DNA of 64,000 nt from Arthrobacter sunyaminii. GTDB lineage: Bacteria > Actinomycetota > Actinomycetes > Actinomycetales > Micrococcaceae. The position numbers were made by a program, and so were the translations under genes. Below, one piece after another: positions 1 through 64,000 of this stretch (position 1 is the first letter of the stretch; each line of letters starts with the position of its first letter). The stretch covers positions 3,038,001 to 3,102,000 of the forward strand of contig NZ_CP076456.1 of assembly GCF_018866305.1 (NCBI RefSeq), read 5' to 3'. The notes under the pieces were generated by a model. That model did no database searches. It worked only from the letters and a program-made list of their open reading frames with translations, and was not told the origin of the DNA.

Positions 1-1523
1 TCTCCGAAGCGGGGATCACCCATCCCTTCCCGATCCAGTCGATGACCCTGCCGGTGGCGCTGGGCGGCCATGACATCATTGGCCAGGCCAAGACCGGTAC
101 CGGCAAGACACTGGGATTCGGCATTCCTGCCATCCAGCGTGTCATTGCGCCCGACGACGAGGCCTACGCCTCCCTGGCCGTGCCCGGCGCCCCGCAGGCC
201 CTCATTGTGGTTCCCACCCGTGAACTCGCCGTTCAGGTTGCCGGCGACCTGTCCACCGCTGCTAAGCGCCGCGGTGCACGGATCGTCACGATCTACGGCG
301 GCCGCGCCTACGAGCCGCAGACCGAGGCCCTGGCTGCCGGCGTCGAAATCGTGGTCGGCACCCCGGGCCGCCTGATCGACCTTTACAACAAGAAGCACCT
401 CTCGCTGAAGAACGTGCGGATCGTGGTCCTCGACGAGGCCGACGAGATGCTGGACCTTGGCTTCCTGCCGGATGTGGAAACCCTGATGGCCGCCACGCCC
501 GCAGTGCGCCAGACGCTGCTGTTCTCGGCCACCATGCCCGGCGCCGTCGTCGCCATGGCCCGCCGCTACATGACCAAGCCCACCCACATCCGGGCAGCGG
601 ATCCTGATGACGAGGGCATGACCAAGAAGGACATCCGCCAGGTTGTCTACCGTGCCCACAACCTTGATAAGAGTGAAGTGGTGTCCCGCATCCTGCAGGC
701 CAAGAACCGCGGACGCACCATCATTTTCACCAAGACCAAGCGCACGGCCGCCAAGCTGTCCGAGGAACTGGCGGACCGCGGCTTTGCCGTTGCCGCCATG
801 CACGGCGACCTGGGCCAGGGCGCACGCGAGCAGGCCATGCGCGCCTTCCGCAATGAAAAAGTTGACGTACTGGTAGCCACCGACGTGGCTGCCCGCGGCA
901 TCGACGTTGATGACGTCACCCACGTCATCAACTATCAGTGCCCCGAAGACGAGAAGACCTACCTGCACCGCGTGGGCCGCACCGGCCGCGCCGGCAACAA
1001 GGGCACTGCCGTGACGTTCGTGGACTGGGATGACGTCCCCCGCTGGGGCCTCATCAACAAGGCTCTGGGCCTGGACCAGGCCGAGCCGGTGGAAACGTAT
1101 TCCTCGTCCCCGCATCTCTACACCGATCTGGACATCCCCGAAGGCACCAAGGGCCGGCTGCCGCGCAACAAGCGCACGCATGCGGGTATTGACGCCGAGA
1201 AGATCGAGGACCTGGGCGAGACCGGCAAGAAGAACGGTTCCGCTCCCTCCCGTGACGGCGCCCGTGACAGCTCCCGCGGCCGTGACCGGACCCGTACGGG
1301 CGGCACCCGCGGCGACCGGCCCCGCAGCGGCGGCGACCGCGGACGCTCCGACAAGCGTGAAGAGTCCCGGCGTTCCGGCGACCAGCAGGCTGCCCCGGCG
1401 CGCGCTGCCGAAGCGCCGTCGGCATCCGTTGACACCGCTGCAGAGCGGCCCCGCCGCAGCCGCACCCGTACGCGCCGCCGCAACGGCGAAGTGGTCGGCA
1501 ACTCCGCACCCGCAGCCGAATAA
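1..1523 (+). CDS. DEAD-box ATP-dependent RNA helicase (5' end outside window)
   Basis: RNA helicase that unwinds structured RNA using ATP, probably in ribosome assembly or mRNA turnover. The reading frame is open from the window edge: the Q motif (GITHPFPIQ) lies at about bases 15-41, before the first ATG at 42, so the true start is upstream and the gene is cut by the window, not broken. Visible motifs in order: Walker A AKTGTGKT, PTRELAVQV, TPGRL, VLDEADEML (DEAD box), SAT in LFSATMP, and motif VI HRVGRTGRAG. The last 130 or so residues are a low-complexity Arg/Gly/Ser/Asp tail (repeated RDR, RSGGDR), typical of RNA-binding tails in actinobacterial DEAD proteins. The methyltransferase gene starts 19 bases after the stop, so the two may be co-transcribed. 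Confidence 0.96.
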   Translation, partial: SEAGITHPFPIQSMTLPVALGGHDIIGQAKTGTGKTLGFGIPAIQRVIAPDDEAYASLAVPGAPQALIVVPTRELAVQVAGDLSTAAKRRGARIVTIYGGRAYEPQTEALAAGVEIVVGTPGRLIDLYNKKHLSLKNVRIVVLDEADEMLDLGFLPDVETLMAATPAVRQTLLFSATMPGAVVAMARRYMTKPTHIRAADPDDEGMTKKDIRQVVYRAHNLDKSEVVSRILQAKNRGRTIIFTKTKRTAAKLSEELADRGFAVAAMHGDLGQGAREQAMRAFRNEKVDVLVATDVAARGIDVDDVTHVINYQCPEDEKTYLHRVGRTGRAGNKGTAVTFVDWDDVPRWGLINKALGLDQAEPVETYSSSPHLYTDLDIPEGTKGRLPRNKRTHAGIDAEKIEDLGETGKKNGSAPSRDGARDSSRGRDRTRTGGTRGDRPRSGGDRGRSDKREESRRSGDQQAAPARAAEAPSASVDTAAERPRRSRTRTRRRNGEVVGNSAPAAE

Positions 1524-1542
1524 CCGGGCAGCACTCCTTTTT

Positions 1543-2433
1543 ATGAGCACTCCCCTTTGGTCACCGTCCGGCAGGTCGCTGGTGGTACACGCGGACAACG
1601 CCGTGTTCCTGCCAACCCTGCCGGACGGCGCCTTCACCATGATTTACGTGGATCCCCCGTTCAACACCGGCCGCTCACAGCGGCGGCAGCAGACCACCAT
1701 GGTCCGCAGCACCGACGGCACCGGTGACCGGGTGGGGTTCAAGGGCCGCAGCTACAGCACGGTCAAGGGCCTGCTTTCGAGCTACGACGACGCCTTCGAG
1801 GACTACTGGGCGTTCCTGGAACCACGTTTGGCCGAAGCCTGGCGCCTCCTGGCCGACGACGGCACCCTGTACGTGCATCTGGACTACCGCGAGGTGCATT
1901 ACGCCAAGGTCATGCTGGACGCCCTTTTCGGCAGGGACTGCTTCCTTAACGAGATCATCTGGGCCTATGACTACGGCGGACGGGCGAAGAACCGCTGGCC
2001 GGCCAAACACGACAACATCCTCGTGTACGTCAAGAATCCCGCGGCATACCACTTCGACAATGCCGAAGTGGACCGTGAGCCGTACATGGCCCCGGGTCTG
2101 GTCACGCCCGAAAAGGTGGCGCTGGGCAAGCTGCCCACCGACGTCTGGTGGCACACCATCGTGTCCCCCACCGGCAAGGAAAAAACCGGCTACCCCACCC
2201 AAAAGCCCGAGGGTCTGCTGCGGCGCACCGTGGCCGCCAGCAGCCGTGAGGGCGACTGGGTCCTGGACTTCTTTGCCGGTTCCGGCACGCTGGGCGCGGT
2301 AGCCGCCAAACTGAACCGGAAGTTTGTCTGTGTGGATGCCAATCCCCAGGCCATTGAAGTGATGTCCAAGCGGCTTGGGCATGCGGCCGACATTGTTTCC
2401 GGTGACGCGGTTCAGTCCGTGGCCAGCGCCTGA
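1543..2433 (+). CDS. Solitary DNA (N4-cytosine or N6-adenine) methyltransferase, beta class
   Basis: S-adenosylmethionine-dependent DNA methyltransferase of 296 residues. The catalytic motif IV DPPF is at residues 37-40 and the AdoMet-binding FFAGSG at 243-248, so motif IV precedes motif I, the order of the beta class (CcrM/HinfI-like and several N4-cytosine enzymes). GYPTQKP at about 216-222 is the usual motif X-side element. It lacks the C-terminal DNA-binding extension of CcrM. No restriction endonuclease or specificity subunit is nearby, so it is an orphan enzyme. The frame is open upstream inside the helicase gene, but homology to the family begins at MSTPLW, so I take ATG 1543; there is no clear Shine-Dalgarno, suggesting coupling to the helicase. 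Base specificity cannot be read from DPPF alone. Confidence 0.9.
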   Translation: MSTPLWSPSGRSLVVHADNAVFLPTLPDGAFTMIYVDPPFNTGRSQRRQQTTMVRSTDGTGDRVGFKGRSYSTVKGLLSSYDDAFEDYWAFLEPRLAEAWRLLADDGTLYVHLDYREVHYAKVMLDALFGRDCFLNEIIWAYDYGGRAKNRWPAKHDNILVYVKNPAAYHFDNAEVDREPYMAPGLVTPEKVALGKLPTDVWWHTIVSPTGKEKTGYPTQKPEGLLRRTVAASSREGDWVLDFFAGSGTLGAVAAKLNRKFVCVDANPQAIEVMSKRLGHAADIVSGDAVQSVASA

Positions 2434-2435
2434 TC

Positions 2436-3284
2436 CTACGGCCGGACGACGGCGGTCCCGGTTGCCAGGGACTCTATCTTGTCCAGCACCTCCGGGTCCG
2501 TAGTGAACTCCCCGAGCAGGTTGGGTTTGCCGGTCCCGTGGTAGTCGCTGGATCCGGTGACCAGCAGCGAGTGCTCCGCTGCCAGGCTGCGCAGCCACGC
2601 CCGGCCTTCCTCCGGGTTGTCGCGGTGATCCGCTTCCACACCCAGCAGCCCGGCGTCGATCATTTCGCGGAAAGTTTCTTCGCCCACCACCCGTCCGCGG
2701 GAGGACGCCACCGGGTGGGCAAACACGGGCACTCCCCCGGCCGCGCGGATCAGCTCGACGGCGTGGGCCGGGTCCGGCGCATAATGCGCCACAAAGTAGC
2801 GCGAGCGTGCCGTCAGGATGCCGGAGAAGGCAGCCGAGCGGTTGGGCACCACTCCGGCGGCCACGAGCGCATCAGCGATATGCGGCCGCCCGATGGTCGC
2901 CCCCGGAGCAACATGGCGCTGTACCAGGTCCCAGTCGATGGGGAAGTCTTCCGCCAGCCGCTGGACCATCATTTCCGCCCGTGACACCCGTGCGGTCCTG
3001 GACCTGGCGATTTCCGCCAACAGTTCCGGGTTCGCCGGATCATGCAGGTAGGACAGCACGTGAACGCTGATCCCTTCGCTGCTCCGGCAGGAAACTTCCA
3101 TCCCGGGCACCAGGATCAGGCCCTCCTTACGTGCGGCCTGCATTGCCTCTGTCCACCCGGAGGTGGAGTCATGGTCGGTCAGGGCCACCGCGTCCAGCCC
3201 TGCCTCTTTCGCCGAACGCATCACCTCCGCCGGCGGCTGCGTTCCGTCGGAGACTGTGGAGTGCGTGTGCAGGTCGATTCTCAC
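2436..3284 (-). CDS. PHP-domain metal-dependent phosphoesterase (YciV/RNase AM-like)
   Basis: A 282-residue PHP-family protein. The N-terminal DLHTHSTVSDG supplies the first metal-binding HxH motif, and further conserved elements are ALTDHDS, GMEVS, GRPHIADALV, VFAHP and the C-terminal GSSDYHG. Family members related to E. coli YciV hydrolyse 3',5'-nucleoside bisphosphates and trim RNA 5' ends; that activity is inferred by family only. It is convergent with the methyltransferase, whose stop lies 2 bases away. The start is GTG at 3284. It is preceded by TACATT at -12 to -7, consistent with a leaderless transcript. Confidence 0.9.
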   Translation of the reverse strand: MRIDLHTHSTVSDGTQPPAEVMRSAKEAGLDAVALTDHDSTSGWTEAMQAARKEGLILVPGMEVSCRSSEGISVHVLSYLHDPANPELLAEIARSRTARVSRAEMMVQRLAEDFPIDWDLVQRHVAPGATIGRPHIADALVAAGVVPNRSAAFSGILTARSRYFVAHYAPDPAHAVELIRAAGGVPVFAHPVASSRGRVVGEETFREMIDAGLLGVEADHRDNPEEGRAWLRSLAAEHSLLVTGSSDYHGTGKPNLLGEFTTDPEVLDKIESLATGTAVVRP

Positions 3285-3290
3285 CCCATC

Positions 3291-3296
3291 AATGTA
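3291..3296 (-). promoter_or_regulatory. -10 element, leaderless promoter of the PHP gene
   Basis: TACATT on the minus strand, exactly -12 to -7 from the GTG start at 3284; no Shine-Dalgarno in between. No convincing -35 box seen. Confidence 0.5.
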
Positions 3297-3387
3297 CTTG
3301 CTTCAGGCCCTTGCGGGATTGCACGCTGCCGCAGGAAGCTTTTGCGCATGTTTGGCCGCCCCGTCCGCACAGTGAGACCATGGAAGG

Positions 3388-4980
3388 GTGACTACTGATG
3401 CGAATCCAATGACCACCGCCGACACGTCGGGTCTCGGGGAGTTGTCCGAAGGGCAGCCCTTGGATGACCGCGTAAACAACCGCTCCCAGAAACCGTCCAA
3501 CGAGGCCTACAAGGCCTTCATGGCAACCGGCTGGGCCGAGGACGACGCCGAGCTTCCCGCGCGCGCAGAAGTTGCCCCCTACGCCGCCCAGCGCCGTCGT
3601 GCCCTGTCCGAGCGGTTCCCGGGTGAGCGCCTCGTCATCCCCGCCGGCCCGCTCAAGGTCCGGTCCAATGACACCGACTACCGTTTCCGCCCGCACTCCG
3701 GCTTTGCGCACCTGACTGGCCTTGGCCTGGACCGGGAACCCGACGCCGTGCTCATCATGGAGCCGGTCGAACCGGGAACCGGCGACGACGGCGGCAACCA
3801 CACTGCCGTCCTCTACTTCCGTCCGCTCGCCGGCACGGACAGCGAAGAGTTCTACTCCAACGCCCGCTACGGCGCGTTCTGGATCGGCTCACGGCTGGGC
3901 CTGGAACAGGTCAGCGCCCTGCTGGACCTGCCCACCCGCCACCTGGACGAGGCTGAAACAGCCATCACCTCCAACGTCGGCGATCCGCAGTTCGGCGGCA
4001 TCTCCGTGCGCCTGCTGCGCAAAGTCGATGAGATGGTGGATGCGCTGGTGGACACCGTCCGCTACAACACCGCCATGGATCCCGAAAACGTTGACCTCAG
4101 CGCGCTTGACGCCCTGGACGGCGAGCTGACCGAGGCTCTGTCCGAACTGCGTTTGATCAAGGACGCGTGGGAAGTGAAGCAGATGGAAGCCGCCGTAGCG
4201 GCGACGGTCAACGGCTTCACCGAGGTCGTCAAGGCCCTCCCCCGCGCCATCGCCCACCCTCGCGGGGAGCGCGTAGTGGAGGGTGCATTCTTCTCCCGTG
4301 CCCGTGAAGAGGGCAATGACCTCGGCTACGACACCATTGCCGCGGCCGGCAACAACGCCACCGTGCTGCACTGGATCCGCAACAACGGCACCGTCAACGC
4401 CGGCGAGCTCCTGCTCCTCGACGCCGGAGTGGAAGCCGACAGCCTCTACACCGCCGATATCACGCGCACCGTTCCGGTCAACGGCACCTACTCAGAGGTG
4501 CAGCGCAAGATCTACCAGGCCGTCCTCGATGCCGCCGATGCAGGCTTTGCCGCCGCCAAGCCCGGCGCCAAGTTCCGCGACGTGCACCAGGCTGCCGTCA
4601 AGGTTCTGGCCGAGCGGCTGGCCGACTGGGGCCTCCTGCCGGTCTCCCTGGAGGAAGCCCTCTCGGACAACGGCCAGCAGCACCGCCGGTGGATGCCGCA
4701 CGGCACCAGCCACCACCTCGGTCTCGACGTTCACGACTGCGCCCAGGCCCGCAAGGAGCTTTACCTGGACGGCATCATCACCGAGGGAATGGTGTTCACC
4801 ATCGAACCGGGCCTGTACTTCAAGAACGAGGACCTTTCCGTTCCCGAGGAATACCGGGGCATCGGTGTGCGCATTGAGGATGACATCCTCATCACCGCCG
4901 ACGGTCCGGTGAACCTCAGCGCCGCTCTGCCGCGCAATCCGGAAGATGTGGAAGCCTGGATGGCTGGACTCGCCGAGTAA
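3388..4980 (+). CDS. pepP: Xaa-Pro aminopeptidase (aminopeptidase P)
   Basis: M24B metallopeptidase of 530 residues that removes N-terminal residues preceding proline. The N-terminal AMP_N domain (about residues 50-190) is followed by the pita-bread catalytic domain, with metal ligands visible in LLLDAGVE (Asp), YTADITRT (Asp), HGTSHHLGLDVHD (His), TIEPGLY (Glu) and GVRIEDD (Glu). The start is GTG 3388 (MTTDANPMTTAD); ATG 3409 is an in-frame alternative. A degenerate GACCAT lies at -12 to -7 of the GTG, which favours the upstream start. It is divergent from the PHP gene and ends just before a very long terminator stem. Confidence 0.95.
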   Translation: MTTDANPMTTADTSGLGELSEGQPLDDRVNNRSQKPSNEAYKAFMATGWAEDDAELPARAEVAPYAAQRRRALSERFPGERLVIPAGPLKVRSNDTDYRFRPHSGFAHLTGLGLDREPDAVLIMEPVEPGTGDDGGNHTAVLYFRPLAGTDSEEFYSNARYGAFWIGSRLGLEQVSALLDLPTRHLDEAETAITSNVGDPQFGGISVRLLRKVDEMVDALVDTVRYNTAMDPENVDLSALDALDGELTEALSELRLIKDAWEVKQMEAAVAATVNGFTEVVKALPRAIAHPRGERVVEGAFFSRAREEGNDLGYDTIAAAGNNATVLHWIRNNGTVNAGELLLLDAGVEADSLYTADITRTVPVNGTYSEVQRKIYQAVLDAADAGFAAAKPGAKFRDVHQAAVKVLAERLADWGLLPVSLEEALSDNGQQHRRWMPHGTSHHLGLDVHDCAQARKELYLDGIITEGMVFTIEPGLYFKNEDLSVPEEYRGIGVRIEDDILITADGPVNLSAALPRNPEDVEAWMAGLAE

Positions 4981-4998
4981 CTGACGGTGTCCTGACAG

Positions 4999-5058
4999 AA
5001 GACTAAACAGCGGAAGGCTCCGCACCCTTGGGTGCGGAGCCTTCCGCTGTTTAGTCTT
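4999..5058. terminator. Bidirectional terminator, perfect 29-bp stem
   Basis: Bases 4999-5027 are the exact reverse complement of 5030-5058, with only 2 bases between them; A/T-rich ends (AAGACTAAAC / GTTTAGTCTT) give U-tracts in both directions. It separates the convergent pepP and the stress-protein-like gene, and the last base of the right arm is the first base of the latter's stop codon. Confidence 0.9.
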
Positions 5059-5951
5059 TATGCCTGCTGGCGGGGAACCCCGCCTTCTCCTTCGCCGTGC
5101 TCCTTCGCTTCGCCGCTGTGCGTCGCGGCGGGCGGGGCTGCTGCCGGGGCGGACGGAAGCCGCACTCCGTACTGCGGACGGCCGTCGGGAAGATCCGGGA
5201 ACTGCCCCCGGGGGACGGTTCCGGTGGGGGCCTGCTCTCTGCCCGGCGCCTGCCCTTCCTGCCCGGCATCCGCCGGCTGGGTCGGCTGGGTTGGCTGGTT
5301 CGGCTGCCCGCCGGTTGCCGCCCCGTACGGGTTGGCCCATCCGGCCGGCCGCTCCGGAGCTGCTCCGGCCCCGCCCTGCGGCGGCCCCTGCTGCCCATGA
5401 GGTCCCTGGGGGCCGGCGTACGGCGGACGGTACTGCGGAGGCTGGGGGTGGCCGTGCTGGCCGATCATCGGCAGCTGCTGCAGCAGCCGGCGGGCGTCAT
5501 TGGCTGCCTGTGGTGCCACAATCACGTCGTAACTCGTGGCAATGACCTGGCTTGTGGAGGTGAAGTCCCGCCGGCCCCGCTGGAGAGCGTAGGCGAGCAC
5601 ACCGAACAGCAGCCAAAACACTGCACCAAGAGCCATGGACGGGATCAGGGAAACATAGCTTTCCCCGCCGGCAAAGAGCATCAGCGCCAGTCCAACGAAC
5701 AACCCGAACCAGGCACCGGTAGCCATCGAAGACAGCGCAACCCTGGGGTAGGACAACCTGCCGGTCACCCGTTCCACCGACTTCAGTTCGCTGCCGATAA
5801 TGGAGACCATCTGCACCGGAAACTTGCTGTCTGCCAGATAGTCCACCGCCTTCTGGGCATCCAGGTAGGCGGTGTAGCGGCCCACCGTTTCGCCCTGGGG
5901 CAGGGCGCGGCCTTCATCACGTGGCGGCTTTGAACCGAAAAGGGTAGACAT
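5058..5951 (-). CDS. General-stress-protein-like membrane protein with Pro/Gln/Gly-rich tail
   Basis: About 297 residues. The N-terminal part (GRYTAYLDAQKAVDYLADSKFP, truncated here) resembles the heat-induced stress protein YflT/GSP17M fold. Two membrane spans follow (ATGAWFGLFVGLALMLFA and IPSMALGAVFWLLFGVLAYAL), then a short conserved stretch (SYDVIVAP, DARRLL) and a disordered tail rich in Pro, Gln and Gly with QPTQPTQ repeats. The corresponding M. tuberculosis neighbour is, from memory, Rv1234 beside the MgtE_N gene. I use ATG 5951 (MSTLFGSK), with CAGAAT at -12 to -7; GTG 5969 adds six residues and has a possible GGGAG upstream. Molecular function is unknown. Confidence 0.8.
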   Translation of the reverse strand: MSTLFGSKPPRDEGRALPQGETVGRYTAYLDAQKAVDYLADSKFPVQMVSIIGSELKSVERVTGRLSYPRVALSSMATGAWFGLFVGLALMLFAGGESYVSLIPSMALGAVFWLLFGVLAYALQRGRRDFTSTSQVIATSYDVIVAPQAANDARRLLQQLPMIGQHGHPQPPQYRPPYAGPQGPHGQQGPPQGGAGAAPERPAGWANPYGAATGGQPNQPTQPTQPADAGQEGQAPGREQAPTGTVPRGQFPDLPDGRPQYGVRLPSAPAAAPPAATHSGEAKEHGEGEGGVPRQQA

Positions 5952-6100
5952 CCCTCCATTCTGTCCCACTTACCGCTCCCATGGGGGCCGTATCGCTCGA
6001 AGTGAACTTCATCCGCGGCGGTGCCGGGACCGGCCGTGCATTCCTCCCCGGCCGGTGCTGCGGCGGAGCCGCCGATACGGCGGAAGCGCCGGGCACCCCG

Positions 6101-6106
6101 TAGCCT
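6101..6106 (+). promoter_or_regulatory. -10 element, leaderless promoter of the MgtE_N-CBS gene
   Basis: TAGCCT exactly -12 to -7 from GTG 6113, with no ribosome-binding site. Confidence 0.55.
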
Positions 6107-6112
6107 AAGAAT

Positions 6113-7399
6113 GTGAGCAAAAATCCTACCCGCGTCTTCATCGCACGCCTGCTCGGCCTCGACGTATTCGACCCCCTGGGTGACCGTCTGGGCCGCCTTC
6201 GCGACGCCGTCGTGCTGGACCGCGGGCCCGGGCGTCCTCCGCAGGCCGTAGGCATTGTGGTGGAGGTGCCGGGCAAGAAGCGCGTCTTTGTGCCGCTGAC
6301 CCGCATCACCTCCATGGATCCAAGCCAGATCATCTGCACCGGACTGGTCAACCTGCGCCGTTTCGAACAGCGCGGCGCGGAGATGCTGGTGGTGGGAGAG
6401 CTCTTCGACCGCAAGGTCACGCTGCGGGACGGAAGCGGCGAAGCCACCATTGAAGACATTGCCATTGAGCAGAACCGTGCCGGCGACTGGCACGTGTCCA
6501 ACCTCTTCGTCCGCCGCAGCGGTCCGGAATCCCGCCTGCGCCCCCTGCGCAGGCGCGGTGAACAGATGATCGTGGACTGGAAGGACATCATCCACTGGGA
6601 CACCTCCGGCCCCCAGGCCGCCACCTCCTTCGTGGCCCAGAATGATGACCTGAAGGCTGCCGACTTCGCCGATGCCCTGCATGAGATGACCGGCAAGCGC
6701 CGGATTGAAGTGGCCAGCGAACTCCAGGACGAGCGCCTTGCGGATGTCCTGCAGGAACTTCCTGACGACGACCAGGTCCAGATCCTGCAGTCCCTGGATG
6801 TGGAGCGCGCTGCCGACGTCCTGGAGGAAATGGACCCCGACGACGCCGCTGACCTGCTCAACGAACTTCCGGAGGACCAGAAGGAAGAGCTCCTGCAGCT
6901 GATGGAACCCGAGGACGCCCGCGATGTGCGGCGGCTGCTGAACTACGAGGAAGACACCGCCGGTTCCCTGATGACCCCGGTTCCCGTCATCCTGCCGCCG
7001 GAGGCTACGGTTGCCGAAGCGCTGGCCCATGTGCGCCGCGAGGAGCTGACCCCGGCCCTGGCTTCCTCGATTTACGTGTGCCGCCCTCCCCTGGAAACAC
7101 CCACGGGACGGTACCTCGGTGTGGTGCACATCCAGCAGCTGCTGCGTTCGGCTCCCCCGGAGGCGCTGGGGAATATCCTTGATACGGACTTGGAGCCGGT
7201 CCGGGACTACGCCAGCATCAGCGAAGTGTCCCGGATGCTCGCCACCTACAACCTCAATTCATTGCCTGTCGTCAATGACGCCGGCCGTCTGGTGGGGGCG
7301 GTGACCGTGGATGACGTCCTGGACCACCTGCTTCCGGACGACTGGCGTGCCTCCGACGACGCACCAACCGATGTGAAGCAGGGAAGGACCCATGGCTGA
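6113..7399 (+). CDS. MgtE N-terminal domain / CBS-pair protein (no transport domain)
   Basis: A 428-residue soluble protein. The first 90 or so residues (ARLLGLDVFDPLGDRLG) look like a PRC-barrel-type domain; a region of helical repeats (DVLQELPDDDQVQIL, DVLEEMDPDDAADLL) at about 190-280 is the MgtE_N superhelix; and two CBS motifs occupy about 290-415. The membrane domain of true MgtE magnesium transporters is absent, so this is probably a Mg2+- or nucleotide-sensing regulator rather than a channel. The only start is GTG 6113, since ATG 6111 hits an immediate stop. It overlaps the downstream DUF1003 gene by 8 bases, indicating translational coupling. The same pair is present, from memory, in mycobacteria (Rv1231c-Rv1232c). 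Confidence 0.88.
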   Translation: MSKNPTRVFIARLLGLDVFDPLGDRLGRLRDAVVLDRGPGRPPQAVGIVVEVPGKKRVFVPLTRITSMDPSQIICTGLVNLRRFEQRGAEMLVVGELFDRKVTLRDGSGEATIEDIAIEQNRAGDWHVSNLFVRRSGPESRLRPLRRRGEQMIVDWKDIIHWDTSGPQAATSFVAQNDDLKAADFADALHEMTGKRRIEVASELQDERLADVLQELPDDDQVQILQSLDVERAADVLEEMDPDDAADLLNELPEDQKEELLQLMEPEDARDVRRLLNYEEDTAGSLMTPVPVILPPEATVAEALAHVRREELTPALASSIYVCRPPLETPTGRYLGVVHIQQLLRSAPPEALGNILDTDLEPVRDYASISEVSRMLATYNLNSLPVVNDAGRLVGAVTVDDVLDHLLPDDWRASDDAPTDVKQGRTHG

Positions 7400-8009
7400 A
7401 AAAGTAAAGTCGCAGACCAGCGGCCTGGATACGCCCCGGACCGCCCGTGCACGCTGGCTTCCGCGCTTGTCTCCGAACCCGGACGCCTTCGGCCACGCCA
7501 CCGAGAACTTTGCCCGCTTCATGGGCACCCCGCAGTTCCTGCTCTACATGACGGTGTTCTGTGCCGTCTGGTTGATTTGGAACACCTGGGGACCGGAGCC
7601 CCTGCGCTTCGACGACATAGCGCTGGGCTTTACGCTGCTGACCCTCATGCTTTCGCTGCAGGCTTCCTACGCCGCCCCGCTGCTCCTGCTGGCCCAGAAC
7701 CGCCAGGATGACCGGGACCGTGTGTCGGTTCGCCAGGACCGCGAACGCGCTGAGCGAAACCTGATGGACACGGAGTACCTGACCCGGGAGATCGCCGAGC
7801 TGCGGATCGCCCTGCGCGAAGTCGCCACCCGCGACTACGTACGGTCGGAGCTAAGAAGCCTCCTCGAGGAACTGCTCGAAGCCAACAACAGCGAATCATC
7901 CGAGGACGCTCCCGCAAAGCGCAGCCAGCGCCGTCGTCCTGATTCCTCAGGATCTTCCGCGGCCACGGAACACATGCCCAAACTCAATCCGGGCGGGAGG
8001 GAAAACTAG
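7392..8009 (+). CDS. DUF1003 family membrane protein
   Basis: A 205-residue protein with two closely spaced membrane segments (FLLYMTVFCAVWLIW and IALGFTLLTLMLSL), followed by the conserved ASYAAPLLLLAQNRQ and DRDRV stretch that defines DUF1003, then a charged coiled region and a Ser/Arg-rich tail. The ATG lies inside the last codons of the MgtE_N-CBS gene (8-base overlap), and the mrp start follows 3 bases after the stop, so the three form one operon. Function is unknown; the constant pairing with an MgtE_N-CBS protein suggests the two work together at the membrane. Confidence 0.88.
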   Translation: MAEKVKSQTSGLDTPRTARARWLPRLSPNPDAFGHATENFARFMGTPQFLLYMTVFCAVWLIWNTWGPEPLRFDDIALGFTLLTLMLSLQASYAAPLLLLAQNRQDDRDRVSVRQDRERAERNLMDTEYLTREIAELRIALREVATRDYVRSELRSLLEELLEANNSESSEDAPAKRSQRRRPDSSGSSAATEHMPKLNPGGREN

Positions 8010-8012
8010 AGC

Positions 8013-9155
8013 GTGGCACCACTGCAACACACAGCCGACCGTGCGCTGGCTGCGCTTGACGCGGTCCTGGACCCGGAGCTCCGGCGCCCCATCACTGAGC
8101 TGGGAATGGTCAGCGGCGTGTCCGTGGACGACGACGGCGTCGCCTCCGTGGGCGTCCTGCTCACCATCTCCGGGTGCCCCCTGCATGAAACCATTACCGC
8201 CGACGTCGAACGCGTCCTGGGCAGCGTTGAGGGCATCACCGGGGTCCGTGTTGACCTTGGCGTCATGACCGCGGAGCAGCGGACAGCACTTAAGGAAAAA
8301 CTGCGCGGTCCCGGCGGAGCCAAGGACATTCCCTTCAACCGGCCCGGTTCCCTGACCCGCGTGTACGCGGTGGCCAGCGGGAAAGGCGGGGTGGGAAAAT
8401 CCAGTGTCACCGTGAACCTTGCCGCGGCCATGGCCGCCTCCGGACTGCGCGTGGGGATCGTGGACGCTGATGTTCACGGCTTCTCCATCCCCGGGCTGCT
8501 GGGCATCACCCAGCCGCCCACCCGCGTGGATGAAATGATCCTTCCGCCCGTGGCCTACGGCATCAAGACGATTTCCATTGGCATGTTCGTGGCCGGCAAC
8601 GCTCCGGTGGCCTGGCGCGGACCCATGCTCCACCGCGCTCTGGAGCAGTTCCTGACCGACGTGTACTTTGGCGACCTTGATGTCCTGTTCCTGGACCTGC
8701 CGCCGGGCACCGGAGACATTGCCATTTCTGTGGCGCAGCTCCTGCCGCAGTCGGAAATTTTGGTGGTAACCACCCCGCAGGCAGCCGCAGCGGACGTCGC
8801 CGAACGTGCGGGAACAGTGGCTTCCCAAACCGGTCAGAGCGTGGCGGGCGTTATCGAGAACATGTCCTGGCTGCAGCTGCCCACCGGAGAACGGATGGAG
8901 CTGTTCGGCTCCGGCGGCGGAGACATCGTGGCCAAACGGCTCAGCGAAGCACTGGGCAAGGACATTGCGCTGCTGGGAAGCATCCCGCTCGATGTTGATC
9001 TGCGGACCGGCGGCGATTCCGGTGCACCCGTGGTGCTCTCGGAATCAGCCCTGGTGGAAGGTTCGGCGGGCGCTGAGCTTCGCCGCATCGCCGGTGCCCT
9101 GGCCAGGCGTCCCCGGGGACTCTCGGGCTTGAAGCTCGGTGTTACACCGCGCTAG
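8013..9155 (+). CDS. mrp: Mrp/ApbC family Fe-S cluster carrier P-loop ATPase
   Basis: A 380-residue protein with an N-terminal MIP18/DUF59 domain (SGCPLHETI, about residues 1-90) and a SIMIBI ATPase domain with the deviant Walker A GKGGVGKSS near residue 125, DVLFLDLPPGTGD as Walker B region, and ENMSW. In bacterial Mrp/ApbC the last region normally carries a CxxC that binds the bridging cluster; here the sequence reads ENMSWLQLPTGERMELFG with no cysteine pair. The fold is certain, but Fe-S carriage by the standard ligands is doubtful. GTG start 3 bases after the DUF1003 stop. Confidence 0.93.
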   Translation: MAPLQHTADRALAALDAVLDPELRRPITELGMVSGVSVDDDGVASVGVLLTISGCPLHETITADVERVLGSVEGITGVRVDLGVMTAEQRTALKEKLRGPGGAKDIPFNRPGSLTRVYAVASGKGGVGKSSVTVNLAAAMAASGLRVGIVDADVHGFSIPGLLGITQPPTRVDEMILPPVAYGIKTISIGMFVAGNAPVAWRGPMLHRALEQFLTDVYFGDLDVLFLDLPPGTGDIAISVAQLLPQSEILVVTTPQAAAADVAERAGTVASQTGQSVAGVIENMSWLQLPTGERMELFGSGGGDIVAKRLSEALGKDIALLGSIPLDVDLRTGGDSGAPVVLSESALVEGSAGAELRRIAGALARRPRGLSGLKLGVTPR

Positions 9156-9191
9156 GAGTTCCTGTTCCGCCGCTTTGGCTTCTCAGCGTGT

Positions 9192-9611
9192 TTAGGTGGC
9201 TTCGGTGTCAAAGGGCGCCCGGTCCCCGTCCTGCAGCCGCATGAGCGGCTTCACAGCCGGAGCTCCGCTGGGTGCAGCGGCGCGTCCGGGGGCACCTGCG
9301 GTTGCCTGCGGTGCAGCAGGCGCGGGCCGCGCGCTGACGGGTTTGACGGCGTCTTCGAAATCATCCAGAAGTGCTTCCTTGATGATCCGGCGCGGGTCAT
9401 ACTGCCGCGGATCAAGTTTGCGCCAGTCAACCTCGTCAATTTCGGGGCCAACCTCGTCCCGGAGCTGTTCCCGGGCACCAGTGGCCATCCGCCGCACTTC
9501 ACGGACCAAACGTGCAAGCTGGGAGGCGTATTCCGGCAGCCTTTCGGGACCCAGCACCGCTACGGCAAGGATCGCCAGGACGAGCAGCTCATAGCCGTTG
9601 ATTCCGATCAC
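9192..9611 (-). CDS. tatB: Sec-independent protein translocase subunit TatB
   Basis: A 139-residue protein with one N-terminal membrane helix (ELLVLAILAVAVLGPERLP), the GPERLP hinge diagnostic of TatA/B, an amphipathic helix (ARLVREVRRMATGAREQL) and the actinobacterial TatB element DEVDWRKLDPRQYDPRRI, followed by an Ala/Pro-rich tail. It works with TatC to receive twin-arginine precursors; tatC is not in the window. The start is GTG 9611, with TAGTCT at -12 to -7. In mycobacteria tatB lies next to htrA-rseA-sigE; here rseA follows directly and htrA is missing. Confidence 0.93.
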   Translation of the reverse strand: MIGINGYELLVLAILAVAVLGPERLPEYASQLARLVREVRRMATGAREQLRDEVGPEIDEVDWRKLDPRQYDPRRIIKEALLDDFEDAVKPVSARPAPAAPQATAGAPGRAAAPSGAPAVKPLMRLQDGDRAPFDTEAT

Positions 9612-9617
9612 CTGTGA

Positions 9618-9623
9618 AGACTA
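9618..9623 (-). promoter_or_regulatory. -10 element, leaderless promoter of tatB
   Basis: TAGTCT on the minus strand at exactly -12 to -7 from GTG 9611. It would give tatB its own promoter, separate from sigE-rseA. Confidence 0.5.
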
Positions 9624-9684
9624 CCTTTCCTGCTGCACCGCAAGCCAGTTCCCGTTCCGGACGGACGGTTTTTCTGCGATCCGG

Positions 9685-10620
9685 TCAATCCTGTCCCCCG
9701 GTGCCCGTCATGATGGTGAAACCGCTCTTGATGCGGTCCCATACCCCATGGGCCTTCTCCCGGGCATGAAGCGCCAGCCTCGATGACTCGGTGAGGGAAA
9801 TCTCGCTGACAGCTTCGTTCAGAACGTCCCCGGACGAAGACACCTCCACGGTGTAGGTAACCCGCTTCGAGGCCACAACAGCGCGATGGGGACGCTGGGG
9901 ATGAATCCATATCTGCGGGCGTCCGGGACGCTCTTCCTGCAGGATGAAACCTTCCTCCGTGACCGGTTTCCCGCTGACGCCGTCCACCACGGTCTCTTCG
10001 GACCAGGAAGCAGGGTGGGTCTCATACACGTTCACGCTGGTCCCCTCGCCTTCCAGGGTCATAATGACCGCCGGTTCCCCGTCAACCAGGGCAGCCCGGG
10101 CCCCTGCGACGGCCATTCCCGCCGATGCGAGCTCCGGGCAGGCCCACCCGCGGGACCGCAGTTCCGCGAGCTGTTCAGGAGCCAGCTGGTCATCCCGGCC
10201 TCCGCCGGTTACGTCGTTCCACACATCGGCCAGACCCGGCGCCGCCTGCTGCGTTACCGGAGGCTGGACCCAGCCTCCCAGCAGGTAGGCGGTGGAAAGG
10301 ACCAGCCCGACGGCGGCAGCCACCACTCCTGTGGCAGCTGCGAAGCGTCGTCGGCGGTTCCGGCTTGGTCCGGGAGCATGTGCATAATCCGCCGGTGTCC
10401 CGTCATCTGCGGGGTGTGCCGTGCGTTCGATGCGTTCGCGCAGCACGGGATCCGGTTCAGGAACCGCAAATGCGTTCAGGCGTGCCCGCTGCCGGCGTTC
10501 CCTGGCCGCTTCGGAACGACACCGGGCACACCGCGAAAGGTGTGCCTGCAGTACAGCGGCACGGGCCGGGCTGGCCTGACCGTCCAGGTATTCCTGCAAA
10601 AGGCGTTTGGGGTGTCGCAT
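9685..10620 (-). CDS. rseA: Zinc-binding (ZAS-type) anti-sigma factor, RseA-like
   Basis: A 311-residue membrane anti-sigma factor. The ZAS signature His27-x3-Cys31-x2-Cys34 is intact, one membrane span lies at about 93-116, and the remaining 195 residues would be extracytoplasmic. It starts 4 bases after the sigE stop, the classical sigma/anti-sigma arrangement, so it very likely sequesters SigE and releases it on oxidative or envelope stress. The extracytoplasmic part is long compared with mycobacterial RseA, which leaves room for a sensory or proteolysis-regulated domain. Confidence 0.9.
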   Translation of the reverse strand: MRHPKRLLQEYLDGQASPARAAVLQAHLSRCARCRSEAARERRQRARLNAFAVPEPDPVLRERIERTAHPADDGTPADYAHAPGPSRNRRRRFAAATGVVAAAVGLVLSTAYLLGGWVQPPVTQQAAPGLADVWNDVTGGGRDDQLAPEQLAELRSRGWACPELASAGMAVAGARAALVDGEPAVIMTLEGEGTSVNVYETHPASWSEETVVDGVSGKPVTEEGFILQEERPGRPQIWIHPQRPHRAVVASKRVTYTVEVSSSGDVLNEAVSEISLTESSRLALHAREKAHGVWDRIKSGFTIMTGTGGQD

Positions 10621-10624
10621 GAAA

Positions 10625-11230
10625 TCAGTTGGCGCCTGCCACGCGCGGCAGCTTGAGCCGCGGTCCGGTTTGGGGGCGGACCTGGGGATCGCGGTGCGCC
10701 AATTTCTCTTTCAGCATGGTGCGGCCGCGGTGAATCCGGGAGCGGACCGTTCCAAGCTTGACGCCCAGGGCACGGGCCACTTCGTCATAGGACAGGCCCT
10801 CAAGGTCGCACAGGACTACGGCAGCCCTGAAGTCGGGCGGAAGTTCATCCAGCGCTCGGGCAATATCCACGTCGAGGTTATTGAACTCAAAGCTTCGCTC
10901 GGGTCCGGGCCCGTTGCTGGGGAGCCGGCTCTCAGCCTCTTCGGTCATGCCGTCAAACCGAATGCGGCTCTTGCGCCTAGCCTGGTCCAGGAAGAGATTT
11001 GTGGTGATGCGGTGCAGCCACCCGTCCAGGGTTCCGGGCTGGAAATTCTCCAGGGAGCGGAAGACACGGACAAACACCTCTTGCGTGAGGTCTTCGGCGT
11101 CGTGCCGGTTGCCGGTCAGGCGGTAGGCCAGCCGGTACACTTTGGCTGAGTGCGCCTGCACTACTTCTTCCCAGGTGGGCCGCACCCACTCGGAGTCAGC
11201 CGGTCCGCCGGTTGCTGAGGTCGTGGACAT
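10625..11230 (-). CDS. sigE: ECF sigma factor SigE
   Basis: A 201-residue extracytoplasmic-function sigma factor. Region 2 ([21 protein letters not shown], truncated; [10 protein letters not shown]) and region 4 ([39 protein letters not shown]) are both complete; the latter is the helix-turn-helix for the -35 element. A strong AAGGAGG lies 7 bases before ATG 11230. The order sigE-rseA, with a divergent O-methyltransferase, matches the mycobacterial sigE locus, where SigE directs surface- and oxidative-stress genes. Confidence 0.93.
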
Positions 11231-11472
11231 GGCTGCCCTCCTTCCCGTGAAGTAATGTCATCCGGCCCGCGGCCAAACGAAGCCCTTGTTAGCGTCCTGC
11301 ATAATTATGTTGACGCATCAGTCTGGGAATTCGCTGTTAGCACTCTTGCCGTGCGCACACAAGAGCGGTGTTTTACCGGCTGCCGCGGCCCGCGTCCCGC
11401 AAAGCCAACCCGGCCGCCGCCGGGCCTTAAGCTTGACTGAGCATGGTTCCCCAACAAACGAAAGTGACACGA

Positions 11473-12108
11473 ATGAGCGCCGACAAGCAGACCAGCTGGT
11501 CCTACACGGAGGGACTGCCCTTCGAGGACGAGGTCCTGCTGCGCGCGCGGGAGCGCTCCTATGAACTGGGAGTTTCGCCCGTCTCGACCGGCGTCGGCGC
11601 TGCCCTGACGGTTCTCGCCGCAGCGTCCAAGGCCCAGACTGTGGTGGAAGTGGGCACCGGTGCCGGGGTCTCCGGCGTCTGCCTGCTGCGGGGTCTGGGA
11701 CGCCAGTCCGTCTTGACCACCATTGATTCCGACGTCGACCATCTTCGGGCGGCGCGTGAGGCCTACCGCGAAGCCGGCGTGGCCGGCAACCGGACCCGCA
11801 CCATTTCGGGCCGTGCCGCCGAGGTCCTTCCGCGGCTCACCGACGGAGCCTACGACATGGTTTTCATCGACGCCGACAAGCCGTCTTTTCCGCTCTATGT
11901 GACGCAGGCAGTCCGTCTGCTCAAGCGCGGCGGACTGCTGGTGGTCAACGACGCCCTGGACCACGGAAAAGTCTCCGATCCGGCCATCCGCGAAGAGACC
12001 ACCAACACCATGCGGAAAGTCGGAAAAGCGATCCGGGACAATGACGCTCTTGTGTCGTCACTGCTGCCCACCGGTGACGGCCTGCTGCTGGCGGTCAAGA
12101 CCAGCTAG
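11473..12108 (+). CDS. SAM-dependent O-methyltransferase (Rv1220c-like)
   Basis: A class-I O-methyltransferase of about 211 residues in the catechol/caffeoyl-CoA family: VVEVGTGAGVSGVCL (motif I), TIDSDVDHL, GRAAEVLPRL, YDMVFIDADKP and LVVNDAL are all present. The substrate is unknown. I start at ATG 11473 (MSADKQ) because this places the conserved helix DEVLLRARERSYELG at the distance usual in the family; ATG 11443 would add ten residues and has no ribosome-binding site. It is divergent from sigE across about 240 bases. Confidence 0.88.
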   Translation: MSADKQTSWSYTEGLPFEDEVLLRARERSYELGVSPVSTGVGAALTVLAAASKAQTVVEVGTGAGVSGVCLLRGLGRQSVLTTIDSDVDHLRAAREAYREAGVAGNRTRTISGRAAEVLPRLTDGAYDMVFIDADKPSFPLYVTQAVRLLKRGGLLVVNDALDHGKVSDPAIREETTNTMRKVGKAIRDNDALVSSLLPTGDGLLLAVKTS

Positions 12109-12135
12109 CGGTCCGGGGCTCCCCAGCGGCGGCGG

Positions 12136-13791
12136 TCAGGGCCGGAGGCCGGGCAGGTTCTGAAGGAAACTGATCAGCAGCCTGGCTCCGAATCCGGTGG
12201 CACCCTTGGCGATCTCATGCCTGTCCGCACGAGCGCTCATCGGCCCGGCAATGTCCAGATGCGCCCAGGGAACACCGTCAACGAACTTTTCGAGGAACAG
12301 CGCGGCCACAATTGCCCCGGCGCCGAACTTGAGCGCCGGCGGAGCCACGTGCGCCACGTCCGCTGTCACCGAGTCAAGAGCGTAGTCATATTCATGGACA
12401 AGGGGCAGCGGCCAGACGCGGTCCCCCGAAGCCTCCCCCGCTTCCTCCATTGCATCCAGCAGAAGCTCGGCATTGGAGAACACTGCACCGTACTGCTGAC
12501 CCAGACCCAGGGCTGCAGCTCCCGTCAGGGTGGCAATATCCACCAAAACGTCCGGGGCGAGGCCCGCTGCTGCATAGGCCAACGCGTCAGCGAGGACCAT
12601 CCTGCCCTCGGCGTCCGTGTTCCCGATCTCCACAGTCGTGCCGCCGTAAGTGGTGACAACGTCGCCGGGCCGGTAAGCGGAAGCACCGATGGCGTTCTCC
12701 GCCAGGGCCAGGATGCCCGTAACGCGGTGCGGCAGCTCCAGTTCGGCAGCGGCCTCCACAGCAGCCAGCACCACGGCGGCGCCGGCCATGTCCATCTTCA
12801 TGGACATCATTGCGTCACGGGGCTTCAGTGAGATGCCGCCGGAATCAAAAGTGATCCCCTTGCCAACCAAAACAACGTGTTCCGCGGTCTCGGCGGAGGG
12901 CTGGTAAGTAACCTGCACCAGGCGCGGCGGATTCGCAGAACCGGATCCAACCGCGGTCAGGCCGCCGAACCCCTGCCGCAGGAGTTCGGTCTCCTCCAGG
13001 ACGGTGATCTCCAGGCCGGCACGCTTCGCAACGGCACGGCTTTGTGCCGCCATCCAGGCGGGGGTTGCGACGTCGGGCGGAAGGTTGGTGAGATCCCTGG
13101 CCAGCCACACAGCCCGGGCGGTGATCTGTGCCTGGCGCTGCGCATCTGAATCCAGCCCGGTGACTTCCATGGCGCGGGCCATGGCAGGGCCGGCTGGCGT
13201 TTTTCCCTGGCGGGGTGCCTGGTATCCGCCCAGCAGGAAGCCTTCAAGAAAGGCCTGCTGCGAGGCGGGACCGAGTCCGTCAACCACCGCGGCGCGTATC
13301 CGGCGGGCACCTTTGGTGGCTCGGGCCAGTGCCGCTCCGGCACGGCGCAGGTTTTGGACGGACTCATCGCCGACACCTACAAAAATCAGTTTGGCCGGCA
13401 GGTCAGCGGCCCTGTCCGACGGCGGTTCCACCAGCAGTGTTTCACCGGCTTTGCCGGTAACGCCGGCCGCGGCCGCGCGGGCAGCTACGTCCACGCCGTA
13501 CCAGAGGGCTGTTTCCACAGCGCCCCGCCGGGGCTGCGGCGTGGGATGCAGCGACTCCTCGGAGTCCTCTCGGGGCGAGGAGTCAGGAGCCGCGGCCATG
13601 GCAACGGCCAGGACATCGACTTCTTCCTCAGGGGCGGGCCGCAGCCCGGTGCCGGCGGTGGGGGCACCGGCACCGGTCAGCAGCTGATCCACCGCTGTCA
13701 CCGCCGTCATGGCAATGCCAGACAAATCGGTCCCCGGAGCCTCCCCCGCGGAGGAGGTGGCCGGTGAGGATCCTTTGGGGAGTCGCTGCAT
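12136..13791 (-). CDS. pepA: Leucyl aminopeptidase (M17)
   Basis: A 551-residue M17 peptidase that removes N-terminal residues from peptides in the cytosol. The catalytic C-terminal domain shows GKGITFDSGGISLKP, KMDMAGAA, and the signature NTDAEGRMVLADAL containing metal and catalytic residues; the N-terminal macro-like domain fills residues 1-200. AGGAAG lies 8 bases before ATG 13791. Convergent with the O-methyltransferase (27 bases between stops, no obvious stem). Confidence 0.95.
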   Translation of the reverse strand: MQRLPKGSSPATSSAGEAPGTDLSGIAMTAVTAVDQLLTGAGAPTAGTGLRPAPEEEVDVLAVAMAAAPDSSPREDSEESLHPTPQPRRGAVETALWYGVDVAARAAAAGVTGKAGETLLVEPPSDRAADLPAKLIFVGVGDESVQNLRRAGAALARATKGARRIRAAVVDGLGPASQQAFLEGFLLGGYQAPRQGKTPAGPAMARAMEVTGLDSDAQRQAQITARAVWLARDLTNLPPDVATPAWMAAQSRAVAKRAGLEITVLEETELLRQGFGGLTAVGSGSANPPRLVQVTYQPSAETAEHVVLVGKGITFDSGGISLKPRDAMMSMKMDMAGAAVVLAAVEAAAELELPHRVTGILALAENAIGASAYRPGDVVTTYGGTTVEIGNTDAEGRMVLADALAYAAAGLAPDVLVDIATLTGAAALGLGQQYGAVFSNAELLLDAMEEAGEASGDRVWPLPLVHEYDYALDSVTADVAHVAPPALKFGAGAIVAALFLEKFVDGVPWAHLDIAGPMSARADRHEIAKGATGFGARLLISFLQNLPGLRP

Positions 13792-13803
13792 TGGTTTCGC
13801 TTC

Positions 13804-13971
13804 CTAGCTCGTGGCGCCCAGCAGGCAATCCTTGAGCTTGCCGGCTTCCTCAGCATTGAGTTCGACGACGAGCCGTCCGCCGCCGTCGATCGGCACCCGC
13901 AGGATGAGGCTACGCCCCTCCTTGGTGATTTCCATGGGTCCGTCACCCGTACGCGGTTTCATCGCTGCCAT
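13804..13971 (-). CDS. DUF3117 family protein
   Basis: A 55-residue protein beginning MAAMKPRTGDGP, with ITKEGR, RVPIDGGGRLVVEL and the end LLGATS. This is the near-invariant actinobacterial DUF3117 family (M. tuberculosis Rv1211 in the same neighbourhood). AAAGGGG precedes the ATG. Function is unknown. It lies 12 bases upstream of pepA on the same strand, so the two may be co-transcribed. Confidence 0.93.
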   Translation of the reverse strand: MAAMKPRTGDGPMEITKEGRSLILRVPIDGGGRLVVELNAEEAGKLKDCLLGATS

Positions 13972-14126
13972 GTTCCAGTTCCCCTTTCACAGTGCGCTGC
14001 GGGCGATCCCCCAGTCACACATGTAACCTCTGTCGCACGGCCTACAACCTGCTCCGGCGGCAATTGCCTTCATTATTCCGCACAAACATCGTCCAAACGA
14101 AATTTCTTGTGTTCCGCGCCACAATC

Positions 14127-15383
14127 CTAGGGGGGATAATCCCCTCCGCCCGGAAGCGGAGTCCAGCGCCAGAGCCACACCACCCAGACAATCTGCAGCA
14201 CCAGGAAGGCCATTGCGACCGTGGTCCGGTAGGCCCGGGAACTGCTCAGGGATGCCAGGGCCAGCCCCAGCGGGAACAGCGGCAGCAGCAACCGGAACGT
14301 ACTGGTCAGCGGATTCAGGAAGGCCAGCAGGTACAGCACATAGGCGGCACACCACACCTGCATTTCCACGCCGAGCCGGCGCACAGGCTCGGAATTGAGG
14401 CACAGGACGGTGAGAGCCACCAAGGCGATCAGTGCCACCGGCCCCATGACCGGACCGAAGAGCCGCTCCGCCTCGACAAACCACGGTTTGAAGACCAGCA
14501 GGGTGTCTCCCCGCCAGGCCGTTTCCGTGTCCGTGTAGGCACCCGCCTCCCCGGTGTACCACCACGCCAGTGCGGGCCAGGCGAGGGCGCCGGCTCCGGA
14601 GGCCATTCCCAAGACCACCATCCGCCATGCCTCGGCCGGCGGGAAGGCTTCCTTCCGGCGCAGTATCCAGCGGCGCACAAACAGGATCCCCATCATGAGG
14701 GCAAAAGCGACACCCACCGGCCGGGACAGGCACATCACCAGAACCACCGGCACTGCGGACAGGTAGCGGCGGGTGATCAGCAGGTACAGCGATGCCGCCA
14801 GCAGCAGCAGGTTCAGCGACTCCGCATAGGGAACCTGCAGGATCGGGGATACCGGGTTGACCGCCACAAACACCACGCCCCAGAGGGCGGTGCCGGACGA
14901 GGCCCGCAGCGCGAAAAGCCGGTACACCATCAGAGCGGCGCCGAACCCGGCGGCGGTGGCCACTATGGGTGCGAGGACTTCCCAGCCCAGCCCGGTGACT
15001 GCTGCGAGCAACCGGACCAGTCCCGGAAAGAGAGCGTAGAAAGCCCACTGGTTCTCCTGCGCCCGGCCCGTTTCATCACGGGGGATTTCGGACGGGTAGC
15101 CGCCGGCGAAAATGCGCTGGTACCACTCGCTGTCCCAGGCTCCAATGAACTGCAGGTACGACGGCGTTCCCTCCCATCCCCACGGGTTCAGTCCCTGCTG
15201 CGCCGCTACGGCAACGAACACCGTGAACGAAAACAAGCGCGCGGCCGCCCAGACGGCCAGGACCTTGATGTACCAGGGCCAGCGGCTGAAGGCCGCGGCC
15301 AGGCGCGCTGATGCACGCACCAGCGCGGTGTTGGCGGCCGACGCCGGACGGGTGTCCCCCTGCCGGGCCGCGCTATCCGCCAT
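14127..15383 (-). CDS. PIG-V-like mannosyltransferase (multi-span membrane GT)
   Basis: About 418 residues and ten or so hydrophobic segments. The loop after the first span carries FIGAWDSEWYQRI and GYP, the Asp-containing motif of PIG-V/GT-C mannosyltransferases, and later QNQWAFYALFPG-like and SRPVGVAFAL segments fit the same family. It probably transfers mannose from a polyprenyl-phosphate donor to a lipid or protein on the outer membrane face; the acceptor cannot be predicted. ATG 15383 overlaps the 3' end of tag (stop at 15373), a coupled arrangement; upstream starts would lie inside tag. Confidence 0.82.
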   Translation of the reverse strand: MADSAARQGDTRPASAANTALVRASARLAAAFSRWPWYIKVLAVWAAARLFSFTVFVAVAAQQGLNPWGWEGTPSYLQFIGAWDSEWYQRIFAGGYPSEIPRDETGRAQENQWAFYALFPGLVRLLAAVTGLGWEVLAPIVATAAGFGAALMVYRLFALRASSGTALWGVVFVAVNPVSPILQVPYAESLNLLLLAASLYLLITRRYLSAVPVVLVMCLSRPVGVAFALMMGILFVRRWILRRKEAFPPAEAWRMVVLGMASGAGALAWPALAWWYTGEAGAYTDTETAWRGDTLLVFKPWFVEAERLFGPVMGPVALIALVALTVLCLNSEPVRRLGVEMQVWCAAYVLYLLAFLNPLTSTFRLLLPLFPLGLALASLSSSRAYRTTVAMAFLVLQIVWVVWLWRWTPLPGGGDYPP

Positions 15384-15951
15384 TGCGAACCCAGCAGCTT
15401 GCCAGATGGTCATTGACATACCCGGTGGCCTGCAGCATCGCGTAGGCAGTGGTGGGTCCCACGAAACGGAAACCGCGCTTTTTCAGGGCCTTTGCCAGCG
15501 CAGCGGAATCCTCCGTGATAGCCGGAACGTCGGAAATAGTCTGTGGTGCCGGGCGCTGCGGGTCAGCGCGGTGTGCCTCAAGCAGCTTTTCCAGGCTCTC
15601 CCCTGCCGGCAGGTCCAGGAGTGCCCGGGCGTTGGCGATGACGGCGTCGATCTTTGCCCGGTTACGGACAATTCCCGCATCATTCATCAGCCGTGTCCGG
15701 TCCTCGTCCGTAAACCGTGCCACGGCCGCAGGATCGAAGCCTGCAAAGGCACGGCGGAACGCTGGCCGCTTACGCAGGATCGTGATCCAGCTCAATCCCG
15801 CTTGGAAGGCCTCCAGGCTCAGGCGTTCAAAAAGGGCTGCCTCGCCGGTAACCGGGCGGCCCCATTCCTCGTCGTGGTACTGCTGATAATCGGGGCTGCT
15901 GACTGCCCAGGGGCAGCGCAAAAGCCCGTCGGAACCTGCCACAGTGCTCAT
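15373..15951 (-). CDS. tag: DNA-3-methyladenine glycosylase I
   Basis: A 192-residue Tag-type base-excision enzyme that removes 3-methyladenine. RCPWA near the N-terminus, YHDEEWG, LFERLSLEAFQAGLSW, FRFVGPTTAYAMLQATG and VNDHLASC are the conserved Tag elements, including the Cys/His residues of its zinc site. The gene shares 4 bases (ATGA) with the DivIVA-like gene upstream and overlaps the mannosyltransferase downstream, forming a compact operon. Confidence 0.95.
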   Translation of the reverse strand: MSTVAGSDGLLRCPWAVSSPDYQQYHDEEWGRPVTGEAALFERLSLEAFQAGLSWITILRKRPAFRRAFAGFDPAAVARFTDEDRTRLMNDAGIVRNRAKIDAVIANARALLDLPAGESLEKLLEAHRADPQRPAPQTISDVPAITEDSAALAKALKKRGFRFVGPTTAYAMLQATGYVNDHLASCWVRNGG

Positions 15952-16325
15952 GACGGCATCCCCGGATCCTGACGCGCATCGTTCCCCGGCTGCGGCGGAA
16001 CCCTTCCAGGAGCCTGCACGGCAGCCAGAGCGGCATCCCTTTCCGCCAGCACCTCTTCCAGCCGCGCCAGGACAGCGTCCACCTGGTCCATCCGGTAACC
16101 CCGGAACGCCACCGAAAATCTCAGCCGCCCAAGGTCAGCGGGCTGCACGTCCTCCGGCAGGAGGACCGGAGGCAGCCTTGGATCCGGTTCCGCCAAGCCG
16201 GGATCCCCCGCCGATGCGGGCTCCCCGGGCGCCGTCCCGGGTCTGCGGAAAGGCGGAAGCCCGGTAGCGGCAAGCGCCACTGCACCTGCTGCGAGAACGG
16301 CCACGAAAATTAGGAAGGTTGTCAC
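15948..16325 (-). CDS. Small DivIVA-domain-like membrane-anchored protein
   Basis: About 125 residues: an N-terminal membrane span (TTFLIFVAVLAAGAVALAA), a Pro-rich linker, and a C-terminal stretch (LRFSVAFRGYRMDQVDAVLA) with the FRGY-x-x-xQVD signature of DivIVA-type domains. The mycobacterial neighbour of tag (Rv1209) has the same character. It may locate to the cell pole or septum. I place the start at GTG 16325, just before the span, with CACGAT at -12 to -7; the frame is open to 16364. Confidence 0.78.
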   Translation of the reverse strand: MTTFLIFVAVLAAGAVALAATGLPPFRRPGTAPGEPASAGDPGLAEPDPRLPPVLLPEDVQPADLGRLRFSVAFRGYRMDQVDAVLARLEEVLAERDAALAAVQAPGRVPPQPGNDARQDPGMPS

Positions 16326-16378
16326 AGGACCATCGTGCCAGAGAGCACCCCGTGCTCCCCCCACCGGAAGCCGGTGCG

Positions 16379-17149
16379 TTAGGGCGAGACGTGCCCGGCG
16401 CTGTCGGTAATCATCAGTTCCACGGCTTCCGCCGGATCATCCACGATATGGATCAGGGCGAGGTCCTTCTCGGAGATCATCCCCTCGGCCAGCAGCGTGC
16501 CCTTGACCCAGTCCATCAGGGGACCCCAGAAGTCCGTGCCGATCAGGACAATCGGAAAGGACGTCACCTTCTGCGTCTGGACCAGCGTCATGGCTTCGAA
16601 GAGCTCGTCCATGGTTCCGAAGCCGCCCGGCAGGACGATGAACCCCTGCGCGTACTTTACGAACATGGTCTTCCGCACGAAGAAATACCGGAAGTTGATT
16701 CCCAGATCCACCCAGTCGTTCAGACCGGTTTCGAAGGGAAGCTCAATGCCCAGGCCAACAGACAGGCCGTCCGCCTCGACCGCGCCCTTGTTCGCCGCCT
16801 CCATCGACCCCGGGCCGCCGCCCGTGATGACGGCCAGCCCCTCTGCCGCGAGCAGCCGCCCCACTTCCTCGCCGAGCTTGTAATAGGCAGACCCCGGCAT
16901 GCTGCGGGCGGAACCAAAGACGCTGACAGCCGGCCCAAGCTCCGAAAGGCTGCCGAATCCCTCCACAAATTCGCTCTGGATGCGCAGCACCCGCCACGGA
17001 TCAGTGTGCGTGAAGTGCGTCTGGTCCGAAGAGTCAAGCAGGTACTGGTCCGACTGCGGCGCACGGGCCTGCGCCCTGCGCAGTTCCACCGGTCCGCGTT
17101 TGCGGGGGCTGATATCCCGGCCCCGGGAGCTGTTGTCGCTGAATTCCAT
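16379..17149 (-). CDS. LOG family protein (TIGR00730, Rossmann fold)
   Basis: A 256-residue protein with GGGPGSMEAANKGA and LPGGFGTMDELFEA, the PGGxGTxxE motif of LOG-type nucleoside-5'-monophosphate phosphoribohydrolases that release cytokinin-like bases. The N-terminal 50 residues are extra and charged. The M. tuberculosis counterpart (Rv1205) has that activity, so the reaction is inferred by family. TACCCT lies at -12 to -7 of ATG 17149. Confidence 0.9.
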   Translation of the reverse strand: MEFSDNSSRGRDISPRKRGPVELRRAQARAPQSDQYLLDSSDQTHFTHTDPWRVLRIQSEFVEGFGSLSELGPAVSVFGSARSMPGSAYYKLGEEVGRLLAAEGLAVITGGGPGSMEAANKGAVEADGLSVGLGIELPFETGLNDWVDLGINFRYFFVRKTMFVKYAQGFIVLPGGFGTMDELFEAMTLVQTQKVTSFPIVLIGTDFWGPLMDWVKGTLLAEGMISEKDLALIHIVDDPAEAVELMITDSAGHVSP

Positions 17150-17155
17150 GATTCA

Positions 17156-17161
17156 AGGGTA
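17156..17161 (-). promoter_or_regulatory. -10 element, leaderless promoter of the LOG gene
   Basis: TACCCT (minus strand) exactly -12 to -7 from ATG 17149; no Shine-Dalgarno. Confidence 0.5.
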
Positions 17162-17273
17162 GCCACATGTGTGTTCCGGGCCTCACAGGACTCCCCCGGT
17201 ACGTTTGGTTGCTCTTGCGTCACGATTATCGGCGTTTTGTGGACTCTGACACATTCCGGACACAATCGTTGGC

Positions 17274-17279
17274 TATCTT
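17274..17279 (+). promoter_or_regulatory. -10 element, leaderless promoter of gluABCD
   Basis: TATCTT exactly -12 to -7 from the gluA ATG at 17286; the bases between (CTTCTT) offer no ribosome-binding site. Confidence 0.55.
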
Positions 17280-17285
17280 CTTCTT

Positions 17286-18062
17286 ATGACCCGTGACACA
17301 ACCGAAGGCGCAACGCCTGATTCCGCCGCACCTCTTGTCTCACTCAAGAACGTCAACAAACACTTTGGCGACCTGCATGTTCTGCAGAACATCAACCTCA
17401 ATGTGGCCCGCGGTGAAGTGGTCGTAGTGATCGGCCCCTCCGGTTCCGGAAAATCGACGCTCTGCCGTGCCATCAACCGGCTGGAGACGATTGACGACGG
17501 CGAGATTGCCATCGACGGCAAGGTGCTGCCGGCCGAAGGAAAGGCACTGGCAAAACTCCGCGCCGACGTCGGCATGGTGTTCCAGTCCTTCAACCTGTTT
17601 GCCCACAAGACAATCCTCGACAACGTGTCCCTTGGCCCGGTCAAGGTCAAAGGCATGAAGAGTGCCGAGGCAAAGGCACTCTCGATGGAACTGCTGGAGC
17701 GGGTTGGCGTTGCCAACCAGGCCAATAAGCTGCCGGCGCAGCTTTCCGGCGGCCAGCAGCAGCGCGTGGCCATTGCCCGGGCCCTGGCCATGAAGCCCAA
17801 GGTCATGCTCTTTGACGAGCCCACCTCGGCCCTCGATCCCGAAATGATCAACGAGGTGCTGGACACCATGGTCAGCCTGGCCAAGGAGGGCATGACCATG
17901 ATCGTGGTAACCCACGAAATGGGATTCGCCCGCAAGGCCGCTGACCGCGTCATCTTCATGGCCGACGGACAGATTGTCGAAGAAGCCACCCCCGAAGAGT
18001 TCTTCACCAACCCGAAGAGCGACCGGGCCAAGGACTTCCTCGGCAAGATCCTTTCGCACTAG
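17286..18062 (+). CDS. gluA: Glutamate-type amino acid ABC importer, ATP-binding protein
   Basis: A 258-residue polar-amino-acid ATPase. Walker [11 protein letters not shown]-loop VFQSFNLF, signature LSGGQQQR, Walker [15 protein letters not shown] and the H-loop VVTHEMGFA are all intact. It heads the four-gene cluster ATPase, binding protein, two permeases, the order of Corynebacterium gluABCD. Glutamate is the likely substrate by synteny, with glutamine or aspartate as alternatives. The next gene starts 113 bases downstream after three short CAGTACCG repeats. Confidence 0.93.
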
Positions 18063-18073
18063 ACCGTCCACAG

Positions 18074-18098
18074 CAGTACCGGCAGTACCGCAGTACCG
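18074..18098 (+). repeat. Three CAGTACCG direct repeats
   Basis: Copies at 18074-18081, 18083-18090 and 18091-18098 between gluA and gluB. Probably slippage-type repeats; no function assigned. Confidence 0.6.
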
Positions 18099-18175
18099 GG
18101 ATTTCACCAGTTGGGGGAAATCCTTATGAGGCTAGGTGCCCCGTCCACCGGAGCACCGCAATGCAAGGAGAAATC

Positions 18176-19021
18176 ATGCGCAAGACCCGTTACGCCGCAG
18201 CAGCCATGGCTGCCGTGGCTGCCCTGACCCTGTCCGCCTGCGGCGGAGATTCCGGCTCGGATTCCGGCAGCACCGAAGGTGCCGGCGAGAAGATCCGCAT
18301 CGGCATCAAGTTCGACCAGCCCGGCGTCGGTTTCAAGGACGGTAACGAGTACACGGGCTTCGACGTTGACGTCGCCAAGTACGTGGCCAATGAGCTCGGC
18401 TACCCCGAGGACCGGATTGAGTTCATCTCCACGCCCTCCCCGCAGCGCGAAAACATGCTCGAAAATGACCAGGTGGACATGATCCTCGCGAGCTACTCCA
18501 TCACTGATACCCGCAAGGAAAAGATTGCCTTCGCCGGCCCCTACTTCGTTGCCGGCCAGGACCTGCTGGTTCCCACCGACAGTGAAATCGGCGGCCCCGA
18601 CGAGCTCGACGGCAAGAACCTGTGCTCAGTCTCCAGCTCCACCTCCGCCCAGAAGATCAAGGACAACTACGCCGCCGGCGTGAACCTGCTGGAGCAGCCC
18701 AGCTACGCCGAGTGCGTGACCGCCATGCAGGGCGGCTCCATTGATGCCGTCACCACTGACGACATCATCCTCGCCGGCCTGGCGTCCACGGACGCCAACA
18801 AGGGCAAGTTCAAGGTCATCGGAAACACCTTCTCGGAGGAGCGCTACGGTGTGGGCCTTCCGAAGGAAGACGGACTCGTCAAGTGCGAGGACATCAACAC
18901 AGCGATCACCAAGATGGTCGAAGAGGGTGCCTGGGAAGAAGCCATCAAGAAGAACACCGAGGGCGTCGACTACACCTACAAGGCCGAGCTGAACCCGCCG
19001 GAGACGGACGCCTGCGCCTAA
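18176..19021 (+). CDS. gluB: Glutamate-type ABC importer, substrate-binding lipoprotein
   Basis: About 281 residues, with a lipoprotein signal peptide (ALTLSAC lipobox, Cys about residue 20) and a periplasmic-binding-protein family 3 domain (YTGFDVDVAKYVANELGY, DMILASYSIT, R in TDTRKEKIAF, DELDGKNLCSV). ATG 18176 follows AAGGAGA by 5 bases; an ATG at 18161 lies upstream of this ribosome-binding site and is rejected. A GC-rich hairpin follows the stop before gluC. Confidence 0.93.
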   Translation: MRKTRYAAAAMAAVAALTLSACGGDSGSDSGSTEGAGEKIRIGIKFDQPGVGFKDGNEYTGFDVDVAKYVANELGYPEDRIEFISTPSPQRENMLENDQVDMILASYSITDTRKEKIAFAGPYFVAGQDLLVPTDSEIGGPDELDGKNLCSVSSSTSAQKIKDNYAAGVNLLEQPSYAECVTAMQGGSIDAVTTDDIILAGLASTDANKGKFKVIGNTFSEERYGVGLPKEDGLVKCEDINTAITKMVEEGAWEEAIKKNTEGVDYTYKAELNPPETDACA

Positions 19022-19064
19022 CCGGTACCCCCGGTGCCTGAGGCACCGTCCCGTTCCACCCCGC

Positions 19065-19093
19065 GGCCGGGAGGGCATTGCGCTCTCCCGGCC
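19065..19093 (+). promoter_or_regulatory. Intra-operon hairpin between gluB and gluC
   Basis: Bases 19065-19073 (GGCCGGGAG) pair perfectly with 19085-19093; 11-base loop. It lacks a T-run, so it is more likely an mRNA 3'-end stabiliser or partial terminator that favours the binding protein than a full terminator. It sits 44 bases after the gluB stop. Confidence 0.6.
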
Positions 19094-19123
19094 CGGGCTT
19101 CGTCCACCATAAAGAGGTGAAAC

Positions 19124-19801
19124 ATGGAGGGTTTTACTGCCCTCTTCGAGCAGTACGACGTCGTCGGCGCTTTCTGGGTCAATATCCAGCTCGCGTTCTG
19201 GGCGGCTCTCTGGTCGCTGATACTCGGTACCGTCCTGGCGCTGATGCGGATCTCGCCGATCCCCAGCCTGCAGTGGTTCGGTGCCGCCTACGTGAATATC
19301 TTCCGGAACACTCCGCTGACCATCATCATGGTGTTCGGTTCGCTGGCTCTCTGGTCACAGCTGAACGTCAGCCTGTCTTCGGACTTCAACACCAACTTCT
19401 TCCGCCTGGCTGTACTCTCGCTCACCGTGTACCACGCGGCCTTCTTCTGTGAAGCCATCCGCAGCGGCGTCAATACCGTTCCGCTGGGACAGGCCGAAGC
19501 TGCCCGTGCCATCGGTCTGGGGTTCTTTGCGGCGGCGCGGATCATCATCATGCCGCAGGCCTTCCGCGGCGCCATCGCGCCGATCGGCAACGTGCTGATC
19601 GCCCTGGTGAAAAACACCACCGTCGCCGCCACAGCCGGTGTTGCCGTGGAAACCTCCAGCACGATGAAGACCATGATCGAGTTCTATCCCAACCTGATGA
19701 CACAGATCTTCCTGACCTTTGCCATTGGCTACGTCATCATCGTTATCCCCATCGGCCTGCTTACCACCTGGGCTTCGAAGAAACTGGCGGTGGCACGATG
19801 A
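19124..19801 (+). CDS. gluC: Glutamate-type ABC importer, permease 1
   Basis: A 225-residue HisM-type permease with about five membrane spans; the EAA loop region (GQAEAARAIGLGFFAAARII) contacts the ATPase. AGAGGTG lies 6 bases before the ATG. It overlaps gluD by 4 bases (ATGA). Confidence 0.92.
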   Translation: MEGFTALFEQYDVVGAFWVNIQLAFWAALWSLILGTVLALMRISPIPSLQWFGAAYVNIFRNTPLTIIMVFGSLALWSQLNVSLSSDFNTNFFRLAVLSLTVYHAAFFCEAIRSGVNTVPLGQAEAARAIGLGFFAAARIIIMPQAFRGAIAPIGNVLIALVKNTTVAATAGVAVETSSTMKTMIEFYPNLMTQIFLTFAIGYVIIVIPIGLLTTWASKKLAVAR

Positions 19802-20676
19802 CACAGAACGTCCTGTTTGACGCCCCGGGTCCCAAGGCCCGGCGCAACATTCGAATCGCAAACATCCTGGGTGTCCTGCTGGTGGCGGCACTGCTCTGGT
19901 TCGCTGTCTCCGGGCTGGCGGAGAAGGGCCAGTTCGAGGCCGCCAAGTGGACGCCGTTCCTGGAATGGAGCACCTGGCAGTACTACCTCCTGCCCGGCCT
20001 GCTCTCCACCCTGAAGGCTGCCGCCGTAGCAGTGGTGGCGTCCATCGCTTTCGGCCTGCTCTTCGGTATCGGCCGGCTTTCACCCTTCAAACCCATCAGG
20101 TGGGTCTGCGGCATTGTGGTGGAATTCTTCCGAGCCGTTCCCGTGCTGCTGATGATGGTGTTTTTCTACCAGTTCCTTTCCAAGTCCACCCCGGTGGACT
20201 CGGCACAGGTTCCGTTTTGGGCCGTGGTGATTGCCCTGACCCTGTACAACGGTTCGGTCATCGCCGAGCTGGTACGCTCCGGTGTCTTTGGCCTGCCGAA
20301 GGGCCAGCGCGAGGCAGGCCTGGCCATCGGGCTGACCCCGGGCCAGTCGCTGCGCAGCATCGAGATGCCGCAGGCCCTGGTTGCCATGCTGCCGGCGCTG
20401 CTGAGCCAGTTTGTGGTCATCCTGAAGGACTCAGCGCTGGGTACCTTCATCGGTTACACGGAACTGCTTGAGTACGCGCGCCGCCTGGCCAGCGGCGAAG
20501 GCAACATCCTGCCGGCGCTGCTGGTCACCGCGGCGATCTTCATCCTCCTGAACTGGCTGCTGACCTTCGCCGCCCAGCGTCTTTCACGCCGTCTGGGCGC
20601 GCGTGCCGGCAAGGTGCTGAAGATCGAGGACACCATCGAGCCCGAAGGCATTGAGGCTCCGGCTCCGGCCAAGTAG
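19798..20676 (+). CDS. gluD: Glutamate-type ABC importer, permease 2
   Basis: A 292-residue HisQ/M-type permease. The EAA-type loop (GQREAGLAIGLTPGQSLRSI) is intact, with about five spans after a longer N-terminal arm than GluC. Translation is coupled to gluC by the ATGA overlap. The C-terminal tail is Glu/Pro/Ala rich. The operon ends at the 24-bp stem just downstream. Confidence 0.92.
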   Translation: MTQNVLFDAPGPKARRNIRIANILGVLLVAALLWFAVSGLAEKGQFEAAKWTPFLEWSTWQYYLLPGLLSTLKAAAVAVVASIAFGLLFGIGRLSPFKPIRWVCGIVVEFFRAVPVLLMMVFFYQFLSKSTPVDSAQVPFWAVVIALTLYNGSVIAELVRSGVFGLPKGQREAGLAIGLTPGQSLRSIEMPQALVAMLPALLSQFVVILKDSALGTFIGYTELLEYARRLASGEGNILPALLVTAAIFILLNWLLTFAAQRLSRRLGARAGKVLKIEDTIEPEGIEAPAPAK

Positions 20677-20687
20677 CTGCCGGAACC

Positions 20688-20738
20688 GGCATAAAGAAGG
20701 GGAGGACCGGCACCGCCGGTCCTCCCCTTCTTTATGCC
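20688..20738. terminator. Bidirectional terminator, perfect 24-bp stem
   Basis: Bases 20688-20711 are exactly complementary to 20715-20738 with a 3-base loop; AAAGAA / TTCTTT in the stem provides U-rich runs both ways. It separates gluD from convergent dapE. Confidence 0.9.
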
Positions 20739-20778
20739 GTGCCTCTGTATGCCGTGCTTCTTTATGCTTTGCGCAGCC

Positions 20779-21870
20779 TCAGCTCAGCCAGGTCCGCAGC
20801 GCGGCCAGGCAGGCCCGCACAGCCGCGGCCTCAACGTGCTCGTTGTCCGTATGCGCCAGCAGGGCGTCCCCGGGACCGAAGTTCACGGCCGGGATGCCCA
20901 GGGCGCTGAACCGGGCAACGTCGGTCCAGCCGTACTTGGGTTTGGGTTCCTGCCCGACGACGGCGACAAAACTCGCCGCGGCGGTCCGGTCCAGTCCCGG
21001 CCTGGCACCGGCGGCGGCATCAGTGCGGACCAGATCGAAGCCGGAGAGCAGGTTACGGACGTATTCCTCGGCCTGTTCCACCGATTTGTCCGGGGCAAAG
21101 CGGTAGTTGATTTCCACGGTGGCTGCATCCGGAATGACGTTCCCGGCGGTTCCGCCCCAGATCTTGACGGCGTTCAGCGATTCCCGGTACTCCAGCCCCT
21201 CCACGGAGACGGTGGCAGGTTCATGGTCCCGCAGCCGGGTCAGGATTTCCGCTGCTGCGTGGATGGCGTTCTCCCCCATCCAGGCACGGGCGGAATGCGC
21301 GGCCCGGCCGGTGGTGGTGGCGTGGAAGCGCATGGTGCCGTTGCAGCCGCCCTCCACCGTGCCGTTGGTGGGTTCCAGCAGTACGGCGAAGTCTGCTTCC
21401 AGCCAGTCCGGGAACCTCTCCTGGAGCCGGCCCAGACCGGACAGCGACGCTTCCACTTCTTCATGGTCATAAAAGATGAACGTTACGTCCCGTGTCGGGT
21501 TGGCAAGCTCTGCGGCCAGCGCCAGCTGAACGGCCACCCCGCCTTTCATATCCGTGGCTCCGCGGCCGTACAGCACCTCGCCGTCCCAGGAGGAGGGAAC
21601 GGTTCCGCGCGAGCCCGGGACGGTGGGCAGCGGAACGGTGTCCAGGTGCCCGGCAAGGATCACCCGTTCGGCGCGGCCCAGCGACGTGCGCGCCATGATG
21701 GAGTCGCCGTCGCGCACCACTTCCAGGTGCGCCAGGGAGCGCAGCGCAGCCTCCACGGCGTTGGCCAGCTCCGTCTCATTGCCGGACACGCTTTCAATGT
21801 CCATCAGGTCTGCGGTCAGCAGGGCAACGTCGCGGGTCAGGTCCAGGGTGCGGGATGGCGTTTGAGTCAT
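20779..21870 (-). CDS. dapE: Succinyl-diaminopimelate desuccinylase
   Basis: A 363-residue M20 metallohydrolase that releases succinate from N-succinyl-LL-diaminopimelate in lysine and peptidoglycan synthesis. Metal ligands appear in LAGHLDTVP (His, Asp), [11 protein letters not shown] (Asp), YDHEEVEA (Glu-Glu) and the C-terminal [10 protein letters not shown] (His). It is divergent from dapD, the enzyme two steps earlier. TAGGGT at -12 to -7 of ATG 21870 suggests a leaderless message. Confidence 0.95.
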
Positions 21871-21876
21871 GTCTCC

Positions 21877-21882
21877 ACCCTA
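21877..21882 (-). promoter_or_regulatory. -10 element, leaderless promoter of dapE
   Basis: TAGGGT (minus strand) exactly -12 to -7 from ATG 21870. GGTGGAG nearby could also act as a weak ribosome-binding site. Confidence 0.45.
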
Positions 21883-21944
21883 CCGATCCCATGTCTGGGC
21901 GCCGGAAGCAACCCCTGCGCCCGCGTCCGGCGGACACCAATCGG

Positions 21945-21950
21945 TAGACT
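21945..21950 (+). promoter_or_regulatory. -10 element of dapD, near-leaderless
   Basis: TAGACT at -13 to -8 from ATG 21958, one base off the exact leaderless spacing; no Shine-Dalgarno. Confidence 0.4.
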
Positions 21951-21957
21951 TGAATCC

Positions 21958-22938
21958 ATGACTTCAAGCTCCTCCTCCCCCACTGCCCGCATCGCCTCCG
22001 GCCTCGGCCTGGCCACGATCACCGACGACGGCACAGTGCTGGATGTCTGGTACCCCCGGCCCGTGCTCGAAGCCCGGGACGCGGCCGCTTCGGCTGACGC
22101 CAATTCCCTTGCCGCAGAGCTGGAAGCCGCAGCCGCCGCCATGACCGATGCCGAGCGCGGCACGCACGGCGAGGTCCTGCGCACCGAGATTGACCTCGAC
22201 GAGGCGCCGGCGGATACCGCCGATGCGTACCTGCGCCTGCATCTGCTCTCCACCCGCCTTGCCGCGCCCAACACGCTGAACCTGGACGGCATCTTCGGCA
22301 AGCTCCCCAACGTTGTCTGGACCAACTTCGGGCCGTGCGCGGTGGAAGGCTTTGAGACGGTCCGCCTGCGGCTGCGGGCCCGCGGGCCGGTCACTGTGTA
22401 CGGCGTGGACAAGTTCCCCCGGATGACGGACTACGTGGTTCCCTCCGGTGTGCGGATCGCCGACGCCGGCCGGGTCCGGCTGGGTGCGCACCTTGCCGAA
22501 GGGACCACTGTCATGCACGAAGGCTTCGTGAACTTCAACGCCGGAACACTGGGCGTCTCCATGGTGGAGGGCCGCATCTCCGCGGGCGTGGTGGTGGGCA
22601 ACGGCACCGATGTGGGCGGCGGCGCCTCCATCATGGGCACCCTCTCCGGCGGCGGCAGGGAAAGAATCACCCTTGGCGAGCGTGTGCTGCTGGGCGCCAA
22701 CTCCGGCGTTGGCATCAGCATCGGCAATGAATCCGTCGTGGAAGCCGGCCTGTACATCACCGCCGGCACCCGGGTGGCCGTGCTGATTCCCGGTGAGGAG
22801 CCGCAGACCGTCAAGGCGGTGGAGCTCTCCGGCGTGCCCAATCTGCTCTTCCGCCGTAATTCCACCACCGGTGCGGTGGAGGCCCTCGCCCGCAGCGGCG
22901 CGAGCGTGGAACTCAACGACGCCCTGCACGCCAACTAG
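21958..22938 (+). CDS. dapD: 2,3,4,5-tetrahydropyridine-2,6-dicarboxylate N-succinyltransferase
   Basis: A 326-residue acyltransferase of the actinobacterial DapD type (M. tuberculosis enzyme about 317 residues). It succinylates tetrahydrodipicolinate in the DAP/lysine pathway. Left-handed beta-helix hexapeptide repeats are seen in [20 protein letters not shown] (truncated), [17 protein letters not shown] and [16 protein letters not shown]. The frame is open far upstream across antisense dapE, but homology starts at ATG 21958. Confidence 0.95.
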
Positions 22939-22950
22939 CACGTTCGCCCC

Positions 22951-23823
22951 TTGGCCTCCGACCCCAGCCGCCGGCGCAGCACCGGATTTGTTCCGGTGCT
23001 GCTGCTGGTGGTGCTCTTCCTGGCAGCAGTCACCGTGTACGCGGTCTCCGTCCTGCGGGAGCCGGAAGACAAGAGGCCGGAACCCGCAGCCTGCACGGCC
23101 ACAGCGGACGGTACGGCCTACCATCTGACACCCGCCCGGACATCGACGGCGGCCCTGATTTCCGGGATCTCCGTTCGGCGGGGCATGCCGGCACGCGCCG
23201 CCTCCATTGCCGTGGCCACAGCCATCCAGGAATCCGGGCTGCGGAACCTCGATTACGGGGACGACGCCGGACCGGATTCCCGCGGATTGTTTCAGCAGCG
23301 ACCGTCTCAGGGATGGGGCAGCGAAGAGCAGGTGATGCAGCCGGTGTATGCGGCAAATGCCTTCTACGATGCGCTGGAAAAGGTTCCGAATTACGCGGAC
23401 CTCCCGCTGACGGTGGCGGCACAGACGGTCCAGCGCAGCGCTTTCCCTGACGCCTACGCCGATCACGAAGCCGAGGCCAAGGCCTTCGCTTCCGCCCTGA
23501 CCGGGCACTCCCCCGCAGCGCTGACCTGCACCCTGGCTCCGCCGTCGTCCTCCGGCAGCCCGGAAGCCGTCCTGGCGGCAATGACCACCGTGTACGGGCC
23601 GGTGGAGGCAACCGTCGAAGGAGACCGCATTACGGTTGCCGGCAGCGGAACCTACGGCTGGTCCCTGGCTCAGTGGGCGGTTGCCAACGCCGAAGCCCTG
23701 TCGCTGGACTCCGTTGCGTTCGACGAACTGCGGTGGACGCGCGCAACCGGCTCCTGGGATCCCGCGCCTGCCCCGGACAACGCCGTGGTCCTTACGGTCC
23801 ATCGGGCCGCTGAACAGTCCTGA
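22951..23823 (+). CDS. Membrane-anchored lysozyme/transglycosylase-like protein
   Basis: A 290-residue protein. An N-terminal span (GFVPVLLLVVLFLAAVTVYAV) anchors an extracellular domain. ATAIQESGLRNLDYGD followed by SRGLFQQRPSQGWG resembles the catalytic Glu and second motif of SLT/lysozyme-like folds; the second half (about 190-290) is a separate small domain with no family I recognise. It probably acts on, or binds, peptidoglycan. The start is TTG 22951, 12 bases after dapD; no better start exists before the span. Some databases label homologues heavy-metal transporter, which this sequence does not support. Confidence 0.78.
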   Translation: MASDPSRRRSTGFVPVLLLVVLFLAAVTVYAVSVLREPEDKRPEPAACTATADGTAYHLTPARTSTAALISGISVRRGMPARAASIAVATAIQESGLRNLDYGDDAGPDSRGLFQQRPSQGWGSEEQVMQPVYAANAFYDALEKVPNYADLPLTVAAQTVQRSAFPDAYADHEAEAKAFASALTGHSPAALTCTLAPPSSSGSPEAVLAAMTTVYGPVEATVEGDRITVAGSGTYGWSLAQWAVANAEALSLDSVAFDELRWTRATGSWDPAPAPDNAVVLTVHRAAEQS

Positions 23824-23847
23824 ACCGGGGCCCGCAACGGGATCCAC

Positions 23848-23853
23848 TACTCT
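23848..23853 (+). promoter_or_regulatory. -10 element, leaderless promoter of galE
   Basis: TACTCT exactly -12 to -7 from the galE ATG at 23860; no Shine-Dalgarno. Confidence 0.55.
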
Positions 23854-23859
23854 GGAACC

Positions 23860-24876
23860 ATGCGAATACTAGTTACCGGAGGCACGGGATACATCGGCTC
23901 CCACACGACACTGGCACTGCTGGAAGCGGGCCACGACGTAGTGGTCCTGGACAATTTGGCCAACTCGAGCGAGGAATCCCTGAAGCGGGTTCAGGAGCTG
24001 GCCGGACGCAGCGCGGTCTTCGTGCACGCGGATCTGCTGGACGAGGGCGCTGTTGACAGCGTATTCGCAGAGCACGCGATCGACGCCGTCATCCACTTTG
24101 CCGGACTGAAGGCTGTCGGCGAATCCGTCGCAAAGCCGCTGTACTACTACCACAACAACGTGGGCGGCACCCTGAATCTGCTGCGGATGATGGACAAGCA
24201 CAATGTCCGCACCCTTGTCTTCAGCTCGTCGGCCACGGTGTACGGCGCCAGTGAAGAAGTTCCGCTGACCGAAAAGATGCCCATGGACGCGGTGAATCCC
24301 TACGGCCGCACCAAGGAGCAGATCGAAGACATCCTGGCGGATCTGGGCGCTGCCGACGGACGCTGGAATATTGCGCTGCTGCGCTACTTCAACCCCGCCG
24401 GCGCCCACGAGTCCGGCCGGATCGGTGAAGATCCCACAGGCGTGCCCAACAACCTGCTGCCGTTCGTTGCGCAGGTGGCTGTGGGCCGCCGCGAGAAGGT
24501 CATGGTGTTCGGCGATGACTACCCCACGGAGGACGGCACCGGCGTGCGGGACTACATCCATGTGGTGGACCTGGCCGCCGGTCATCTCGCCGCACTGGAA
24601 TACATCACCGTAAAGCCCGGCGTGCACCGCTGGAACCTGGGCACCGGCAACGGTTCCTCGGTCCTCCAGGTGCTGGCCGCCTTCTCCAAGGCCGCGGGCA
24701 GGGACATCCCGTATGAGATTGCTCCCCGCCGTCCCGGAGATGCCGCCGTCAGCTACGCGGATCCCTCGGCAGCCCTGGCAGACCTCGGCTGGTCCGCGCA
24801 GCGCACGCTGGATGCCATGTGCGAGGACCACTGGCGCTGGCAGAAGAACAATCCCCAGGGCTACGCCGCATCCTGA
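23860..24876 (+). CDS. galE: UDP-glucose 4-epimerase
   Basis: A 338-residue extended SDR. NAD-binding TGGTGYIGSHT, the catalytic Ser in SSSATVYG and the YxxxK motif in NPYGRTKEQIE are present, with the substrate region YFNPAGAHESGRIGEDP. It interconverts UDP-glucose and UDP-galactose for cell-wall polysaccharide or galactose use. No other Leloir gene is adjacent. It ends at a 17-bp terminator. Confidence 0.95.
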   Translation: MRILVTGGTGYIGSHTTLALLEAGHDVVVLDNLANSSEESLKRVQELAGRSAVFVHADLLDEGAVDSVFAEHAIDAVIHFAGLKAVGESVAKPLYYYHNNVGGTLNLLRMMDKHNVRTLVFSSSATVYGASEEVPLTEKMPMDAVNPYGRTKEQIEDILADLGAADGRWNIALLRYFNPAGAHESGRIGEDPTGVPNNLLPFVAQVAVGRREKVMVFGDDYPTEDGTGVRDYIHVVDLAAGHLAALEYITVKPGVHRWNLGTGNGSSVLQVLAAFSKAAGRDIPYEIAPRRPGDAAVSYADPSAALADLGWSAQRTLDAMCEDHWRWQKNNPQGYAAS

Positions 24877-24904
24877 CCCGCCGGCCCTGACGGGCGAAAC
24901 GCAA

Positions 24905-24943
24905 AAAGGCCCCCGGAATCCTGAACGGATTCCGGGGGCCTTT
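24905..24943. terminator. Bidirectional terminator, 17-bp stem
   Basis: Bases 24905-24921 pair exactly with 24927-24943 (loop TGAAC), flanked by A-run and T-run; lies between convergent galE and gltA. Confidence 0.9.
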
Positions 24944-24974
24944 GCCGTTACTGTCCTGCCGCAGGCTGTGACGC

Positions 24975-26267
24975 CTAGCGGACGGGGTAGCTGCGCTCCA
25001 GGGAGCCGGTGTAAAGCTGGCGCGGACGGCCAATCTTCGTCTGCGGATCCAGCATCATTTCACGCCACTGTGCAATCCAGCCCGGCAGGCGGCCGATGGC
25101 GAACAGGACCGTGAACATCTTCTCGGGGAAGCCCATGGCCTTGTAGATCAGGCCGGTGTAGAAGTCCACGTTGGGGTACAGCTTGCGTTCGATGAAGTAA
25201 TCATCGGCCAGGGCCTTCTCTTCCAGGCGCATGGCGATTTCCAGCAGCTCGTCGTTGCCGCCGAGCTTGGCCAGGATGTCGTGGGCGGTTGCCTTGACGA
25301 TCTTGGCGCGGGGATCGTAATTCTTGTAGACGCGGTGCCCGAAGCCCATGAGCTTCACGCCGTCTTCCTTGTTCTTGACCTTCTCCATGAAGGTTTCCGG
25401 TGCCATGCCCGTGGACTTGATCTCGCGGAGCATGTTCAGCACGGCTTCGTTGGCCCCGCCGTGCAGCGGTCCGGACAGGGCACTGATGCCCGCGGAGACG
25501 GAGGTGAACATGTTGGCACCGGCGCTGCCGACCAGGCGGACAGTGGAGGTGGAGCAGTTCTGCTCGTGATCGGCGTGCAGGACCAGCAGCTGGTCCAGTG
25601 CCTCGACCAGGTCCGGGTCAATCTCGTACGGCTCGGCCGGAAGGCCGAAGCTCAGACGCATGAAGTTTTCCACGAGGTTCATGGAATTGTCCGGGTAGAG
25701 CATCGGCTGTCCGAGGCTCTTCTTGTGCGCGTAGGCAGCGATGACCGGAAGCTTGGCCATCAGGCGGATGGTGGAAAGTTCCACCTGCTCCTCGTCGAAC
25801 GGGTCCAGGGAGTCCTGGTAGAAGGTCGACAGAGCGCTGACGGCCGAAGACAGTACCGGCATCGGGTGGGCGTCGCGCGGGAACCCGCCGAAGAAACTCT
25901 TGAGGTCTTCGTGCAGCAGCGTGTGCCGGCGGATCCGCTGGTCAAAGTCTTGCAGCTGGGCCTCAGTGGGCAGTTCTCCGTAGATCAGCAGGTAAGACGT
26001 TTCCAGAAAGCTTGATTGCTTGGCCAGCTGCTCGATCGGGTAGCCGCGGTACCGCAGAATTCCGGCGTCACCGTCAATGTAGGTAATGGCGGACTTCGTG
26101 GATGCAGTGTTCATGAAGCCCGGGTCAAAGGTGACGGTTCCGGTCTGTTTCAGCAGTTTGGAGACATCAAAGCCGCCATTGCCTTCCACCGCGTCAACGC
26201 GGGGAAGCTCAAGGCTGTCTTCGGTGTTTTCCCCATAGCGCAGCTGTGCACTGGGACGCTCAGTCAT
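24975..26267 (-). CDS. gltA: Citrate synthase
   Basis: A 430-residue type II (hexameric-type length) citrate synthase that condenses acetyl-CoA and oxaloacetate. The conserved GGANEAVL (His-containing region LHGGANEA) and GFGHRVYKNYDPRAKI motifs carry catalytic His residues and Arg, and the catalytic Asp lies in VDFYTG. A GGAG ribosome-binding site precedes ATG 26267. The 194-base upstream gap is comparatively A/T-rich and must hold its promoter, but I could not pick out a convincing -35/-10 pair. Confidence 0.96.
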   Translation of the reverse strand: MTERPSAQLRYGENTEDSLELPRVDAVEGNGGFDVSKLLKQTGTVTFDPGFMNTASTKSAITYIDGDAGILRYRGYPIEQLAKQSSFLETSYLLIYGELPTEAQLQDFDQRIRRHTLLHEDLKSFFGGFPRDAHPMPVLSSAVSALSTFYQDSLDPFDEEQVELSTIRLMAKLPVIAAYAHKKSLGQPMLYPDNSMNLVENFMRLSFGLPAEPYEIDPDLVEALDQLLVLHADHEQNCSTSTVRLVGSAGANMFTSVSAGISALSGPLHGGANEAVLNMLREIKSTGMAPETFMEKVKNKEDGVKLMGFGHRVYKNYDPRAKIVKATAHDILAKLGGNDELLEIAMRLEEKALADDYFIERKLYPNVDFYTGLIYKAMGFPEKMFTVLFAIGRLPGWIAQWREMMLDPQTKIGRPRQLYTGSLERSYPVR

Positions 26268-26461
26268 TAAGTCTCCTTCAGGAGTTTGAAGAAACCAGAG
26301 CTATGGGCCCCGCTGGTTCCGGGCCACCCATAGGGTCAATTCCGCTAGATCTATTTACGCAAAACGCTACACTTTAGCCGGGCTTTAGGACTAATCGGCG
26401 GCCGGGTTGTTGTCTAAGCGAAACATACAACCCGCCCGGCCCCGGGTTATCCGCGAAGGGT

Positions 26462-27616
26462 TTATCCGCCGGCAGCGGTCAGACGCCGGGCGGCGGCTGC
26501 CACGCGCTCATCCGAACCGGTCAGGGCAATCCGGACAAAGCCGTCACCGGCGCTTCCGTAAATGCTGCCCGGTCCGGACACAATGCCCAGCTTCGCCAGC
26601 CGCTCCACTGTGGTCCAGGTGTCCTCGCCCGCGGTTGCCCACAGGTACAGCCCTGCCTCGGAATGATGGATCTGCAGCCCAAAAGCTTCCAAGGCGGGAA
26701 CCAGGAGTTCCCTCCGCTTCCGGTACAGGTCCTTCTGCGTTGCCACGTGGGTGTCATCCCCCAGCGCTGCCTCCATGGCGGCCTGCACGGGGGCGGGCAC
26801 GATCATGCCGGCGTGTTTGCGGCTGTTGACCAGGTTGGCCATGATGGCTCCGTCACCGGCCACGAAAGCGGCACGGTAACCGGCCATGTTGGACTGCTTG
26901 CTCAACGAGTAGACGGAGAGCAGCAGCTCATTGCTGCCCCCGCTGACGGCGGGATCCAGGATGCTCGGCACCGGAGACCCTCCACGCGAGGGATCCCAGG
27001 AGCCCCAGCCCAGCTCCGCGTAGCACTCGTCGGAGGCAACCACCGCTCCGAGGGCCCGCGCGGATTCCACCACTGAACGCAGTGAGGCCGCTGAACGGAC
27101 AATTCCGGTGGGATTGCCGGGCGAGTTGACCCAGACCAGGCGCACCCGGGCCCGGACGTCGTCGTCGAGCTCCTCCAGATCATCGGCGGCCACCGGGGTG
27201 GCGCCGGCCAGGACAGCACCCATGTCATAGGTGGGGTAGGCAACCGTGGGGCGGACGACGACGTCGCCCTCGCCCAGTCCCAGCAGCAGCGGCAGCCAGG
27301 CCACCAGTTCCTTGGAACCGACCGTGGGCATAATGTCCTGCGGATTCAGGTTCGGAACTCCGCGGCGCCGTGCGTACCAGGCAGCTATCGCTTCGCGGAG
27401 GGCCTGTGTGCCGTGGGTAGTGGGGTAACCGGGCGCATCAGCGGCCGCTGCCAGGGCCTCGCGAACGAGCGTGGGAGTGGGATCAACCGGGGTTCCGATG
27501 GACAGGTTCACCGCCCCGTCAGGGTGCTGTGAGGCCAGTTGCACGTAGGGAGCCATGGCTTCCCACGGGTACTCCGGCAGATTCAGCCCAAAAGTGCGGG
27601 ACGGAACGGAGCTCAT
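26462..27616 (-). CDS. dapC: Succinyldiaminopimelate transaminase
   Basis: A 384-residue class I/II PLP aminotransferase. NSPGNPTG, DECYAELGW and the PLP lysine in YSLSKQSNMAGYR are intact. The actinobacterial DapC converts N-succinyl-2-amino-6-ketopimelate to succinyl-DAP, between DapD and DapE, both encoded 4-6 kb away. It shares ATGA with fdxA upstream; the ferredoxin-aminotransferase pair is also found in mycobacteria. Another aminotransferase specificity cannot be excluded from sequence alone. Confidence 0.88.
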   Translation of the reverse strand: MSSVPSRTFGLNLPEYPWEAMAPYVQLASQHPDGAVNLSIGTPVDPTPTLVREALAAAADAPGYPTTHGTQALREAIAAWYARRRGVPNLNPQDIMPTVGSKELVAWLPLLLGLGEGDVVVRPTVAYPTYDMGAVLAGATPVAADDLEELDDDVRARVRLVWVNSPGNPTGIVRSAASLRSVVESARALGAVVASDECYAELGWGSWDPSRGGSPVPSILDPAVSGGSNELLLSVYSLSKQSNMAGYRAAFVAGDGAIMANLVNSRKHAGMIVPAPVQAAMEAALGDDTHVATQKDLYRKRRELLVPALEAFGLQIHHSEAGLYLWATAGEDTWTTVERLAKLGIVSGPGSIYGSAGDGFVRIALTGSDERVAAAARRLTAAGG

Positions 27617-27939
27617 GCCTCTTGGTTCTGCGGAGGCAGCACGGCGATGATCGGATGGTCCTTGTGCGTGTTGCCGATCTTGGCAGCTCCGCCCGGGGAG
27701 CCCAGGTCATCGAAGAACTCAACATTGGCCTTGTAGTAATCGGCCCATTCCTCGGGAGTGTCATCCTCGTAGTAAATGGCCTCAACGGGGCAGACCGGCT
27801 CGCAGGCACCGCAGTCCACGCACTCGTCGGGGTGGATGTAGAGGGAGCGTTCACCTTCATAGATGCAATCCACCGGGCATTCCTCAATACATGCCTTGTC
27901 TTTTACATCTACGCATGGCTGCGCAATTACGTACGTCAC
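27613..27939 (-). CDS. fdxA: 7Fe ferredoxin
   Basis: A 108-residue ferredoxin of the FdxA/FdxC type with one 3Fe-4S and one 4Fe-4S cluster. Cysteines at 9, 17, 21, 25 and 40, 43, 46, 50 form the CxxxxxxxCxxxCPVDC and CxxCxxCxxxCP motifs. The long acidic C-terminal half is typical of the family. GTG start 27939 follows AAGGG. Its stop overlaps the dapC start. It serves cytosolic electron transfer; the partner is unknown. Confidence 0.95.
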   Translation of the reverse strand: MTYVIAQPCVDVKDKACIEECPVDCIYEGERSLYIHPDECVDCGACEPVCPVEAIYYEDDTPEEWADYYKANVEFFDDLGSPGGAAKIGNTHKDHPIIAVLPPQNQEA

Positions 27940-28048
27940 GTCCCTTGCCTTCCTGATCTGCGGACCGTCCCGGACGGGAAAAATCCACGAAGTGTTGGTT
28001 CCACGTTAGTAGCCCGAACCATTATCTCCCAGCCGGGCCCTGCCCGCG

Positions 28049-28054
28049 TACCAT
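28049..28054 (+). promoter_or_regulatory. -10 element, leaderless promoter of the 77-residue SH3-like gene
   Basis: TACCAT exactly -12 to -7 from GTG 28061; no ribosome-binding site. Confidence 0.5.
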
Positions 28055-28060
28055 TGAACG

Positions 28061-28294
28061 GTGAACGTTTCGAGCCCTGCGGCCGTCCTCCGGTCCCTTC
28101 CCGACGGCGCCCGCGTGGTGGTCCGTTACCGTATCGACGGCGGTTTCACGGATGTGCTGGGCTATCTGGTTCAGGCCACGGAGGAGTCCGTTACGGTGGC
28201 GGGCCGGCGGGAAAACGTCACGGTTCCCTGTGCACTCATTACGGCTGCCAAGCAGGTACCTCCGCCGCCGGAGCGCCGTGCACCGCGGCGCTGA
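28061..28294 (+). CDS. Small stand-alone SH3-like protein (GNAT-accessory type)
   Basis: A 77-residue protein with a predicted small beta-barrel (RVVVRYRIDGGFTDVLGYLV, truncated; ESVTVAGR; VTVPCALITAAKQVPP) and an Arg/Pro-rich end. The pattern resembles the SH3-like region that precedes the acetyltransferase domain in Rv0428c-type actinobacterial GNATs, but no acetyltransferase domain follows. I regard it as real because of the leaderless promoter, the coding bias and the strong terminator right after the stop. Function is unknown. Confidence 0.65.
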   Translation: MNVSSPAAVLRSLPDGARVVVRYRIDGGFTDVLGYLVQATEESVTVAGRRENVTVPCALITAAKQVPPPPERRAPRR

Positions 28295-28317
28295 CCCGCT
28301 GAGCCTGTGACCCGCTT

Positions 28318-28365
28318 AAACGAAGGAAGGCCGCCGCGGTGTCCCGCGGCGGCCTTCCTTCGTTT
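28318..28365. terminator. Bidirectional terminator, perfect 22-bp stem
   Basis: Bases 28318-28339 pair exactly with 28344-28365, 4-base loop, AAACGAAGG / CCTTCGTTT ends. Between the convergent SH3-like gene and the four-span membrane gene, whose stop is 2 bases away. Confidence 0.9.
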
Positions 28366-28367
28366 AT

Positions 28368-28799
28368 CTAAGCTTCCTGCTGCGCCCCGGCGCGGCGGGC
28401 CATGGCCAGCACACGCGAGGTGATCAGCAGGGCGGCAATGGTCGCCAGTGCCTGCCCAAACAGCCAGATCCGTCCGGCCAGGACAATCCCCGGCTGCTCC
28501 TCCAGAATGGTTCCCGTGATAATCAGCGGAGTGTCCCAGAGGTCAAGGGTGAACAGGCCGAGCACCACGTAGGCCAGCAGCCCGGCTACCGCGCTCCACA
28601 GCGCCGCACCGGCCCAAAGCCCGGCAAACACCGTGGCCGCGCAGCTAAGCACTATGGCAGCCGCTGCTCCCAGGGGAAGCGGCGTGTCTCCGATGTAGAG
28701 AATCTGGGCGTGCAGCCCTGTTCCCAGCACGGAGGCCAGCAGACCGCCAAGCACAGCTGCCAGCGGGCCCCGCCAGCGCGGGGCCCGACTCAGCGGCAC
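28368..28799 (-). CDS. Four-span hypothetical membrane protein (DUF6113-like)
   Basis: About 143 residues, almost entirely four hydrophobic helices (LAAVLGGLLASVLGTG, LGAAAAIVLSCAATVFAGLW, AVAGLLAYVVLGLF, LFGQALATIAALLITSRV). I recognise only an actinobacterial family without known function. The frame opens at 28853 inside typA; I choose GTG 28799, 20 bases after the typA stop, which begins just before the first helix. It probably shares the typA transcript. Confidence 0.7.
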   Translation of the reverse strand: MPLSRAPRWRGPLAAVLGGLLASVLGTGLHAQILYIGDTPLPLGAAAAIVLSCAATVFAGLWAGAALWSAVAGLLAYVVLGLFTLDLWDTPLIITGTILEEQPGIVLAGRIWLFGQALATIAALLITSRVLAMARRAGAQQEA

Positions 28800-28806
28800 T
28801 GTTGCC

Positions 28807-28825
28807 GAGCTAATGGGATTAGCTC
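28807..28825 (-). promoter_or_regulatory. Small hairpin over the typA stop codon
   Basis: GAGCTAAT (28807-28814) and ATTAGCTC (28818-28825) pair perfectly with a 3-base loop and include the typA stop. Too weak for a terminator; it may influence coupling to the downstream membrane gene. Confidence 0.4.
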
Positions 28826-30741
28826 TTGGCGCGTGCGCGGGTGACCTTGGCACGCTCGGAAGCGCCCAGGACCAGCTTGCGGATGCGGATGGACTCCGGA
28901 GTAACTTCCACGCACTCGTCTTCGCGGGCGAATTCGAGGGACTCTTCCAGAGTCAGCTTGCGCGGCGGGGTCAGGTTCTCGAAGGTGTCCGAGGAAGCGG
29001 CACGCATGTTGGTGAGCTGCTTTTCCTTGGTGATGTTCACGTCCATGTCATCGGCGCGGGAGTTCTCGCCAACGATCATGCCCTCGTAAACCTCGGAGGT
29101 GGGCTCCACGAAGAAGGAACCGCGTTCCTGCAGCTTGATCATCGCGAACGGGGTGACAACGCCGGAGCGGTCAGCGATCAGGGAACCGTTGGTGCGGTAC
29201 TCGATCGGGCCAACCCAAGGCTCGTAGCCTTCAGCGATGGAGGAGGAGATGCCGGCACCGTGGGTTTCCGTGAGGAACTTGGTACGGAAGCCGATCAGGC
29301 CGCGGGCGGGAACGATGAACTCCATGCGAACCCAGCCGGTGCCGTGGTTGGACATGTTGACCATGCGGCCCTTGCGGACGGCCATCAGCTGAGTGACCGC
29401 ACCGAGGTATTCCTCGGGTACGTCGATGGTCATGTGCTCCATCGGCTCGCACTTCTTGCCGTCGATCTGCTTGGTGACAACCTGCGGCTTGCCAACGGTC
29501 AGTTCGAAGCCTTCGCGGCGCATCTGCTCCACGAGGATGGCCAGGGCGAGCTCGCCGCGGCCCTGCACTTCCCAGGCATCCGGACGCTCGGTCGGAAGGA
29601 CCTTCAGCGAAACGTTACCGATCAGTTCCTTGTCGAGGCGGTCCTTGACCTGGCGGGCCGTAACCTTGGCGCCCTTCACGCGGCCGGCCAGCGGCGACGT
29701 GTTGATACCGATGGTCATGGAGATTGCCGGATCATCGACAGTAATCAGCGGCAGCGGCTTGGGGTTGTCGATGTCGGTGAGGGTTTCACCAATGGTGATG
29801 TCCTCGATACCGGCAACGGCAACGATTTCGCCGGGGCCGGCGGATTCGGTCGGAACCCGGTCCAGGGCCTTGGTGGCCAGCAGTTCGGTGATCTTGACGG
29901 ACTTCATGGTGCCGTCGGCACGGGCCCAGGCAACGGTCTGACCCTTGTGCAGGGTGCCGTTGAAGATGCGCAGCAGTGCCAGGCGACCCAGGAACGGAGA
30001 AGCGTCAAGGTTGGTCACGTGGGCCTGGAGGACGCCCTCGGGATCGTAGGTGGGGGCCGGGATGTGGTCGATGATCGTCTGGAACAGCGGTTCCAGGTTG
30101 TCATTGGCCGGAGCGGAGCCGTCAGCCGGCTGTTCCAGGGAAGCAGCGCCGACGCGGGCGGCTGCGTAAACGACCGGAACGTTCAACACCAGGTCCAGGT
30201 CCAGGTCCGGAACTTCGTCCGCGAGGTCCGAGGCCAGACCCAGGAGCAGGTCCATGGCTTCGCTGACGACCTCGTCGATGCGGGAGTCGGGACGGTCGGT
30301 CTTGTTGACCAGAAGGATGACGGGCAGCTTGGCGGCCAGCGCCTTGCGCAGCACGAAACGGGTCTGCGGCAGCGGGCCCTCGGAAGCATCAACGAGCAGC
30401 ACAACGCCGTCCACCATGGACAGGCCGCGCTCAACCTCGCCACCGAAGTCGGCGTGGCCGGGGGTGTCGATCACGTTGATGGTAATGGTTTCACCCTTGG
30501 CAGCCGGACCGTTGTAGAACACGGTGGTGTTCTTGGCCAGGATGGTGATGCCCTTTTCGCGCTCCAGGTCACCGGAGTCCATCACGCGTTCTTCCACGTT
30601 TCCGTGGGCGGCAAACGAGTTCGTCTGCTTCAGCATGGCGTCGACGAGAGTCGTCTTACCGTGGTCAACGTGGGCCACAATCGCAACGTTGCGGAGATCG
30701 CTTCGTACTGCGGTATTTACAGCCGTGTTGGTTTCTGACAT
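28819..30741 (-). CDS. typA: Ribosome-associated translational GTPase TypA/BipA
   Basis: A 640-residue EF-G-like GTPase involved in 50S assembly and stress adaptation. G1 [13 protein letters not shown]2/G3 [10 protein letters not shown] and [16 protein letters not shown]4 NKTD are present; EF-G domains III and V are followed by the TypA-specific C-terminal domain ([20 protein letters not shown], truncated; [17 protein letters not shown]). typA next to an LpqW-like gene is also the mycobacterial order, here separated by an Opp operon. Confidence 0.96.
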
Positions 30742-30968
30742 GCGTGAGGACTCAATTCATAGGAGATAAGTTCGAAGGTGGTGCACAGTAGCCCAGTCGT
30801 GTGACCGGGCTAATCCGGCCGTTCTGTACGAATCCCGCTCTGCACGTATGCTCCGTAAGAATGTACCGAAGGCGCCGCCGTCAGCGGGCACGCTAATATT
30901 CTAGTCCGAAGACCATAAGTTCCCTAATGGACCCGATTTGTTCCCGCCGCTGCGCGGATCCTGACGCA

Positions 30969-31004
30969 CGGAAGGCAGGCCGCCCGCGGGCAGCCTGCCT
31001 TCCG
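30969..31004 (-). terminator. Terminator of the Opp-type operon
   Basis: CGGAAGGCAGGC (30969-30980) pairs with 30993-31004 across a 12-base loop; 19 bases past the stop of the fused ATPase. No long U-run, so moderate confidence. Confidence 0.6.
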
Positions 31005-31022
31005 CCGGTATCGGGAAATACC

Positions 31023-32750
31023 CTAGGCAACTTCCGGAGGAAGCATCAGCCCGGCACCCGGGATGGCCGCCAGAAGCGCCTTCGTGTATTCCTGCTGCGG
31101 ATTGTCGAAGACATCGTCCGTGGACCCGGTTTCGACGATCCGGCCCTTCTGCATCACGCACACCTCGTCCGCGATCTGGCGGACCACGGCCAGGTCATGG
31201 GTGATGAACAGGTAGCTCAGCCCCAGTTCGGACTGAAGATCGGCCAGCAGGTTCAGGATCTGCGCCTGGACCAGGACGTCCAGGGCCGAAACAGCCTCAT
31301 CACAAATAACCACTTCCGGGTCCAGCGCCAGTGCGCGGGCAATGGCCACGCGCTGACGCTGTCCGCCCGACAGCTCGTTCGGGTAGCGCCGCATCATCGA
31401 TGCCGGCAGCGAGACCTGGTCCAGCAGCTCCCGGACCTTCTTCTCGCGGCTCTTGGAATTACCGATGCCGTGAACGCGGAGCGGTTCCTCGATGGTCCGG
31501 AAGATGTTGTACATGGGGTCCAGCGAACCGTACGGGTCCTGGAAGATGGGCTGCACACGGCGCCGGAAATCGAACATCCTCTTACGGTTCAGAGTGGTGA
31601 TGTCCACTCCGTCGAACAGGATCTGCCCCTCCGTTGCCTTTTCCAGGCCCAGGACCATCCGTGCCACCGTGGATTTGCCGGAGCCGGATTCGCCGACGAC
31701 GGCGGTGGTGGTGCCGCGCGGAATCGTAAAGGACACGTCGTCGACGGCTTTGAAGTCGGTGGACTTGCCCAGTGCCCCGCGCAGCTTAAACACCTTGGAG
31801 AGCTGCTTCACCTCAATGACGTTCTCGGTCTTGACTCCGTCAGGATGTGCCGCGAGGAGTTCCGCCGAGTCATCCAGGCCCAGTGATTTCGCCGTCTCAA
31901 TCCGCCGGGAGGCGAGCGAGGGCGCGGATTCCACGAGCTTGCGGGTGTACGGGTGCTGCGGGTTGGTGAGGATTTCCAGTGCGGGACCGGATTCCACCAC
32001 CTGCCCCTTGTACATCACGACAACCTTGTGGGCGCGCTCGGCTGCAAGGCCGAGGTCATGGGTAATAAGCAGGACTGCAGTGCCAAGCTCGTCGGTCATG
32101 CGGTCCAGGTGGTCCAGGATCTGGCGCTGCACTGTGACGTCCAGGGCCGACGTCGGCTCATCGGCGATGAGCAGCCGCGGCCGGCAGGACAGGCCAATGG
32201 CAATCAGTGCACGCTGGCGCATGCCGCCGGAGAACTCGTGCGGGTACTGGTTGGCCCGCTCCGCGGCGTCAGGCAGTCCGGCCTCGCTGAGCACCTGCGC
32301 AATATCCTTCGCGGTGTGCGGCAGGCCGTTGGCCTTCAGCGTTTCCTTGACCTGGAAGCCGATCTTCCATACGGGGTTCAGGTTGGACATCGGATCCTGC
32401 GGAACCATGCCAATGGAGGAGCCGCGCAGCTCAACGATGCGCTTTTCGCTCGCATGGGTGATGTCTTCACCGTCAAAGATGATGCTGCCTCCGGAGACTG
32501 CACCGTTGGCGGGCAGAAGACCGATGGCGGCCAGCGCCGTCGTCGACTTTCCGGAGCCGGACTCCCCCACGATCGCGACCGTTTCTCCGGGCATGATCGT
32601 CAGGTGGGCGTTGCGCACAGCCGGGACGTCGCCGTTGTTCGTCTTGAACGTAATGGCGAGGTCCCGCACTTCGAGCAGCGGCTTGGGCAACCCGTTCAGG
32701 GGCTGCGACTGGTCCATGGAATGCGTGGACATGGTTCCATCCTTAGTCAT
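31023..32750 (-). CDS. Opp/Dpp-type ABC transporter, fused double ATP-binding protein
   Basis: A 575-residue protein carrying both ATPase domains (OppD-like and OppF-like). Domain 1 has GESGSGKST near residue 60, LSGG-type FSGGMRQRALIA and [12 protein letters not shown]; domain 2 has GESGSGKSTVARM near 360, LSGGQRQRVAIA and VICDEAVSALDV. Two oligopeptide-transporter ATPases in one chain are common in actinobacteria. Note Glu in DEA rather than DEP in Walker B of domain 2. The start overlaps the OppC-like stop by 4 bases (ATGA). Confidence 0.93.
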   Translation of the reverse strand: MTKDGTMSTHSMDQSQPLNGLPKPLLEVRDLAITFKTNNGDVPAVRNAHLTIMPGETVAIVGESGSGKSTTALAAIGLLPANGAVSGGSIIFDGEDITHASEKRIVELRGSSIGMVPQDPMSNLNPVWKIGFQVKETLKANGLPHTAKDIAQVLSEAGLPDAAERANQYPHEFSGGMRQRALIAIGLSCRPRLLIADEPTSALDVTVQRQILDHLDRMTDELGTAVLLITHDLGLAAERAHKVVVMYKGQVVESGPALEILTNPQHPYTRKLVESAPSLASRRIETAKSLGLDDSAELLAAHPDGVKTENVIEVKQLSKVFKLRGALGKSTDFKAVDDVSFTIPRGTTTAVVGESGSGKSTVARMVLGLEKATEGQILFDGVDITTLNRKRMFDFRRRVQPIFQDPYGSLDPMYNIFRTIEEPLRVHGIGNSKSREKKVRELLDQVSLPASMMRRYPNELSGGQRQRVAIARALALDPEVVICDEAVSALDVLVQAQILNLLADLQSELGLSYLFITHDLAVVRQIADEVCVMQKGRIVETGSTDDVFDNPQQEYTKALLAAIPGAGLMLPPEVA

Positions 32751-33739
32751 CGCTTACGCGACTTGGGGTCGAGCGCGTCCCGCAGAGCATCACCGAGCAT
32801 GATGAAGGACAGCACGGTCAGCGACAGTGCAAGTGCCGGCCAGAACAGGGCCATCGGATTGGTGCGCAGGGAGGGCTTCGCGGAGAAAATATCGTTGCCC
32901 CAGGACATGACGTCCGGCGGCAGGCCAATGCCCAGGAAGGACAGTGTTGACTCGGCCACGATGAAGGTGCCCAGCGAAATGGTTGCGATGACGATGACGG
33001 GTGCCATCGCATTCGGAATGACGTGCTTGATCAGCGCGGACATCCGTGAGACGCCCAGCGACTGGGCTGCCGTGACGAAGTCCGCGTTGCGTATCTCAAG
33101 CACGGCGCCGCGCGTAATGCGGGCAACCTGCGGCCAGCCGAACGTGACCAGGATCAGGACGATGGTCCATACGTTGCGGTTCTCCCGGAAGAACGGAAGC
33201 TGCACCACAACAATGGCGCCAAGGATCATCGGCAGCGCAAAGAAGATGTCGCTGACGCGGGCCAGGATGGCATCAACCCAGCCGCCGAAGAAACCGGCAA
33301 GGGCGCCAATGACGCCGCCGACAACAACCACGCCGAGGGTGGCCAGCAGACCGACCATCAGCGATGAGCGTGTTCCATAGACCACTCGGGCCAAAACATC
33401 GCAGCCCTGCTGGGTAAAGCCGAGCGGGTGGCCCGCAATCGGACCGCCGTCTGAATTGGCCAGCAGGCAGTTGTCGTTGGGCTGTTCGCTGGTGAAGATG
33501 CCGGGGAACAGTGCCACGACAATTACGGCCAGAAGCAGCAGGGCGCTGATGATGAACAGGGGCTGCTTGCGCAGGCTGCGCCAGGCTTCGCCCCAGATGC
33601 TGCGGGGCGCGCCGTCTGCGGTCGAGCTGTCAACGGGCTGGACCGGAGTCTCCTCCACGTCCGCCACAAAATGCTCGATCGGGTAGGGAGAGACCTTGCC
33701 GCGTGAAGCGGGGGTCAGTGCTTTGTCATTCTCAGGCAT
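32747..33739 (-). CDS. Opp/Dpp-type ABC transporter permease (OppC-like)
   Basis: A 330-residue DppC/OppC permease: long cytosolic N-terminus, one span (LFIISALLLLAVIVVALFPG), a periplasmic loop with GHPLGFTQQGCDVLARVVYG (truncated to 20), and five C-terminal spans containing the EAA loop TAAQSLGVSRMSALIKHVIP. It overlaps the OppB-like gene by 8 bases. Confidence 0.93.
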   Translation of the reverse strand: MPENDKALTPASRGKVSPYPIEHFVADVEETPVQPVDSSTADGAPRSIWGEAWRSLRKQPLFIISALLLLAVIVVALFPGIFTSEQPNDNCLLANSDGGPIAGHPLGFTQQGCDVLARVVYGTRSSLMVGLLATLGVVVVGGVIGALAGFFGGWVDAILARVSDIFFALPMILGAIVVVQLPFFRENRNVWTIVLILVTFGWPQVARITRGAVLEIRNADFVTAAQSLGVSRMSALIKHVIPNAMAPVIVIATISLGTFIVAESTLSFLGIGLPPDVMSWGNDIFSAKPSLRTNPMALFWPALALSLTVLSFIMLGDALRDALDPKSRKR

Positions 33740-34658
33740 ATCGAATCCTCGGGTCCAGCCACGCGTACAGAAGATCTACCAACAGGTTGGCGAGGCAAAA
33801 AATCAGGATCAGCACGGTGACGATGGAGACGACCACCGGAGCTTCACCATTGAGCACGGCGCGGTACAGAGTGTTGCCGACGCCGTTGACGTTGAAGATC
33901 CCTTCGGTCACGATCGCGCCGCCCATCAGGGCACCCAGGTCGGCGCCCAGGAAAGTGGCAACCGGAATCATGGAGTTGCGGAGAATGTGCACCGTGACGA
34001 CGCGCGGACGACTCAGGCCCTTGGCCGTTGCGGTGCGGACATAGTCAGCGTTGGCGTTCTCAATCACGCTCGTGCGGGTAAGACGCAGCACATAGGCGAA
34101 GGAAACCAGGCCCAGCACAATGGCAGGCAGCAGCAACTCGGTAAAGGACGCGTCACCGCTCACGGTGGGGTTGGTCCAGGCGAGTTTGACGCCAAAGACG
34201 AACTGCATCAGGAAGCCGAGCACGAAGATCGGGACGGAGATGACCACCAGGGACACCACGAGAACCGTGGAGTCGAAGATCTTGCCCTTGCGCAGGCCGG
34301 CGAAGAGGCCGAAGACGATGCCGAAGACGGCTTCGAAGACGAGGGCCATGACGGCCAGCTTTGCGGTGGTCGGGAAGACCTCGGCGATGATGGTGGAGAT
34401 CTCGCGGCCGGCGAAGTTTGTTCCCAGGTCGAAGGTCAGAACGCCCTTGAGGTACAGGAGGTACTGCATCCAGAACGGCTGGTCCAGGTTGTACTGGGCA
34501 CGCAGTGATGCTTCGACGGCGGGGGTGCAGCCCTTGTCGCCGCAGATGGCGGCCGTCGCGTCGCCGGGAAGGCTGAAGACCAGGAAGTAGAGAAGCAGTG
34601 TTGCACCCAGGAAAACGGGGATTAACTGCAGGAAGCGCCGAAGAACGTATCCGGCCAT
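33732..34658 (-). CDS. Opp/Dpp-type ABC transporter permease (OppB-like)
   Basis: A 308-residue DppB/OppB permease. The N-terminal MAGYVLRRFLQLIPVFLGAT (truncated) and FSLPGDA are typical, and the EAA loop is TATAKGLSRPRVVTVHILRN. It is separated from the binding-protein gene upstream by 132 bases that hold a 9-bp hairpin. Substrate probably a peptide, since no sugar gene is nearby; family 5 systems can also carry other solutes. Confidence 0.93.
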   Translation of the reverse strand: MAGYVLRRFLQLIPVFLGATLLLYFLVFSLPGDATAAICGDKGCTPAVEASLRAQYNLDQPFWMQYLLYLKGVLTFDLGTNFAGREISTIIAEVFPTTAKLAVMALVFEAVFGIVFGLFAGLRKGKIFDSTVLVVSLVVISVPIFVLGFLMQFVFGVKLAWTNPTVSGDASFTELLLPAIVLGLVSFAYVLRLTRTSVIENANADYVRTATAKGLSRPRVVTVHILRNSMIPVATFLGADLGALMGGAIVTEGIFNVNGVGNTLYRAVLNGEAPVVVSIVTVLILIFCLANLLVDLLYAWLDPRIRYA

Positions 34659-34746
34659 CAGATGTTTGCCTCTGGCACAGTGCGCACACGGGGGCGCTGG
34701 TTGGTGAAACTCATATTAAGAGCACCTTTACATTGGAGCGGCCCAA

Positions 34747-34775
34747 GGGCCCGGCTGCGGTGTGCGGCCGGGCCC
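34747..34775 (-). promoter_or_regulatory. Intra-operon hairpin between the Opp binding protein and permease genes
   Basis: GGGCCCGGC (34747-34755) pairs exactly with 34767-34775, 11-base loop, 16 bases beyond the stop of the binding-protein gene. No U-run. It resembles the gluB-gluC hairpin in position and size. Confidence 0.6.
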
Positions 34776-34790
34776 CCGAGCTGTGAGGAA

Positions 34791-36434
34791 TTACTTGCCG
34801 GTGATGGCGTAGTACAGGGGTACGCCGTTCCAGCCGAACTCAACGTTGGTCACGTTGGTGCTCCAGCCGCCCTGGGCAACCTGGTACCACAGGGGGATGG
34901 CGGGAAGATCTTCGAGGAGCATTTCCTGCGCCTCGTTCATCTTCTCGTTGCCTTCTTCAACGGTGGATGCCGAGAGACCCTCGCTCAGCAGAGCGTCGAA
35001 CTCGGGGTTCTCGTAACGTGCGTCGTTGGAGCCGGCTCCGGTGGCGTAGATCGGGCCGAGGAAGTTGTACAGCGACGGGTAGTCTGCCTGCCAGCCGGAG
35101 CGGATGGCTCCGGTGAGGACAGCGTCGCTGGCTTCGGTGCGGACTTCCTTGAACGTCGCGTACGGCTTGCCGGTGACCTCGATGCCGAGGTTGTTCTTGA
35201 GGCCGTTGACTACGGCTTCAACCCAGGTCTTGTGGTCGCCCTTGTCCGCGTTGTACGCGATGGTCAGGGGCTGGGACTCGTCGTACGGCGAGATCTTCTC
35301 GGCTTCTTCCCAGAGTTCCTTGGCCTTTTCCGGGTTGAACTCCAGGTTTTCGCTGCCGGGCAGGTCCGCGGAGTAGCCATCCAGCACGGGTGCTGTGAAG
35401 TCTTCCGCCGGGGTGCGGCCGTTGCTGAAGATCACCGAGGTGATTTCTTCGCGGTCGATCGCCATGGAGAGAGCCTGGCGGCGCAGCTTGCCGGCTTCAC
35501 CGCTCCAGTTCTCCAGGTAGTAGGGGATGGCGATGGTCTGGTTGCCCGCGTACGGGGACTCGATGGAGCGTTCCTCGCCGAGGTCATTCTTGAAGTTCTT
35601 GACGTCTGACGTCGGAATGGTCTTCAGGACGTCCAGGTTGTTGGAAATCAGGTCCTGGTAGGCCGTGGTGTCGTTCTGGTAGATCTTGAACGTAATACCG
35701 GCGTTCTGGGCTTTCTGAGGTCCTTCGTAGGACTCGTTCGGGACCAGGTTGATCTCCTGGTTGTGCTCCCAGGCGCCTTCTCCGTCGAACTTGTACGGAC
35801 CGTTGCCCACGGGGTTCTCGCCGTAGGTCTTCGGGTCTGCAAGGGCTTCGGGGATCATCGGGTAGAACGCGCTGTAGCCCAGGCGCAGCGGCCAGTCGGA
35901 CTCAGGCTGCTTCAGCGTGACCTCGAACGTGGTGTCATCGATGACCTTCAGCCCGGACATGGTGTCCACTTCCGAGCCTTCGGCGCTGGCTTCGTCGTAT
36001 CCCTCGATGCTCTCGAAGAAGTAGCTGGAGAGCTGGGCGTTCTTAGCCGCGGCGCCGTAGTTCCAGGCATCCACGAAGGACGAAGCAGTTACCGGCGCAC
36101 CGTTGCTGAAGGTTTTGCCTTCCTTCAGCTTGATGGTGTAGTTCTGCGCGTCTTCGGTCTCGATCGACTCGGCCATTTCATTCTGCGGCTTGCCGTCAGC
36201 GTCGTAGCTGATCAGGCCGGCAAAAAGCAGGTCCAGTACCGCCCCGCCGCCCACCTCATTGGTGTTCGTGGGGATCAACGGGTTCTGGGGCTCTGAGCCG
36301 TCGGCAATGATGACACGGCTGGTGTCACCTTCTGCGCCGGATTCCGAGGAACCATCTCCCCCGCCGCAGGCGCTCAGCGCCAGAACGGCCACGGCCGCGA
36401 CGCTCAGCATTTTGGAAGTGCGTGTGAAGCGCAT
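34791..36434 (-). CDS. Family 5 substrate-binding lipoprotein (oligopeptide type)
   Basis: About 547 residues. The signal peptide ends at the lipobox ALSAC followed by GGGDGSSES. The SBP_bac_5 domain shows the usual KLKEGKTFSNGAPVTASSFV segment (truncated) and YPMIPEALAD. A strong AGGAGG lies 4 bases before ATG 36434; the frame is open further upstream to 36509 but without a ribosome-binding site. It heads the operon binding protein, OppB, OppC, OppDF. Confidence 0.93.
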   Translation of the reverse strand: MRFTRTSKMLSVAAVAVLALSACGGGDGSSESGAEGDTSRVIIADGSEPQNPLIPTNTNEVGGGAVLDLLFAGLISYDADGKPQNEMAESIETEDAQNYTIKLKEGKTFSNGAPVTASSFVDAWNYGAAAKNAQLSSYFFESIEGYDEASAEGSEVDTMSGLKVIDDTTFEVTLKQPESDWPLRLGYSAFYPMIPEALADPKTYGENPVGNGPYKFDGEGAWEHNQEINLVPNESYEGPQKAQNAGITFKIYQNDTTAYQDLISNNLDVLKTIPTSDVKNFKNDLGEERSIESPYAGNQTIAIPYYLENWSGEAGKLRRQALSMAIDREEITSVIFSNGRTPAEDFTAPVLDGYSADLPGSENLEFNPEKAKELWEEAEKISPYDESQPLTIAYNADKGDHKTWVEAVVNGLKNNLGIEVTGKPYATFKEVRTEASDAVLTGAIRSGWQADYPSLYNFLGPIYATGAGSNDARYENPEFDALLSEGLSASTVEEGNEKMNEAQEMLLEDLPAIPLWYQVAQGGWSTNVTNVEFGWNGVPLYYAITGK

Positions 36435-36753
36435 TCCGCCTCCTATGTTGTCTATGGGTGCCAACGTGTTGCGTCGGCATTGCGGCTCGCAGACAGTGAG
36501 CCGACTCACAAGGTCAAAAGCATATTGCTTTGGAGTACACCGTACTCACCACGGGGAGCCGTGATTGACTCCCGGGACGCCTCCGGCGGCCCATAGCAAG
36601 GCAAAAAGGTGCCCCTCGTCTGGAATTATATAGAAAGACATGTCGAGATAACGATTTGGCATACCTCTGACGTGTTACGACACAATGGTGTCCTTTTGCC
36701 TTCCGACCTGCCATTATGCCGACGGTCGCGGGGGCATGCCATGACCAACGTCA
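36435..36753 (-). promoter_or_regulatory. Leader and promoter region of the Opp-type operon
   Basis: A 319-base gene-free stretch, clearly more A/T-rich than its flanks. TATAAT on the minus strand at 36625-36630 is a perfect -10 box; I see no good -35. Transcription from it would give a leader of about 184 bases before the binding-protein ATG. That leader contains several short inverted repeats: GTGAG-N4-CTCAC near 36495-36510, AAGCA-N3-TGCTT near 36519-36532 and AGTAC-N3-GTACT near 36534-36546. They could be operators or RNA structures; no known riboswitch class was recognised. Confidence 0.5.
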
Positions 36754-38553
36754 CTACCGGGCTACGGACCACTCCCAGAAGTTCCACCACAGTCCGGTCT
36801 GGTTGGGCATGTATTCGACATGCTCGATGGTGTCGGCTGAAGCTTGCAGCCCCGGCACCTGATAGAGGGGCAGTCCGTAGCGCGCGTCCCAGATGAGCCG
36901 GTCTATCCGGGTCTGAAGCTCATCCCGGCGCTGGGCATCAGCCTCCGTCACGAGTTCGTCCATCAGCGCATCCGCTGCGGGACTGGAAAAACCGTTGAAG
37001 TTGGAGGCCGAGCCGGTCCGGAAGACCTGAGGCACTCCGGACACCCCGACCCCGGAGGCAGTCCAGCCAAAGATGGCAGCGTCATGGCTGTCCGTTCCCA
37101 GTTGTTCCGCCCAGTCAGAGGCGGGAAGTCCGCCGTCGACGACGGTGAACCCGGCTTCGGACGCTGACTCTTGAATCAGCTTGAACGCAGCCGCCCGGTT
37201 GGTGTTGTCACGGTTGTAAAGGATGCGCACCTCGGGTGTGGCGCCGTCGAGCAGGTCTCGTGCACGGTCCGGATCCACCGCGGCGAACTCCCGGGAGCCG
37301 TTTGTGGCGGCTGCTTCCTCATAGGCGGACTGGTCGGTGAGGAACACTTCAGAGTCCAACGGCTTCGCCTCGGGCTGCAGCGGCTGCACGGTTGCCTCCA
37401 CGATGGCTTGGCGCGGCACGGTATGAAGAAAGGCCTCGCGGACAGTCTTGTCTGCGAAGACGCCGTCGAATTTCAGGTCCAGATGGTCATAGGCAAGCTG
37501 GTTGCCCCGGTGCAGGTTGATGTTGCCCATCGACTCGAGTTCAGTCAGCGTGCCGCTGTCCGCCGGCGGAGAGATGATGTCCACGGTGCCGTCTTTCAGG
37601 GCTGCCGCCTGGCCGGAAGAATCCTGGAGGAACCGCACCGTGATCCGGTCCAGCTCCGGCTGGGGACCCCACCGGTAATCGTCGTTCCGCACCAGCGTCA
37701 GGGACGTTCCCGGTTCGATGCTCTGAACTATGTAAGGGCCGCTGGAAAGATAAAGCGCCGGGTCATCCGGAAGTCCGTCGGTGGTGAAGGCTGTGTTCCA
37801 GTAGTCTGCGACAGCTCGCAGTTCCGGGTTGACCGGAGCAGGATCCAGGGCATCACCTGCGGGGGTGTTCCGGATCAACCGGGTCAGTTCTTTTTCGTCT
37901 GCCAGCCCTGCACCCTGGGCGACGACGTGCGCCGGGACGCCGATCCCGCCGTCGTCGGCCAGTGATCCGAACGCTGTCTCCCAGTCCGCGTACGGCTGTG
38001 AATAGGTCAGGGTGATGGACCGGTTGTCATCACCGATTTCCGGAAGGCCGGTCAGGGCCAGGGCCTCAGTGGATCCCGCGTAGTCGAAATAGCGCGTGCC
38101 TGAGAGAACAGTGCCGTTGCTGGCCGTGAGCTCGTCATCGAACCGCCCGGATGCTGCGGCCCAGGCGAGCATCATGTCATCCGCACCCACCGGAGCTCCG
38201 TCGGACCAGGCCACCCCCTCATTGACCGTGTACTTTACCGTCAGCGGATCCTCGGAGATTCTTTCGTAGGTGCCGAAATCCTCCAGCGGAACAACGTCCA
38301 GGTTGTTGTCCACATAGTTGAAGCCCGAGTGGGTGGCATAGGCAATGCGGTTGTTGATGTCCGTGTTCCCGTCCGCAGTTTGCGGATTGAAGGAGCTGAA
38401 GGAGCTGGTCTCCGCCACGGAGATCTCACCTCCCGGAGTCGGCGAGGTTCCGGGCACTTCCTCGACGGCATCCGGCTCAGCGGTGCAGGCACCCAGGACC
38501 AGGACCCCTGCGGCGCACGCAGCGATGAGTTTGGTCAGGCGGTCAAAACGCAT
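36754..38553 (-). CDS. LpqW-like substrate-binding-protein-family lipoprotein
   Basis: About 599 residues. A lipobox (VLVLGAC, Cys followed by TAEPD) and an SBP_bac_5 fold (NEGVAWSDGAPVGADDMM, truncated). It resembles the actinobacterial 'ABC transporter family substrate-binding protein' group that includes mycobacterial LpqW, which regulates lipomannan/PIM synthesis rather than uptake and is encoded next to typA. No own permease genes. GGGGAGC precedes ATG 38553; the frame is open to 38712 without another ribosome-binding site. A plain transport function with the adjacent Opp system is the alternative. Confidence 0.75.
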   Translation of the reverse strand: MRFDRLTKLIAACAAGVLVLGACTAEPDAVEEVPGTSPTPGGEISVAETSSFSSFNPQTADGNTDINNRIAYATHSGFNYVDNNLDVVPLEDFGTYERISEDPLTVKYTVNEGVAWSDGAPVGADDMMLAWAAASGRFDDELTASNGTVLSGTRYFDYAGSTEALALTGLPEIGDDNRSITLTYSQPYADWETAFGSLADDGGIGVPAHVVAQGAGLADEKELTRLIRNTPAGDALDPAPVNPELRAVADYWNTAFTTDGLPDDPALYLSSGPYIVQSIEPGTSLTLVRNDDYRWGPQPELDRITVRFLQDSSGQAAALKDGTVDIISPPADSGTLTELESMGNINLHRGNQLAYDHLDLKFDGVFADKTVREAFLHTVPRQAIVEATVQPLQPEAKPLDSEVFLTDQSAYEEAAATNGSREFAAVDPDRARDLLDGATPEVRILYNRDNTNRAAAFKLIQESASEAGFTVVDGGLPASDWAEQLGTDSHDAAIFGWTASGVGVSGVPQVFRTGSASNFNGFSSPAADALMDELVTEADAQRRDELQTRIDRLIWDARYGLPLYQVPGLQASADTIEHVEYMPNQTGLWWNFWEWSVAR

Positions 38554-38730
38554 AGTTGCTCCCCGGGACGTTATGGCGTTGATCGCACACCCTGTGATGA
38601 TGACACACGGCGCCCTGTTCCCACGAGCATCAGCCGGGTGAGCCGATGTTGGAGTCAGGCGTAGTCGGCCTGGGCGCCGATAAGATAGTTTCAGGCTCTG
38701 AGAGCACGTCACAACGAATAAGAGGACCCT

Positions 38731-39342
38731 GTGAAGATCACCATTGTCGGCGGCTCAAAAGGCACCGGAGCACAGCTCGCCGCGCTCGCGCAGGCAGCAG
38801 GCCACGAGGTTACGGTCGTTTCCCGCAGCGGCAACGCACCCGCAGGCGTGCACGCGGTCACCGGCGATGCGGCCGACCCCGCCGTAGCAGCCCGGGCGGT
38901 GGCGGGAGCCGACGCCGTCGTTGTCACCGTGGGCGGCGCCAAGGGTGTTTCCCGGCAGCGGACGGCTGTCACCGAAAGCGTCATCGGTGCGATGCAGAAA
39001 GCCGGCGTGCACCGGCTCCTGGTGCAGTCCTCGCTGGGTGCCGGAGATTCCGGCTCGCAGATGCCCGCACCGCTGCGGCTCGTCATGCAGGCAGTGCTCG
39101 CCAAGGCCCTGGCGGATCACAACAAGCAGGAGGCTGCCGTGCAGAGTTCCGGCCTGGAATGGACGATCGTCCGTCCCACCGGCCTCACGGACAAGGAGCC
39201 GACCGGCACCTGGAAGGCGCTGACAACGGGCGACGGCGGCCGGCTGGGCGGGTCAATCCCCCGCCGTGACCTGGCCGCCTGCATGCTCGGGTTGCTTACT
39301 GACGATTCGAGCGTGGGCAAGGCCCTTGGGGTGAGCAGCTAG
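38731..39342 (+). CDS. NAD(P)H-binding SDR-type oxidoreductase/epimerase-like protein
   Basis: A 203-residue Rossmann protein of the atypical SDR (NAD(P)H_binding_10) type: MKITIVGGSKGTGAQLAALA (20), VVSRSG, VTVGGAKG and IVRPTGLTDKEPTGTW. No YxxxK catalytic pair, so a flavin/NADPH-dependent reductase or regulatory role is as likely as dehydrogenase activity. GTG start 38731 with AGAGGA 5 bases upstream. Divergent from the LpqW-like gene. Confidence 0.85.
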   Translation: MKITIVGGSKGTGAQLAALAQAAGHEVTVVSRSGNAPAGVHAVTGDAADPAVAARAVAGADAVVVTVGGAKGVSRQRTAVTESVIGAMQKAGVHRLLVQSSLGAGDSGSQMPAPLRLVMQAVLAKALADHNKQEAAVQSSGLEWTIVRPTGLTDKEPTGTWKALTTGDGGRLGGSIPRRDLAACMLGLLTDDSSVGKALGVSS

Positions 39343-39369
39343 CTCAGGCAACTCCAGCTAGCCCCGGCG

Positions 39370-41001
39370 TCAGCGTTCGTAGACCATCTCCGCGAAAACC
39401 GCTCCGGTACCGGCTGTTCCCATCGAGTAGACCGAGGCCACGGCACCGACAAAACCGCCGGCGGCTTCAGTGCTGAGCACCCGTGCCGGGAGGTCTGCGC
39501 TAAGAACAACGGCCCCGTCCGTTCCTGTTTCCACGCGCACCGTGGCACCATCGAGAACGGCCATCCGCAGTTCGATACCGGCAGGTTCACCAGCCACAAG
39601 ACGGTCGAACGTTTCGTCGTCGAGGTTCCGGGATTCAACTATCCGGCTCACACCGCCCGCCACCTCTATGATGTCGATACGAGCCGCCTTCTCCACGCTG
39701 AGCTCGGCCCGGATCTGTGATTCCGGGCTCTGCGACAGACTGATTCCCACCAGGGTCTGCATCGGCCCGCCAGCCGCCGGGGACCTGAGCAGGCGTTCGA
39801 CCGTGGCGGCGAACGCGGCCGTGTGGTGGGAGAGGCGAACCCCCAGCGCCGCGGCAGGTTCCGTCCGGTCGACGCGCGCCCCCGTGGACAGCAAGGCGAT
39901 CCTGTTCTCGCTGCCCGCCTCCCCCATATGCTGAGCCGGGAATCCCCGGGCCGTTATCCACGGTTCGTCCCGGCCCAGGACCCTGCGCACCGGGTTGGGG
40001 GAGGTGATGAGAGGTTGCTCAGCCGCTGCATTGGTTTCAGCAGTCACAAACGCAGGCACTTCTCCCGATTCAGACAGGCATCCCAGACCGGGGTTGAATA
40101 CCGGCCAATCGTTCTCCCACGCCACCGGCGCCAAGAAGGTCTCCCGGCCCAGCAGCGTCAGACTGTGCCGTGGTCTCGTCGCGAGCGCCACGGCCCACCA
40201 GGATCCGTCGGTTGCCTGAACCAAGTCGGCGTGGCCGACGCATTGAACGGCGGCGGTGCCGCCGAAGTTCCGATGCGTGAGCACCGGGTTACGGGGATTG
40301 CCAAGGTACGGACCCGTGACATTGTTCGCGCGCGCCACGCTGACGGCATGGTTGTCGCCCGTGCCGCCTTCCGCGGCGAGCAGGTAGAAGTACTCACCGT
40401 GTTTATAGAGGTGCGGCCCCTCCGCCCATATGGCCCCTTTGACTGCCCCGGTCCAGAGAATGTGTTCGGGCCCCGTCAGGCGGCCTTCGACAGGGTCAAG
40501 GCGCTGCAACCAGATCTCGGTCTGTCCCTCGTATTCCGGCTCAGCAACCTGTCTGCAGCCCGCCCACCAGATATCGTCACCGTCGAAGAAGATGGTGGGA
40601 TCGATGCCTGCGGCGTCGGGCAGCCATACGGGGTTGCTCCACGGTCCCGCAGCGCTGGCGGCCGTGATGTAAAAGCTTCCCGACGGTCCGTCAACCCCCA
40701 CCGCGGTGCAGGCGATGTAGAAGAGGCCGTTGTGTTCCCGGATTGTCGGCGCAAACAGACCGCCGGAGGCCCTGGCAGAGGAGAGGTCGAGCTGTTCCGG
40801 CCGTGTGATGGCGTGCCCAATCAAGTCCCAGTGCACCAGGTTGGTGCTGGCGTAGACAGGAAGTCCCGGCAGGTACTCAAACGTGGAATTTACCAAATAG
40901 AAGGTGTCACCCTGTCGACAGATCGACGGGTCCGGGTGCATTCCCTCCAGCAGGGGGTTCGTGAAGGTAAGGGACTGCTCCGGGGCCGGGACTTTACTCA
41001 T
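39370..41001 (-). CDS. Glycoside hydrolase family 43 (beta-xylosidase/arabinofuranosidase type)
   Basis: A 543-residue cytosolic glycosidase (no signal peptide). The three GH43 acidic residues are visible: general base Asp24 in HPDPS, pKa modulator Asp134 in GIDPTIF and general acid Glu194 in WAEGPHLYK. The C-terminal third (from about 330) is a beta-sandwich as in XynB-type enzymes. It likely cleaves xylo- or arabino-oligosaccharides imported by the linked ABC system. It overlaps the upstream GH3 gene by 8 bases and is the last gene of the LacI-controlled locus. Confidence 0.93.
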   Translation of the reverse strand: MSKVPAPEQSLTFTNPLLEGMHPDPSICRQGDTFYLVNSTFEYLPGLPVYASTNLVHWDLIGHAITRPEQLDLSSARASGGLFAPTIREHNGLFYIACTAVGVDGPSGSFYITAASAAGPWSNPVWLPDAAGIDPTIFFDGDDIWWAGCRQVAEPEYEGQTEIWLQRLDPVEGRLTGPEHILWTGAVKGAIWAEGPHLYKHGEYFYLLAAEGGTGDNHAVSVARANNVTGPYLGNPRNPVLTHRNFGGTAAVQCVGHADLVQATDGSWWAVALATRPRHSLTLLGRETFLAPVAWENDWPVFNPGLGCLSESGEVPAFVTAETNAAAEQPLITSPNPVRRVLGRDEPWITARGFPAQHMGEAGSENRIALLSTGARVDRTEPAAALGVRLSHHTAAFAATVERLLRSPAAGGPMQTLVGISLSQSPESQIRAELSVEKAARIDIIEVAGGVSRIVESRNLDDETFDRLVAGEPAGIELRMAVLDGATVRVETGTDGAVVLSADLPARVLSTEAAGGFVGAVASVYSMGTAGTGAVFAEMVYER

Positions 41002-43306
41002 TGGATACGGCGACCGGCGTGGTCAGGACCCGGCCGCTGCTGAGAATCCGTCGCTGACCTGTCACGGCAATGCGTGCGTTCTGGCCGTCATCCTCTGCAT
41101 TGTGGGCGACGGCGAGAGTGGCTTCGAGCGGACCGATCTCCCATTGTCCCGACTGCCCCACATAGCTGAGGCGATCAGCAGACACGGTAAAGGTGACGGT
41201 CCGGCTTCCGCCGGCCTCGATGTCCACAGCGGCATAACCAATGAGGGTCGAGACGGGACGCGTCACGTGTGCCGTGACCTCGCGGACGTATAGCTGCACC
41301 ACGTCAGTGCCGTCCCGTTCACCGGTGTTCTGCACCTTGACGGCCACCTGCAGTGTGCCGGTGCTGTCAATCTCATGTGCATCGAGTATCAGGCTCGAGT
41401 GGGTGAAGGTGGTGTAACTCAGGCCGTGGCCAAACGGAAACACGAACTCGGCACCCAACGAGGTCACCGCCGACGTTCCGGCGAGAGCCGGTCGCAGATA
41501 AGTAGCTGGCTGGCGGCCGGCGGGTCCCGGGTAGGACAGTGTGGTGCGGCCACGCGGATTGATGCGGCCGGACAGGGCGCCCGCCACAGCCGATGCTCCT
41601 TCCTGCCCGGGGAACCAGGACTGCACGATAGCGGCGCAGCGGTCCGCCGCCCAGGACAGGTCATAGGGGCGGCCGGTGATGAGGACGAGGACAACAGGTT
41701 TTCCGGTGTCCAGCAGCGCCTCGACGAAGCGGCGCTGCACACCGGGCAGCTCGAGGCTGTCCACGTCGTTGCCCTCTCCTACCGTGCCGCGGCCGAACAG
41801 TCCGGCTTGGTCTCCCATCACGGCCACCACAACATCGGCGGCACCGGCCTGGGCCACGGCGGCGTCGAATCCCCCGGCATCGTCACCTTCAACCTCGCAG
41901 CCGCGGGCGTAGTCAAGGGACGGGAATTCGTTCCTCAGGGCGTCCAAGACGGTGGGGATATCGATCCCGGCGGCAACATCGGGGTAATGGGCCTCCACGT
42001 GGTTGGTGAAGCTGTAATCTCCGAGCAGGGCGGTCCTGCTGTCCGCGTTGGGCCCTACCACGGCGATCCGGGCGGCGGATTCCAGCGGCAGCGTGCCGTC
42101 ATTCGCGAGCAGGATGATCGATTTCTCGGCCACTTCCCGTGCGAGGTCCCGGTGGGCTGCGGGATTGAGGTCCGGAGCCACGGCCTCGGTGCCGGCGCGC
42201 TCCGCGTAACCGGCGGCGGCCGCGAAGCCGGCCGGCAGCAGCCCGTAGTGCTGCTTCTGCAGCAAAACCCGGCGGAGTGCGGCGTCAACCGCTTCCTCCT
42301 CCAAATCCCCGGAGCGAACGGCAGCAACCAGGTGCGGGAATGCTGCGGCGTCCGGGAGCTCGACGTCGACGCCGGCTGAAATGGCGCGCACCGCGGACTC
42401 CGCACGGGACCGGGTAACGCCCTGCGTTGTCTGCAGGAAATTTACGCCGAAGTAGTCGGAAACCACGGTGCCGTCGAAACCGAAGCCGGTGCGCAGCACA
42501 TCCGTGAGCAGGTGTTTGTCACCGTGCGAAGGCACGTGGTCAATCGCGGAGTAGGACGGCATGATGGACCGTGGCGAGCCTTCGCGGATGGCAACTTCAA
42601 AAGGATAGAGGAAGACTTCGGCCAGTTCCCGGGGCCCGGCGTCCACGGGTGCGTGGTTGCGCCCGGCCCGGGAAGCGGAATACCCCACAAAATGCTTAGG
42701 GGTGGCGATGATGTCCCTGCTTTCCAGGCCCCGGATGTAGGCGGCGCCCAGGGTTCCCACCACGTACGGATCCTCGCCGAAGGTCTCCTCGGTGCGGCCC
42801 CAGCGGGCGTCGCGGGCGACGTCCAGCACCGGTGCGAGTCCCTGGTGAACCTCCAGCCCCTGCAGGCTGTCGCCGATCGCCGCGCCCACGCGCTCGATCA
42901 GCTCCGGGTCCCAGGTTGCCGCATACGCGGGAGGTGACGGGAAGGTGGTGGCTCCCCATGCCGCCACGCCGGTCAAGCATTCCTCGTGGACGATCGCACC
43001 GATTCCGTGCGGGGCGGCGTCGCGCAGTCCTGCCTGCAGCCGGCGCAGTGTTTCCAACCCGTACTGGGCCGAAACCGGGCGCGTGCCGTAGAGCCGCGTG
43101 ATCTGGCCGAGGCCCTCGGCCTCCGTCTCCGCCCAGGCCTTGGCCCGGCCAGTGTTCTCGGCCTGGGCCGGTGCCACCTCGCCGCCGTCGGCCACTCCGA
43201 TCCAGAGACCGACCAGCTGGGCCACCTTCTCTTCCAGAGTCATGGCGTTAATCAGGCTCTCTACGTCGGGGGCCTCTGTCAGGGTGTGCGCAGTCTCGTC
43301 AGTCAT
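40994..43306 (-). CDS. Glycoside hydrolase family 3 (beta-glucosidase/beta-xylosidase)
   Basis: A 770-residue cytosolic GH3. The (beta/alpha)8 domain carries VLDVARDARWGRTEETFGED (20), KHFVGYS and the nucleophile Asp284 in TVVSDYFG; the alpha/beta sandwich and C-terminal fibronectin-III domain (SYTTFTHSSL, VQLYVRE) follow. The TPKHFVGYSASRAGRNHAPV (20) region resembles xylan-oligosaccharide beta-xylosidases. AGGAAG precedes ATG 43306. The 105-base gap to the upstream ATPase gene contains GTGGCCG...CGGCCAC but no operator copy, so it is presumably transcribed from the importer promoter. Confidence 0.93.
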   Translation of the reverse strand: MTDETAHTLTEAPDVESLINAMTLEEKVAQLVGLWIGVADGGEVAPAQAENTGRAKAWAETEAEGLGQITRLYGTRPVSAQYGLETLRRLQAGLRDAAPHGIGAIVHEECLTGVAAWGATTFPSPPAYAATWDPELIERVGAAIGDSLQGLEVHQGLAPVLDVARDARWGRTEETFGEDPYVVGTLGAAYIRGLESRDIIATPKHFVGYSASRAGRNHAPVDAGPRELAEVFLYPFEVAIREGSPRSIMPSYSAIDHVPSHGDKHLLTDVLRTGFGFDGTVVSDYFGVNFLQTTQGVTRSRAESAVRAISAGVDVELPDAAAFPHLVAAVRSGDLEEEAVDAALRRVLLQKQHYGLLPAGFAAAAGYAERAGTEAVAPDLNPAAHRDLAREVAEKSIILLANDGTLPLESAARIAVVGPNADSRTALLGDYSFTNHVEAHYPDVAAGIDIPTVLDALRNEFPSLDYARGCEVEGDDAGGFDAAVAQAGAADVVVAVMGDQAGLFGRGTVGEGNDVDSLELPGVQRRFVEALLDTGKPVVLVLITGRPYDLSWAADRCAAIVQSWFPGQEGASAVAGALSGRINPRGRTTLSYPGPAGRQPATYLRPALAGTSAVTSLGAEFVFPFGHGLSYTTFTHSSLILDAHEIDSTGTLQVAVKVQNTGERDGTDVVQLYVREVTAHVTRPVSTLIGYAAVDIEAGGSRTVTFTVSADRLSYVGQSGQWEIGPLEATLAVAHNAEDDGQNARIAVTGQRRILSSGRVLTTPVAVSNE

Positions 43307-43411
43307 GGGGTGCTTCCTTTGGACTCGGTGAATCGAAGATCGGTGAAGAAAGGGTTCGGTGCGTGGCCGGACAACCCCGGAGCGAGTGTGCGGCCACAGC
43401 GGTGCGCAGGG

Positions 43412-44230
43412 TCAGGCTCTGCCCTGCAGCTCGGCGAACCGGGGATGTGTTCCAGGGTCGGGAGCAGCCGCCAGCAGCCGCTTCGTGTATTCGTGCCGGG
43501 GATCGAGGATGACGGCGTCGGACGGTCCGTGCTCAACCACCTCGCCCCGGTACATCACCAGGATTTCGTCCGAAAAATGGCGGGCTGTGGCCAGGTCATG
43601 GGTGATGTACAGGACGGCCAGGTCCTCCTCCCGCTGCAGCTGCGCCATCAGGTTGAGCACGCCGAGCCGGATGGAGACGTCGAGCATCGAGACTGGTTCA
43701 TCGGCGATGAGCACCCGCGGTTTCGGGGCCAGCGCCCGGGCAATGGCGACCCGCTGCCGTTGTCCGCCGGAGAGCTCATGCGGACGGCGGTGGATGAAAT
43801 CGGGAGCCGGGGTGAGGTTCACCCGTTCCAGCAGCCGGAGCACTTCCCGGTCGTATCCGGCAGCGGATTCGGCCTGCCGGTTCAGCTGCAGCGGCCTTCG
43901 CAGATGATGGCTGATGGAGTGGTAGGGGTTCAGCGAAGCGAACGGATCCTGAAACACCATCTGCACTGCGCTCCGGTACCGGCGCAGCGCACGGCCGGCG
44001 GATGCGATCTTGAGACCGTCGAGTTCAATGCTGCCGGCGGTGGGTTTTTCCAGCTGGGCGATCATCCGTGCCACGGTGGATTTGCCGCTCCCGCTCTCCC
44101 CCACCAGGGCAACCGTCCGTCCCGAGGTCAGTTCAAAGGAAACGTCGTTGACTGCACGGAATCTGCCCCTGGCGCCGCCGGAACGGGAGGGGAAGTCCTT
44201 GATGAGGCCGTTGACTGAGAGGGTGGACAT
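43412..44230 (-). CDS. Opp-type ABC transporter ATP-binding protein (OppF-like), glycoside locus
   Basis: A 272-residue ATPase with GESGSGKSTVARM, LSGGQRQRVAIA, VLIADEPVSMLDV and ITHDLA. It starts within the stop codon of the OppD-like gene (TGATG, 1-base overlap). It lacks the C-terminal oligopeptide-transporter extension of full OppF. Confidence 0.92.
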   Translation of the reverse strand: MSTLSVNGLIKDFPSRSGGARGRFRAVNDVSFELTSGRTVALVGESGSGKSTVARMIAQLEKPTAGSIELDGLKIASAGRALRRYRSAVQMVFQDPFASLNPYHSISHHLRRPLQLNRQAESAAGYDREVLRLLERVNLTPAPDFIHRRPHELSGGQRQRVAIARALAPKPRVLIADEPVSMLDVSIRLGVLNLMAQLQREEDLAVLYITHDLATARHFSDEILVMYRGEVVEHGPSDAVILDPRHEYTKRLLAAAPDPGTHPRFAELQGRA

Positions 44231-45117
44231 CAGATTGCCCCTGCCGTTGTGGTTGAGCTGTTGATGGATTCCCCGGTGCGGATGAAGTCTCCGCGTGCTC
44301 CGGTCAGGGAGGGGAAGGACTTGAGCAGCTTGCGGGTATAGGGATGGTCTGCGTCGGCGTAGATTTTCTCCGCCGTCGCCAGTTCAACGATCTCCCCGGC
44401 GAGCATCACCGCTATCCGGTCGGAGATTTCCAGGAGCATGGGCAAGTCGTGGGTGATGAAGATGACTGCAAAGCCGAACTCGTCGCGCAGCCGCTGGATT
44501 TCGCCCAGGATTTCCCGCTGCACCACCACGTCCAAGGCTGTCGTCGGCTCGTCCATGATCATCAGCTGCGGGTTCAATGCGAGCGCCATGGCGATCATGA
44601 CCCGCTGGCGCATGCCGCCGGAGAGCTCGTGCGGATAGGCCCGCATCCGGTCGGCTGACACCCCCACCAGTTCAACGAGGTGGCGGATGCGGTCGCGGCG
44701 TTCAGCGCGTTTCATCTTTGGGCGATGTGTCGTTAGAACGTCTTCGATCTGGTCCTGCACCGACAGCACCGGATTCAGCGAGTTCATCGCTCCCTGGAAC
44801 ACCATGGATGTCTTGTCCCACCGGTAGCTGCGCAGCCGTTCACCGGACAGTGCGAGAACATCGATGTCGCTGCCCGAGGCGTCGTGAAAGGTCACCGCAC
44901 CGTTTTCGATGACGGCGGGCGGCTTCAGCAGCTGGTTGATGCCGTACGCGAGGGTTGATTTGCCGCAGCCGCTCTCCCCTGCCAGGCCCAGGATCTCTCC
45001 GCGGCGGACGGTGAGGCTCACGTCCTTGACCGCATGAACCCGGGTGGCGGCGTGATAGATCACGTTGAGGTTCTCAATGGTCAGCAGCGCTTCGGCGGTC
45101 TGGGGTGTCTCGCTCAT
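44230..45117 (-). CDS. Opp-type ABC transporter ATP-binding protein (OppD-like), glycoside locus
   Basis: A 295-residue ATPase: GESGCGKSTLAYG, LSGGMRQRVMIA, LMIMDEPTTALDV, FITHDLPM. The gene is coupled on both sides (ATGA with the permease, TGATG with the next ATPase). Confidence 0.92.
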   Translation of the reverse strand: MSETPQTAEALLTIENLNVIYHAATRVHAVKDVSLTVRRGEILGLAGESGCGKSTLAYGINQLLKPPAVIENGAVTFHDASGSDIDVLALSGERLRSYRWDKTSMVFQGAMNSLNPVLSVQDQIEDVLTTHRPKMKRAERRDRIRHLVELVGVSADRMRAYPHELSGGMRQRVMIAMALALNPQLMIMDEPTTALDVVVQREILGEIQRLRDEFGFAVIFITHDLPMLLEISDRIAVMLAGEIVELATAEKIYADADHPYTRKLLKSFPSLTGARGDFIRTGESINSSTTTAGAI

Positions 45118-46037
45118 CGGGTGGCCTTTCGTGCGGCTTTGGCGGCGGTGGCCAGGCGGAGCTTGGGGTTGATGACCTCGTCAATGGCAAAGTTGATCAA
45201 CGCCAGTCCGGCGCCGAGCAGCGCAATCATCAGTCCCGGCGGAATGAACCACCACCAGGCGCCCAGTCTGAGCGAGAAGGCATTCTGCGCGTAGAACAGC
45301 ATGCTGCCCCAGGAGAACGTGCCGGAGACACCCAGGCCAAGAAAGGACAGGCTGGATTCGCCGAGGATTGCGAAGATGACCGCGAAGACAAACTGGGAGG
45401 CCAGGACGGGCAGCAGGTTGGGCAGGATCTCAACAAGGATGATGCGCCAGGTCGGTTCGCCGGCCACCTTGGCTGCCAGCACGTAGTCCCGGTTGCGCAT
45501 GGACAGGGTCTGGGCCCGCAGCACCCGTGCGCCGCCGGCCCAGGAGGTGAGGGTGAGGACAACGATGATCATCAGCAGCCCTTTTTGCTCCACATAGCTG
45601 GCCACCACAATCATCAGCGGGATGCCCGGAATAACCAGGGCCACGTTGGTGAAGAGGGAAAAGCTTTCATCCCAGCGTCCGCCCAGGTAGGCACCGAGGA
45701 TCCCGACCAGCCCGGAAAGCGCCACGGCAAGGAACCCGACGGTGACGCCCACAATCAGCGAACCGCGCGTGGCGTGGGCGAGTTGGGCGAGGACGTCTTG
45801 CCCCGTCTGGGTGGTGCCCAGCAGGTGCTCTCCGGAGGGCCCGGAAAGTCCAATGTTGCTGATCGCCATGGGATCGGTGACCAGCAGCGGCCCGATAAGC
45901 CCGAACAGCGCAATCGCAAAGGTGATCCCCAGGCCGATCACCAGTTTGGGCGTCCGGGGCGGAAGGCTTCGCCGCATCCCGTCGAACCGCCGCTGCGGCT
46001 CGGGGCTGAAGGTGGAAAGTTGAGCGGTGGACGTCAT
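45114..46037 (-). CDS. Opp-type ABC permease (OppC-like), glycoside locus
   Basis: A 307-residue DppC-type permease, first span KLVIGLGITFAIALFGLIGP (20), then GTTQTGQDVLAQLAHATRGS (20) and an EAA loop AAKVAGEPTWRIILVEILPN (20). Located between the OppB-like permease (11-base gap) and the OppD-like ATPase (4-base overlap). Confidence 0.92.
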   Translation of the reverse strand: MTSTAQLSTFSPEPQRRFDGMRRSLPPRTPKLVIGLGITFAIALFGLIGPLLVTDPMAISNIGLSGPSGEHLLGTTQTGQDVLAQLAHATRGSLIVGVTVGFLAVALSGLVGILGAYLGGRWDESFSLFTNVALVIPGIPLMIVVASYVEQKGLLMIIVVLTLTSWAGGARVLRAQTLSMRNRDYVLAAKVAGEPTWRIILVEILPNLLPVLASQFVFAVIFAILGESSLSFLGLGVSGTFSWGSMLFYAQNAFSLRLGAWWWFIPPGLMIALLGAGLALINFAIDEVINPKLRLATAAKAARKATR

Positions 46038-46048
46038 GATCTGGCCCT

Positions 46049-47038
46049 CTATCCTTGGTGCCGGGTTCGGGGATCGATGAGTCCGTAGACCACGTCGACG
46101 AAGAAGTTGGTCAGCAGCACCGAGGTGGTGATGATCAGGAAGACACCCTGCATCAGGGCGTAGTCATTGTTCTGGACCGACTGCAGGAGGGTCTGGCCGA
46201 TACCGGGGTAGGAAAACACCTGCTCGGTGAGAATGGACCCGCCCACGACGGCGCCCAGGGCAATGCCGAAGCCCGCCACCGAGGGCAGGATGGCGTTGCG
46301 GCCGGCGTACATGGTCATGATGCGGCGGGGCCGCAGTCCCTTGGCCTCGGCGGTGACGACGTAGTCCTCGGCCATGGTGGAGACCATCATGTTGCGCATG
46401 CCCACGAGACCGGCCCCCAGGGAGCTGATCACGATGGTCAGGGCCGGCAGGGTGCCGTACTTTACCGCGCTGGCCAGGAACTCCCAGCTCCAGCCGGCGC
46501 TCACTGTGCGGTAGTCGTATCCTCCGCTGATGGGGAAGAATCCCAGCGTCACGGCAAACACGTAGCTGAGGATGAGGGCGAGCCAGAAGTAGGGCACCGC
46601 CTGCAGGACTGTCGACGTCGGGATGAGGCTGTCGAGCCAGCCCCCGCGTTTCCAGCCGGCCAGCATGCCAAGCAGCTGGGCGATGACAAAGGAAATCACG
46701 GTGGCGATGCCCACCAGCAGGATGGTCCAGGGCAGCGCCTGCCCGATGACGGTGACCACCGGCGTGGGAAAGAAGGTGACCGAGACGCCCAGATCGCCGC
46801 GGAAGATGTTGACCAGGTAATCGCCGAACTGGGAAAGCAGCGATGCGTCATCGGTGGTTCCCAGCATGGCCTCAATGGCCTCGCGGGTTTCGGGTGCAAC
46901 CTGGCCGCGCTGGGCCAGTTTTGCCAGCATCACGTCCACGGGGTTGCCCGGGAGCAGGCGCGGCAGGGCAAAGTTGATGGTGATCGCCGCGCAGAAGGCA
47001 ACGATGTAGAAGAGGATTTTCCTCAGGAGGTATCTCAC
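46049..47038 (-). CDS. Opp-type ABC permease (OppB-like), glycoside locus
   Basis: About 329 residues, DppB type: YLLRKILFYIVAFCAAITIN (20), LPGNPVDVML and EAA-type loop TAEAKGLRPRRIMTMYAGRN (20). The frame is open to 47086, but that stretch contains a 15-bp hairpin and the sequence MAGSGPATDLCRNEN has no permease character, so GTG 47038 is the better start. Confidence 0.9.
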   Translation of the reverse strand: MRYLLRKILFYIVAFCAAITINFALPRLLPGNPVDVMLAKLAQRGQVAPETREAIEAMLGTTDDASLLSQFGDYLVNIFRGDLGVSVTFFPTPVVTVIGQALPWTILLVGIATVISFVIAQLLGMLAGWKRGGWLDSLIPTSTVLQAVPYFWLALILSYVFAVTLGFFPISGGYDYRTVSAGWSWEFLASAVKYGTLPALTIVISSLGAGLVGMRNMMVSTMAEDYVVTAEAKGLRPRRIMTMYAGRNAILPSVAGFGIALGAVVGGSILTEQVFSYPGIGQTLLQSVQNNDYALMQGVFLIITTSVLLTNFFVDVVYGLIDPRTRHQG

Positions 47039-47057
47039 GCGGTTCTCGTTCCGACAT

Positions 47058-47092
47058 AGATCAGTGGCGGGCCCGGAGCCCGCCACTGATCT
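47058..47092 (-). promoter_or_regulatory. Intra-operon hairpin between glycoside binding protein and permease genes
   Basis: Bases 47058-47072 pair perfectly with 47078-47092 (15 bp, 5-base loop CCGGA), 11 bases after the binding-protein stop. It is the strongest of three hairpins in the same operon position in this window. Confidence 0.7.
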
Positions 47093-47103
47093 CGATGGGA
47101 TTT

Positions 47104-48792
47104 TTACTTAAGGGTGAGGTTCTTGAGGACCTGACCGTAGTCAGGTGCCTGCCACACCATGGGAAGCGCGTAGAGATCGTCGTCGCTGGGCCAGCCTGTG
47201 ACGACGTCCGTGCGGAATGTGCTCAGGCTGCCGTAGGACTGGATGGGAATGTACGGCATGTCCTCGGCAATGGCTTCCTGGATGATGGCGTACTGCTCCA
47301 TCTTCAGGGACTCGTCGGTGGTGCCGTTGAGCACGTCCAGCGCTGCGTCCACATCCGGGTTTGAGTAGCGGGCCCAGTTCGGGTTTGCCGACTCGCCCAC
47401 CGGCGCCGTCGATTCGCTGTCGAAGAAGGCCTTGTACAGGTAGTAGGGTTCGGAGCCGGCACCGGGCCACAGGTTGTTGACCAGCATCTGGAAGTTTCCG
47501 GTGTTGGTGGCTTCGGTCCACTCGTTCCAGGACATCTGCTCTGCCTTCAGCTCAATTCCGACCGGCAGCAGCTGCTGGGCCATCGTCTCGATTCCGGCAA
47601 TCCAGTCCGTCCAGCCGGTAACGGTCTTGACCGAGAAGCTCAGGCGCTCGCCATCCTTCGCGTAGATGCCGTCGGCGCCCTTGGCAAAGCCAGCGTCGGT
47701 CAGCAGTTTCTCGGCCTTGGCGGCGTCACCCTTGTTGGAGGCAACCGGCTCCTCGATCGACGGGGAAATCCACTTCTCATCCCGGGGAAGCAGCGCGTAC
47801 GTGGGGCTGACGTCGCCGTTGAGGTTGGAGAAGGCCAGGGAGTTGAGCTGGTCGCGGTCCATGGCCGCGTAGATCGCCTGGCGGACAGCCGGATCCGTCT
47901 GCGGACCGGTGCAGCCGAGCTCAACATTCGAGCACGTCACTAGGGACAGCTGGTTCTGGACGGTATTGACGTATTCCACGTCCTCCTCCGGACCCAGGAG
48001 AGTATCCACCTCGGGGATGAACATGCTCATCCAGTCAACGTCGCCATTGAGGATTGAATCGACGCCGGCCTGGTTGCCGGACAGGGACACGTACCGCACG
48101 CCGTCCAGCTCAGGCTTGCCCGCTTCCCAGTACTCTTCATTCTTTTCCAGCAAATAGCTCTGCGGGGAGAAGTCGGACACGACAAACGGCCCCGTGCCCA
48201 CGGCATCCTGGTTGATGAACGTGGCCGGATCCTCCACCTCGGACCAGATGTGTTCGGGAACAATGTAGATGGAGCTCAGGGCACCAATTGAGTTGAGCAC
48301 ATCGGGCTTGGGGTAGGTGATGGTGAGCTCGGTGTCGCTCACGGCCTCGGCCACGCCGTCGAACCCGCCGGTGTTCAGCGCGGGCGTGTTGGCGATCAGG
48401 TTCAGAGTGAAGACCACGTCGTTGGCGGTGAACGGTTCACCGTCGCTCCACGAAACCCCCTCACGGGTGTTGATGGTGAGAACGTTGCCCTCGTCGTTGT
48501 ACGAGTACTCGGTGCCCAGGACCGGGACGGGGTCCCCCTCGGCGGCCCGGTTAACGAAGAACAGGGTTTCATAGACGGTCGACTGCACGCCCAGCAGGGC
48601 AGTGGTGGAGAACGGGTTGAAGTTCTCGGTGAACTGAGTGGACGAAGCGCCGGGCATTGTCAGAATGGCGTCACCGCCCCCGGAAGCGCTTTCCTCGCCT
48701 GCACCCCCGCCCGACTGGCAGCTGGTGACCAGCAGGGCCGTGGCTGCCAGCGCCGCGACGCCGGCGAGTCTCTTTCGTGAAGTGAACATCAT
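47104..48792 (-). CDS. Family 5 substrate-binding lipoprotein, glycoside locus
   Basis: About 562 residues with lipobox ALLVTSC then a Gly/Ser/Glu linker, and an SBP_bac_5 domain (NTREGVSWSDGEPFTANDVV, 20). Family 5 proteins of this sort bind cello- or xylo-oligosaccharides in several bacteria (for example Thermotoga), and the linked glycosidases and LacI regulator support that here over peptides. AAAGGAC lies 3-4 bases before ATG 48792; a second ATG follows immediately at 48789. Confidence 0.9.
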   Translation of the reverse strand: MMFTSRKRLAGVAALAATALLVTSCQSGGGAGEESASGGGDAILTMPGASSTQFTENFNPFSTTALLGVQSTVYETLFFVNRAAEGDPVPVLGTEYSYNDEGNVLTINTREGVSWSDGEPFTANDVVFTLNLIANTPALNTGGFDGVAEAVSDTELTITYPKPDVLNSIGALSSIYIVPEHIWSEVEDPATFINQDAVGTGPFVVSDFSPQSYLLEKNEEYWEAGKPELDGVRYVSLSGNQAGVDSILNGDVDWMSMFIPEVDTLLGPEEDVEYVNTVQNQLSLVTCSNVELGCTGPQTDPAVRQAIYAAMDRDQLNSLAFSNLNGDVSPTYALLPRDEKWISPSIEEPVASNKGDAAKAEKLLTDAGFAKGADGIYAKDGERLSFSVKTVTGWTDWIAGIETMAQQLLPVGIELKAEQMSWNEWTEATNTGNFQMLVNNLWPGAGSEPYYLYKAFFDSESTAPVGESANPNWARYSNPDVDAALDVLNGTTDESLKMEQYAIIQEAIAEDMPYIPIQSYGSLSTFRTDVVTGWPSDDDLYALPMVWQAPDYGQVLKNLTLK

Positions 48793-48866
48793 TGTCCTTT
48801 CGACGATCGAGACCACCCCGACCGCTGTGTGCCCGAACTCACATCCAAGCCTCCGGCCTGGTGTTC

Positions 48867-48912
48867 AGTAAGCGCTATCTCGGAGACTAACGTCGATGTT
48901 TTGGCGCGTCAA
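48867..48912 (-). promoter_or_regulatory. Promoter and LacI-type operator of the glycoside operon
   Basis: On the minus strand: -35 TTGACG (48907-48912), 17-base spacer, -10 TAGTCT (48884-48889). The sequence AGTAAGCGCTATCT (plus strand 48867-48880) follows 3 bases after the -10, so it covers the transcription start. Near-copies upstream of lacI and the AGCGCT core (typical of LacI-family sites) identify it as the operator. Confidence 0.75.
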
Positions 48913-49017
48913 TGGTTTCTTTTGGCGCTCCATAAACGGAACATGTGCAGAAGTGGCGGATCACCGGTAAGCGCGTGCTGAGAAGGACGCGCTACAGACG
49001 CCGGCGGAATAAGCCGC

Positions 49018-50049
49018 TTAGAGTGAATCCCGGCGGGTGAGGCTGCTCGGCAGGACGCGCTGCACAACGGAGGTGCCGGAGCTGGCCATGAGGGCGGCGA
49101 GCGCATCAACCATCTCTTCACCCATTCGTTCCAACGGCTGGCTCACCGAGGTTAGCGGCGGATTCGCCACCTCAGCCAGGACGGAATCGTCGTAGCTCAC
49201 CACTGAAATATCGTGGGGTACCCGGCGTCCGGCCGCGGCCAGAACCTGCAGCGCTCCGGAGCCCATGTAATCCGAGCAAACGAAGACACCATCAATGTCG
49301 GGGTAGGCGGCAAGAAGCCGTGTCATGGTCTCCGACCCTCCGGCCGGCGAGAACGCCCCCCGGGCCATTCGATGGGCCTCGAGGCCGTGCTCGGCCATAG
49401 TTGACCGCCACCCCTCGAGCCGGTCTCTCGCCGCCGTCAGCCGATCGTTGCCAGCCAAGATGGCAATTCGGGACCGGCCTGCTTCGATGAGAGCCTCGGT
49501 GGCCAGCCGGGCGCCGCCCACGTTGTCAACGTCGACATAAGACTGGGCTTTTGCATCTCCCAGCGGCCTGCCCAGATAAACAACGGGCACACCGGCATCG
49601 CGGAGAAGCTCAGGAAGGTGTGAAATCTCGTCTTCCAGGATGACCATCGCTCCGTCCACACCGGTTCGACGCAGATACTCGAGGAGGTATGACTCCTGCT
49701 GTGCGCTTCCGGAAAGAAGCATCACGATCTGCAGGTCATGCCGGGCAACTGCGGACAGCACACCGTGCAGCGGCGCCGAGGTAAACGAGTACGGCTGGGA
49801 GAGATCGGCCTCAGAGATAATCAGGGCAACGGCCCCGGTGCGTCCGGTGGCCAGCGTGCGGGCAGCAGCATTGAACTGGTAGCCCATCTGCCGGGCGATG
49901 GCCTCCACCCGAAGCGCCAGATCCGCATTGACTGTAGGCACGCGGTTCATCACGCGGGACACTGTCGCGGTGGATACCCCTGCAGCGGCCGCCACATCGG
50001 CAAGGGTGGTGACGGCACGCCCGGGGCGCCGCGCTCGAGTCTCGCTCAT
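49018..50049 (-). CDS. LacI-family transcriptional regulator
   Basis: A 343-residue repressor. The N-terminal helix-turn-helix and hinge (TLADVAAAAGVSTATVSRVM, 20; NRVPTVNADLALRVEAIARQ, 20) are followed by a periplasmic-binding-protein-like effector domain (VDNVGGARLATEALIEAGRS, 20; GVFVCSDYMGSGAL). It is directly upstream of the importer genes on the same strand and surrounded by three operator-like sites, so it most likely represses the importer and glycosidases and its own gene, with a beta-linked oligosaccharide as inducer. CAATAT lies at -12 to -7 of ATG 50049. Confidence 0.93.
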   Translation of the reverse strand: MSETRARRPGRAVTTLADVAAAAGVSTATVSRVMNRVPTVNADLALRVEAIARQMGYQFNAAARTLATGRTGAVALIISEADLSQPYSFTSAPLHGVLSAVARHDLQIVMLLSGSAQQESYLLEYLRRTGVDGAMVILEDEISHLPELLRDAGVPVVYLGRPLGDAKAQSYVDVDNVGGARLATEALIEAGRSRIAILAGNDRLTAARDRLEGWRSTMAEHGLEAHRMARGAFSPAGGSETMTRLLAAYPDIDGVFVCSDYMGSGALQVLAAAGRRVPHDISVVSYDDSVLAEVANPPLTSVSQPLERMGEEMVDALAALMASSGTSVVQRVLPSSLTRRDSL

Positions 50050-50064
50050 GGCTACATATTGCCA

Positions 50065-50080
50065 CAGTGCCGCGGCACTG
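50065..50080. promoter_or_regulatory. 16-bp perfect palindrome upstream of lacI
   Basis: CAGTGCCGCGGCACTG, perfectly self-complementary, 15 bases upstream of the lacI start. It would lie between the -10 and -35 of a leaderless lacI promoter. Different from the AGCGCT operators, so possibly a second regulator's site. Confidence 0.5.
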
Positions 50081-50092
50081 AAGCGCCGCCGG

Positions 50093-50104
50093 GTAAGCGC
50101 TTAC
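50093..50104. promoter_or_regulatory. LacI-type operator upstream of lacI (autoregulatory)
   Basis: GTAAGCGCTTAC, a perfect 12-bp palindrome with the AGCGCT core, 43 bases before the lacI start. Confidence 0.7.
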
Positions 50105-50162
50105 GTCATTTGTCCTGACAATCCAAAGACAAGCCAGGCGCACTCCCGGTTCGATGCCCGCT

Positions 50163-50176
50163 AGTAAGCGCTCTCT
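50163..50176. promoter_or_regulatory. Second LacI-type operator upstream of lacI
   Basis: AGTAAGCGCTCTCT differs by one base from the operator at 48867-48880, and the similarity extends to CTCGG beyond it. Its centre is about 71 bases from that of the 50093-50104 site. Confidence 0.6.
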
Positions 50177-50188
50177 CGGGAGCTTGCG

Positions 50189-50656
50189 TCACCGCGGATG
50201 TGACACGTCAAGAACAAGCTCCCCCAGCCTGGCACCGAAACCCGCACAGAGAACATGGGCGTTCTCCAGGGGCGCCCACCAGCACGTCCAAGTGTGAGCT
50301 GCACCGCCGTCTGACGGGTGCTCTTCCCCAGCAATCCAGCGCTCACGCGGCGGCGTGTCATCCAGAAGCTCGAGCTGGAAGAAGTGCCGTTCATGAATCT
50401 CCGGTTTCGCGGGCCACACGTCATAGCGGTCCACTCCGAGCGCACGGACGACGCGCGTTCGCATCCCGGTCTCTTCGAGTACCTCGCGAACCACAGCTTC
50501 CTCGGGTGCCTCACCCGGCTCGATAGTTCCGGCGGGGACCTGCACGCCGGCGGCCTCGATCGGCACGTGATTGTGAGTGAACACCAGCAGCCGCTCCCGG
50601 TGGACAACATAGCCGACGGCCTTCCGCACGGAACGCCGGTGCAGATGGCCGGTCAT
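50189..50656 (-). CDS. Nudix hydrolase
   Basis: About 155 residues. The Nudix box is complete: GTIEPGEAPEEAVVREVLEE (20) then TGM, matching Gx5Ex7REUxEExGU. The substrate (nucleoside diphosphate derivative) cannot be predicted. ATG 50656 shares ATGA with the upstream GNAT gene; an open frame to 50794 would lie inside that gene. Confidence 0.9.
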   Translation of the reverse strand: MTGHLHRRSVRKAVGYVVHRERLLVFTHNHVPIEAAGVQVPAGTIEPGEAPEEAVVREVLEETGMRTRVVRALGVDRYDVWPAKPEIHERHFFQLELLDDTPPRERWIAGEEHPSDGGAAHTWTCWWAPLENAHVLCAGFGARLGELVLDVSHPR

Positions 50657-51180
50657 GCGATATCCGGCGTTCGCGCGCCCGCCCCGCTCGGAGTTAGCGG
50701 CTTCACCATGATCAGGCAGGGCGTGTCCGCGCCCCAAAGGTCCGTTTCCTCCAGGGGAAGAAAACCCCGTCTCTCGTAAAAGTGACGGGTCCACGCATAC
50801 CCGGTATCCGGATGAGAGGGGCCGAGGGTCTTGACCTCCAGCAGGCGGACACCCCGGGCGACGGCATCTGCCTCGATAGCCGCGAGCATCGCCGTTCCAA
50901 CGCCGAGCCCGTGTGCTGCTCGTCCGACCACTGTGAGATGGATTTCCGCCACGTGGGGAAAGTGGCGATCAACGAGAGTGACCCCGACAACCCTCCCGTC
51001 GGCGTCGCGCGCGGTCCACGTCTCCTTGGTTCTTGCCGCCTCGATGTATTCGGCATTTGAGTCCGGCTGCCCAAACCACTCGGGGACCGTTGCCAGCAGC
51101 CGGGCGACGTCGTCGGGCACAGGCTCGTCCCGGACTGCAATCCAGTTGCCATTGGTCTGCTTTACGCCAGTGCCACCCAT
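50653..51180 (-). CDS. GNAT family N-acetyltransferase
   Basis: A 175-residue GNAT. The acetyl-CoA site lies in LTVVGRAAHGLGVGTAMLAA (20; R/Q-x-x-G-x-G/A type) and the C-terminal FYERRGFLPLEE is typical. Coupled to the Nudix gene by a 4-base overlap. TAGACA lies at -12 to -7 of ATG 51180. Acceptor unknown. Confidence 0.9.
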   Translation of the reverse strand: MGGTGVKQTNGNWIAVRDEPVPDDVARLLATVPEWFGQPDSNAEYIEAARTKETWTARDADGRVVGVTLVDRHFPHVAEIHLTVVGRAAHGLGVGTAMLAAIEADAVARGVRLLEVKTLGPSHPDTGYAWTRHFYERRGFLPLEETDLWGADTPCLIMVKPLTPSGAGARTPDIA

Positions 51181-51291
51181 GAGTCCTGTCTACCAAGACA
51201 TCTGTCGTCCGTTTGCCAGCGACACAGTCCGGCGCACGCACGGGTGCCCTGCACGGACGGTCCGAAACGGCACCCGTGGTTCCAACAGCAA

Positions 51292-51326
51292 AAGGGAAAG
51301 CCCCACCAAAGGCGGGGCTTTCCCTT
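51292..51326. terminator. Terminator between the ABC-2-like gene and the GNAT-Nudix pair
   Basis: AAGGGAAAGCCCC (51292-51304) pairs with 51314-51326, 9-base loop, U-rich on either side. It lies 18 bases past the stop of the membrane-protein gene. Confidence 0.85.
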
Positions 51327-51343
51327 CCAGCCCGCACAGGCGC

Positions 51344-52354
51344 TTAGACCGTGGCGGGTGCTGCCTCTTTCCGGGTCTTGGCAGCCGAGATGCGCGGGCC
51401 GCTGAACCACAGCACGATCCCTGCCAAGACCCACGCGCCCAGGGTCAGGGCCGCAGCGCCTCCGCCGACGCCGTCGAAGTACGCCACGGAACGGACCAGG
51501 GTGCCGGCAGCGCCGGGCGGCAGGAGCTGGCCAATCATGGCCACCCCGGCGGGCAGCCACTGGGCGCTCGTCGAGATGCCGGCGAAGGGGTTGCCCACAA
51601 ACATCATGGACATGGCCGCAATAGTGAACCCTTTGGTGCCAAAACACTCATTGAGGCCGGCCAGGGGCAGGGCCAGTGCTGCGATGCCAAGGGCAACGCT
51701 TGCCGCAACCGGGACCAGGGGGCCCTCGATGCTGCCAAAGAGGTACTTCAATACGGCCGCGACCACGAACCCGCCCGCCACCGAAAAACCGGTGAGGCCG
51801 GCGAAGATCCACCAGCGCTGGCCGGACAGCATGGAACGGAATGCCACGGCCGGCACAATGCCACCGAACACCAGCGGAAAAGCCAGGCCTCCGATGCCGA
51901 CGCCGGTCGGGTCTCCGGAGGGAAGCGGAACCACGTCCACAATCTCGGCCGTCTGTCCCATGCTGCCCGCCATGGTGGCCCCGACATTGCTGACCGTGCC
52001 GGAAACGGCCGTTGAGCCGGCGCTGGCCACATAGACGGTCATATCCGGATCGGTGAAGTCGAATCCGCCAACGATCTCCCGGTTACGGATGCCCTGCTCG
52101 AGGTCCTCGGCATTCTCGTAGGACTGCACCACGAAGGCCCCCGGTGACTGGTCCTCCAAGGTTTCTGCGACCGACGCTGCCCGGTCCTGCGGCCCCACCA
52201 CACCTAGACCCAAATCACGGGGTCCGGAATGGAGCGAGGGCGAGATGAACAGCATCAGGAGGGCCAGCAGGATGACGGAAAGCCCGGTGGTTAAACCGAC
52301 CCAAACGGCCGCGTGCTTTCGATGAGAGCCGGATGACGGCGTTTGTGTTGTCAT
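51344..52354 (-). CDS. ABC-2/YhgE-like membrane protein
   Basis: A 336-residue protein: one N-terminal span (GLTTGLSVILLALLMLFI), a soluble extracytoplasmic loop of about 120 residues (GVVGPQDRAASVAETLEDQS, 20), then about five spans. This is the layout of ABC-2-type/YhgE-Pip exporter permeases, but no ATPase gene is nearby. Divergent from a TetR regulator, with an operator in the 89-base intergenic stretch, so probably a TetR-controlled efflux or envelope component. GAAGGAT precedes the ATG. Confidence 0.8.
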   Translation of the reverse strand: MTTQTPSSGSHRKHAAVWVGLTTGLSVILLALLMLFISPSLHSGPRDLGLGVVGPQDRAASVAETLEDQSPGAFVVQSYENAEDLEQGIRNREIVGGFDFTDPDMTVYVASAGSTAVSGTVSNVGATMAGSMGQTAEIVDVVPLPSGDPTGVGIGGLAFPLVFGGIVPAVAFRSMLSGQRWWIFAGLTGFSVAGGFVVAAVLKYLFGSIEGPLVPVAASVALGIAALALPLAGLNECFGTKGFTIAAMSMMFVGNPFAGISTSAQWLPAGVAMIGQLLPPGAAGTLVRSVAYFDGVGGGAAALTLGAWVLAGIVLWFSGPRISAAKTRKEAAPATV

Positions 52355-52369
52355 GATCCTTCTTCTTTT

Positions 52370-52409
52370 CGGAGGAACTTCCTCCGCTTCTACGGATGAT
52401 ATTCCTCCG
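52370..52409. promoter_or_regulatory. Probable TetR operator between the ABC-2-like gene and tetR
   Basis: CGGAGGAA-C-TTCCTCCG is a perfect inverted repeat (52370-52386), and a third half-site TTCCTCCG lies at 52402-52409. Placed between the divergent start codons (52354 and 52444). Confidence 0.7.
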
Positions 52410-52443
52410 GTTTAGACTGAAGGTCAATTTGAAGGGAGTGCGG

Positions 52444-53016
52444 ATGAGAGCTGACGCTGCGCAGCGAAGAGAAGCGATCATCACCCATGCGAGGCACCTG
52501 TTTGCCGAGCGGGGCGGCGATGTTGCACTAGAGGCTGTAGCCGCTGCAAGCGGGGTGGGGATTGCCACCCTGTACCGCAACTTCCCCTCCCGCGGGGACC
52601 TTGTCCACGCCGTGGTCCAGGACATTGTGGAACAGATCATCCACGCCGTGGATCAGACCCGGAGCACGCTGAACACTGATCCGGCCGCGGCATGGAAGGA
52701 CCTGCTGTCCAGCCTCACGGCAATGGAACTCGGTGCGCTAACGGACGGGCTCGCGCTGCAGGCTGGGGCCGTCCAGGATTTGGAAGCCACACCTCTGGCG
52801 CAGGTTCAGCAGCCGGCAGTAGATGCCCTCAACGATGTGCTTGCAGAGCTCAAGCGGCGCGGTGCAGTGAGGGAGGCCCTCTCTGCCCTGGACGTGATAG
52901 TTGCGGTCGCGACGATCACCCGTCCACAGGTCGCCCCCATCCGTGGAGCAGCCCCGGGCGTGCCGGACCAGCTGGCCGAGGCGTATCTTCTCTGGAGCCG
53001 AGGCCAACAGGCCTAA
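52444..53016 (+). CDS. TetR-family transcriptional regulator
   Basis: About 190 residues. The N-terminal helix-turn-helix (FAERGGDVALEAVAAASGVG, 20; IATLYRNFPSRGDLV) is canonical; the C-terminal ligand domain is divergent. GAAGGGAG lies before ATG 52444; an open frame to 52396 has no ribosome-binding site. It likely represses the divergent ABC-2-like gene and itself through the site at 52370-52386. Confidence 0.93.
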   Translation: MRADAAQRREAIITHARHLFAERGGDVALEAVAAASGVGIATLYRNFPSRGDLVHAVVQDIVEQIIHAVDQTRSTLNTDPAAAWKDLLSSLTAMELGALTDGLALQAGAVQDLEATPLAQVQQPAVDALNDVLAELKRRGAVREALSALDVIVAVATITRPQVAPIRGAAPGVPDQLAEAYLLWSRGQQA

Positions 53017-53100
53017 CCCACGGGCCCCCGTCGCCTAATCACCCCGGGTTTAGGTCCGGATGGAGCGGCTAATCCGCGCCGCGCAGACACAGGGTGGAGA

Positions 53101-55362
53101 ATGCAGTGCATGAACATCGCTCCGGAGGCCAGCGCGTACGGTGAGGCAGTCCGCGCAGTCCGGGAGGGCGCGCTCGATCCGGATGAGGCAGCCGAGCAGC
53201 TCATCAGCCAGATGACGGCAACGGAGCTTCTCGGGCTGCTCGACGGCGACTCCCCCGGGCTGCTGCTCCCGCTCATCCCGATGCTGCTGCGCCGGCGGCC
53301 GTTCGTGGCCGGGGCGGTCCCGCGGCTGGGCATCCCGGGAGTCCGGTTCAGCGACGGCGGCCGCGGCGTCGTCATCGGCGCCTCCACGGCCTTCCCCGTG
53401 ACCATGTCGCGGGCCGCAACCTGGGATCCGGCACTGGAGGAACGGGTCGGGCTCGCGGTGGGCCTGGAGACCAGGGCGCGGGGAGCAAACTACTCCGCCT
53501 CCGTCTGTGTGAACCTGCTTCGCCACCCCGCATGGGGCCGGGCGCAGGAGTGTTACGGGGAGGATCCGGTGCTCACCGCCCGGATGGGATCGGCGATGAC
53601 CCGGGGTGTGCGCGTGCACGCGATGGCGTGCGTGAAGCACTTCGCGCTGAACTCGATGGAGGACGAGCGCTTCGAGGTCGATGTGTCCGTCGACGAGCAC
53701 TCCCTGCACGAGGTGTACCTGCCGCATTTCAAGGCCGTTGTGGAAGCCGGTGCCGATTCCGTGATGAGTGCCTACAACCGGGTGCGGGGCGAGTACATGG
53801 ATGTCAATCACGCCCTGCTCACCGACGTGCTGCGGGATGAGTGGGGCTTCCGGGGATTCGTGACGAGCGACTGGGTTTTCGGCACCCACGACGCCGTCAC
53901 CAGCCTGCAGGCGGGGATGGATGTGGAGATGCCGCTGCGGCTGCTCCGGGCCCGTACTTTGCCTGCAGCGCTGCGGAACGGTCAGCTGGCGCGCGCGACT
54001 GTAGTGCAGTCCGCGCGCCGCATCCTGCGCACCACCGTGCTTCACGCCGCAACACGGGAGACGGCGGAGCCGGGCGCCGCCGTCATCGCCTCCCCGGCCC
54101 ACCGGGCGCTTGCCCGCCGGGTCGCCGCGGAATCGGTCGTGCTGCTGAAGAATGAAGTTCTTGGCGAAACACCGCTCCTGCCGCTGGCGCCCGCCATTTC
54201 CCATCTTGCGGTGATCGGACGACTAGCGGCCCGGGCAAACCTGGGCGATCACGGCTCCTCACGCGTCCGGCCTCCCTCCGCGGCTTCGGTGCTGCAGGGG
54301 CTGCGTGAGGCGCTCCCCCGGGTGCGCATCACGACCGACTCAGGACGGAACGAACGCGCCGCGGCCGCGCTGGCAGCCGCCGCAGACACGGCGATCGTCG
54401 TCGTCGGCCTGGACCAGCACGACGAGGGCGAGTCCGTTGTCACCGGAGGCGTTAACGTGGGCGTGCTCGGTCCGGCCTTCGGCTCGGGTGCCCTCAGTCG
54501 GGTCGTCACCGGTCTCGCGCATCTGGCCTCTCGATTCGTCCGAGGCGGCGACCGCAGCTCACTCGACCTGCGCCCCTCCGATGTGCGCCTCATCCGTGCC
54601 GTCGTGGCTGCGAACCCGCGGACCGTCGTCGTACTAATCGGCGGCAGCGCGATCCTCACGGAGGAATGGCGGGAACAGGTGCCCGCACTCGTCCTCGCCT
54701 GGTACGGCGGTATGGAGGGCGGCCGCGGGCTGGCGGACGTGCTGACCGGTGCTGCGGACCCCGGCGGGCGGCTGCCGTTTGTGCTGCCCACGGACCCCGC
54801 GCATCTGCCGCCCTTTGACCGCACGGCGAAGTCCGTGGTTTATGACGACTTGTGGGGTCAACGCCGGCTCGACGGCGAGGGACACGCGCCGGCGTTCCCG
54901 TTCGGGTTCGGCTTGAGCTACACCACGTTCGAACACCGGCTTCTCGAGCATCGCTTCGACGACACGGGCGGCTGGGCTGACGTGCTCGTCACGAACACCG
55001 GCGGTCGCCGGGGGTCCACTGTTGTTCAGGTCTACGCCGCAGACGTGTCAGTCCGCAGGCCGGTGGCTCAGCTCCTGGGCTTTCGCAAGGTGACGCTGCA
55101 GCCCGGCACAGAGACAACGGTGCGGGTTGCCCTGGATGCCGGGCCTACGCTGCAGCGCGATCCGGACACCCGGTGCTGGTCCCCCCGCGCCGGGGACTGG
55201 GCCCTGCTCGCCGGCCAGCACAGCCCGGTCAGCTGGGCGGACGCGGTCCGATTGCGGCGCCCTGCGGAACCGGCCGATGAGGACGGGATCTCTCAACACG
55301 AACGGCCAGCGTGTCATCCCCCCGCAGGATGGCGCGGAGCAGCCGCCGCTCCTCCCACCTGA
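53101..55362 (+). CDS. Glycoside hydrolase family 3, second copy
   Basis: A 753-residue GH3 without a signal peptide. GGRGVVIG, HPAWGRAQECYGEDP, CVKHFALNSME and the nucleophile Asp257 in GFVTSDWVFG are conserved; the sandwich domain and fibronectin-III domain (SYTTFEHRLL, VVQVYAADVS) follow. This motif set is that of bacterial beta-glucosidases. The last 40 or so residues after WADAVRLRR have no family resemblance and are encoded in the region that overlaps the convergent GT gene by 134 bases, so the original stop may have been lost. ATG 53110 is an alternative start. Confidence 0.92.
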   Translation: MQCMNIAPEASAYGEAVRAVREGALDPDEAAEQLISQMTATELLGLLDGDSPGLLLPLIPMLLRRRPFVAGAVPRLGIPGVRFSDGGRGVVIGASTAFPVTMSRAATWDPALEERVGLAVGLETRARGANYSASVCVNLLRHPAWGRAQECYGEDPVLTARMGSAMTRGVRVHAMACVKHFALNSMEDERFEVDVSVDEHSLHEVYLPHFKAVVEAGADSVMSAYNRVRGEYMDVNHALLTDVLRDEWGFRGFVTSDWVFGTHDAVTSLQAGMDVEMPLRLLRARTLPAALRNGQLARATVVQSARRILRTTVLHAATRETAEPGAAVIASPAHRALARRVAAESVVLLKNEVLGETPLLPLAPAISHLAVIGRLAARANLGDHGSSRVRPPSAASVLQGLREALPRVRITTDSGRNERAAAALAAAADTAIVVVGLDQHDEGESVVTGGVNVGVLGPAFGSGALSRVVTGLAHLASRFVRGGDRSSLDLRPSDVRLIRAVVAANPRTVVVLIGGSAILTEEWREQVPALVLAWYGGMEGGRGLADVLTGAADPGGRLPFVLPTDPAHLPPFDRTAKSVVYDDLWGQRRLDGEGHAPAFPFGFGLSYTTFEHRLLEHRFDDTGGWADVLVTNTGGRRGSTVVQVYAADVSVRRPVAQLLGFRKVTLQPGTETTVRVALDAGPTLQRDPDTRCWSPRAGDWALLAGQHSPVSWADAVRLRRPAEPADEDGISQHERPACHPPAGWRGAAAAPPT

Positions 55363-56719
55363 GCGACCTGAACGCTTGGCTGCGCCGCAGCACCAGGCTC
55401 CCGTCCGGGGTCCCGTACCGCTTCTGCAAATCCTCCAGCTCCTGGGCCTGCAGCAGGGCGACCGTGCTGCCCGTAGCCGAGTCGATCAACCGGACCAGCG
55501 CGGATGGTCCGCTCAGATCCGTCGCCACAACGCGGTCCTCACTGGCGGAGAGGATTGTCTTCTGCGCCGCGCGGGTTATCACCAGCGGACGGGACGGCCC
55601 GTCCAGCAGTCGGGACAGCACATCTGCCGCAGCTTCAGGTCGGCCCGTCCTCTGCGCCGCGGCCTGCATCTGCTGCAGGCGGCCAGGCTCGCGCAGCACC
55701 TCGTCGATCTTCCAGCCAATTGTCGCTGAAGTGTTGCAGCGGACCGCCGCCCCCTGTTCCAACAGGTAGTCGCCGTTGCGGACCTCCTGCCCCGGAATGG
55801 GGTTCACCATCACCATGGGCAGGCCGGCAGCCATGCACTCCGACACGGACAGCCCGCCGGGCTTGCCCACAAACAGGTCGGCGCGGCGCAGCAGCTGCGG
55901 CATCTCCGTGGTGAAGCCGAGCACGCGGTAGCGGTTCCCGGCGGGTGCCACCAGCTGCTCGATACGCTGCCGCAGGGCATCGTTTCGTCCGCACACAACC
56001 GTCGCCGTGAAGGGCGAGCGCATGTGCAGCGTCTGCCGCACGACCGAAACGGCGTAGTCACCGCCGGTCGCGCCCGCAGAGATCAGCAGCATCGGGGGCT
56101 CGGTTGCATCGCGGGAGGGCGCGGCCTTCAGCTGTGTGGCGATGGGAATCCCCGGAGCCGCAACCCGATCGGAAGGCAGGCCAAGCGCCATCAGTTCCAC
56201 CCTCCCCTCCTCCCGGGCCAGGAAAAGCGCATGGAACGCGCCGGTAAGGGACAGCCCCTGGAAGTCATAGTCCGTCGTTACGACGGCGGTCCTCGCGTTG
56301 GTCACGCCGCGAAGGAGCAGCGATGCCAGCAGCTGGGCGGGCAGGAAATGCGTGCACACGATCGCGGTCGGGCGGAACCGCTTAATCGCATCAATGACCG
56401 GAACGGAGTTCATCCGTGTCCAGGGGTCTATGGGGCCCCGGCGCCGGAAGGGACGGTCACTGATGTCGTAGCCCCAGTCAATCAGCCACGGCAAGCCCTC
56501 GACCAGGACGAAGTAACCCTTGTTCAGCAGTGCCCGGTAGAGCACGCTGCTGACCTGCAGCACGTCCAGAACCTGGACCTCTGCGACGTCGGCACGCGCG
56601 GCGCACGCCTGCTGCACCGCCGCTGCGGCACTGTTGTGCCCGGCGCCCACACCTGCGGACAAGATCAGTACGCGCTCCCCTGCAGCGGTCTTGGGGGTTC
56701 GTCCCGGCGTTTTGCGCAT
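55229..56719 (-). CDS. MGDG-synthase-like glycosyltransferase (GT28-type) with C-terminal extension
   Basis: A 496-residue GT-B enzyme. LILSAGVGAGHNSAAAAVQQ (20) is the signature of diacylglycerol glucosyl/galactosyltransferases and processive UgtP-like enzymes, and the donor-binding half shows FVGKPGGLSVSECMAAGLPM (20) and NPIPGQEVRN. It probably builds a glycolipid at the cytosolic membrane face. The final 110 residues (from about 385) are extra and not recognised. TAGCCT at -12 to -7 of ATG 56719. Its 3' end overlaps the convergent GH3 gene. Confidence 0.88.
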   Translation of the reverse strand: MRKTPGRTPKTAAGERVLILSAGVGAGHNSAAAAVQQACAARADVAEVQVLDVLQVSSVLYRALLNKGYFVLVEGLPWLIDWGYDISDRPFRRRGPIDPWTRMNSVPVIDAIKRFRPTAIVCTHFLPAQLLASLLLRGVTNARTAVVTTDYDFQGLSLTGAFHALFLAREEGRVELMALGLPSDRVAAPGIPIATQLKAAPSRDATEPPMLLISAGATGGDYAVSVVRQTLHMRSPFTATVVCGRNDALRQRIEQLVAPAGNRYRVLGFTTEMPQLLRRADLFVGKPGGLSVSECMAAGLPMVMVNPIPGQEVRNGDYLLEQGAAVRCNTSATIGWKIDEVLREPGRLQQMQAAAQRTGRPEAAADVLSRLLDGPSRPLVITRAAQKTILSASEDRVVATDLSGPSALVRLIDSATGSTVALLQAQELEDLQKRYGTPDGSLVLRRSQAFRSLRWEERRLLRAILRGDDTLAVRVERSRPHRPVPQGAAIGPRPPS

Positions 56720-56725
56720 GAAGCG

Positions 56726-56731
56726 AGGCTA
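56726..56731 (-). promoter_or_regulatory. -10 element, leaderless promoter of the GT gene
   Basis: TAGCCT (minus strand) exactly -12 to -7 from ATG 56719. Confidence 0.5.
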
Positions 56732-56783
56732 GCAGGGGCTGCATCGCCGTCTGAACGGCAGCGCAGCATCAGCGCTGTGGGTC

Positions 56784-57341
56784 TCAGTCAGCCCGCCGGT
56801 AATGCATGGAAACTGCACCGTTGCTCATCGGTTCCGCCGAGATCAGCTCGAGGCGGCGTGTGCTGTCGAGAAGTCCCTCGTAGAGCGTGGGACCGTGGCC
56901 GGTGATCATGGGGTGCACCAGGAACCTGTATTCATCAATCAGGTCCAGCCGGTCAAGTCCCGCCGCAAGCCTGCCGCTGCCGAGGAGCACCCCCTCCGGG
57001 GTCCGGTCCTTGAGGTCCTGCACTGCGGTGCGAAGGTCACCTTCGATCCGGTGGCTGTTGTTCCATGGGAAGTCGCTGCGGGTTGAGGACACGACGTACT
57101 TCGGTTTGGCCTCCAGCGTGCGGGCCCAGTCGCGCACCGCTGCCGGCGCTGCGGCCTCCCCGCGGGCGACCGGCGGCCAGTAGCTCTCCATCATTTCGTA
57201 CGTGGTGCGCCCCCAGAGCATGGCGCCGGAATCGTTCAGGAGCCGGGTGTAATGGGTGTGCGTCTCGTCGTCGACGATGCCCTCCTGGTGGTCGATACAA
57301 CCGTCCAGGGTGACGTTGATGCTGAAAGTCAGGAGGCCCAT
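56784..57341 (-). CDS. Dihydrofolate reductase-like / RibD C-terminal-type reductase
   Basis: A 185-residue protein beginning MGLLTFSINVTLDGCID, with GRTTYEMM, VVSSTRSDFPW, GVLLGSGRLAAGLDRLDLID (20) and PMITGHGPTLYEG, the pattern of the YyaP/YwjB-like DHFR-superfamily reductases. The true substrate is unknown and it is unlikely to be the housekeeping folA. TAAAAT lies at -12 to -7 of ATG 57341. Confidence 0.88.
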   Translation of the reverse strand: MGLLTFSINVTLDGCIDHQEGIVDDETHTHYTRLLNDSGAMLWGRTTYEMMESYWPPVARGEAAAPAAVRDWARTLEAKPKYVVSSTRSDFPWNNSHRIEGDLRTAVQDLKDRTPEGVLLGSGRLAAGLDRLDLIDEYRFLVHPMITGHGPTLYEGLLDSTRRLELISAEPMSNGAVSMHYRRAD

Positions 57342-57347
57342 GGAGCG

Positions 57348-57353
57348 ATTTTA
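57348..57353 (-). promoter_or_regulatory. -10 element, leaderless promoter of the DHFR-like gene
   Basis: TAAAAT (minus strand) exactly -12 to -7 from ATG 57341. Confidence 0.55.
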
Positions 57354-57387
57354 GGTCTCAGGCCCTCCCCCGCAACCGTTTGCGGAG

Positions 57388-57936
57388 TCAGCCGGTCCAA
57401 TCGCGGCGCAGAAGACCGTATATCCAGGAATCGGAGACCTCGCCGTCGACGATGCAGTCCTCGCGCAGTTCGCCCTCGCGCAGGAAGCCGAGCTTCTCCA
57501 GGACCCGGGCGGAGGCGATGTTGCGTGTGTCCGTTTCGCCCTGGACCCGGTTCAGGTCCAGGGTATCGAAGGCCCACTGCAGCACGGCGCGTCCTGATTC
57601 AGCGGCGTAGCCGCTCCCCCAGGCCTCTTTCGCCAGGCAATAGCCGAGGGAAGCACTCCGGAAGGCGGGGTTCCAGCTGTTGAAGGTGCACCAGCCCAGG
57701 AAGAGCCCGTCTGTCTGCCTGGTAATCGCCAGCCGCGCTCCGGTGCCTTCCTCCGCCATCTTCCGGCAACCATCCAGAAAGTGTGTGGCCTGTGAAGGAC
57801 TGGACCACGGCGGACTGTCCCAGTAGCGCAGGACTTCTGCGTTACTCTGCAGTGCGAAGAGGCTGTCCGCGTCCGTATCAACGAAAGGCCGCAGGACCAG
57901 GCGCGCAGTGTCCAGGGTAGGAGTTGAGAGGCTCAT
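57388..57936 (-). CDS. RimJ/RimL-type GNAT N-acetyltransferase
   Basis: A 182-residue acetyltransferase: TARLVLRPFVDTDADSLFAL (20) at the start, SLGYCLAKEAWGSGYAAESG (20; acetyl-CoA loop) and NIASARVLEKLGFLREG near the end. These enzymes acetylate ribosomal protein N-termini or small amines; the acceptor here is unknown. Separate from the DHFR-like gene by 46 bases. Confidence 0.92.
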   Translation of the reverse strand: MSLSTPTLDTARLVLRPFVDTDADSLFALQSNAEVLRYWDSPPWSSPSQATHFLDGCRKMAEEGTGARLAITRQTDGLFLGWCTFNSWNPAFRSASLGYCLAKEAWGSGYAAESGRAVLQWAFDTLDLNRVQGETDTRNIASARVLEKLGFLREGELREDCIVDGEVSDSWIYGLLRRDWTG

Positions 57937-58038
57937 GGCTGCCAGCCTGCCATATGTGTGTCTGTGGCATGGTCCCGCCCTCCGCCGACGCCGGTCCCGT
58001 GCAGTACGGACACCGCCGGGGAAGGGCGGGAGCCGGGC

Positions 58039-58392
58039 TCAGTCGAGAACCGAGCGGACGATCTCCGCGACGCGCTTCTCCGTATCGGCGTCGATGGTTT
58101 CGAAGTACCAGGCGGCAGGCATAAGCGTGCCGTCCGGCCCGCCGGCCGGGCGGAGCGGCGCCTTCTCGGTGACCGACAGGTTGAGGCGTTCATCGTTGCG
58201 CAGGGTCAGCAGCGCCGGGGAGCCTGCAGACCTGGCGTACGCGGGCATGCCGTACCAGATACGTGGTTTGAGGCCCGGAGCCGCGTCCATGATGACGTCA
58301 TGCACCCGCTGCATCAGCCCGCGCTGCGGCTCATCCATGCCAGCGATCTTGTCCACGACCTGGCCCAGGTTCTTTTCGTCTTTCGATGACAT
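58039..58392 (-). CDS. DUF1801-like (YdhG/YjhX-fold) hypothetical protein
   Basis: About 117 residues. LMQRVHDVIMDAAPGLKPRI (20) followed by WYGMPAYAR and LLTLRNDERLNLSV resembles DUF1801 proteins, whose function is not established. ATG 58392 follows GAAAGGA; the frame is open to 58425 without a ribosome-binding site. Confidence 0.75.
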   Translation of the reverse strand: MSSKDEKNLGQVVDKIAGMDEPQRGLMQRVHDVIMDAAPGLKPRIWYGMPAYARSAGSPALLTLRNDERLNLSVTEKAPLRPAGGPDGTLMPAAWYFETIDADTEKRVAEIVRSVLD

Positions 58393-58656
58393 CTCGCGTC
58401 CTTTCGACAGCCGATGCCGCGGCATCGGTGCAATGAAGCTGGCGCATCAGTGCGCCGCACTCCATCGGGACGTGTCCTGGGGAGCCAGTCCTCTCCGCGA
58501 TGATTCACGTGGTCTTCACGTGGAAGCGCCCTCGGTGGCAGGGCCACCGGCATCAGGATAACTCTGCCCCGTGCGGGGAGGGAATACGTGGACTCGGCAG
58601 CTGGTTGCATCTTCGCCGGGGAATTGCCGGCTCCCTACTGCAAGGAGAGAACGCAC
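58393..58656. other. Intergenic region between DUF1801-like and NAD(P)-binding genes
   Basis: 264 bases between divergent genes. Apart from ribosome-binding sites at both ends (GAAAGGA and AAGGAGA) I see no gene, stem or clear promoter. Confidence 0.5.
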
Positions 58657-59301
58657 ATGGCACGAGTAGTGATCTTCGGCGGAACCGGCTACGCCGGCGG
58701 ACACATCGCCCGCGAGGCGGCTTCCCGCGGGCACCAGGTGATCTCCTACACCCGCAGTGCACCGGAGGAGCCGCTGGACGGGGTGGGCTACCGCACCGGA
58801 TCTCTGGCTTCCCCGGAAGTGCTCACCGCGGCGGCCGCCGACGCGGATGTCCTCGTTGTGGCGGTGCACGGAGCCGACGTCGACGGCGCTCCGCTTGCCA
58901 CGTACATGCCGCAGCTGATCGAAGCCGTGCGCAGCAGCGGCGCGCGCCTCGCCTTCGTTGGCGGGGCAGGCTCGTCGCTGGTCGCGGAAGGTGGTCCGCG
59001 GCTGGTCGACACACCGGACTTCCTCGATGACTGGAAGCCCGAAGCTCTGGCGCACGCCGAAGTTCTCGAGGCGCTGCGGCAGGCACCCGAGGACCTCGAC
59101 TGGTTCTATGTCAGCCCGGCAGCGCTCTTCGGTGTCTTCGCTCCGGGCGAGAGCACCGGCGCCTACCGGACGGGCGGCGACATCCTGGTGACCAAAGATG
59201 ACGGCTCCTCGGAAGTTTCCGGTACCGACTTCGCGCTTGCCTTCGTCGACGAGATCGAGAACCACGCCCATCCGCGTCAGAGGTTCACCGTCGGGCACTA
59301 A
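58657..59301 (+). CDS. NAD(P)H-binding SDR-type protein
   Basis: About 214 residues. RVVIFGGTGYAGGHIAREAA (20) is the Rossmann GxxGxxG; LAFVGGAGSSLV, LDWFYVSPAALFGVFAPGE and SGTDFALAFVDEIE follow the YwnB/NAD(P)H_binding_10 pattern. Same broad family as the gene at 38731 but only distantly similar. AAGGAGA lies 9 bases before ATG 58657; the frame is open to 58588. Confidence 0.88.
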   Translation: MARVVIFGGTGYAGGHIAREAASRGHQVISYTRSAPEEPLDGVGYRTGSLASPEVLTAAAADADVLVVAVHGADVDGAPLATYMPQLIEAVRSSGARLAFVGGAGSSLVAEGGPRLVDTPDFLDDWKPEALAHAEVLEALRQAPEDLDWFYVSPAALFGVFAPGESTGAYRTGGDILVTKDDGSSEVSGTDFALAFVDEIENHAHPRQRFTVGH

Positions 59302-59433
59302 GGCGTACGTCCAGCACCGCAGAACCGTACGTTGTATCCACTTCGGGCCAGTCTGCCATGTCTCTCTGTGCCACCTATGAACCCTCGGATCGGGGCGTGG
59401 CATCCCTGTGCTCTTTTCCGCTAATACATAAGA

Positions 59434-59469
59434 AAATGCCGCCCCCGAAACGTAACGGGGGCGGCATTT
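59434..59469. terminator. Bidirectional terminator, 14-bp stem
   Basis: Bases 59434-59447 pair exactly with 59456-59469, 8-base loop, AAA/TTT ends; lies between the SDR-type gene and convergent ychF. Confidence 0.9.
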
Positions 59470-59490
59470 CTACTGATTCAGGCGAAGAAC

Positions 59491-60576
59491 CTAGACGTTG
59501 AAGCGGAACTCCACCACGTCGCCGTCGGCCATGACGTATTCCTTACCTTCAATGCGGACCTTGCCGCGCGACTTGGCCTCGGCCATGGAACCGGCTTCCA
59601 CTAGGTCATCGAAGGACACAACCTCGGCCTTGATGAAGCCTCGCTGGAAGTCGGTGTGGATGACACCGGCAGCCTGGGGCGCGGTGTCACCCTTGCGGAT
59701 GGTCCACGCACGGGTTTCCTTGGGACCGGCCGTCAGGTAGGTCTGCAGGCCCAGGGTGTGGAAGCCGACGCGGGCCAGCTTGTCCAGGCCGGACTCTTCC
59801 TGGCCGCTCATCTCCAGCATTTCGCGGGCTTCTTCTTCGTCCAGCTCCACCAGATCGGCTTCGAGCTTGGCATCAAGGAAGATGGCGTCCGCCGGGGCCA
59901 CCAGGGCGCGCAGTTCCTCCTGGCGCTCCGGGTTGCCAAGCACGGCGTCGTCGACGTTGAACACGTAGATGAAGGGCTTGGCGGTGAGCAGGCTCAGCTC
60001 CCGCAGGTGCTCCATCTCCAGCTTGTCCTTCTCCACGGAAGAGAAGATGGTGTCGCCGCGCTCCAGCACGGCCTGCGCGGCCTGCATGGCAGCCAGCTGC
60101 GCGGGCTCGCGCTTCTTGATCTTGACTTCCTTCTCGACCCGCGGAATCGCCTTTTCCAGCGTCTGCAGGTCGGCCAGGATCAGTTCGGTGTTGATGGTCT
60201 CCATGTCGGAGCGCGGATCCACCTTGCCGTCCACGTGGATGACATCGGGGTCATCGAACACGCGGATGACCTGGGCAATAGCCTCGGCTTCACGGATGTT
60301 GGCGAGGAACTGGTTGCCCAGCCCTTCACCTTCCGACGCGCCCTTCACGATGCCGGCAATGTCCACAAAGGACACGGTTGCCGGAAGGATGCGCGCGGAA
60401 CCGTGAATCTCGGCCAGCTTGGCCAGGCGCGGATCCGGAAGGGACACGACGCCGACATTCGGTTCGATGGTCGCGAACGGATAGTTCGCCGCCAGAACGT
60501 TGTTGCGGGTCAGCGCATTGAACAGGGTTGATTTGCCGACGTTGGGCAGGCCGACGATGCCAATAGTAAGAGCCAC
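59491..60576 (-). CDS. ychF: Redox-responsive ATPase YchF (Obg family)
   Basis: A 361-residue Obg-type P-loop ATPase that binds ribosomes and influences stress survival. GLPNVGKSTLFNAL (G1), DIAGIVKGASEGEGLGNQFL (20; G3), the degenerate NxxE G4 typical of YchF, and the C-terminal TGS domain are present. GTG start 60576 with TATGAT at -12 to -7. Adjacent to ispH as in mycobacteria. Confidence 0.96.
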   Translation of the reverse strand: MALTIGIVGLPNVGKSTLFNALTRNNVLAANYPFATIEPNVGVVSLPDPRLAKLAEIHGSARILPATVSFVDIAGIVKGASEGEGLGNQFLANIREAEAIAQVIRVFDDPDVIHVDGKVDPRSDMETINTELILADLQTLEKAIPRVEKEVKIKKREPAQLAAMQAAQAVLERGDTIFSSVEKDKLEMEHLRELSLLTAKPFIYVFNVDDAVLGNPERQEELRALVAPADAIFLDAKLEADLVELDEEEAREMLEMSGQEESGLDKLARVGFHTLGLQTYLTAGPKETRAWTIRKGDTAPQAAGVIHTDFQRGFIKAEVVSFDDLVEAGSMAEAKSRGKVRIEGKEYVMADGDVVEFRFNV

Positions 60577-60582
60577 GTTGCC

Positions 60583-60588
60583 ATCATA
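60583..60588 (-). promoter_or_regulatory. -10 element, leaderless promoter of ychF
   Basis: TATGAT (minus strand) exactly -12 to -7 from GTG 60576, close to the -10 consensus. Confidence 0.6.
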
Positions 60589-60598
60589 CCGGTGCCCG

Positions 60599-61678
60599 TC
60601 AGGCTCCGGCGCGCCGCCCGCCCAGACCGCGCGAGGTATCCCCCATCGCCTTCAGCGTGGCACGGATCTCCTTGGGCAGGGAGAAAATGATGTCCTCCTG
60701 CGCAGTGACCACTTCCTCTACGTCGCCGTAGCCGTACTCGGCCAGCAGGTGCAGGACGTCCTGGACCAGGTTTTCCGGCACGGATGCGCCGGAGGTCACA
60801 CCAACAGTGGCCACGCCCTCGAACCAGGTCTCATCAATCTCGTTGGCGAAGTCCACGCGGTGCGAGGCCTTGGCGCCGTATTCCAGCGCAACTTCCACCA
60901 GCCGCACGGAGTTGGAGGAGTTCGCGGAACCTACCACCAGCACCAGATCCGCTTCGGGAGCGATCTTCTTGATCGCAGCCTGCCGGTTGGAAGTGGCGTA
61001 GCAAATGTCGTCGCTGGGCGGATCCTGCAGCGTGGGGAACCGCTTGCGCAGCAGGTTCACCGTGTGCATGGCTTCATCCACGCTCAGTGTCGTCTGGGAC
61101 AGCCAGATGACCTTGTCCGGATCACGGACCACAACCTTGTCCACGTCTTCGGGACCGTTGACGATCTGCGTGTGCTCGGGTGCCTCGCCATAGGTGCCTT
61201 CAACTTCCTCGTGGCCGGCGTGTCCGATCAGCAGAATGTCAAAGTCGTCGCGCGCAAAACGCACCGCTTCCTTGTGGACCTTGGTCACCAGCGGGCAGGT
61301 GGCGTCGATGGTCTGCAGGTTCCGGTCCTTCGCGGACTGTACGACGGCGGGAGAGACGCCGTGTGCGGAGAAGATCAGGCGGGCGCCTTCCGGGACCTCG
61401 TCGGTTTCATCGACGAAGATGGCACCCTTCTCCTCCAGTGTCTGGACCACGTGGAGGTTGTGCACAATCTGCTTGCGGACGTAGACGGGCGGGCCATAGG
61501 CTTCCAGCGCCTTCTCCACGGCAATCACTGCGCGGTCGACGCCGGCGCAGTAGCCGCGCGGTGCGGCCAGCAGGACGCGGCGGGCGCCGGAGACGGGAGC
61601 GGCGGCGGATACCTCCTGCGGGCTGCGGCGCCTGCGCGGAACGGTGGGCATAGGCACGGAAACGGCAGTGCTGGTCAT
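60599..61678 (-). CDS. ispH: 4-hydroxy-3-methylbut-2-enyl diphosphate reductase
   Basis: A 359-residue [4Fe-4S] enzyme, last step of the MEP isoprenoid pathway. Cluster cysteines are in [23 protein letters not shown] and [17 protein letters not shown] and [11 protein letters not shown] bind substrate. TAGCAT lies at -12 to -7 of ATG 61678. Separated from ychF by only 22 bases, though ychF has its own promoter element. Confidence 0.96.
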
Positions 61679-61684
61679 GCCTCC

Positions 61685-61690
61685 ATGCTA
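61685..61690 (-). promoter_or_regulatory. -10 element, leaderless promoter of ispH
   Basis: TAGCAT (minus strand) exactly -12 to -7 from ATG 61678. GGAGG also lies 3-7 bases before the start, too close for normal use. Confidence 0.5.
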
Positions 61691-61764
61691 TCGGGTGGAC
61701 CGGCACCGAACGCGCGCGACGGCGTTCCGTCCGCTGTCGGCGCACTGCTCCCGGATCAGAGCAC

Positions 61765-62580
61765 TCAGCGCCGCCCGGAACCGCCGACGGCACGCACCAG
61801 CAGTCCCAGCACCAGCAGCACAGCCGCACCCACCATGAAGGGAAGCGTCCATGCCTGCAGGCTGGGTCCTGCTTCCGCGGCGAACGCTGCGGCAAAAGTC
61901 TCCGCCAGGGCGCTGCTGTAGGCGGGACGTGCGGCGAGCGAAGGAAGGGACCCGGCGGCAAACCACAGCGCACCCCCGGCCAGCAGTGCCCCTCCTCCCA
62001 TCCAGGCCAGTGCCGCTCCCCTGCTCCGAGCCACCAGCAGGGCCAGCACCGCTGCTATGCCCGAGCCCAGAGCCAGAAAAGGCCACGCCTTGGCGGCGTT
62101 GGCTGCGAACTCGATGTCCGAACGCTGATCCACCCCGCCCAGCTCCAGCAGCGACTGTTCCGGTGCCTGCACATCCGTCCCGGCGGCGCTGCCGAGCTCG
62201 TTCGCCACCAGGCCCACCACCGGGGCGACATCCAGCGTGACTCCGCCGCCGCCGTCGAACGTTTGGGCGTGCGAGCGCTGCAGCGTCTCGTCCCAGGCCT
62301 GCGGATAGCCGGGCAGCGACTGCACTCCCTGCACCGCGCTGGTGATCAGCGGCTGCACAAAGGAGGCGACGGCGTCGGGCAGCTGGACACTGTCCGTCAC
62401 CTGTGCCCCCAGCTCCTCGGCGAGGTCCTGCTGGAAGGCCTCGTTGGTGCCCAGCGGCTGGCCCAGGGCAACAAATCCGTCTTCAGACACCACGTTTTCG
62501 GCCAGCCAGGCCGAACACAGGGCGGCAGCTGCCAGCAGGACGGCGGCAAAACCCAAGATGGCCGAGCCGAATGTTCGCAT
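61765..62580 (-). CDS. Hypothetical membrane protein with extracytoplasmic loop
   Basis: About 271 residues: an N-terminal span (FGSAILGFAAVLLAAAALCS, 20), about 150 extracytoplasmic residues (WLAENVVSEDGFVALGQPLG, 20), then three spans (ALGSGIAAVLALLVAR, MGGGALLAGGALWFAAG, LPFMVGAAVLLVLGLLVRAV). I recognise a widespread actinobacterial layout but no function. ATG 62580 has GAGGAAA upstream and is preferred over GTG 62595. Divergent from xseA. Confidence 0.78.
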   Translation of the reverse strand: MRTFGSAILGFAAVLLAAAALCSAWLAENVVSEDGFVALGQPLGTNEAFQQDLAEELGAQVTDSVQLPDAVASFVQPLITSAVQGVQSLPGYPQAWDETLQRSHAQTFDGGGGVTLDVAPVVGLVANELGSAAGTDVQAPEQSLLELGGVDQRSDIEFAANAAKAWPFLALGSGIAAVLALLVARSRGAALAWMGGGALLAGGALWFAAGSLPSLAARPAYSSALAETFAAAFAAEAGPSLQAWTLPFMVGAAVLLVLGLLVRAVGGSGRR

Positions 62581-62631
62581 CGGGTGTTTCCTCACTCTGG
62601 TTGCGGAACCCGCGTTGTGGGCGGCACCTGA

Positions 62632-62637
62632 TAGACA
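62632..62637 (+). promoter_or_regulatory. -10-like element of xseA, near-leaderless
   Basis: TAGACA at -13 to -8 from ATG 62645; no Shine-Dalgarno between. Confidence 0.35.
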
Positions 62638-62644
62638 TTAACTT

Positions 62645-63934
62645 ATGCAAGACCCCATAGAGCGCACCGAACCCGATGAGTCCGCCGCTGCGACGAGCCT
62701 GCCGAAGACCGCCGCGGAAACCAGTCCCGAGAATCCGTGGCCGCTGCAGCTGCTGTCGAGGAACCTGAAAAGCTACATCGACCGCGCCCCTGCCACCTGG
62801 GTGGAGGGGCAGATTATCGAGCTGAACAAACGGGCCAACGCCTCCTACATCACACTGCGCGACGTCGATGCGGAGATTTCGCTGTCCCTGACAGTGTGGA
62901 GCACGGTCATGAACCGGCTGGAGCTGCCGCTGGAACGCGGCGCCCGGGTGGTTGCCCAGGTCAAGCCCGATTTCTGGGTCAAAACCGGACGGCTTTCCAT
63001 GCAGACCAGGGACATCCGCCCGGTGGGCATCGGTGATCTCCTGGCCCGGATCGAGCGCCTGCGCCAGGCCCTGGCCGCCGAAGGGCTGTTCCGGGAGGAC
63101 CGGAAGCTGCCGCTGCCGCTGCTGCCGAACCGGATTGGGCTGATTACCGGACGCAACTCCGATGCCATGAAGGACGTCATCCGCAACGCGTCCCTGCGCT
63201 GGCCTGCCGTGGTCTTCGAAGTGCGCGAAGTAGCCGTGCAGGGCGTCAACGCCGTGTCGGAGGTGACCCGGGCGCTGGCCCAGCTCGATGCCATGCCGGA
63301 AGTGGACGTCATCGTGATTGCCCGCGGCGGCGGGTCCCTGGAGGACCTGCTGCCGTTCAGCCACGAGGATCTGGTCCGGGCCGTGTCCGCCGCGCAGACG
63401 CCGGTGGTCAGCGCGATCGGCCATGAAGCGGACCGGCCGCTGCTGGACGAGGTCGCAGACCTCCGGGCCTCTACGCCCACCGATGCTGCCAAGCGGATTG
63501 TTCCGGACGTCGGCGAGGAGCTGCAGCGCATTGGTGCAGCCCGTGCCCAGCTGAGGCGCATCGTGGACCTGACGGTCGCCCGGGAGATGGAACGGCTGAA
63601 CCACATCAGGTCCCGTCCCGTGCTGGCCGCTCCGGAAACCATGGTGGATCTGCGCCAGCAGGACGTGTCCCGCCTGCGCGAGCGCGCCCTGTCCTGCATC
63701 ACTTCCGAAGTGCGGCGGGACACCGACCGGATCGCGTACCTGCGGGCGCAGGTCCGCTCCCTCTCACCCCAGAACACACTGGACCGCGGCTACGCCGTCG
63801 TGCAGCTGGCCGACGGCTCCGTGGTCCGGGAGGCAGCGGCCGTTCCCGGCGACGCACACCTGCGCATCCGGGTTGCCGTGGGCGAACTGGCCGCCACGGC
63901 AGCAGCGCCGGCTGAAGAAAAGCCCGGCGCATGA
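62645..63934 (+). CDS. xseA: Exodeoxyribonuclease VII large subunit
   Basis: A 429-residue subunit that degrades single-stranded DNA with XseB. The N-terminal OB fold (WVEGQIIELNKRANASYITL, 20), the catalytic domain (GLITGRNSDAMKDVIRNASL, 20; IVIARGGGSLEDLLPFS; SAIGHEADRPL; DLRASTPTDAA) and C-terminal RGYAVV are complete. Its last 4 bases overlap the xseB start (ATGA). Confidence 0.96.
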   Translation: MQDPIERTEPDESAAATSLPKTAAETSPENPWPLQLLSRNLKSYIDRAPATWVEGQIIELNKRANASYITLRDVDAEISLSLTVWSTVMNRLELPLERGARVVAQVKPDFWVKTGRLSMQTRDIRPVGIGDLLARIERLRQALAAEGLFREDRKLPLPLLPNRIGLITGRNSDAMKDVIRNASLRWPAVVFEVREVAVQGVNAVSEVTRALAQLDAMPEVDVIVIARGGGSLEDLLPFSHEDLVRAVSAAQTPVVSAIGHEADRPLLDEVADLRASTPTDAAKRIVPDVGEELQRIGAARAQLRRIVDLTVAREMERLNHIRSRPVLAAPETMVDLRQQDVSRLRERALSCITSEVRRDTDRIAYLRAQVRSLSPQNTLDRGYAVVQLADGSVVREAAAVPGDAHLRIRVAVGELAATAAAPAEEKPGA

Positions 63935-64000
63935 ACATGCAGAATCAACAGCTCCAACCGAAAGAAGACCCGAAAATGAACCCCGCAGCAAACGAAGCAT
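63931..64000 (+). CDS. xseB: Exodeoxyribonuclease VII small subunit (3' end outside window)
   Basis: Only 23 codons are present, starting MNMQNQQLQPKEDPKMNPAA (20). The ATGA overlap with xseA, the Gln/Lys-rich leader and the operon order identify it as xseB; the conserved domain would begin just past the window edge. ATG 63937 is an alternative start. Confidence 0.75.
   Translation, partial: MNMQNQQLQPKEDPKMNPAANEA

Follow-up and report, generated by a model that had tools for sequence, protein, structure and literature searches.

TANNNT boxes six to seven nucleotides before ATG and GTG start codons point to leaderless transcription in Arthrobacter sunyaminii

In the stretch of the Arthrobacter sunyaminii genome analyzed here (64,000 nucleotides, hereafter the window), TANNNT hexamers precede the start codons of twelve genes at a fixed distance, and for most of these boxes leaderless mRNA is very probably the best explanation. 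The pattern is real, most of it recurs in relatives, and it has already been described as a habit of the phylum. Most of the hexamers would be -10 elements of housekeeping-sigma promoters, separated by 6-7 nt from the ATG or GTG that follows, with RNA polymerase starting on the first base (A or G) of that codon to give an mRNA that has no 5' leader, and with ribosomes then beginning on the 5'-terminal AUG or GUG without a Shine-Dalgarno site. From work on other actinobacteria we infer where transcription starts, which sigma factor is used and how translation begins. Direct sequence observations are the box at its given spacing, the excess of that spacing over others, the limitation to ATG and GTG, and conservation.

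A sequence-only reading had placed TANNNT at -12 to -7 of twelve start codons on both strands, and the hexamer was found at all twelve, eight on the minus strand and four on the plus strand. They are listed here as predicted -10 boxes (two as candidates), with the mapped orthologues that carry the box.
3291..3296, minus strand: TACATT, -10 box of the PHP-domain gene 2436-3284 (GTG start; PF02811); orthologues 16/16, at -12
6101..6106, plus strand: TAGCCT, -10 box of the MgtE_N/CBS-domain gene 6113-7399 (GTG start; Pfam); orthologues 19/19, 13 at -12 and 6 at -13
9618..9623, minus strand: TAGTCT, -10 box of the tatB-like gene 9192-9611 (GTG start); orthologues 13/14
17156..17161, minus strand: TACCCT, -10 box of the LOG-like gene 16379-17149 (ATG start; TIGR00730); orthologues 14/14, 12 at -12 and 2 at -13
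17274..17279, plus strand: TATCTT, -10 box of the ABC-transporter ATPase gene 17286-18062 (ATG start; PF00005); orthologues 16/17
21877..21882, minus strand: TAGGGT, -10 box of dapE, 20779-21870 (ATG start; TIGR01900); orthologues 16/16
23848..23853, plus strand: TACTCT, -10 box of the galE-like epimerase gene 23860-24876 (ATG start; PF16363/PF01370); orthologues 18/18, 10 at -12 and 8 at -13
28049..28054, plus strand: TACCAT, -10 box of the SH3_Rv0428c-domain gene 28061-28294 (GTG start; PF24551); orthologues 13/13
56726..56731, minus strand: TAGCCT, candidate -10 box of the glycosyltransferase gene 55229-56719 (ATG start; PF06925); no orthologue in the fetched stretches
57348..57353, minus strand: TAAAAT, candidate -10 box of the RibD_C-domain gene 56784-57341 (ATG start; PF01872); box in 0/3 mapped orthologues
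60583..60588, minus strand: TATGAT, -10 box of ychF, 59491-60576 (GTG start; PF06071); orthologues 20/20, 1 at -12 and 19 at -14/-15
61685..61690, minus strand: TAGCAT, -10 box of ispH (LytB), 60599-61678 (ATG start; PF02401); orthologues 15/15, 14 at -12 and 1 at -13

For the tatB-like gene, the NCBIfam Sec-independent translocase models score just under their own cut-off, and the dapE start codon, ATG here, is GTG in part of the genus. Degenerate boxes had also been reported before pepP and the YflT-like gene, and these are present as GACCAT (start 3388) and CAGAAT (start 5951).

Among 57 usable called genes of the window, 11 carry TANNNT at -12, against a mean of 0.17 per offset over -60 to -20. 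Scaled from the background of a sample of 40 other 20-kb stretches of the same genome, 0.34 sites at -12 would be expected for 58 window genes (Poisson P of at least 12, the count that takes in ispH, about 3e-15). In that sample the box stands at -12 in 51 of 679 genes against a background of 3.95 genes per offset, which bears out the enrichment over other offsets that had been proposed as a genome-wide check. It stands at -13 in a further 18/679, about one third as often. In E. coli K-12, used as a control, 0 of 47 genes had the box at -12 and one at -13, with a background of 1.07. We estimate the leaderless-boxed share of the A. sunyaminii genome at about 12-13%. Boxes are more frequent in the window than in the sample (p=0.005 at -12; p=0.024 for -12/-13), at a density only 2-3 times higher. 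Regional clustering as a special feature was rejected, as the window was picked for richness and single 20-kb stretches reach 5/21 genes.

A test independent of gene calls is the whole-genome spacing count of TANNNT-Nk-ATG, which gave 178, 427, 263, 193 and 181 for k=5, 6, 7, 8 and 9 in this genome. The same count for GTG and TTG against the reversed pattern (304 v 525 and 181 v 477) was set aside as an uninformative control because the reversed pattern differs in codon content. A preference of about three to one for the 6-nt over the 7-nt spacer was observed in this genome.

The codon behind the box is restricted to ATG and GTG. By in-frame codon near starts, enrichment of the -12 box was 12.8-fold for ATG and 4.3-fold for GTG, with none before TTG (0.6), CTG (0.5) or other codons (0.7). 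No TTG start occurred among the boxed genes (0/81), and start codons in the -12 class were ATG in 48/62 (77%) and GTG in 14/62 (23%). A Shine-Dalgarno match of at least 5 was seen in 4 of 81 boxed genes versus 224 of 655 others; in the window, one of the twelve boxed called genes, tatB, has a strong one. In the -12 class (n=62), no -35 motif emerged at any position between -46 and -15, and TTGACA-like matches had no fixed spacing; this lack of a -35 consensus counts against the promoter reading. The scattered biased positions of the -13 class (n=19) seem to be noise from a small sample.

Of the 142 mapped orthologues of nine of the twelve genes, 140 keep the box at -12/-13; in a tenth gene, ychF, the box is kept mostly at -14/-15. 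These counts leave out orthologues below 45% identity, alignments starting past residue 6, mapped starts too near a stretch end and, for the box, orthologues whose mapped first codon is not ATG, GTG or TTG; they are not independent, same-genus sequences being kin. Identity across orthologues (profile without G019 and G022) was 0.87, 0.87 and 0.94 at -12, -11 and -7 versus 0.30-0.65 over -40 to -19, with letters 3-5 of the box varying and T, A and the final T constant. The 57341 box was not found in its three mapped orthologues, which do not support the leaderless reading there, and chance is a possible source of this box and of the one at 56719.

That the whole set arose by chance, or from starts chosen to suit the motif, is scarcely credible. 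The earlier reading did pick its genes by the motif, and the identical spacing comes partly from that, as the sample has -13 boxes too. Against this, a gene caller scoring coding alone, blind to upstream DNA (dicodon model), recovers 11 of the 12 starts, the box is retained in orthologues, and spacer counts made without reference to genes are highest at 6-7 nt; taken together, these tests refute chance for the full set. The one miss of the dicodon model was ispH, whose start it placed at 61651 rather than 61678, the codon that the box precedes in 15/15 mapped orthologues. A first, codon-only model recovered 8/12 named starts and was discarded for choosing wrong strands, for example at dapE. 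The box register had also been taken to fix GTG 3284, GTG 6113 and GTG 28061, and the orthologues agree in 16/16, 19/19 and 13/13 cases.

Six of the twelve genes lie close behind a same-strand gene, at 22 nt (60576), 36 (23860), 46 (57341), 64 (56719), 73 (9611) and 86 nt (ispH at 61678, behind a gene ending at 61765); the other six have divergent neighbors. These distances bear on whether the hexamers are neighbors' stop codons or a translational signal rather than promoters, given that five of twelve boxes start with TAG and one with TAA. Upstream genes on the same strand terminate 22-86 nt away, outside the box, ruling out the TAG boxes as their stop codons, the remaining neighbors are divergent, and letters 3-5 vary among orthologues while T, A and the final T stay, so that this explanation is highly improbable. 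The same six genes make it conceivable, at rather less than an even prospect, that a leaderless promoter is combined with transcription from further upstream, by read-through from the neighbor or from a second promoter, such that leaderless mRNA is only part of the output. Alternative starts are reported at some M. tuberculosis leaderless genes in the excerpted text of PMC3898074. Such mixed transcription leaves the box itself unexplained and only adds to the leaderless reading. The box had been stated to disappear from operon-internal genes and from genes with a good Shine-Dalgarno; with half of the boxed genes closely following same-strand neighbors, its absence behind such neighbors is at most a tendency.

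The identical -12 spacing holds for the named twelve but not as the sole register, and "exactly -12" owes partly to the way the genes were selected, as the genome uses -12 and -13 and ychF orthologues mostly -14/-15. In a larger set of ychF loci (78 of 80 used; two lacked upstream DNA) the box was at -14/-15 in 70/78; most of the actinobacteria covered have a ychF spacing longer by about two nucleotides. When named ychF-neighbor loci were split into provisional order groups as a test of the -12/-13 shift, the Mycobacteriales/Pseudonocardiales group gave 2 at -12 and 3 at -13 among 55 genes, too few for such a comparison.

These registers could mean that the boxes are real -10 elements but that transcription begins a few bases ahead of the start codon, so that many genes would have a 1-5-nt leader. 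The frequent -13 boxes and the ychF spacing, which could leave a few-nt leader, are in line with this, and in PMC4633059 and PMC4681348 the term leaderless sometimes extends to transcripts whose start codon lies at most a few nucleotides from the 5' end. A pyrimidine, however, occupies -1 in 52/62 genes with a -13 box versus 82/117 with a -12 box (p=0.048) and 878/1546 others, a weak effect that is expected if the transcription start stays on the start codon, and TTG is excluded as a boxed start; we consider a short leader unlikely. In total, a box above chance, ATG and GTG as the only start codons, few strong Shine-Dalgarno sites, and a box and start codon kept together, along with the spacing peak, support the earlier proposal that the -10 boxes probably make the start codon the transcription start.

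Across the class, N6 exceeded N5, N8 and N9 in whole-genome TANNNT-Nk-ATG counts in 79 of 79 genomes, and N7 did so in 73 of 79; the N6 peak was weak (1.4-1.5-fold only) in the small-genome families f59 and f65 and in family f43. The 6:7 preference differs between families, several being even or favoring 7.

Divergent from dapE lies a gene missing from the earlier list.
21945..21950, plus strand: TAGACT at -13, -10 box of dapD, 21958-22938 (TIGR03535)
The dapD box is present in 8/8 orthologues that have a start codon at the mapped first position. Two separate boxes stand back to back, 8 nt apart, and in 13 of 18 relatives from the same genus a distance of 33 nt separates the dapE and dapD start codons. 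If true, these back-to-back leaderless promoters would be unable to hold two polymerases at once. The excerpted PMC12825309 describes E. coli bidirectional promoters that share one -10, with starts most often 18 bp apart and also 10 or 23. The dapE/dapD pair resembles these in having opposite-strand promoters too near for two polymerases, and differs in its two boxes and 33-nt start codon distance; this locus does not show a single shared -10 with start distances near 10, 18 or 23 bp.

The pattern fits what is known of actinobacteria. The excerpted text of PMC3160421 (2011) describes TAnnnT about 10 bp upstream of translation starts in high-GC Actinobacteria and reads it as leaderless; in 86 of 89 genomes there, such TA-led genes make up about 20%, a larger share than we estimate here. 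A family-wise 6:7 spacer ratio does not appear in that excerpt. According to PMC3898074, 73% of the primary starts in M. tuberculosis have TANNNT 7-12 bp upstream. As here, Mycobacterium (PMC3898074, PMC4633059) and C. glutamicum (PMC3890552) combine a TANNNT box with AUG/GUG starts only, and leaderless starts in C. glutamicum are AUG in 79% and GUG in 21%, according to the portions cited, close to the 77% and 23% above; those sets came from mapped 5' ends and ribosome profiling, and ours from sequence. In Deinococcus-Thermus, a different phylum, TANNNT adjoining ORFs likewise has a spacing requirement and drives leaderless mRNA, as reporter-tested there (PMC12340547, in part).

The -10 box supports settling start codons in the Arthrobacter sunyaminii genome, including GTG 3284, 6113 and 28061, and a plain TANNNT-Nk-ATG genome count picks up the leaderless signal with no need for gene calling. 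We tentatively propose, at a little short of even confidence, that the box-to-start distance is a lineage trait and, in addition, that the 33-nt dapE/dapD region is a mutually exclusive promoter pair. If the spacer is a lineage trait, genome sequence alone would tell how each lineage's polymerase picks its start, and, if the promoter pair is real, the dapE/dapD region would be an inherent switch between two steps in the synthesis of lysine and cell-wall precursors.

All twelve start codons for which the sequence-only reading had reported a TANNNT hexamer (the box, read as a -10 element) at -12 to -7 do carry it there, four on the plus strand and eight on the minus strand. Their products are PHP-domain, MgtE_N/CBS, TatB-like and LOG-like proteins, an ABC ATPase and DapE, together with a GalE-like protein, an SH3_Rv0428c protein, an MGDG-synthase-type glycosyltransferase, a RibD_C protein, YchF and IspH. 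Using a gene caller written for the analysis, with starts chosen by coding score alone, the 57 usable called genes in the window had the box at -12 (the position of its first base) in 11 cases and at -13 in one (dapD), against 0.17 per offset elsewhere. The single boxed start missed by this caller was that of ispH at 61678, which is boxed in 15 of 15 mapped orthologues. The proposed absence of the box within operons did not hold as stated, as five of the twelve boxed genes begin 22-73 nt after a same-strand gene, and ispH begins 86 nt after one. Features of the window considered here are as follows.

9192-11230, minus strand: row of a sigE-like ECF sigma factor, a zinc-finger anti-sigma-like gene and a tatB-like gene, with the leaderless-type tatB box inside it
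12136-13791: Peptidase_M17 gene, with TAGGAA in place of TANNNT
21870-21958: divergent dapE and dapD starts, separated by 87 nt and boxed at -12 and -13, respectively
28016-28037: block ATTATCTCCCAGCCGGG, well upstream of the -10 box of the SH3_Rv0428c gene (28061), kept in seven mapped same-genus orthologues and perhaps part of the divergent neighbour's promoter
60576-60598: region holding the ychF box

The genome, a single contig of 3.91 Mb of which the window covers 64 kb, is taken to be that of an Arthrobacter; the nearest ychF relative from a named record belongs to A. gandavensis (94%). Another 40 stretches of this genome, totalling 800 kb, were sampled and gave 703 called genes, 679 of them usable. 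The box stood at -12 in 51 of the 679 genes, at -13 in 18 and at -14 in one, over a background of 3.95 per offset, confirming in this genome the predicted genome-wide enrichment at -12. The claimed density survived in part: the window exceeds the sample at -12 (11/57 vs 51/679; p=0.005) and for -12 and -13 combined (12/57 vs 69/679; p=0.024), but the excess is modest and local, in a window that had been chosen for its boxes. Independently of gene calls, TANNNT-Nk-ATG occurred 178, 427, 263, 193 and 181 times in the whole genome for spacers of k = 5, 6, 7, 8 and 9 nt, placing ~343 ATG sites above a chance level taken as ~180. Scaling this excess by the ATG share in boxed genes (64/81) gives our own estimate of ~430 boxed genes; as the sample density predicts ~3,400 genes in all, their share would be 12-13%. 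For comparison, 50 kb of annotated E. coli K-12 sequence had the box at -12 in 0 of 47 genes and at -13 in one (background 1.07).

The enrichment depends on the start codon. Near gene starts in the sample, the -12 box was enriched 12.8-fold ahead of in-frame ATG and 4.3-fold ahead of GTG; the values for TTG, CTG and the remaining codons were 0.6, 0.5 and 0.7 and thus showed no enrichment. TTG does not serve as the start codon of any of the 81 boxed genes. The ATG:GTG split of the -12 class, 77%:23% (48 and 14 of 62), is near the 79%:21% given for leaderless mRNAs of C. glutamicum in PMC3890552. In mycobacterial reporters, according to PMC4633059, a 5'-end ATG or GTG was necessary and sufficient, and CTG and TTG were not.

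Orthologous starts were mapped in the corresponding regions of 20 relatives, 18 of the same genus and two of the same order. For nine of the twelve genes, 140 of 142 mapped orthologues had the box at one of the two positions -12 and -13, whereas orthologues of control genes without a box had one in 5 of 206 cases (both our own sums, and not independent counts, since the genomes are related). Orthologue identity was 0.87, 0.87, 0.86 and 0.94 at -12, -11, -8 and -7, and 0.30-0.65 at -40 to -19. The dapE start codon switches between ATG and GTG among relatives with the box retained. The RibD_C gene at 57341 had no box in any of its three mapped orthologues, and the glycosyltransferase gene at 56719 had no orthologue within the fetched stretches. 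The Peptidase_M17 gene has TANNNT at -12 or -13 in four of nine mapped orthologues, and as the box is missing here, the window's clade may have lost leaderless transcription of this gene or have kept it in weaker form.

A single exact register at -12, as first proposed, is not sustained: in this genome -13 occurs about one-third as often, and both positions are found among the orthologues of galE (10 at -12, 8 at -13) and of the MgtE_N/CBS gene at 6113 (13 and 6). Of 78 actinobacterial ychF orthologues, 57 have the box at -14, 13 at -15, 3 at -13 and 4 at -12, so that 70 of 78 lie two nt beyond the usual leaderless register; the -12 position of the window species recurs in just one of the fetched relatives, the nearest (G002). 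The identical spacing in the window therefore arises partly from choosing genes by spacing. If transcription began on the start codon even at a spacer of 7, purines should be avoided at -1. A pyrimidine was found there in 52 of 62 genes with a -13 box, 82 of 117 with a -12 box and 878 of 1546 others (pooled from the own sample and window, phylum stretches and ychF-neighbour loci), with a weak difference between -13 and -12 (p=0.048), and in 73 of 78 ychF orthologues.

Divergent pairs boxed on both sides numbered 6 of 105 in the window and sample (odds ratio 3.85, p=0.03). For dapE/dapD (comparison loci L111, L112 and L122), the dapE start was mapped in 16 same-genus genomes, and in 11 of these the gap is exactly 33 nt; in the remaining five, which form the window's own clade, no such partner lies within 60 nt. 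By eye, G008 and G009 also have 33 nt, giving 13 of 18. This region consists of two back-to-back leaderless-type boxes, separated by 8 nt, and the spacer of each, and its layout suggests that polymerases there would be mutually exclusive, a reading to be compared with the bidirectional promoters of PMC12825309. The same-order genome G019 has a gap of 36 nt, and its boxes stand at -13 and -14. By eye, both genes are boxed at a wider distance in G022, G024 and G026, and a box was seen ahead of dapD alone in G025; the short G027 and G028 stretches yielded no dapD.

Beyond these relatives, 79 named-record stretches around ychF (ychF excluded) had the box at -12 in 29 of 355 genes and at -13 in 17 (background 1.6), with none at 16 TTG starts. 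Ten same-order genomes (one same-family) gave 21 of 325 genes at -12 and 14 at -13, and ten more distant genomes 5 of 314 and 12. Summed over 79 genomes of the class, spacers of 5 to 9 nt before ATG numbered 6443, 17879, 16028, 9050 and 6335; the 6-nt spacer exceeded those of 5, 8 and 9 nt in all 79 genomes and the 7-nt spacer did so in 73, with 6 nt at least as frequent as 7 nt in 55. The 6-nt:7-nt excess ratio (background, mean of 5 and 9 nt) differs between families, from ~3 in the own genome and 2.21 in the own family (two genomes) to 1.0-1.1 in f13, f12, f47, f54 and f53 and 0.96-0.80 in f42, f55, f46, f62 and f49; the ratio is higher in f65 and f63 than in the own family. Base composition could contribute to these differences.

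The box itself is backed by the sequence here, and data from Mycobacterium and Corynebacterium suggest the rest of the mechanism. RNA polymerase with the housekeeping sigma factor would recognise TANNNT, with no -35 consensus visible alongside these boxes, and would begin the transcript at the first base (A or G) of the start codon, 7 or 8 nt downstream of the box; ribosomes would then read an mRNA starting with AUG or GUG without a Shine-Dalgarno site. Judged by title, none of the papers listed in a search for leaderless transcription in Arthrobacter deals with transcription starts of that genus. The same pattern and meaning were published for Actinobacteria from sequence in 2011 (PMC3160421) and from RNA-seq and ribosome profiling in 2013-2015 (PMC4633059, PMC3898074, PMC3890552). 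The boxed genes described here are an ordinary instance of this known phenomenon.
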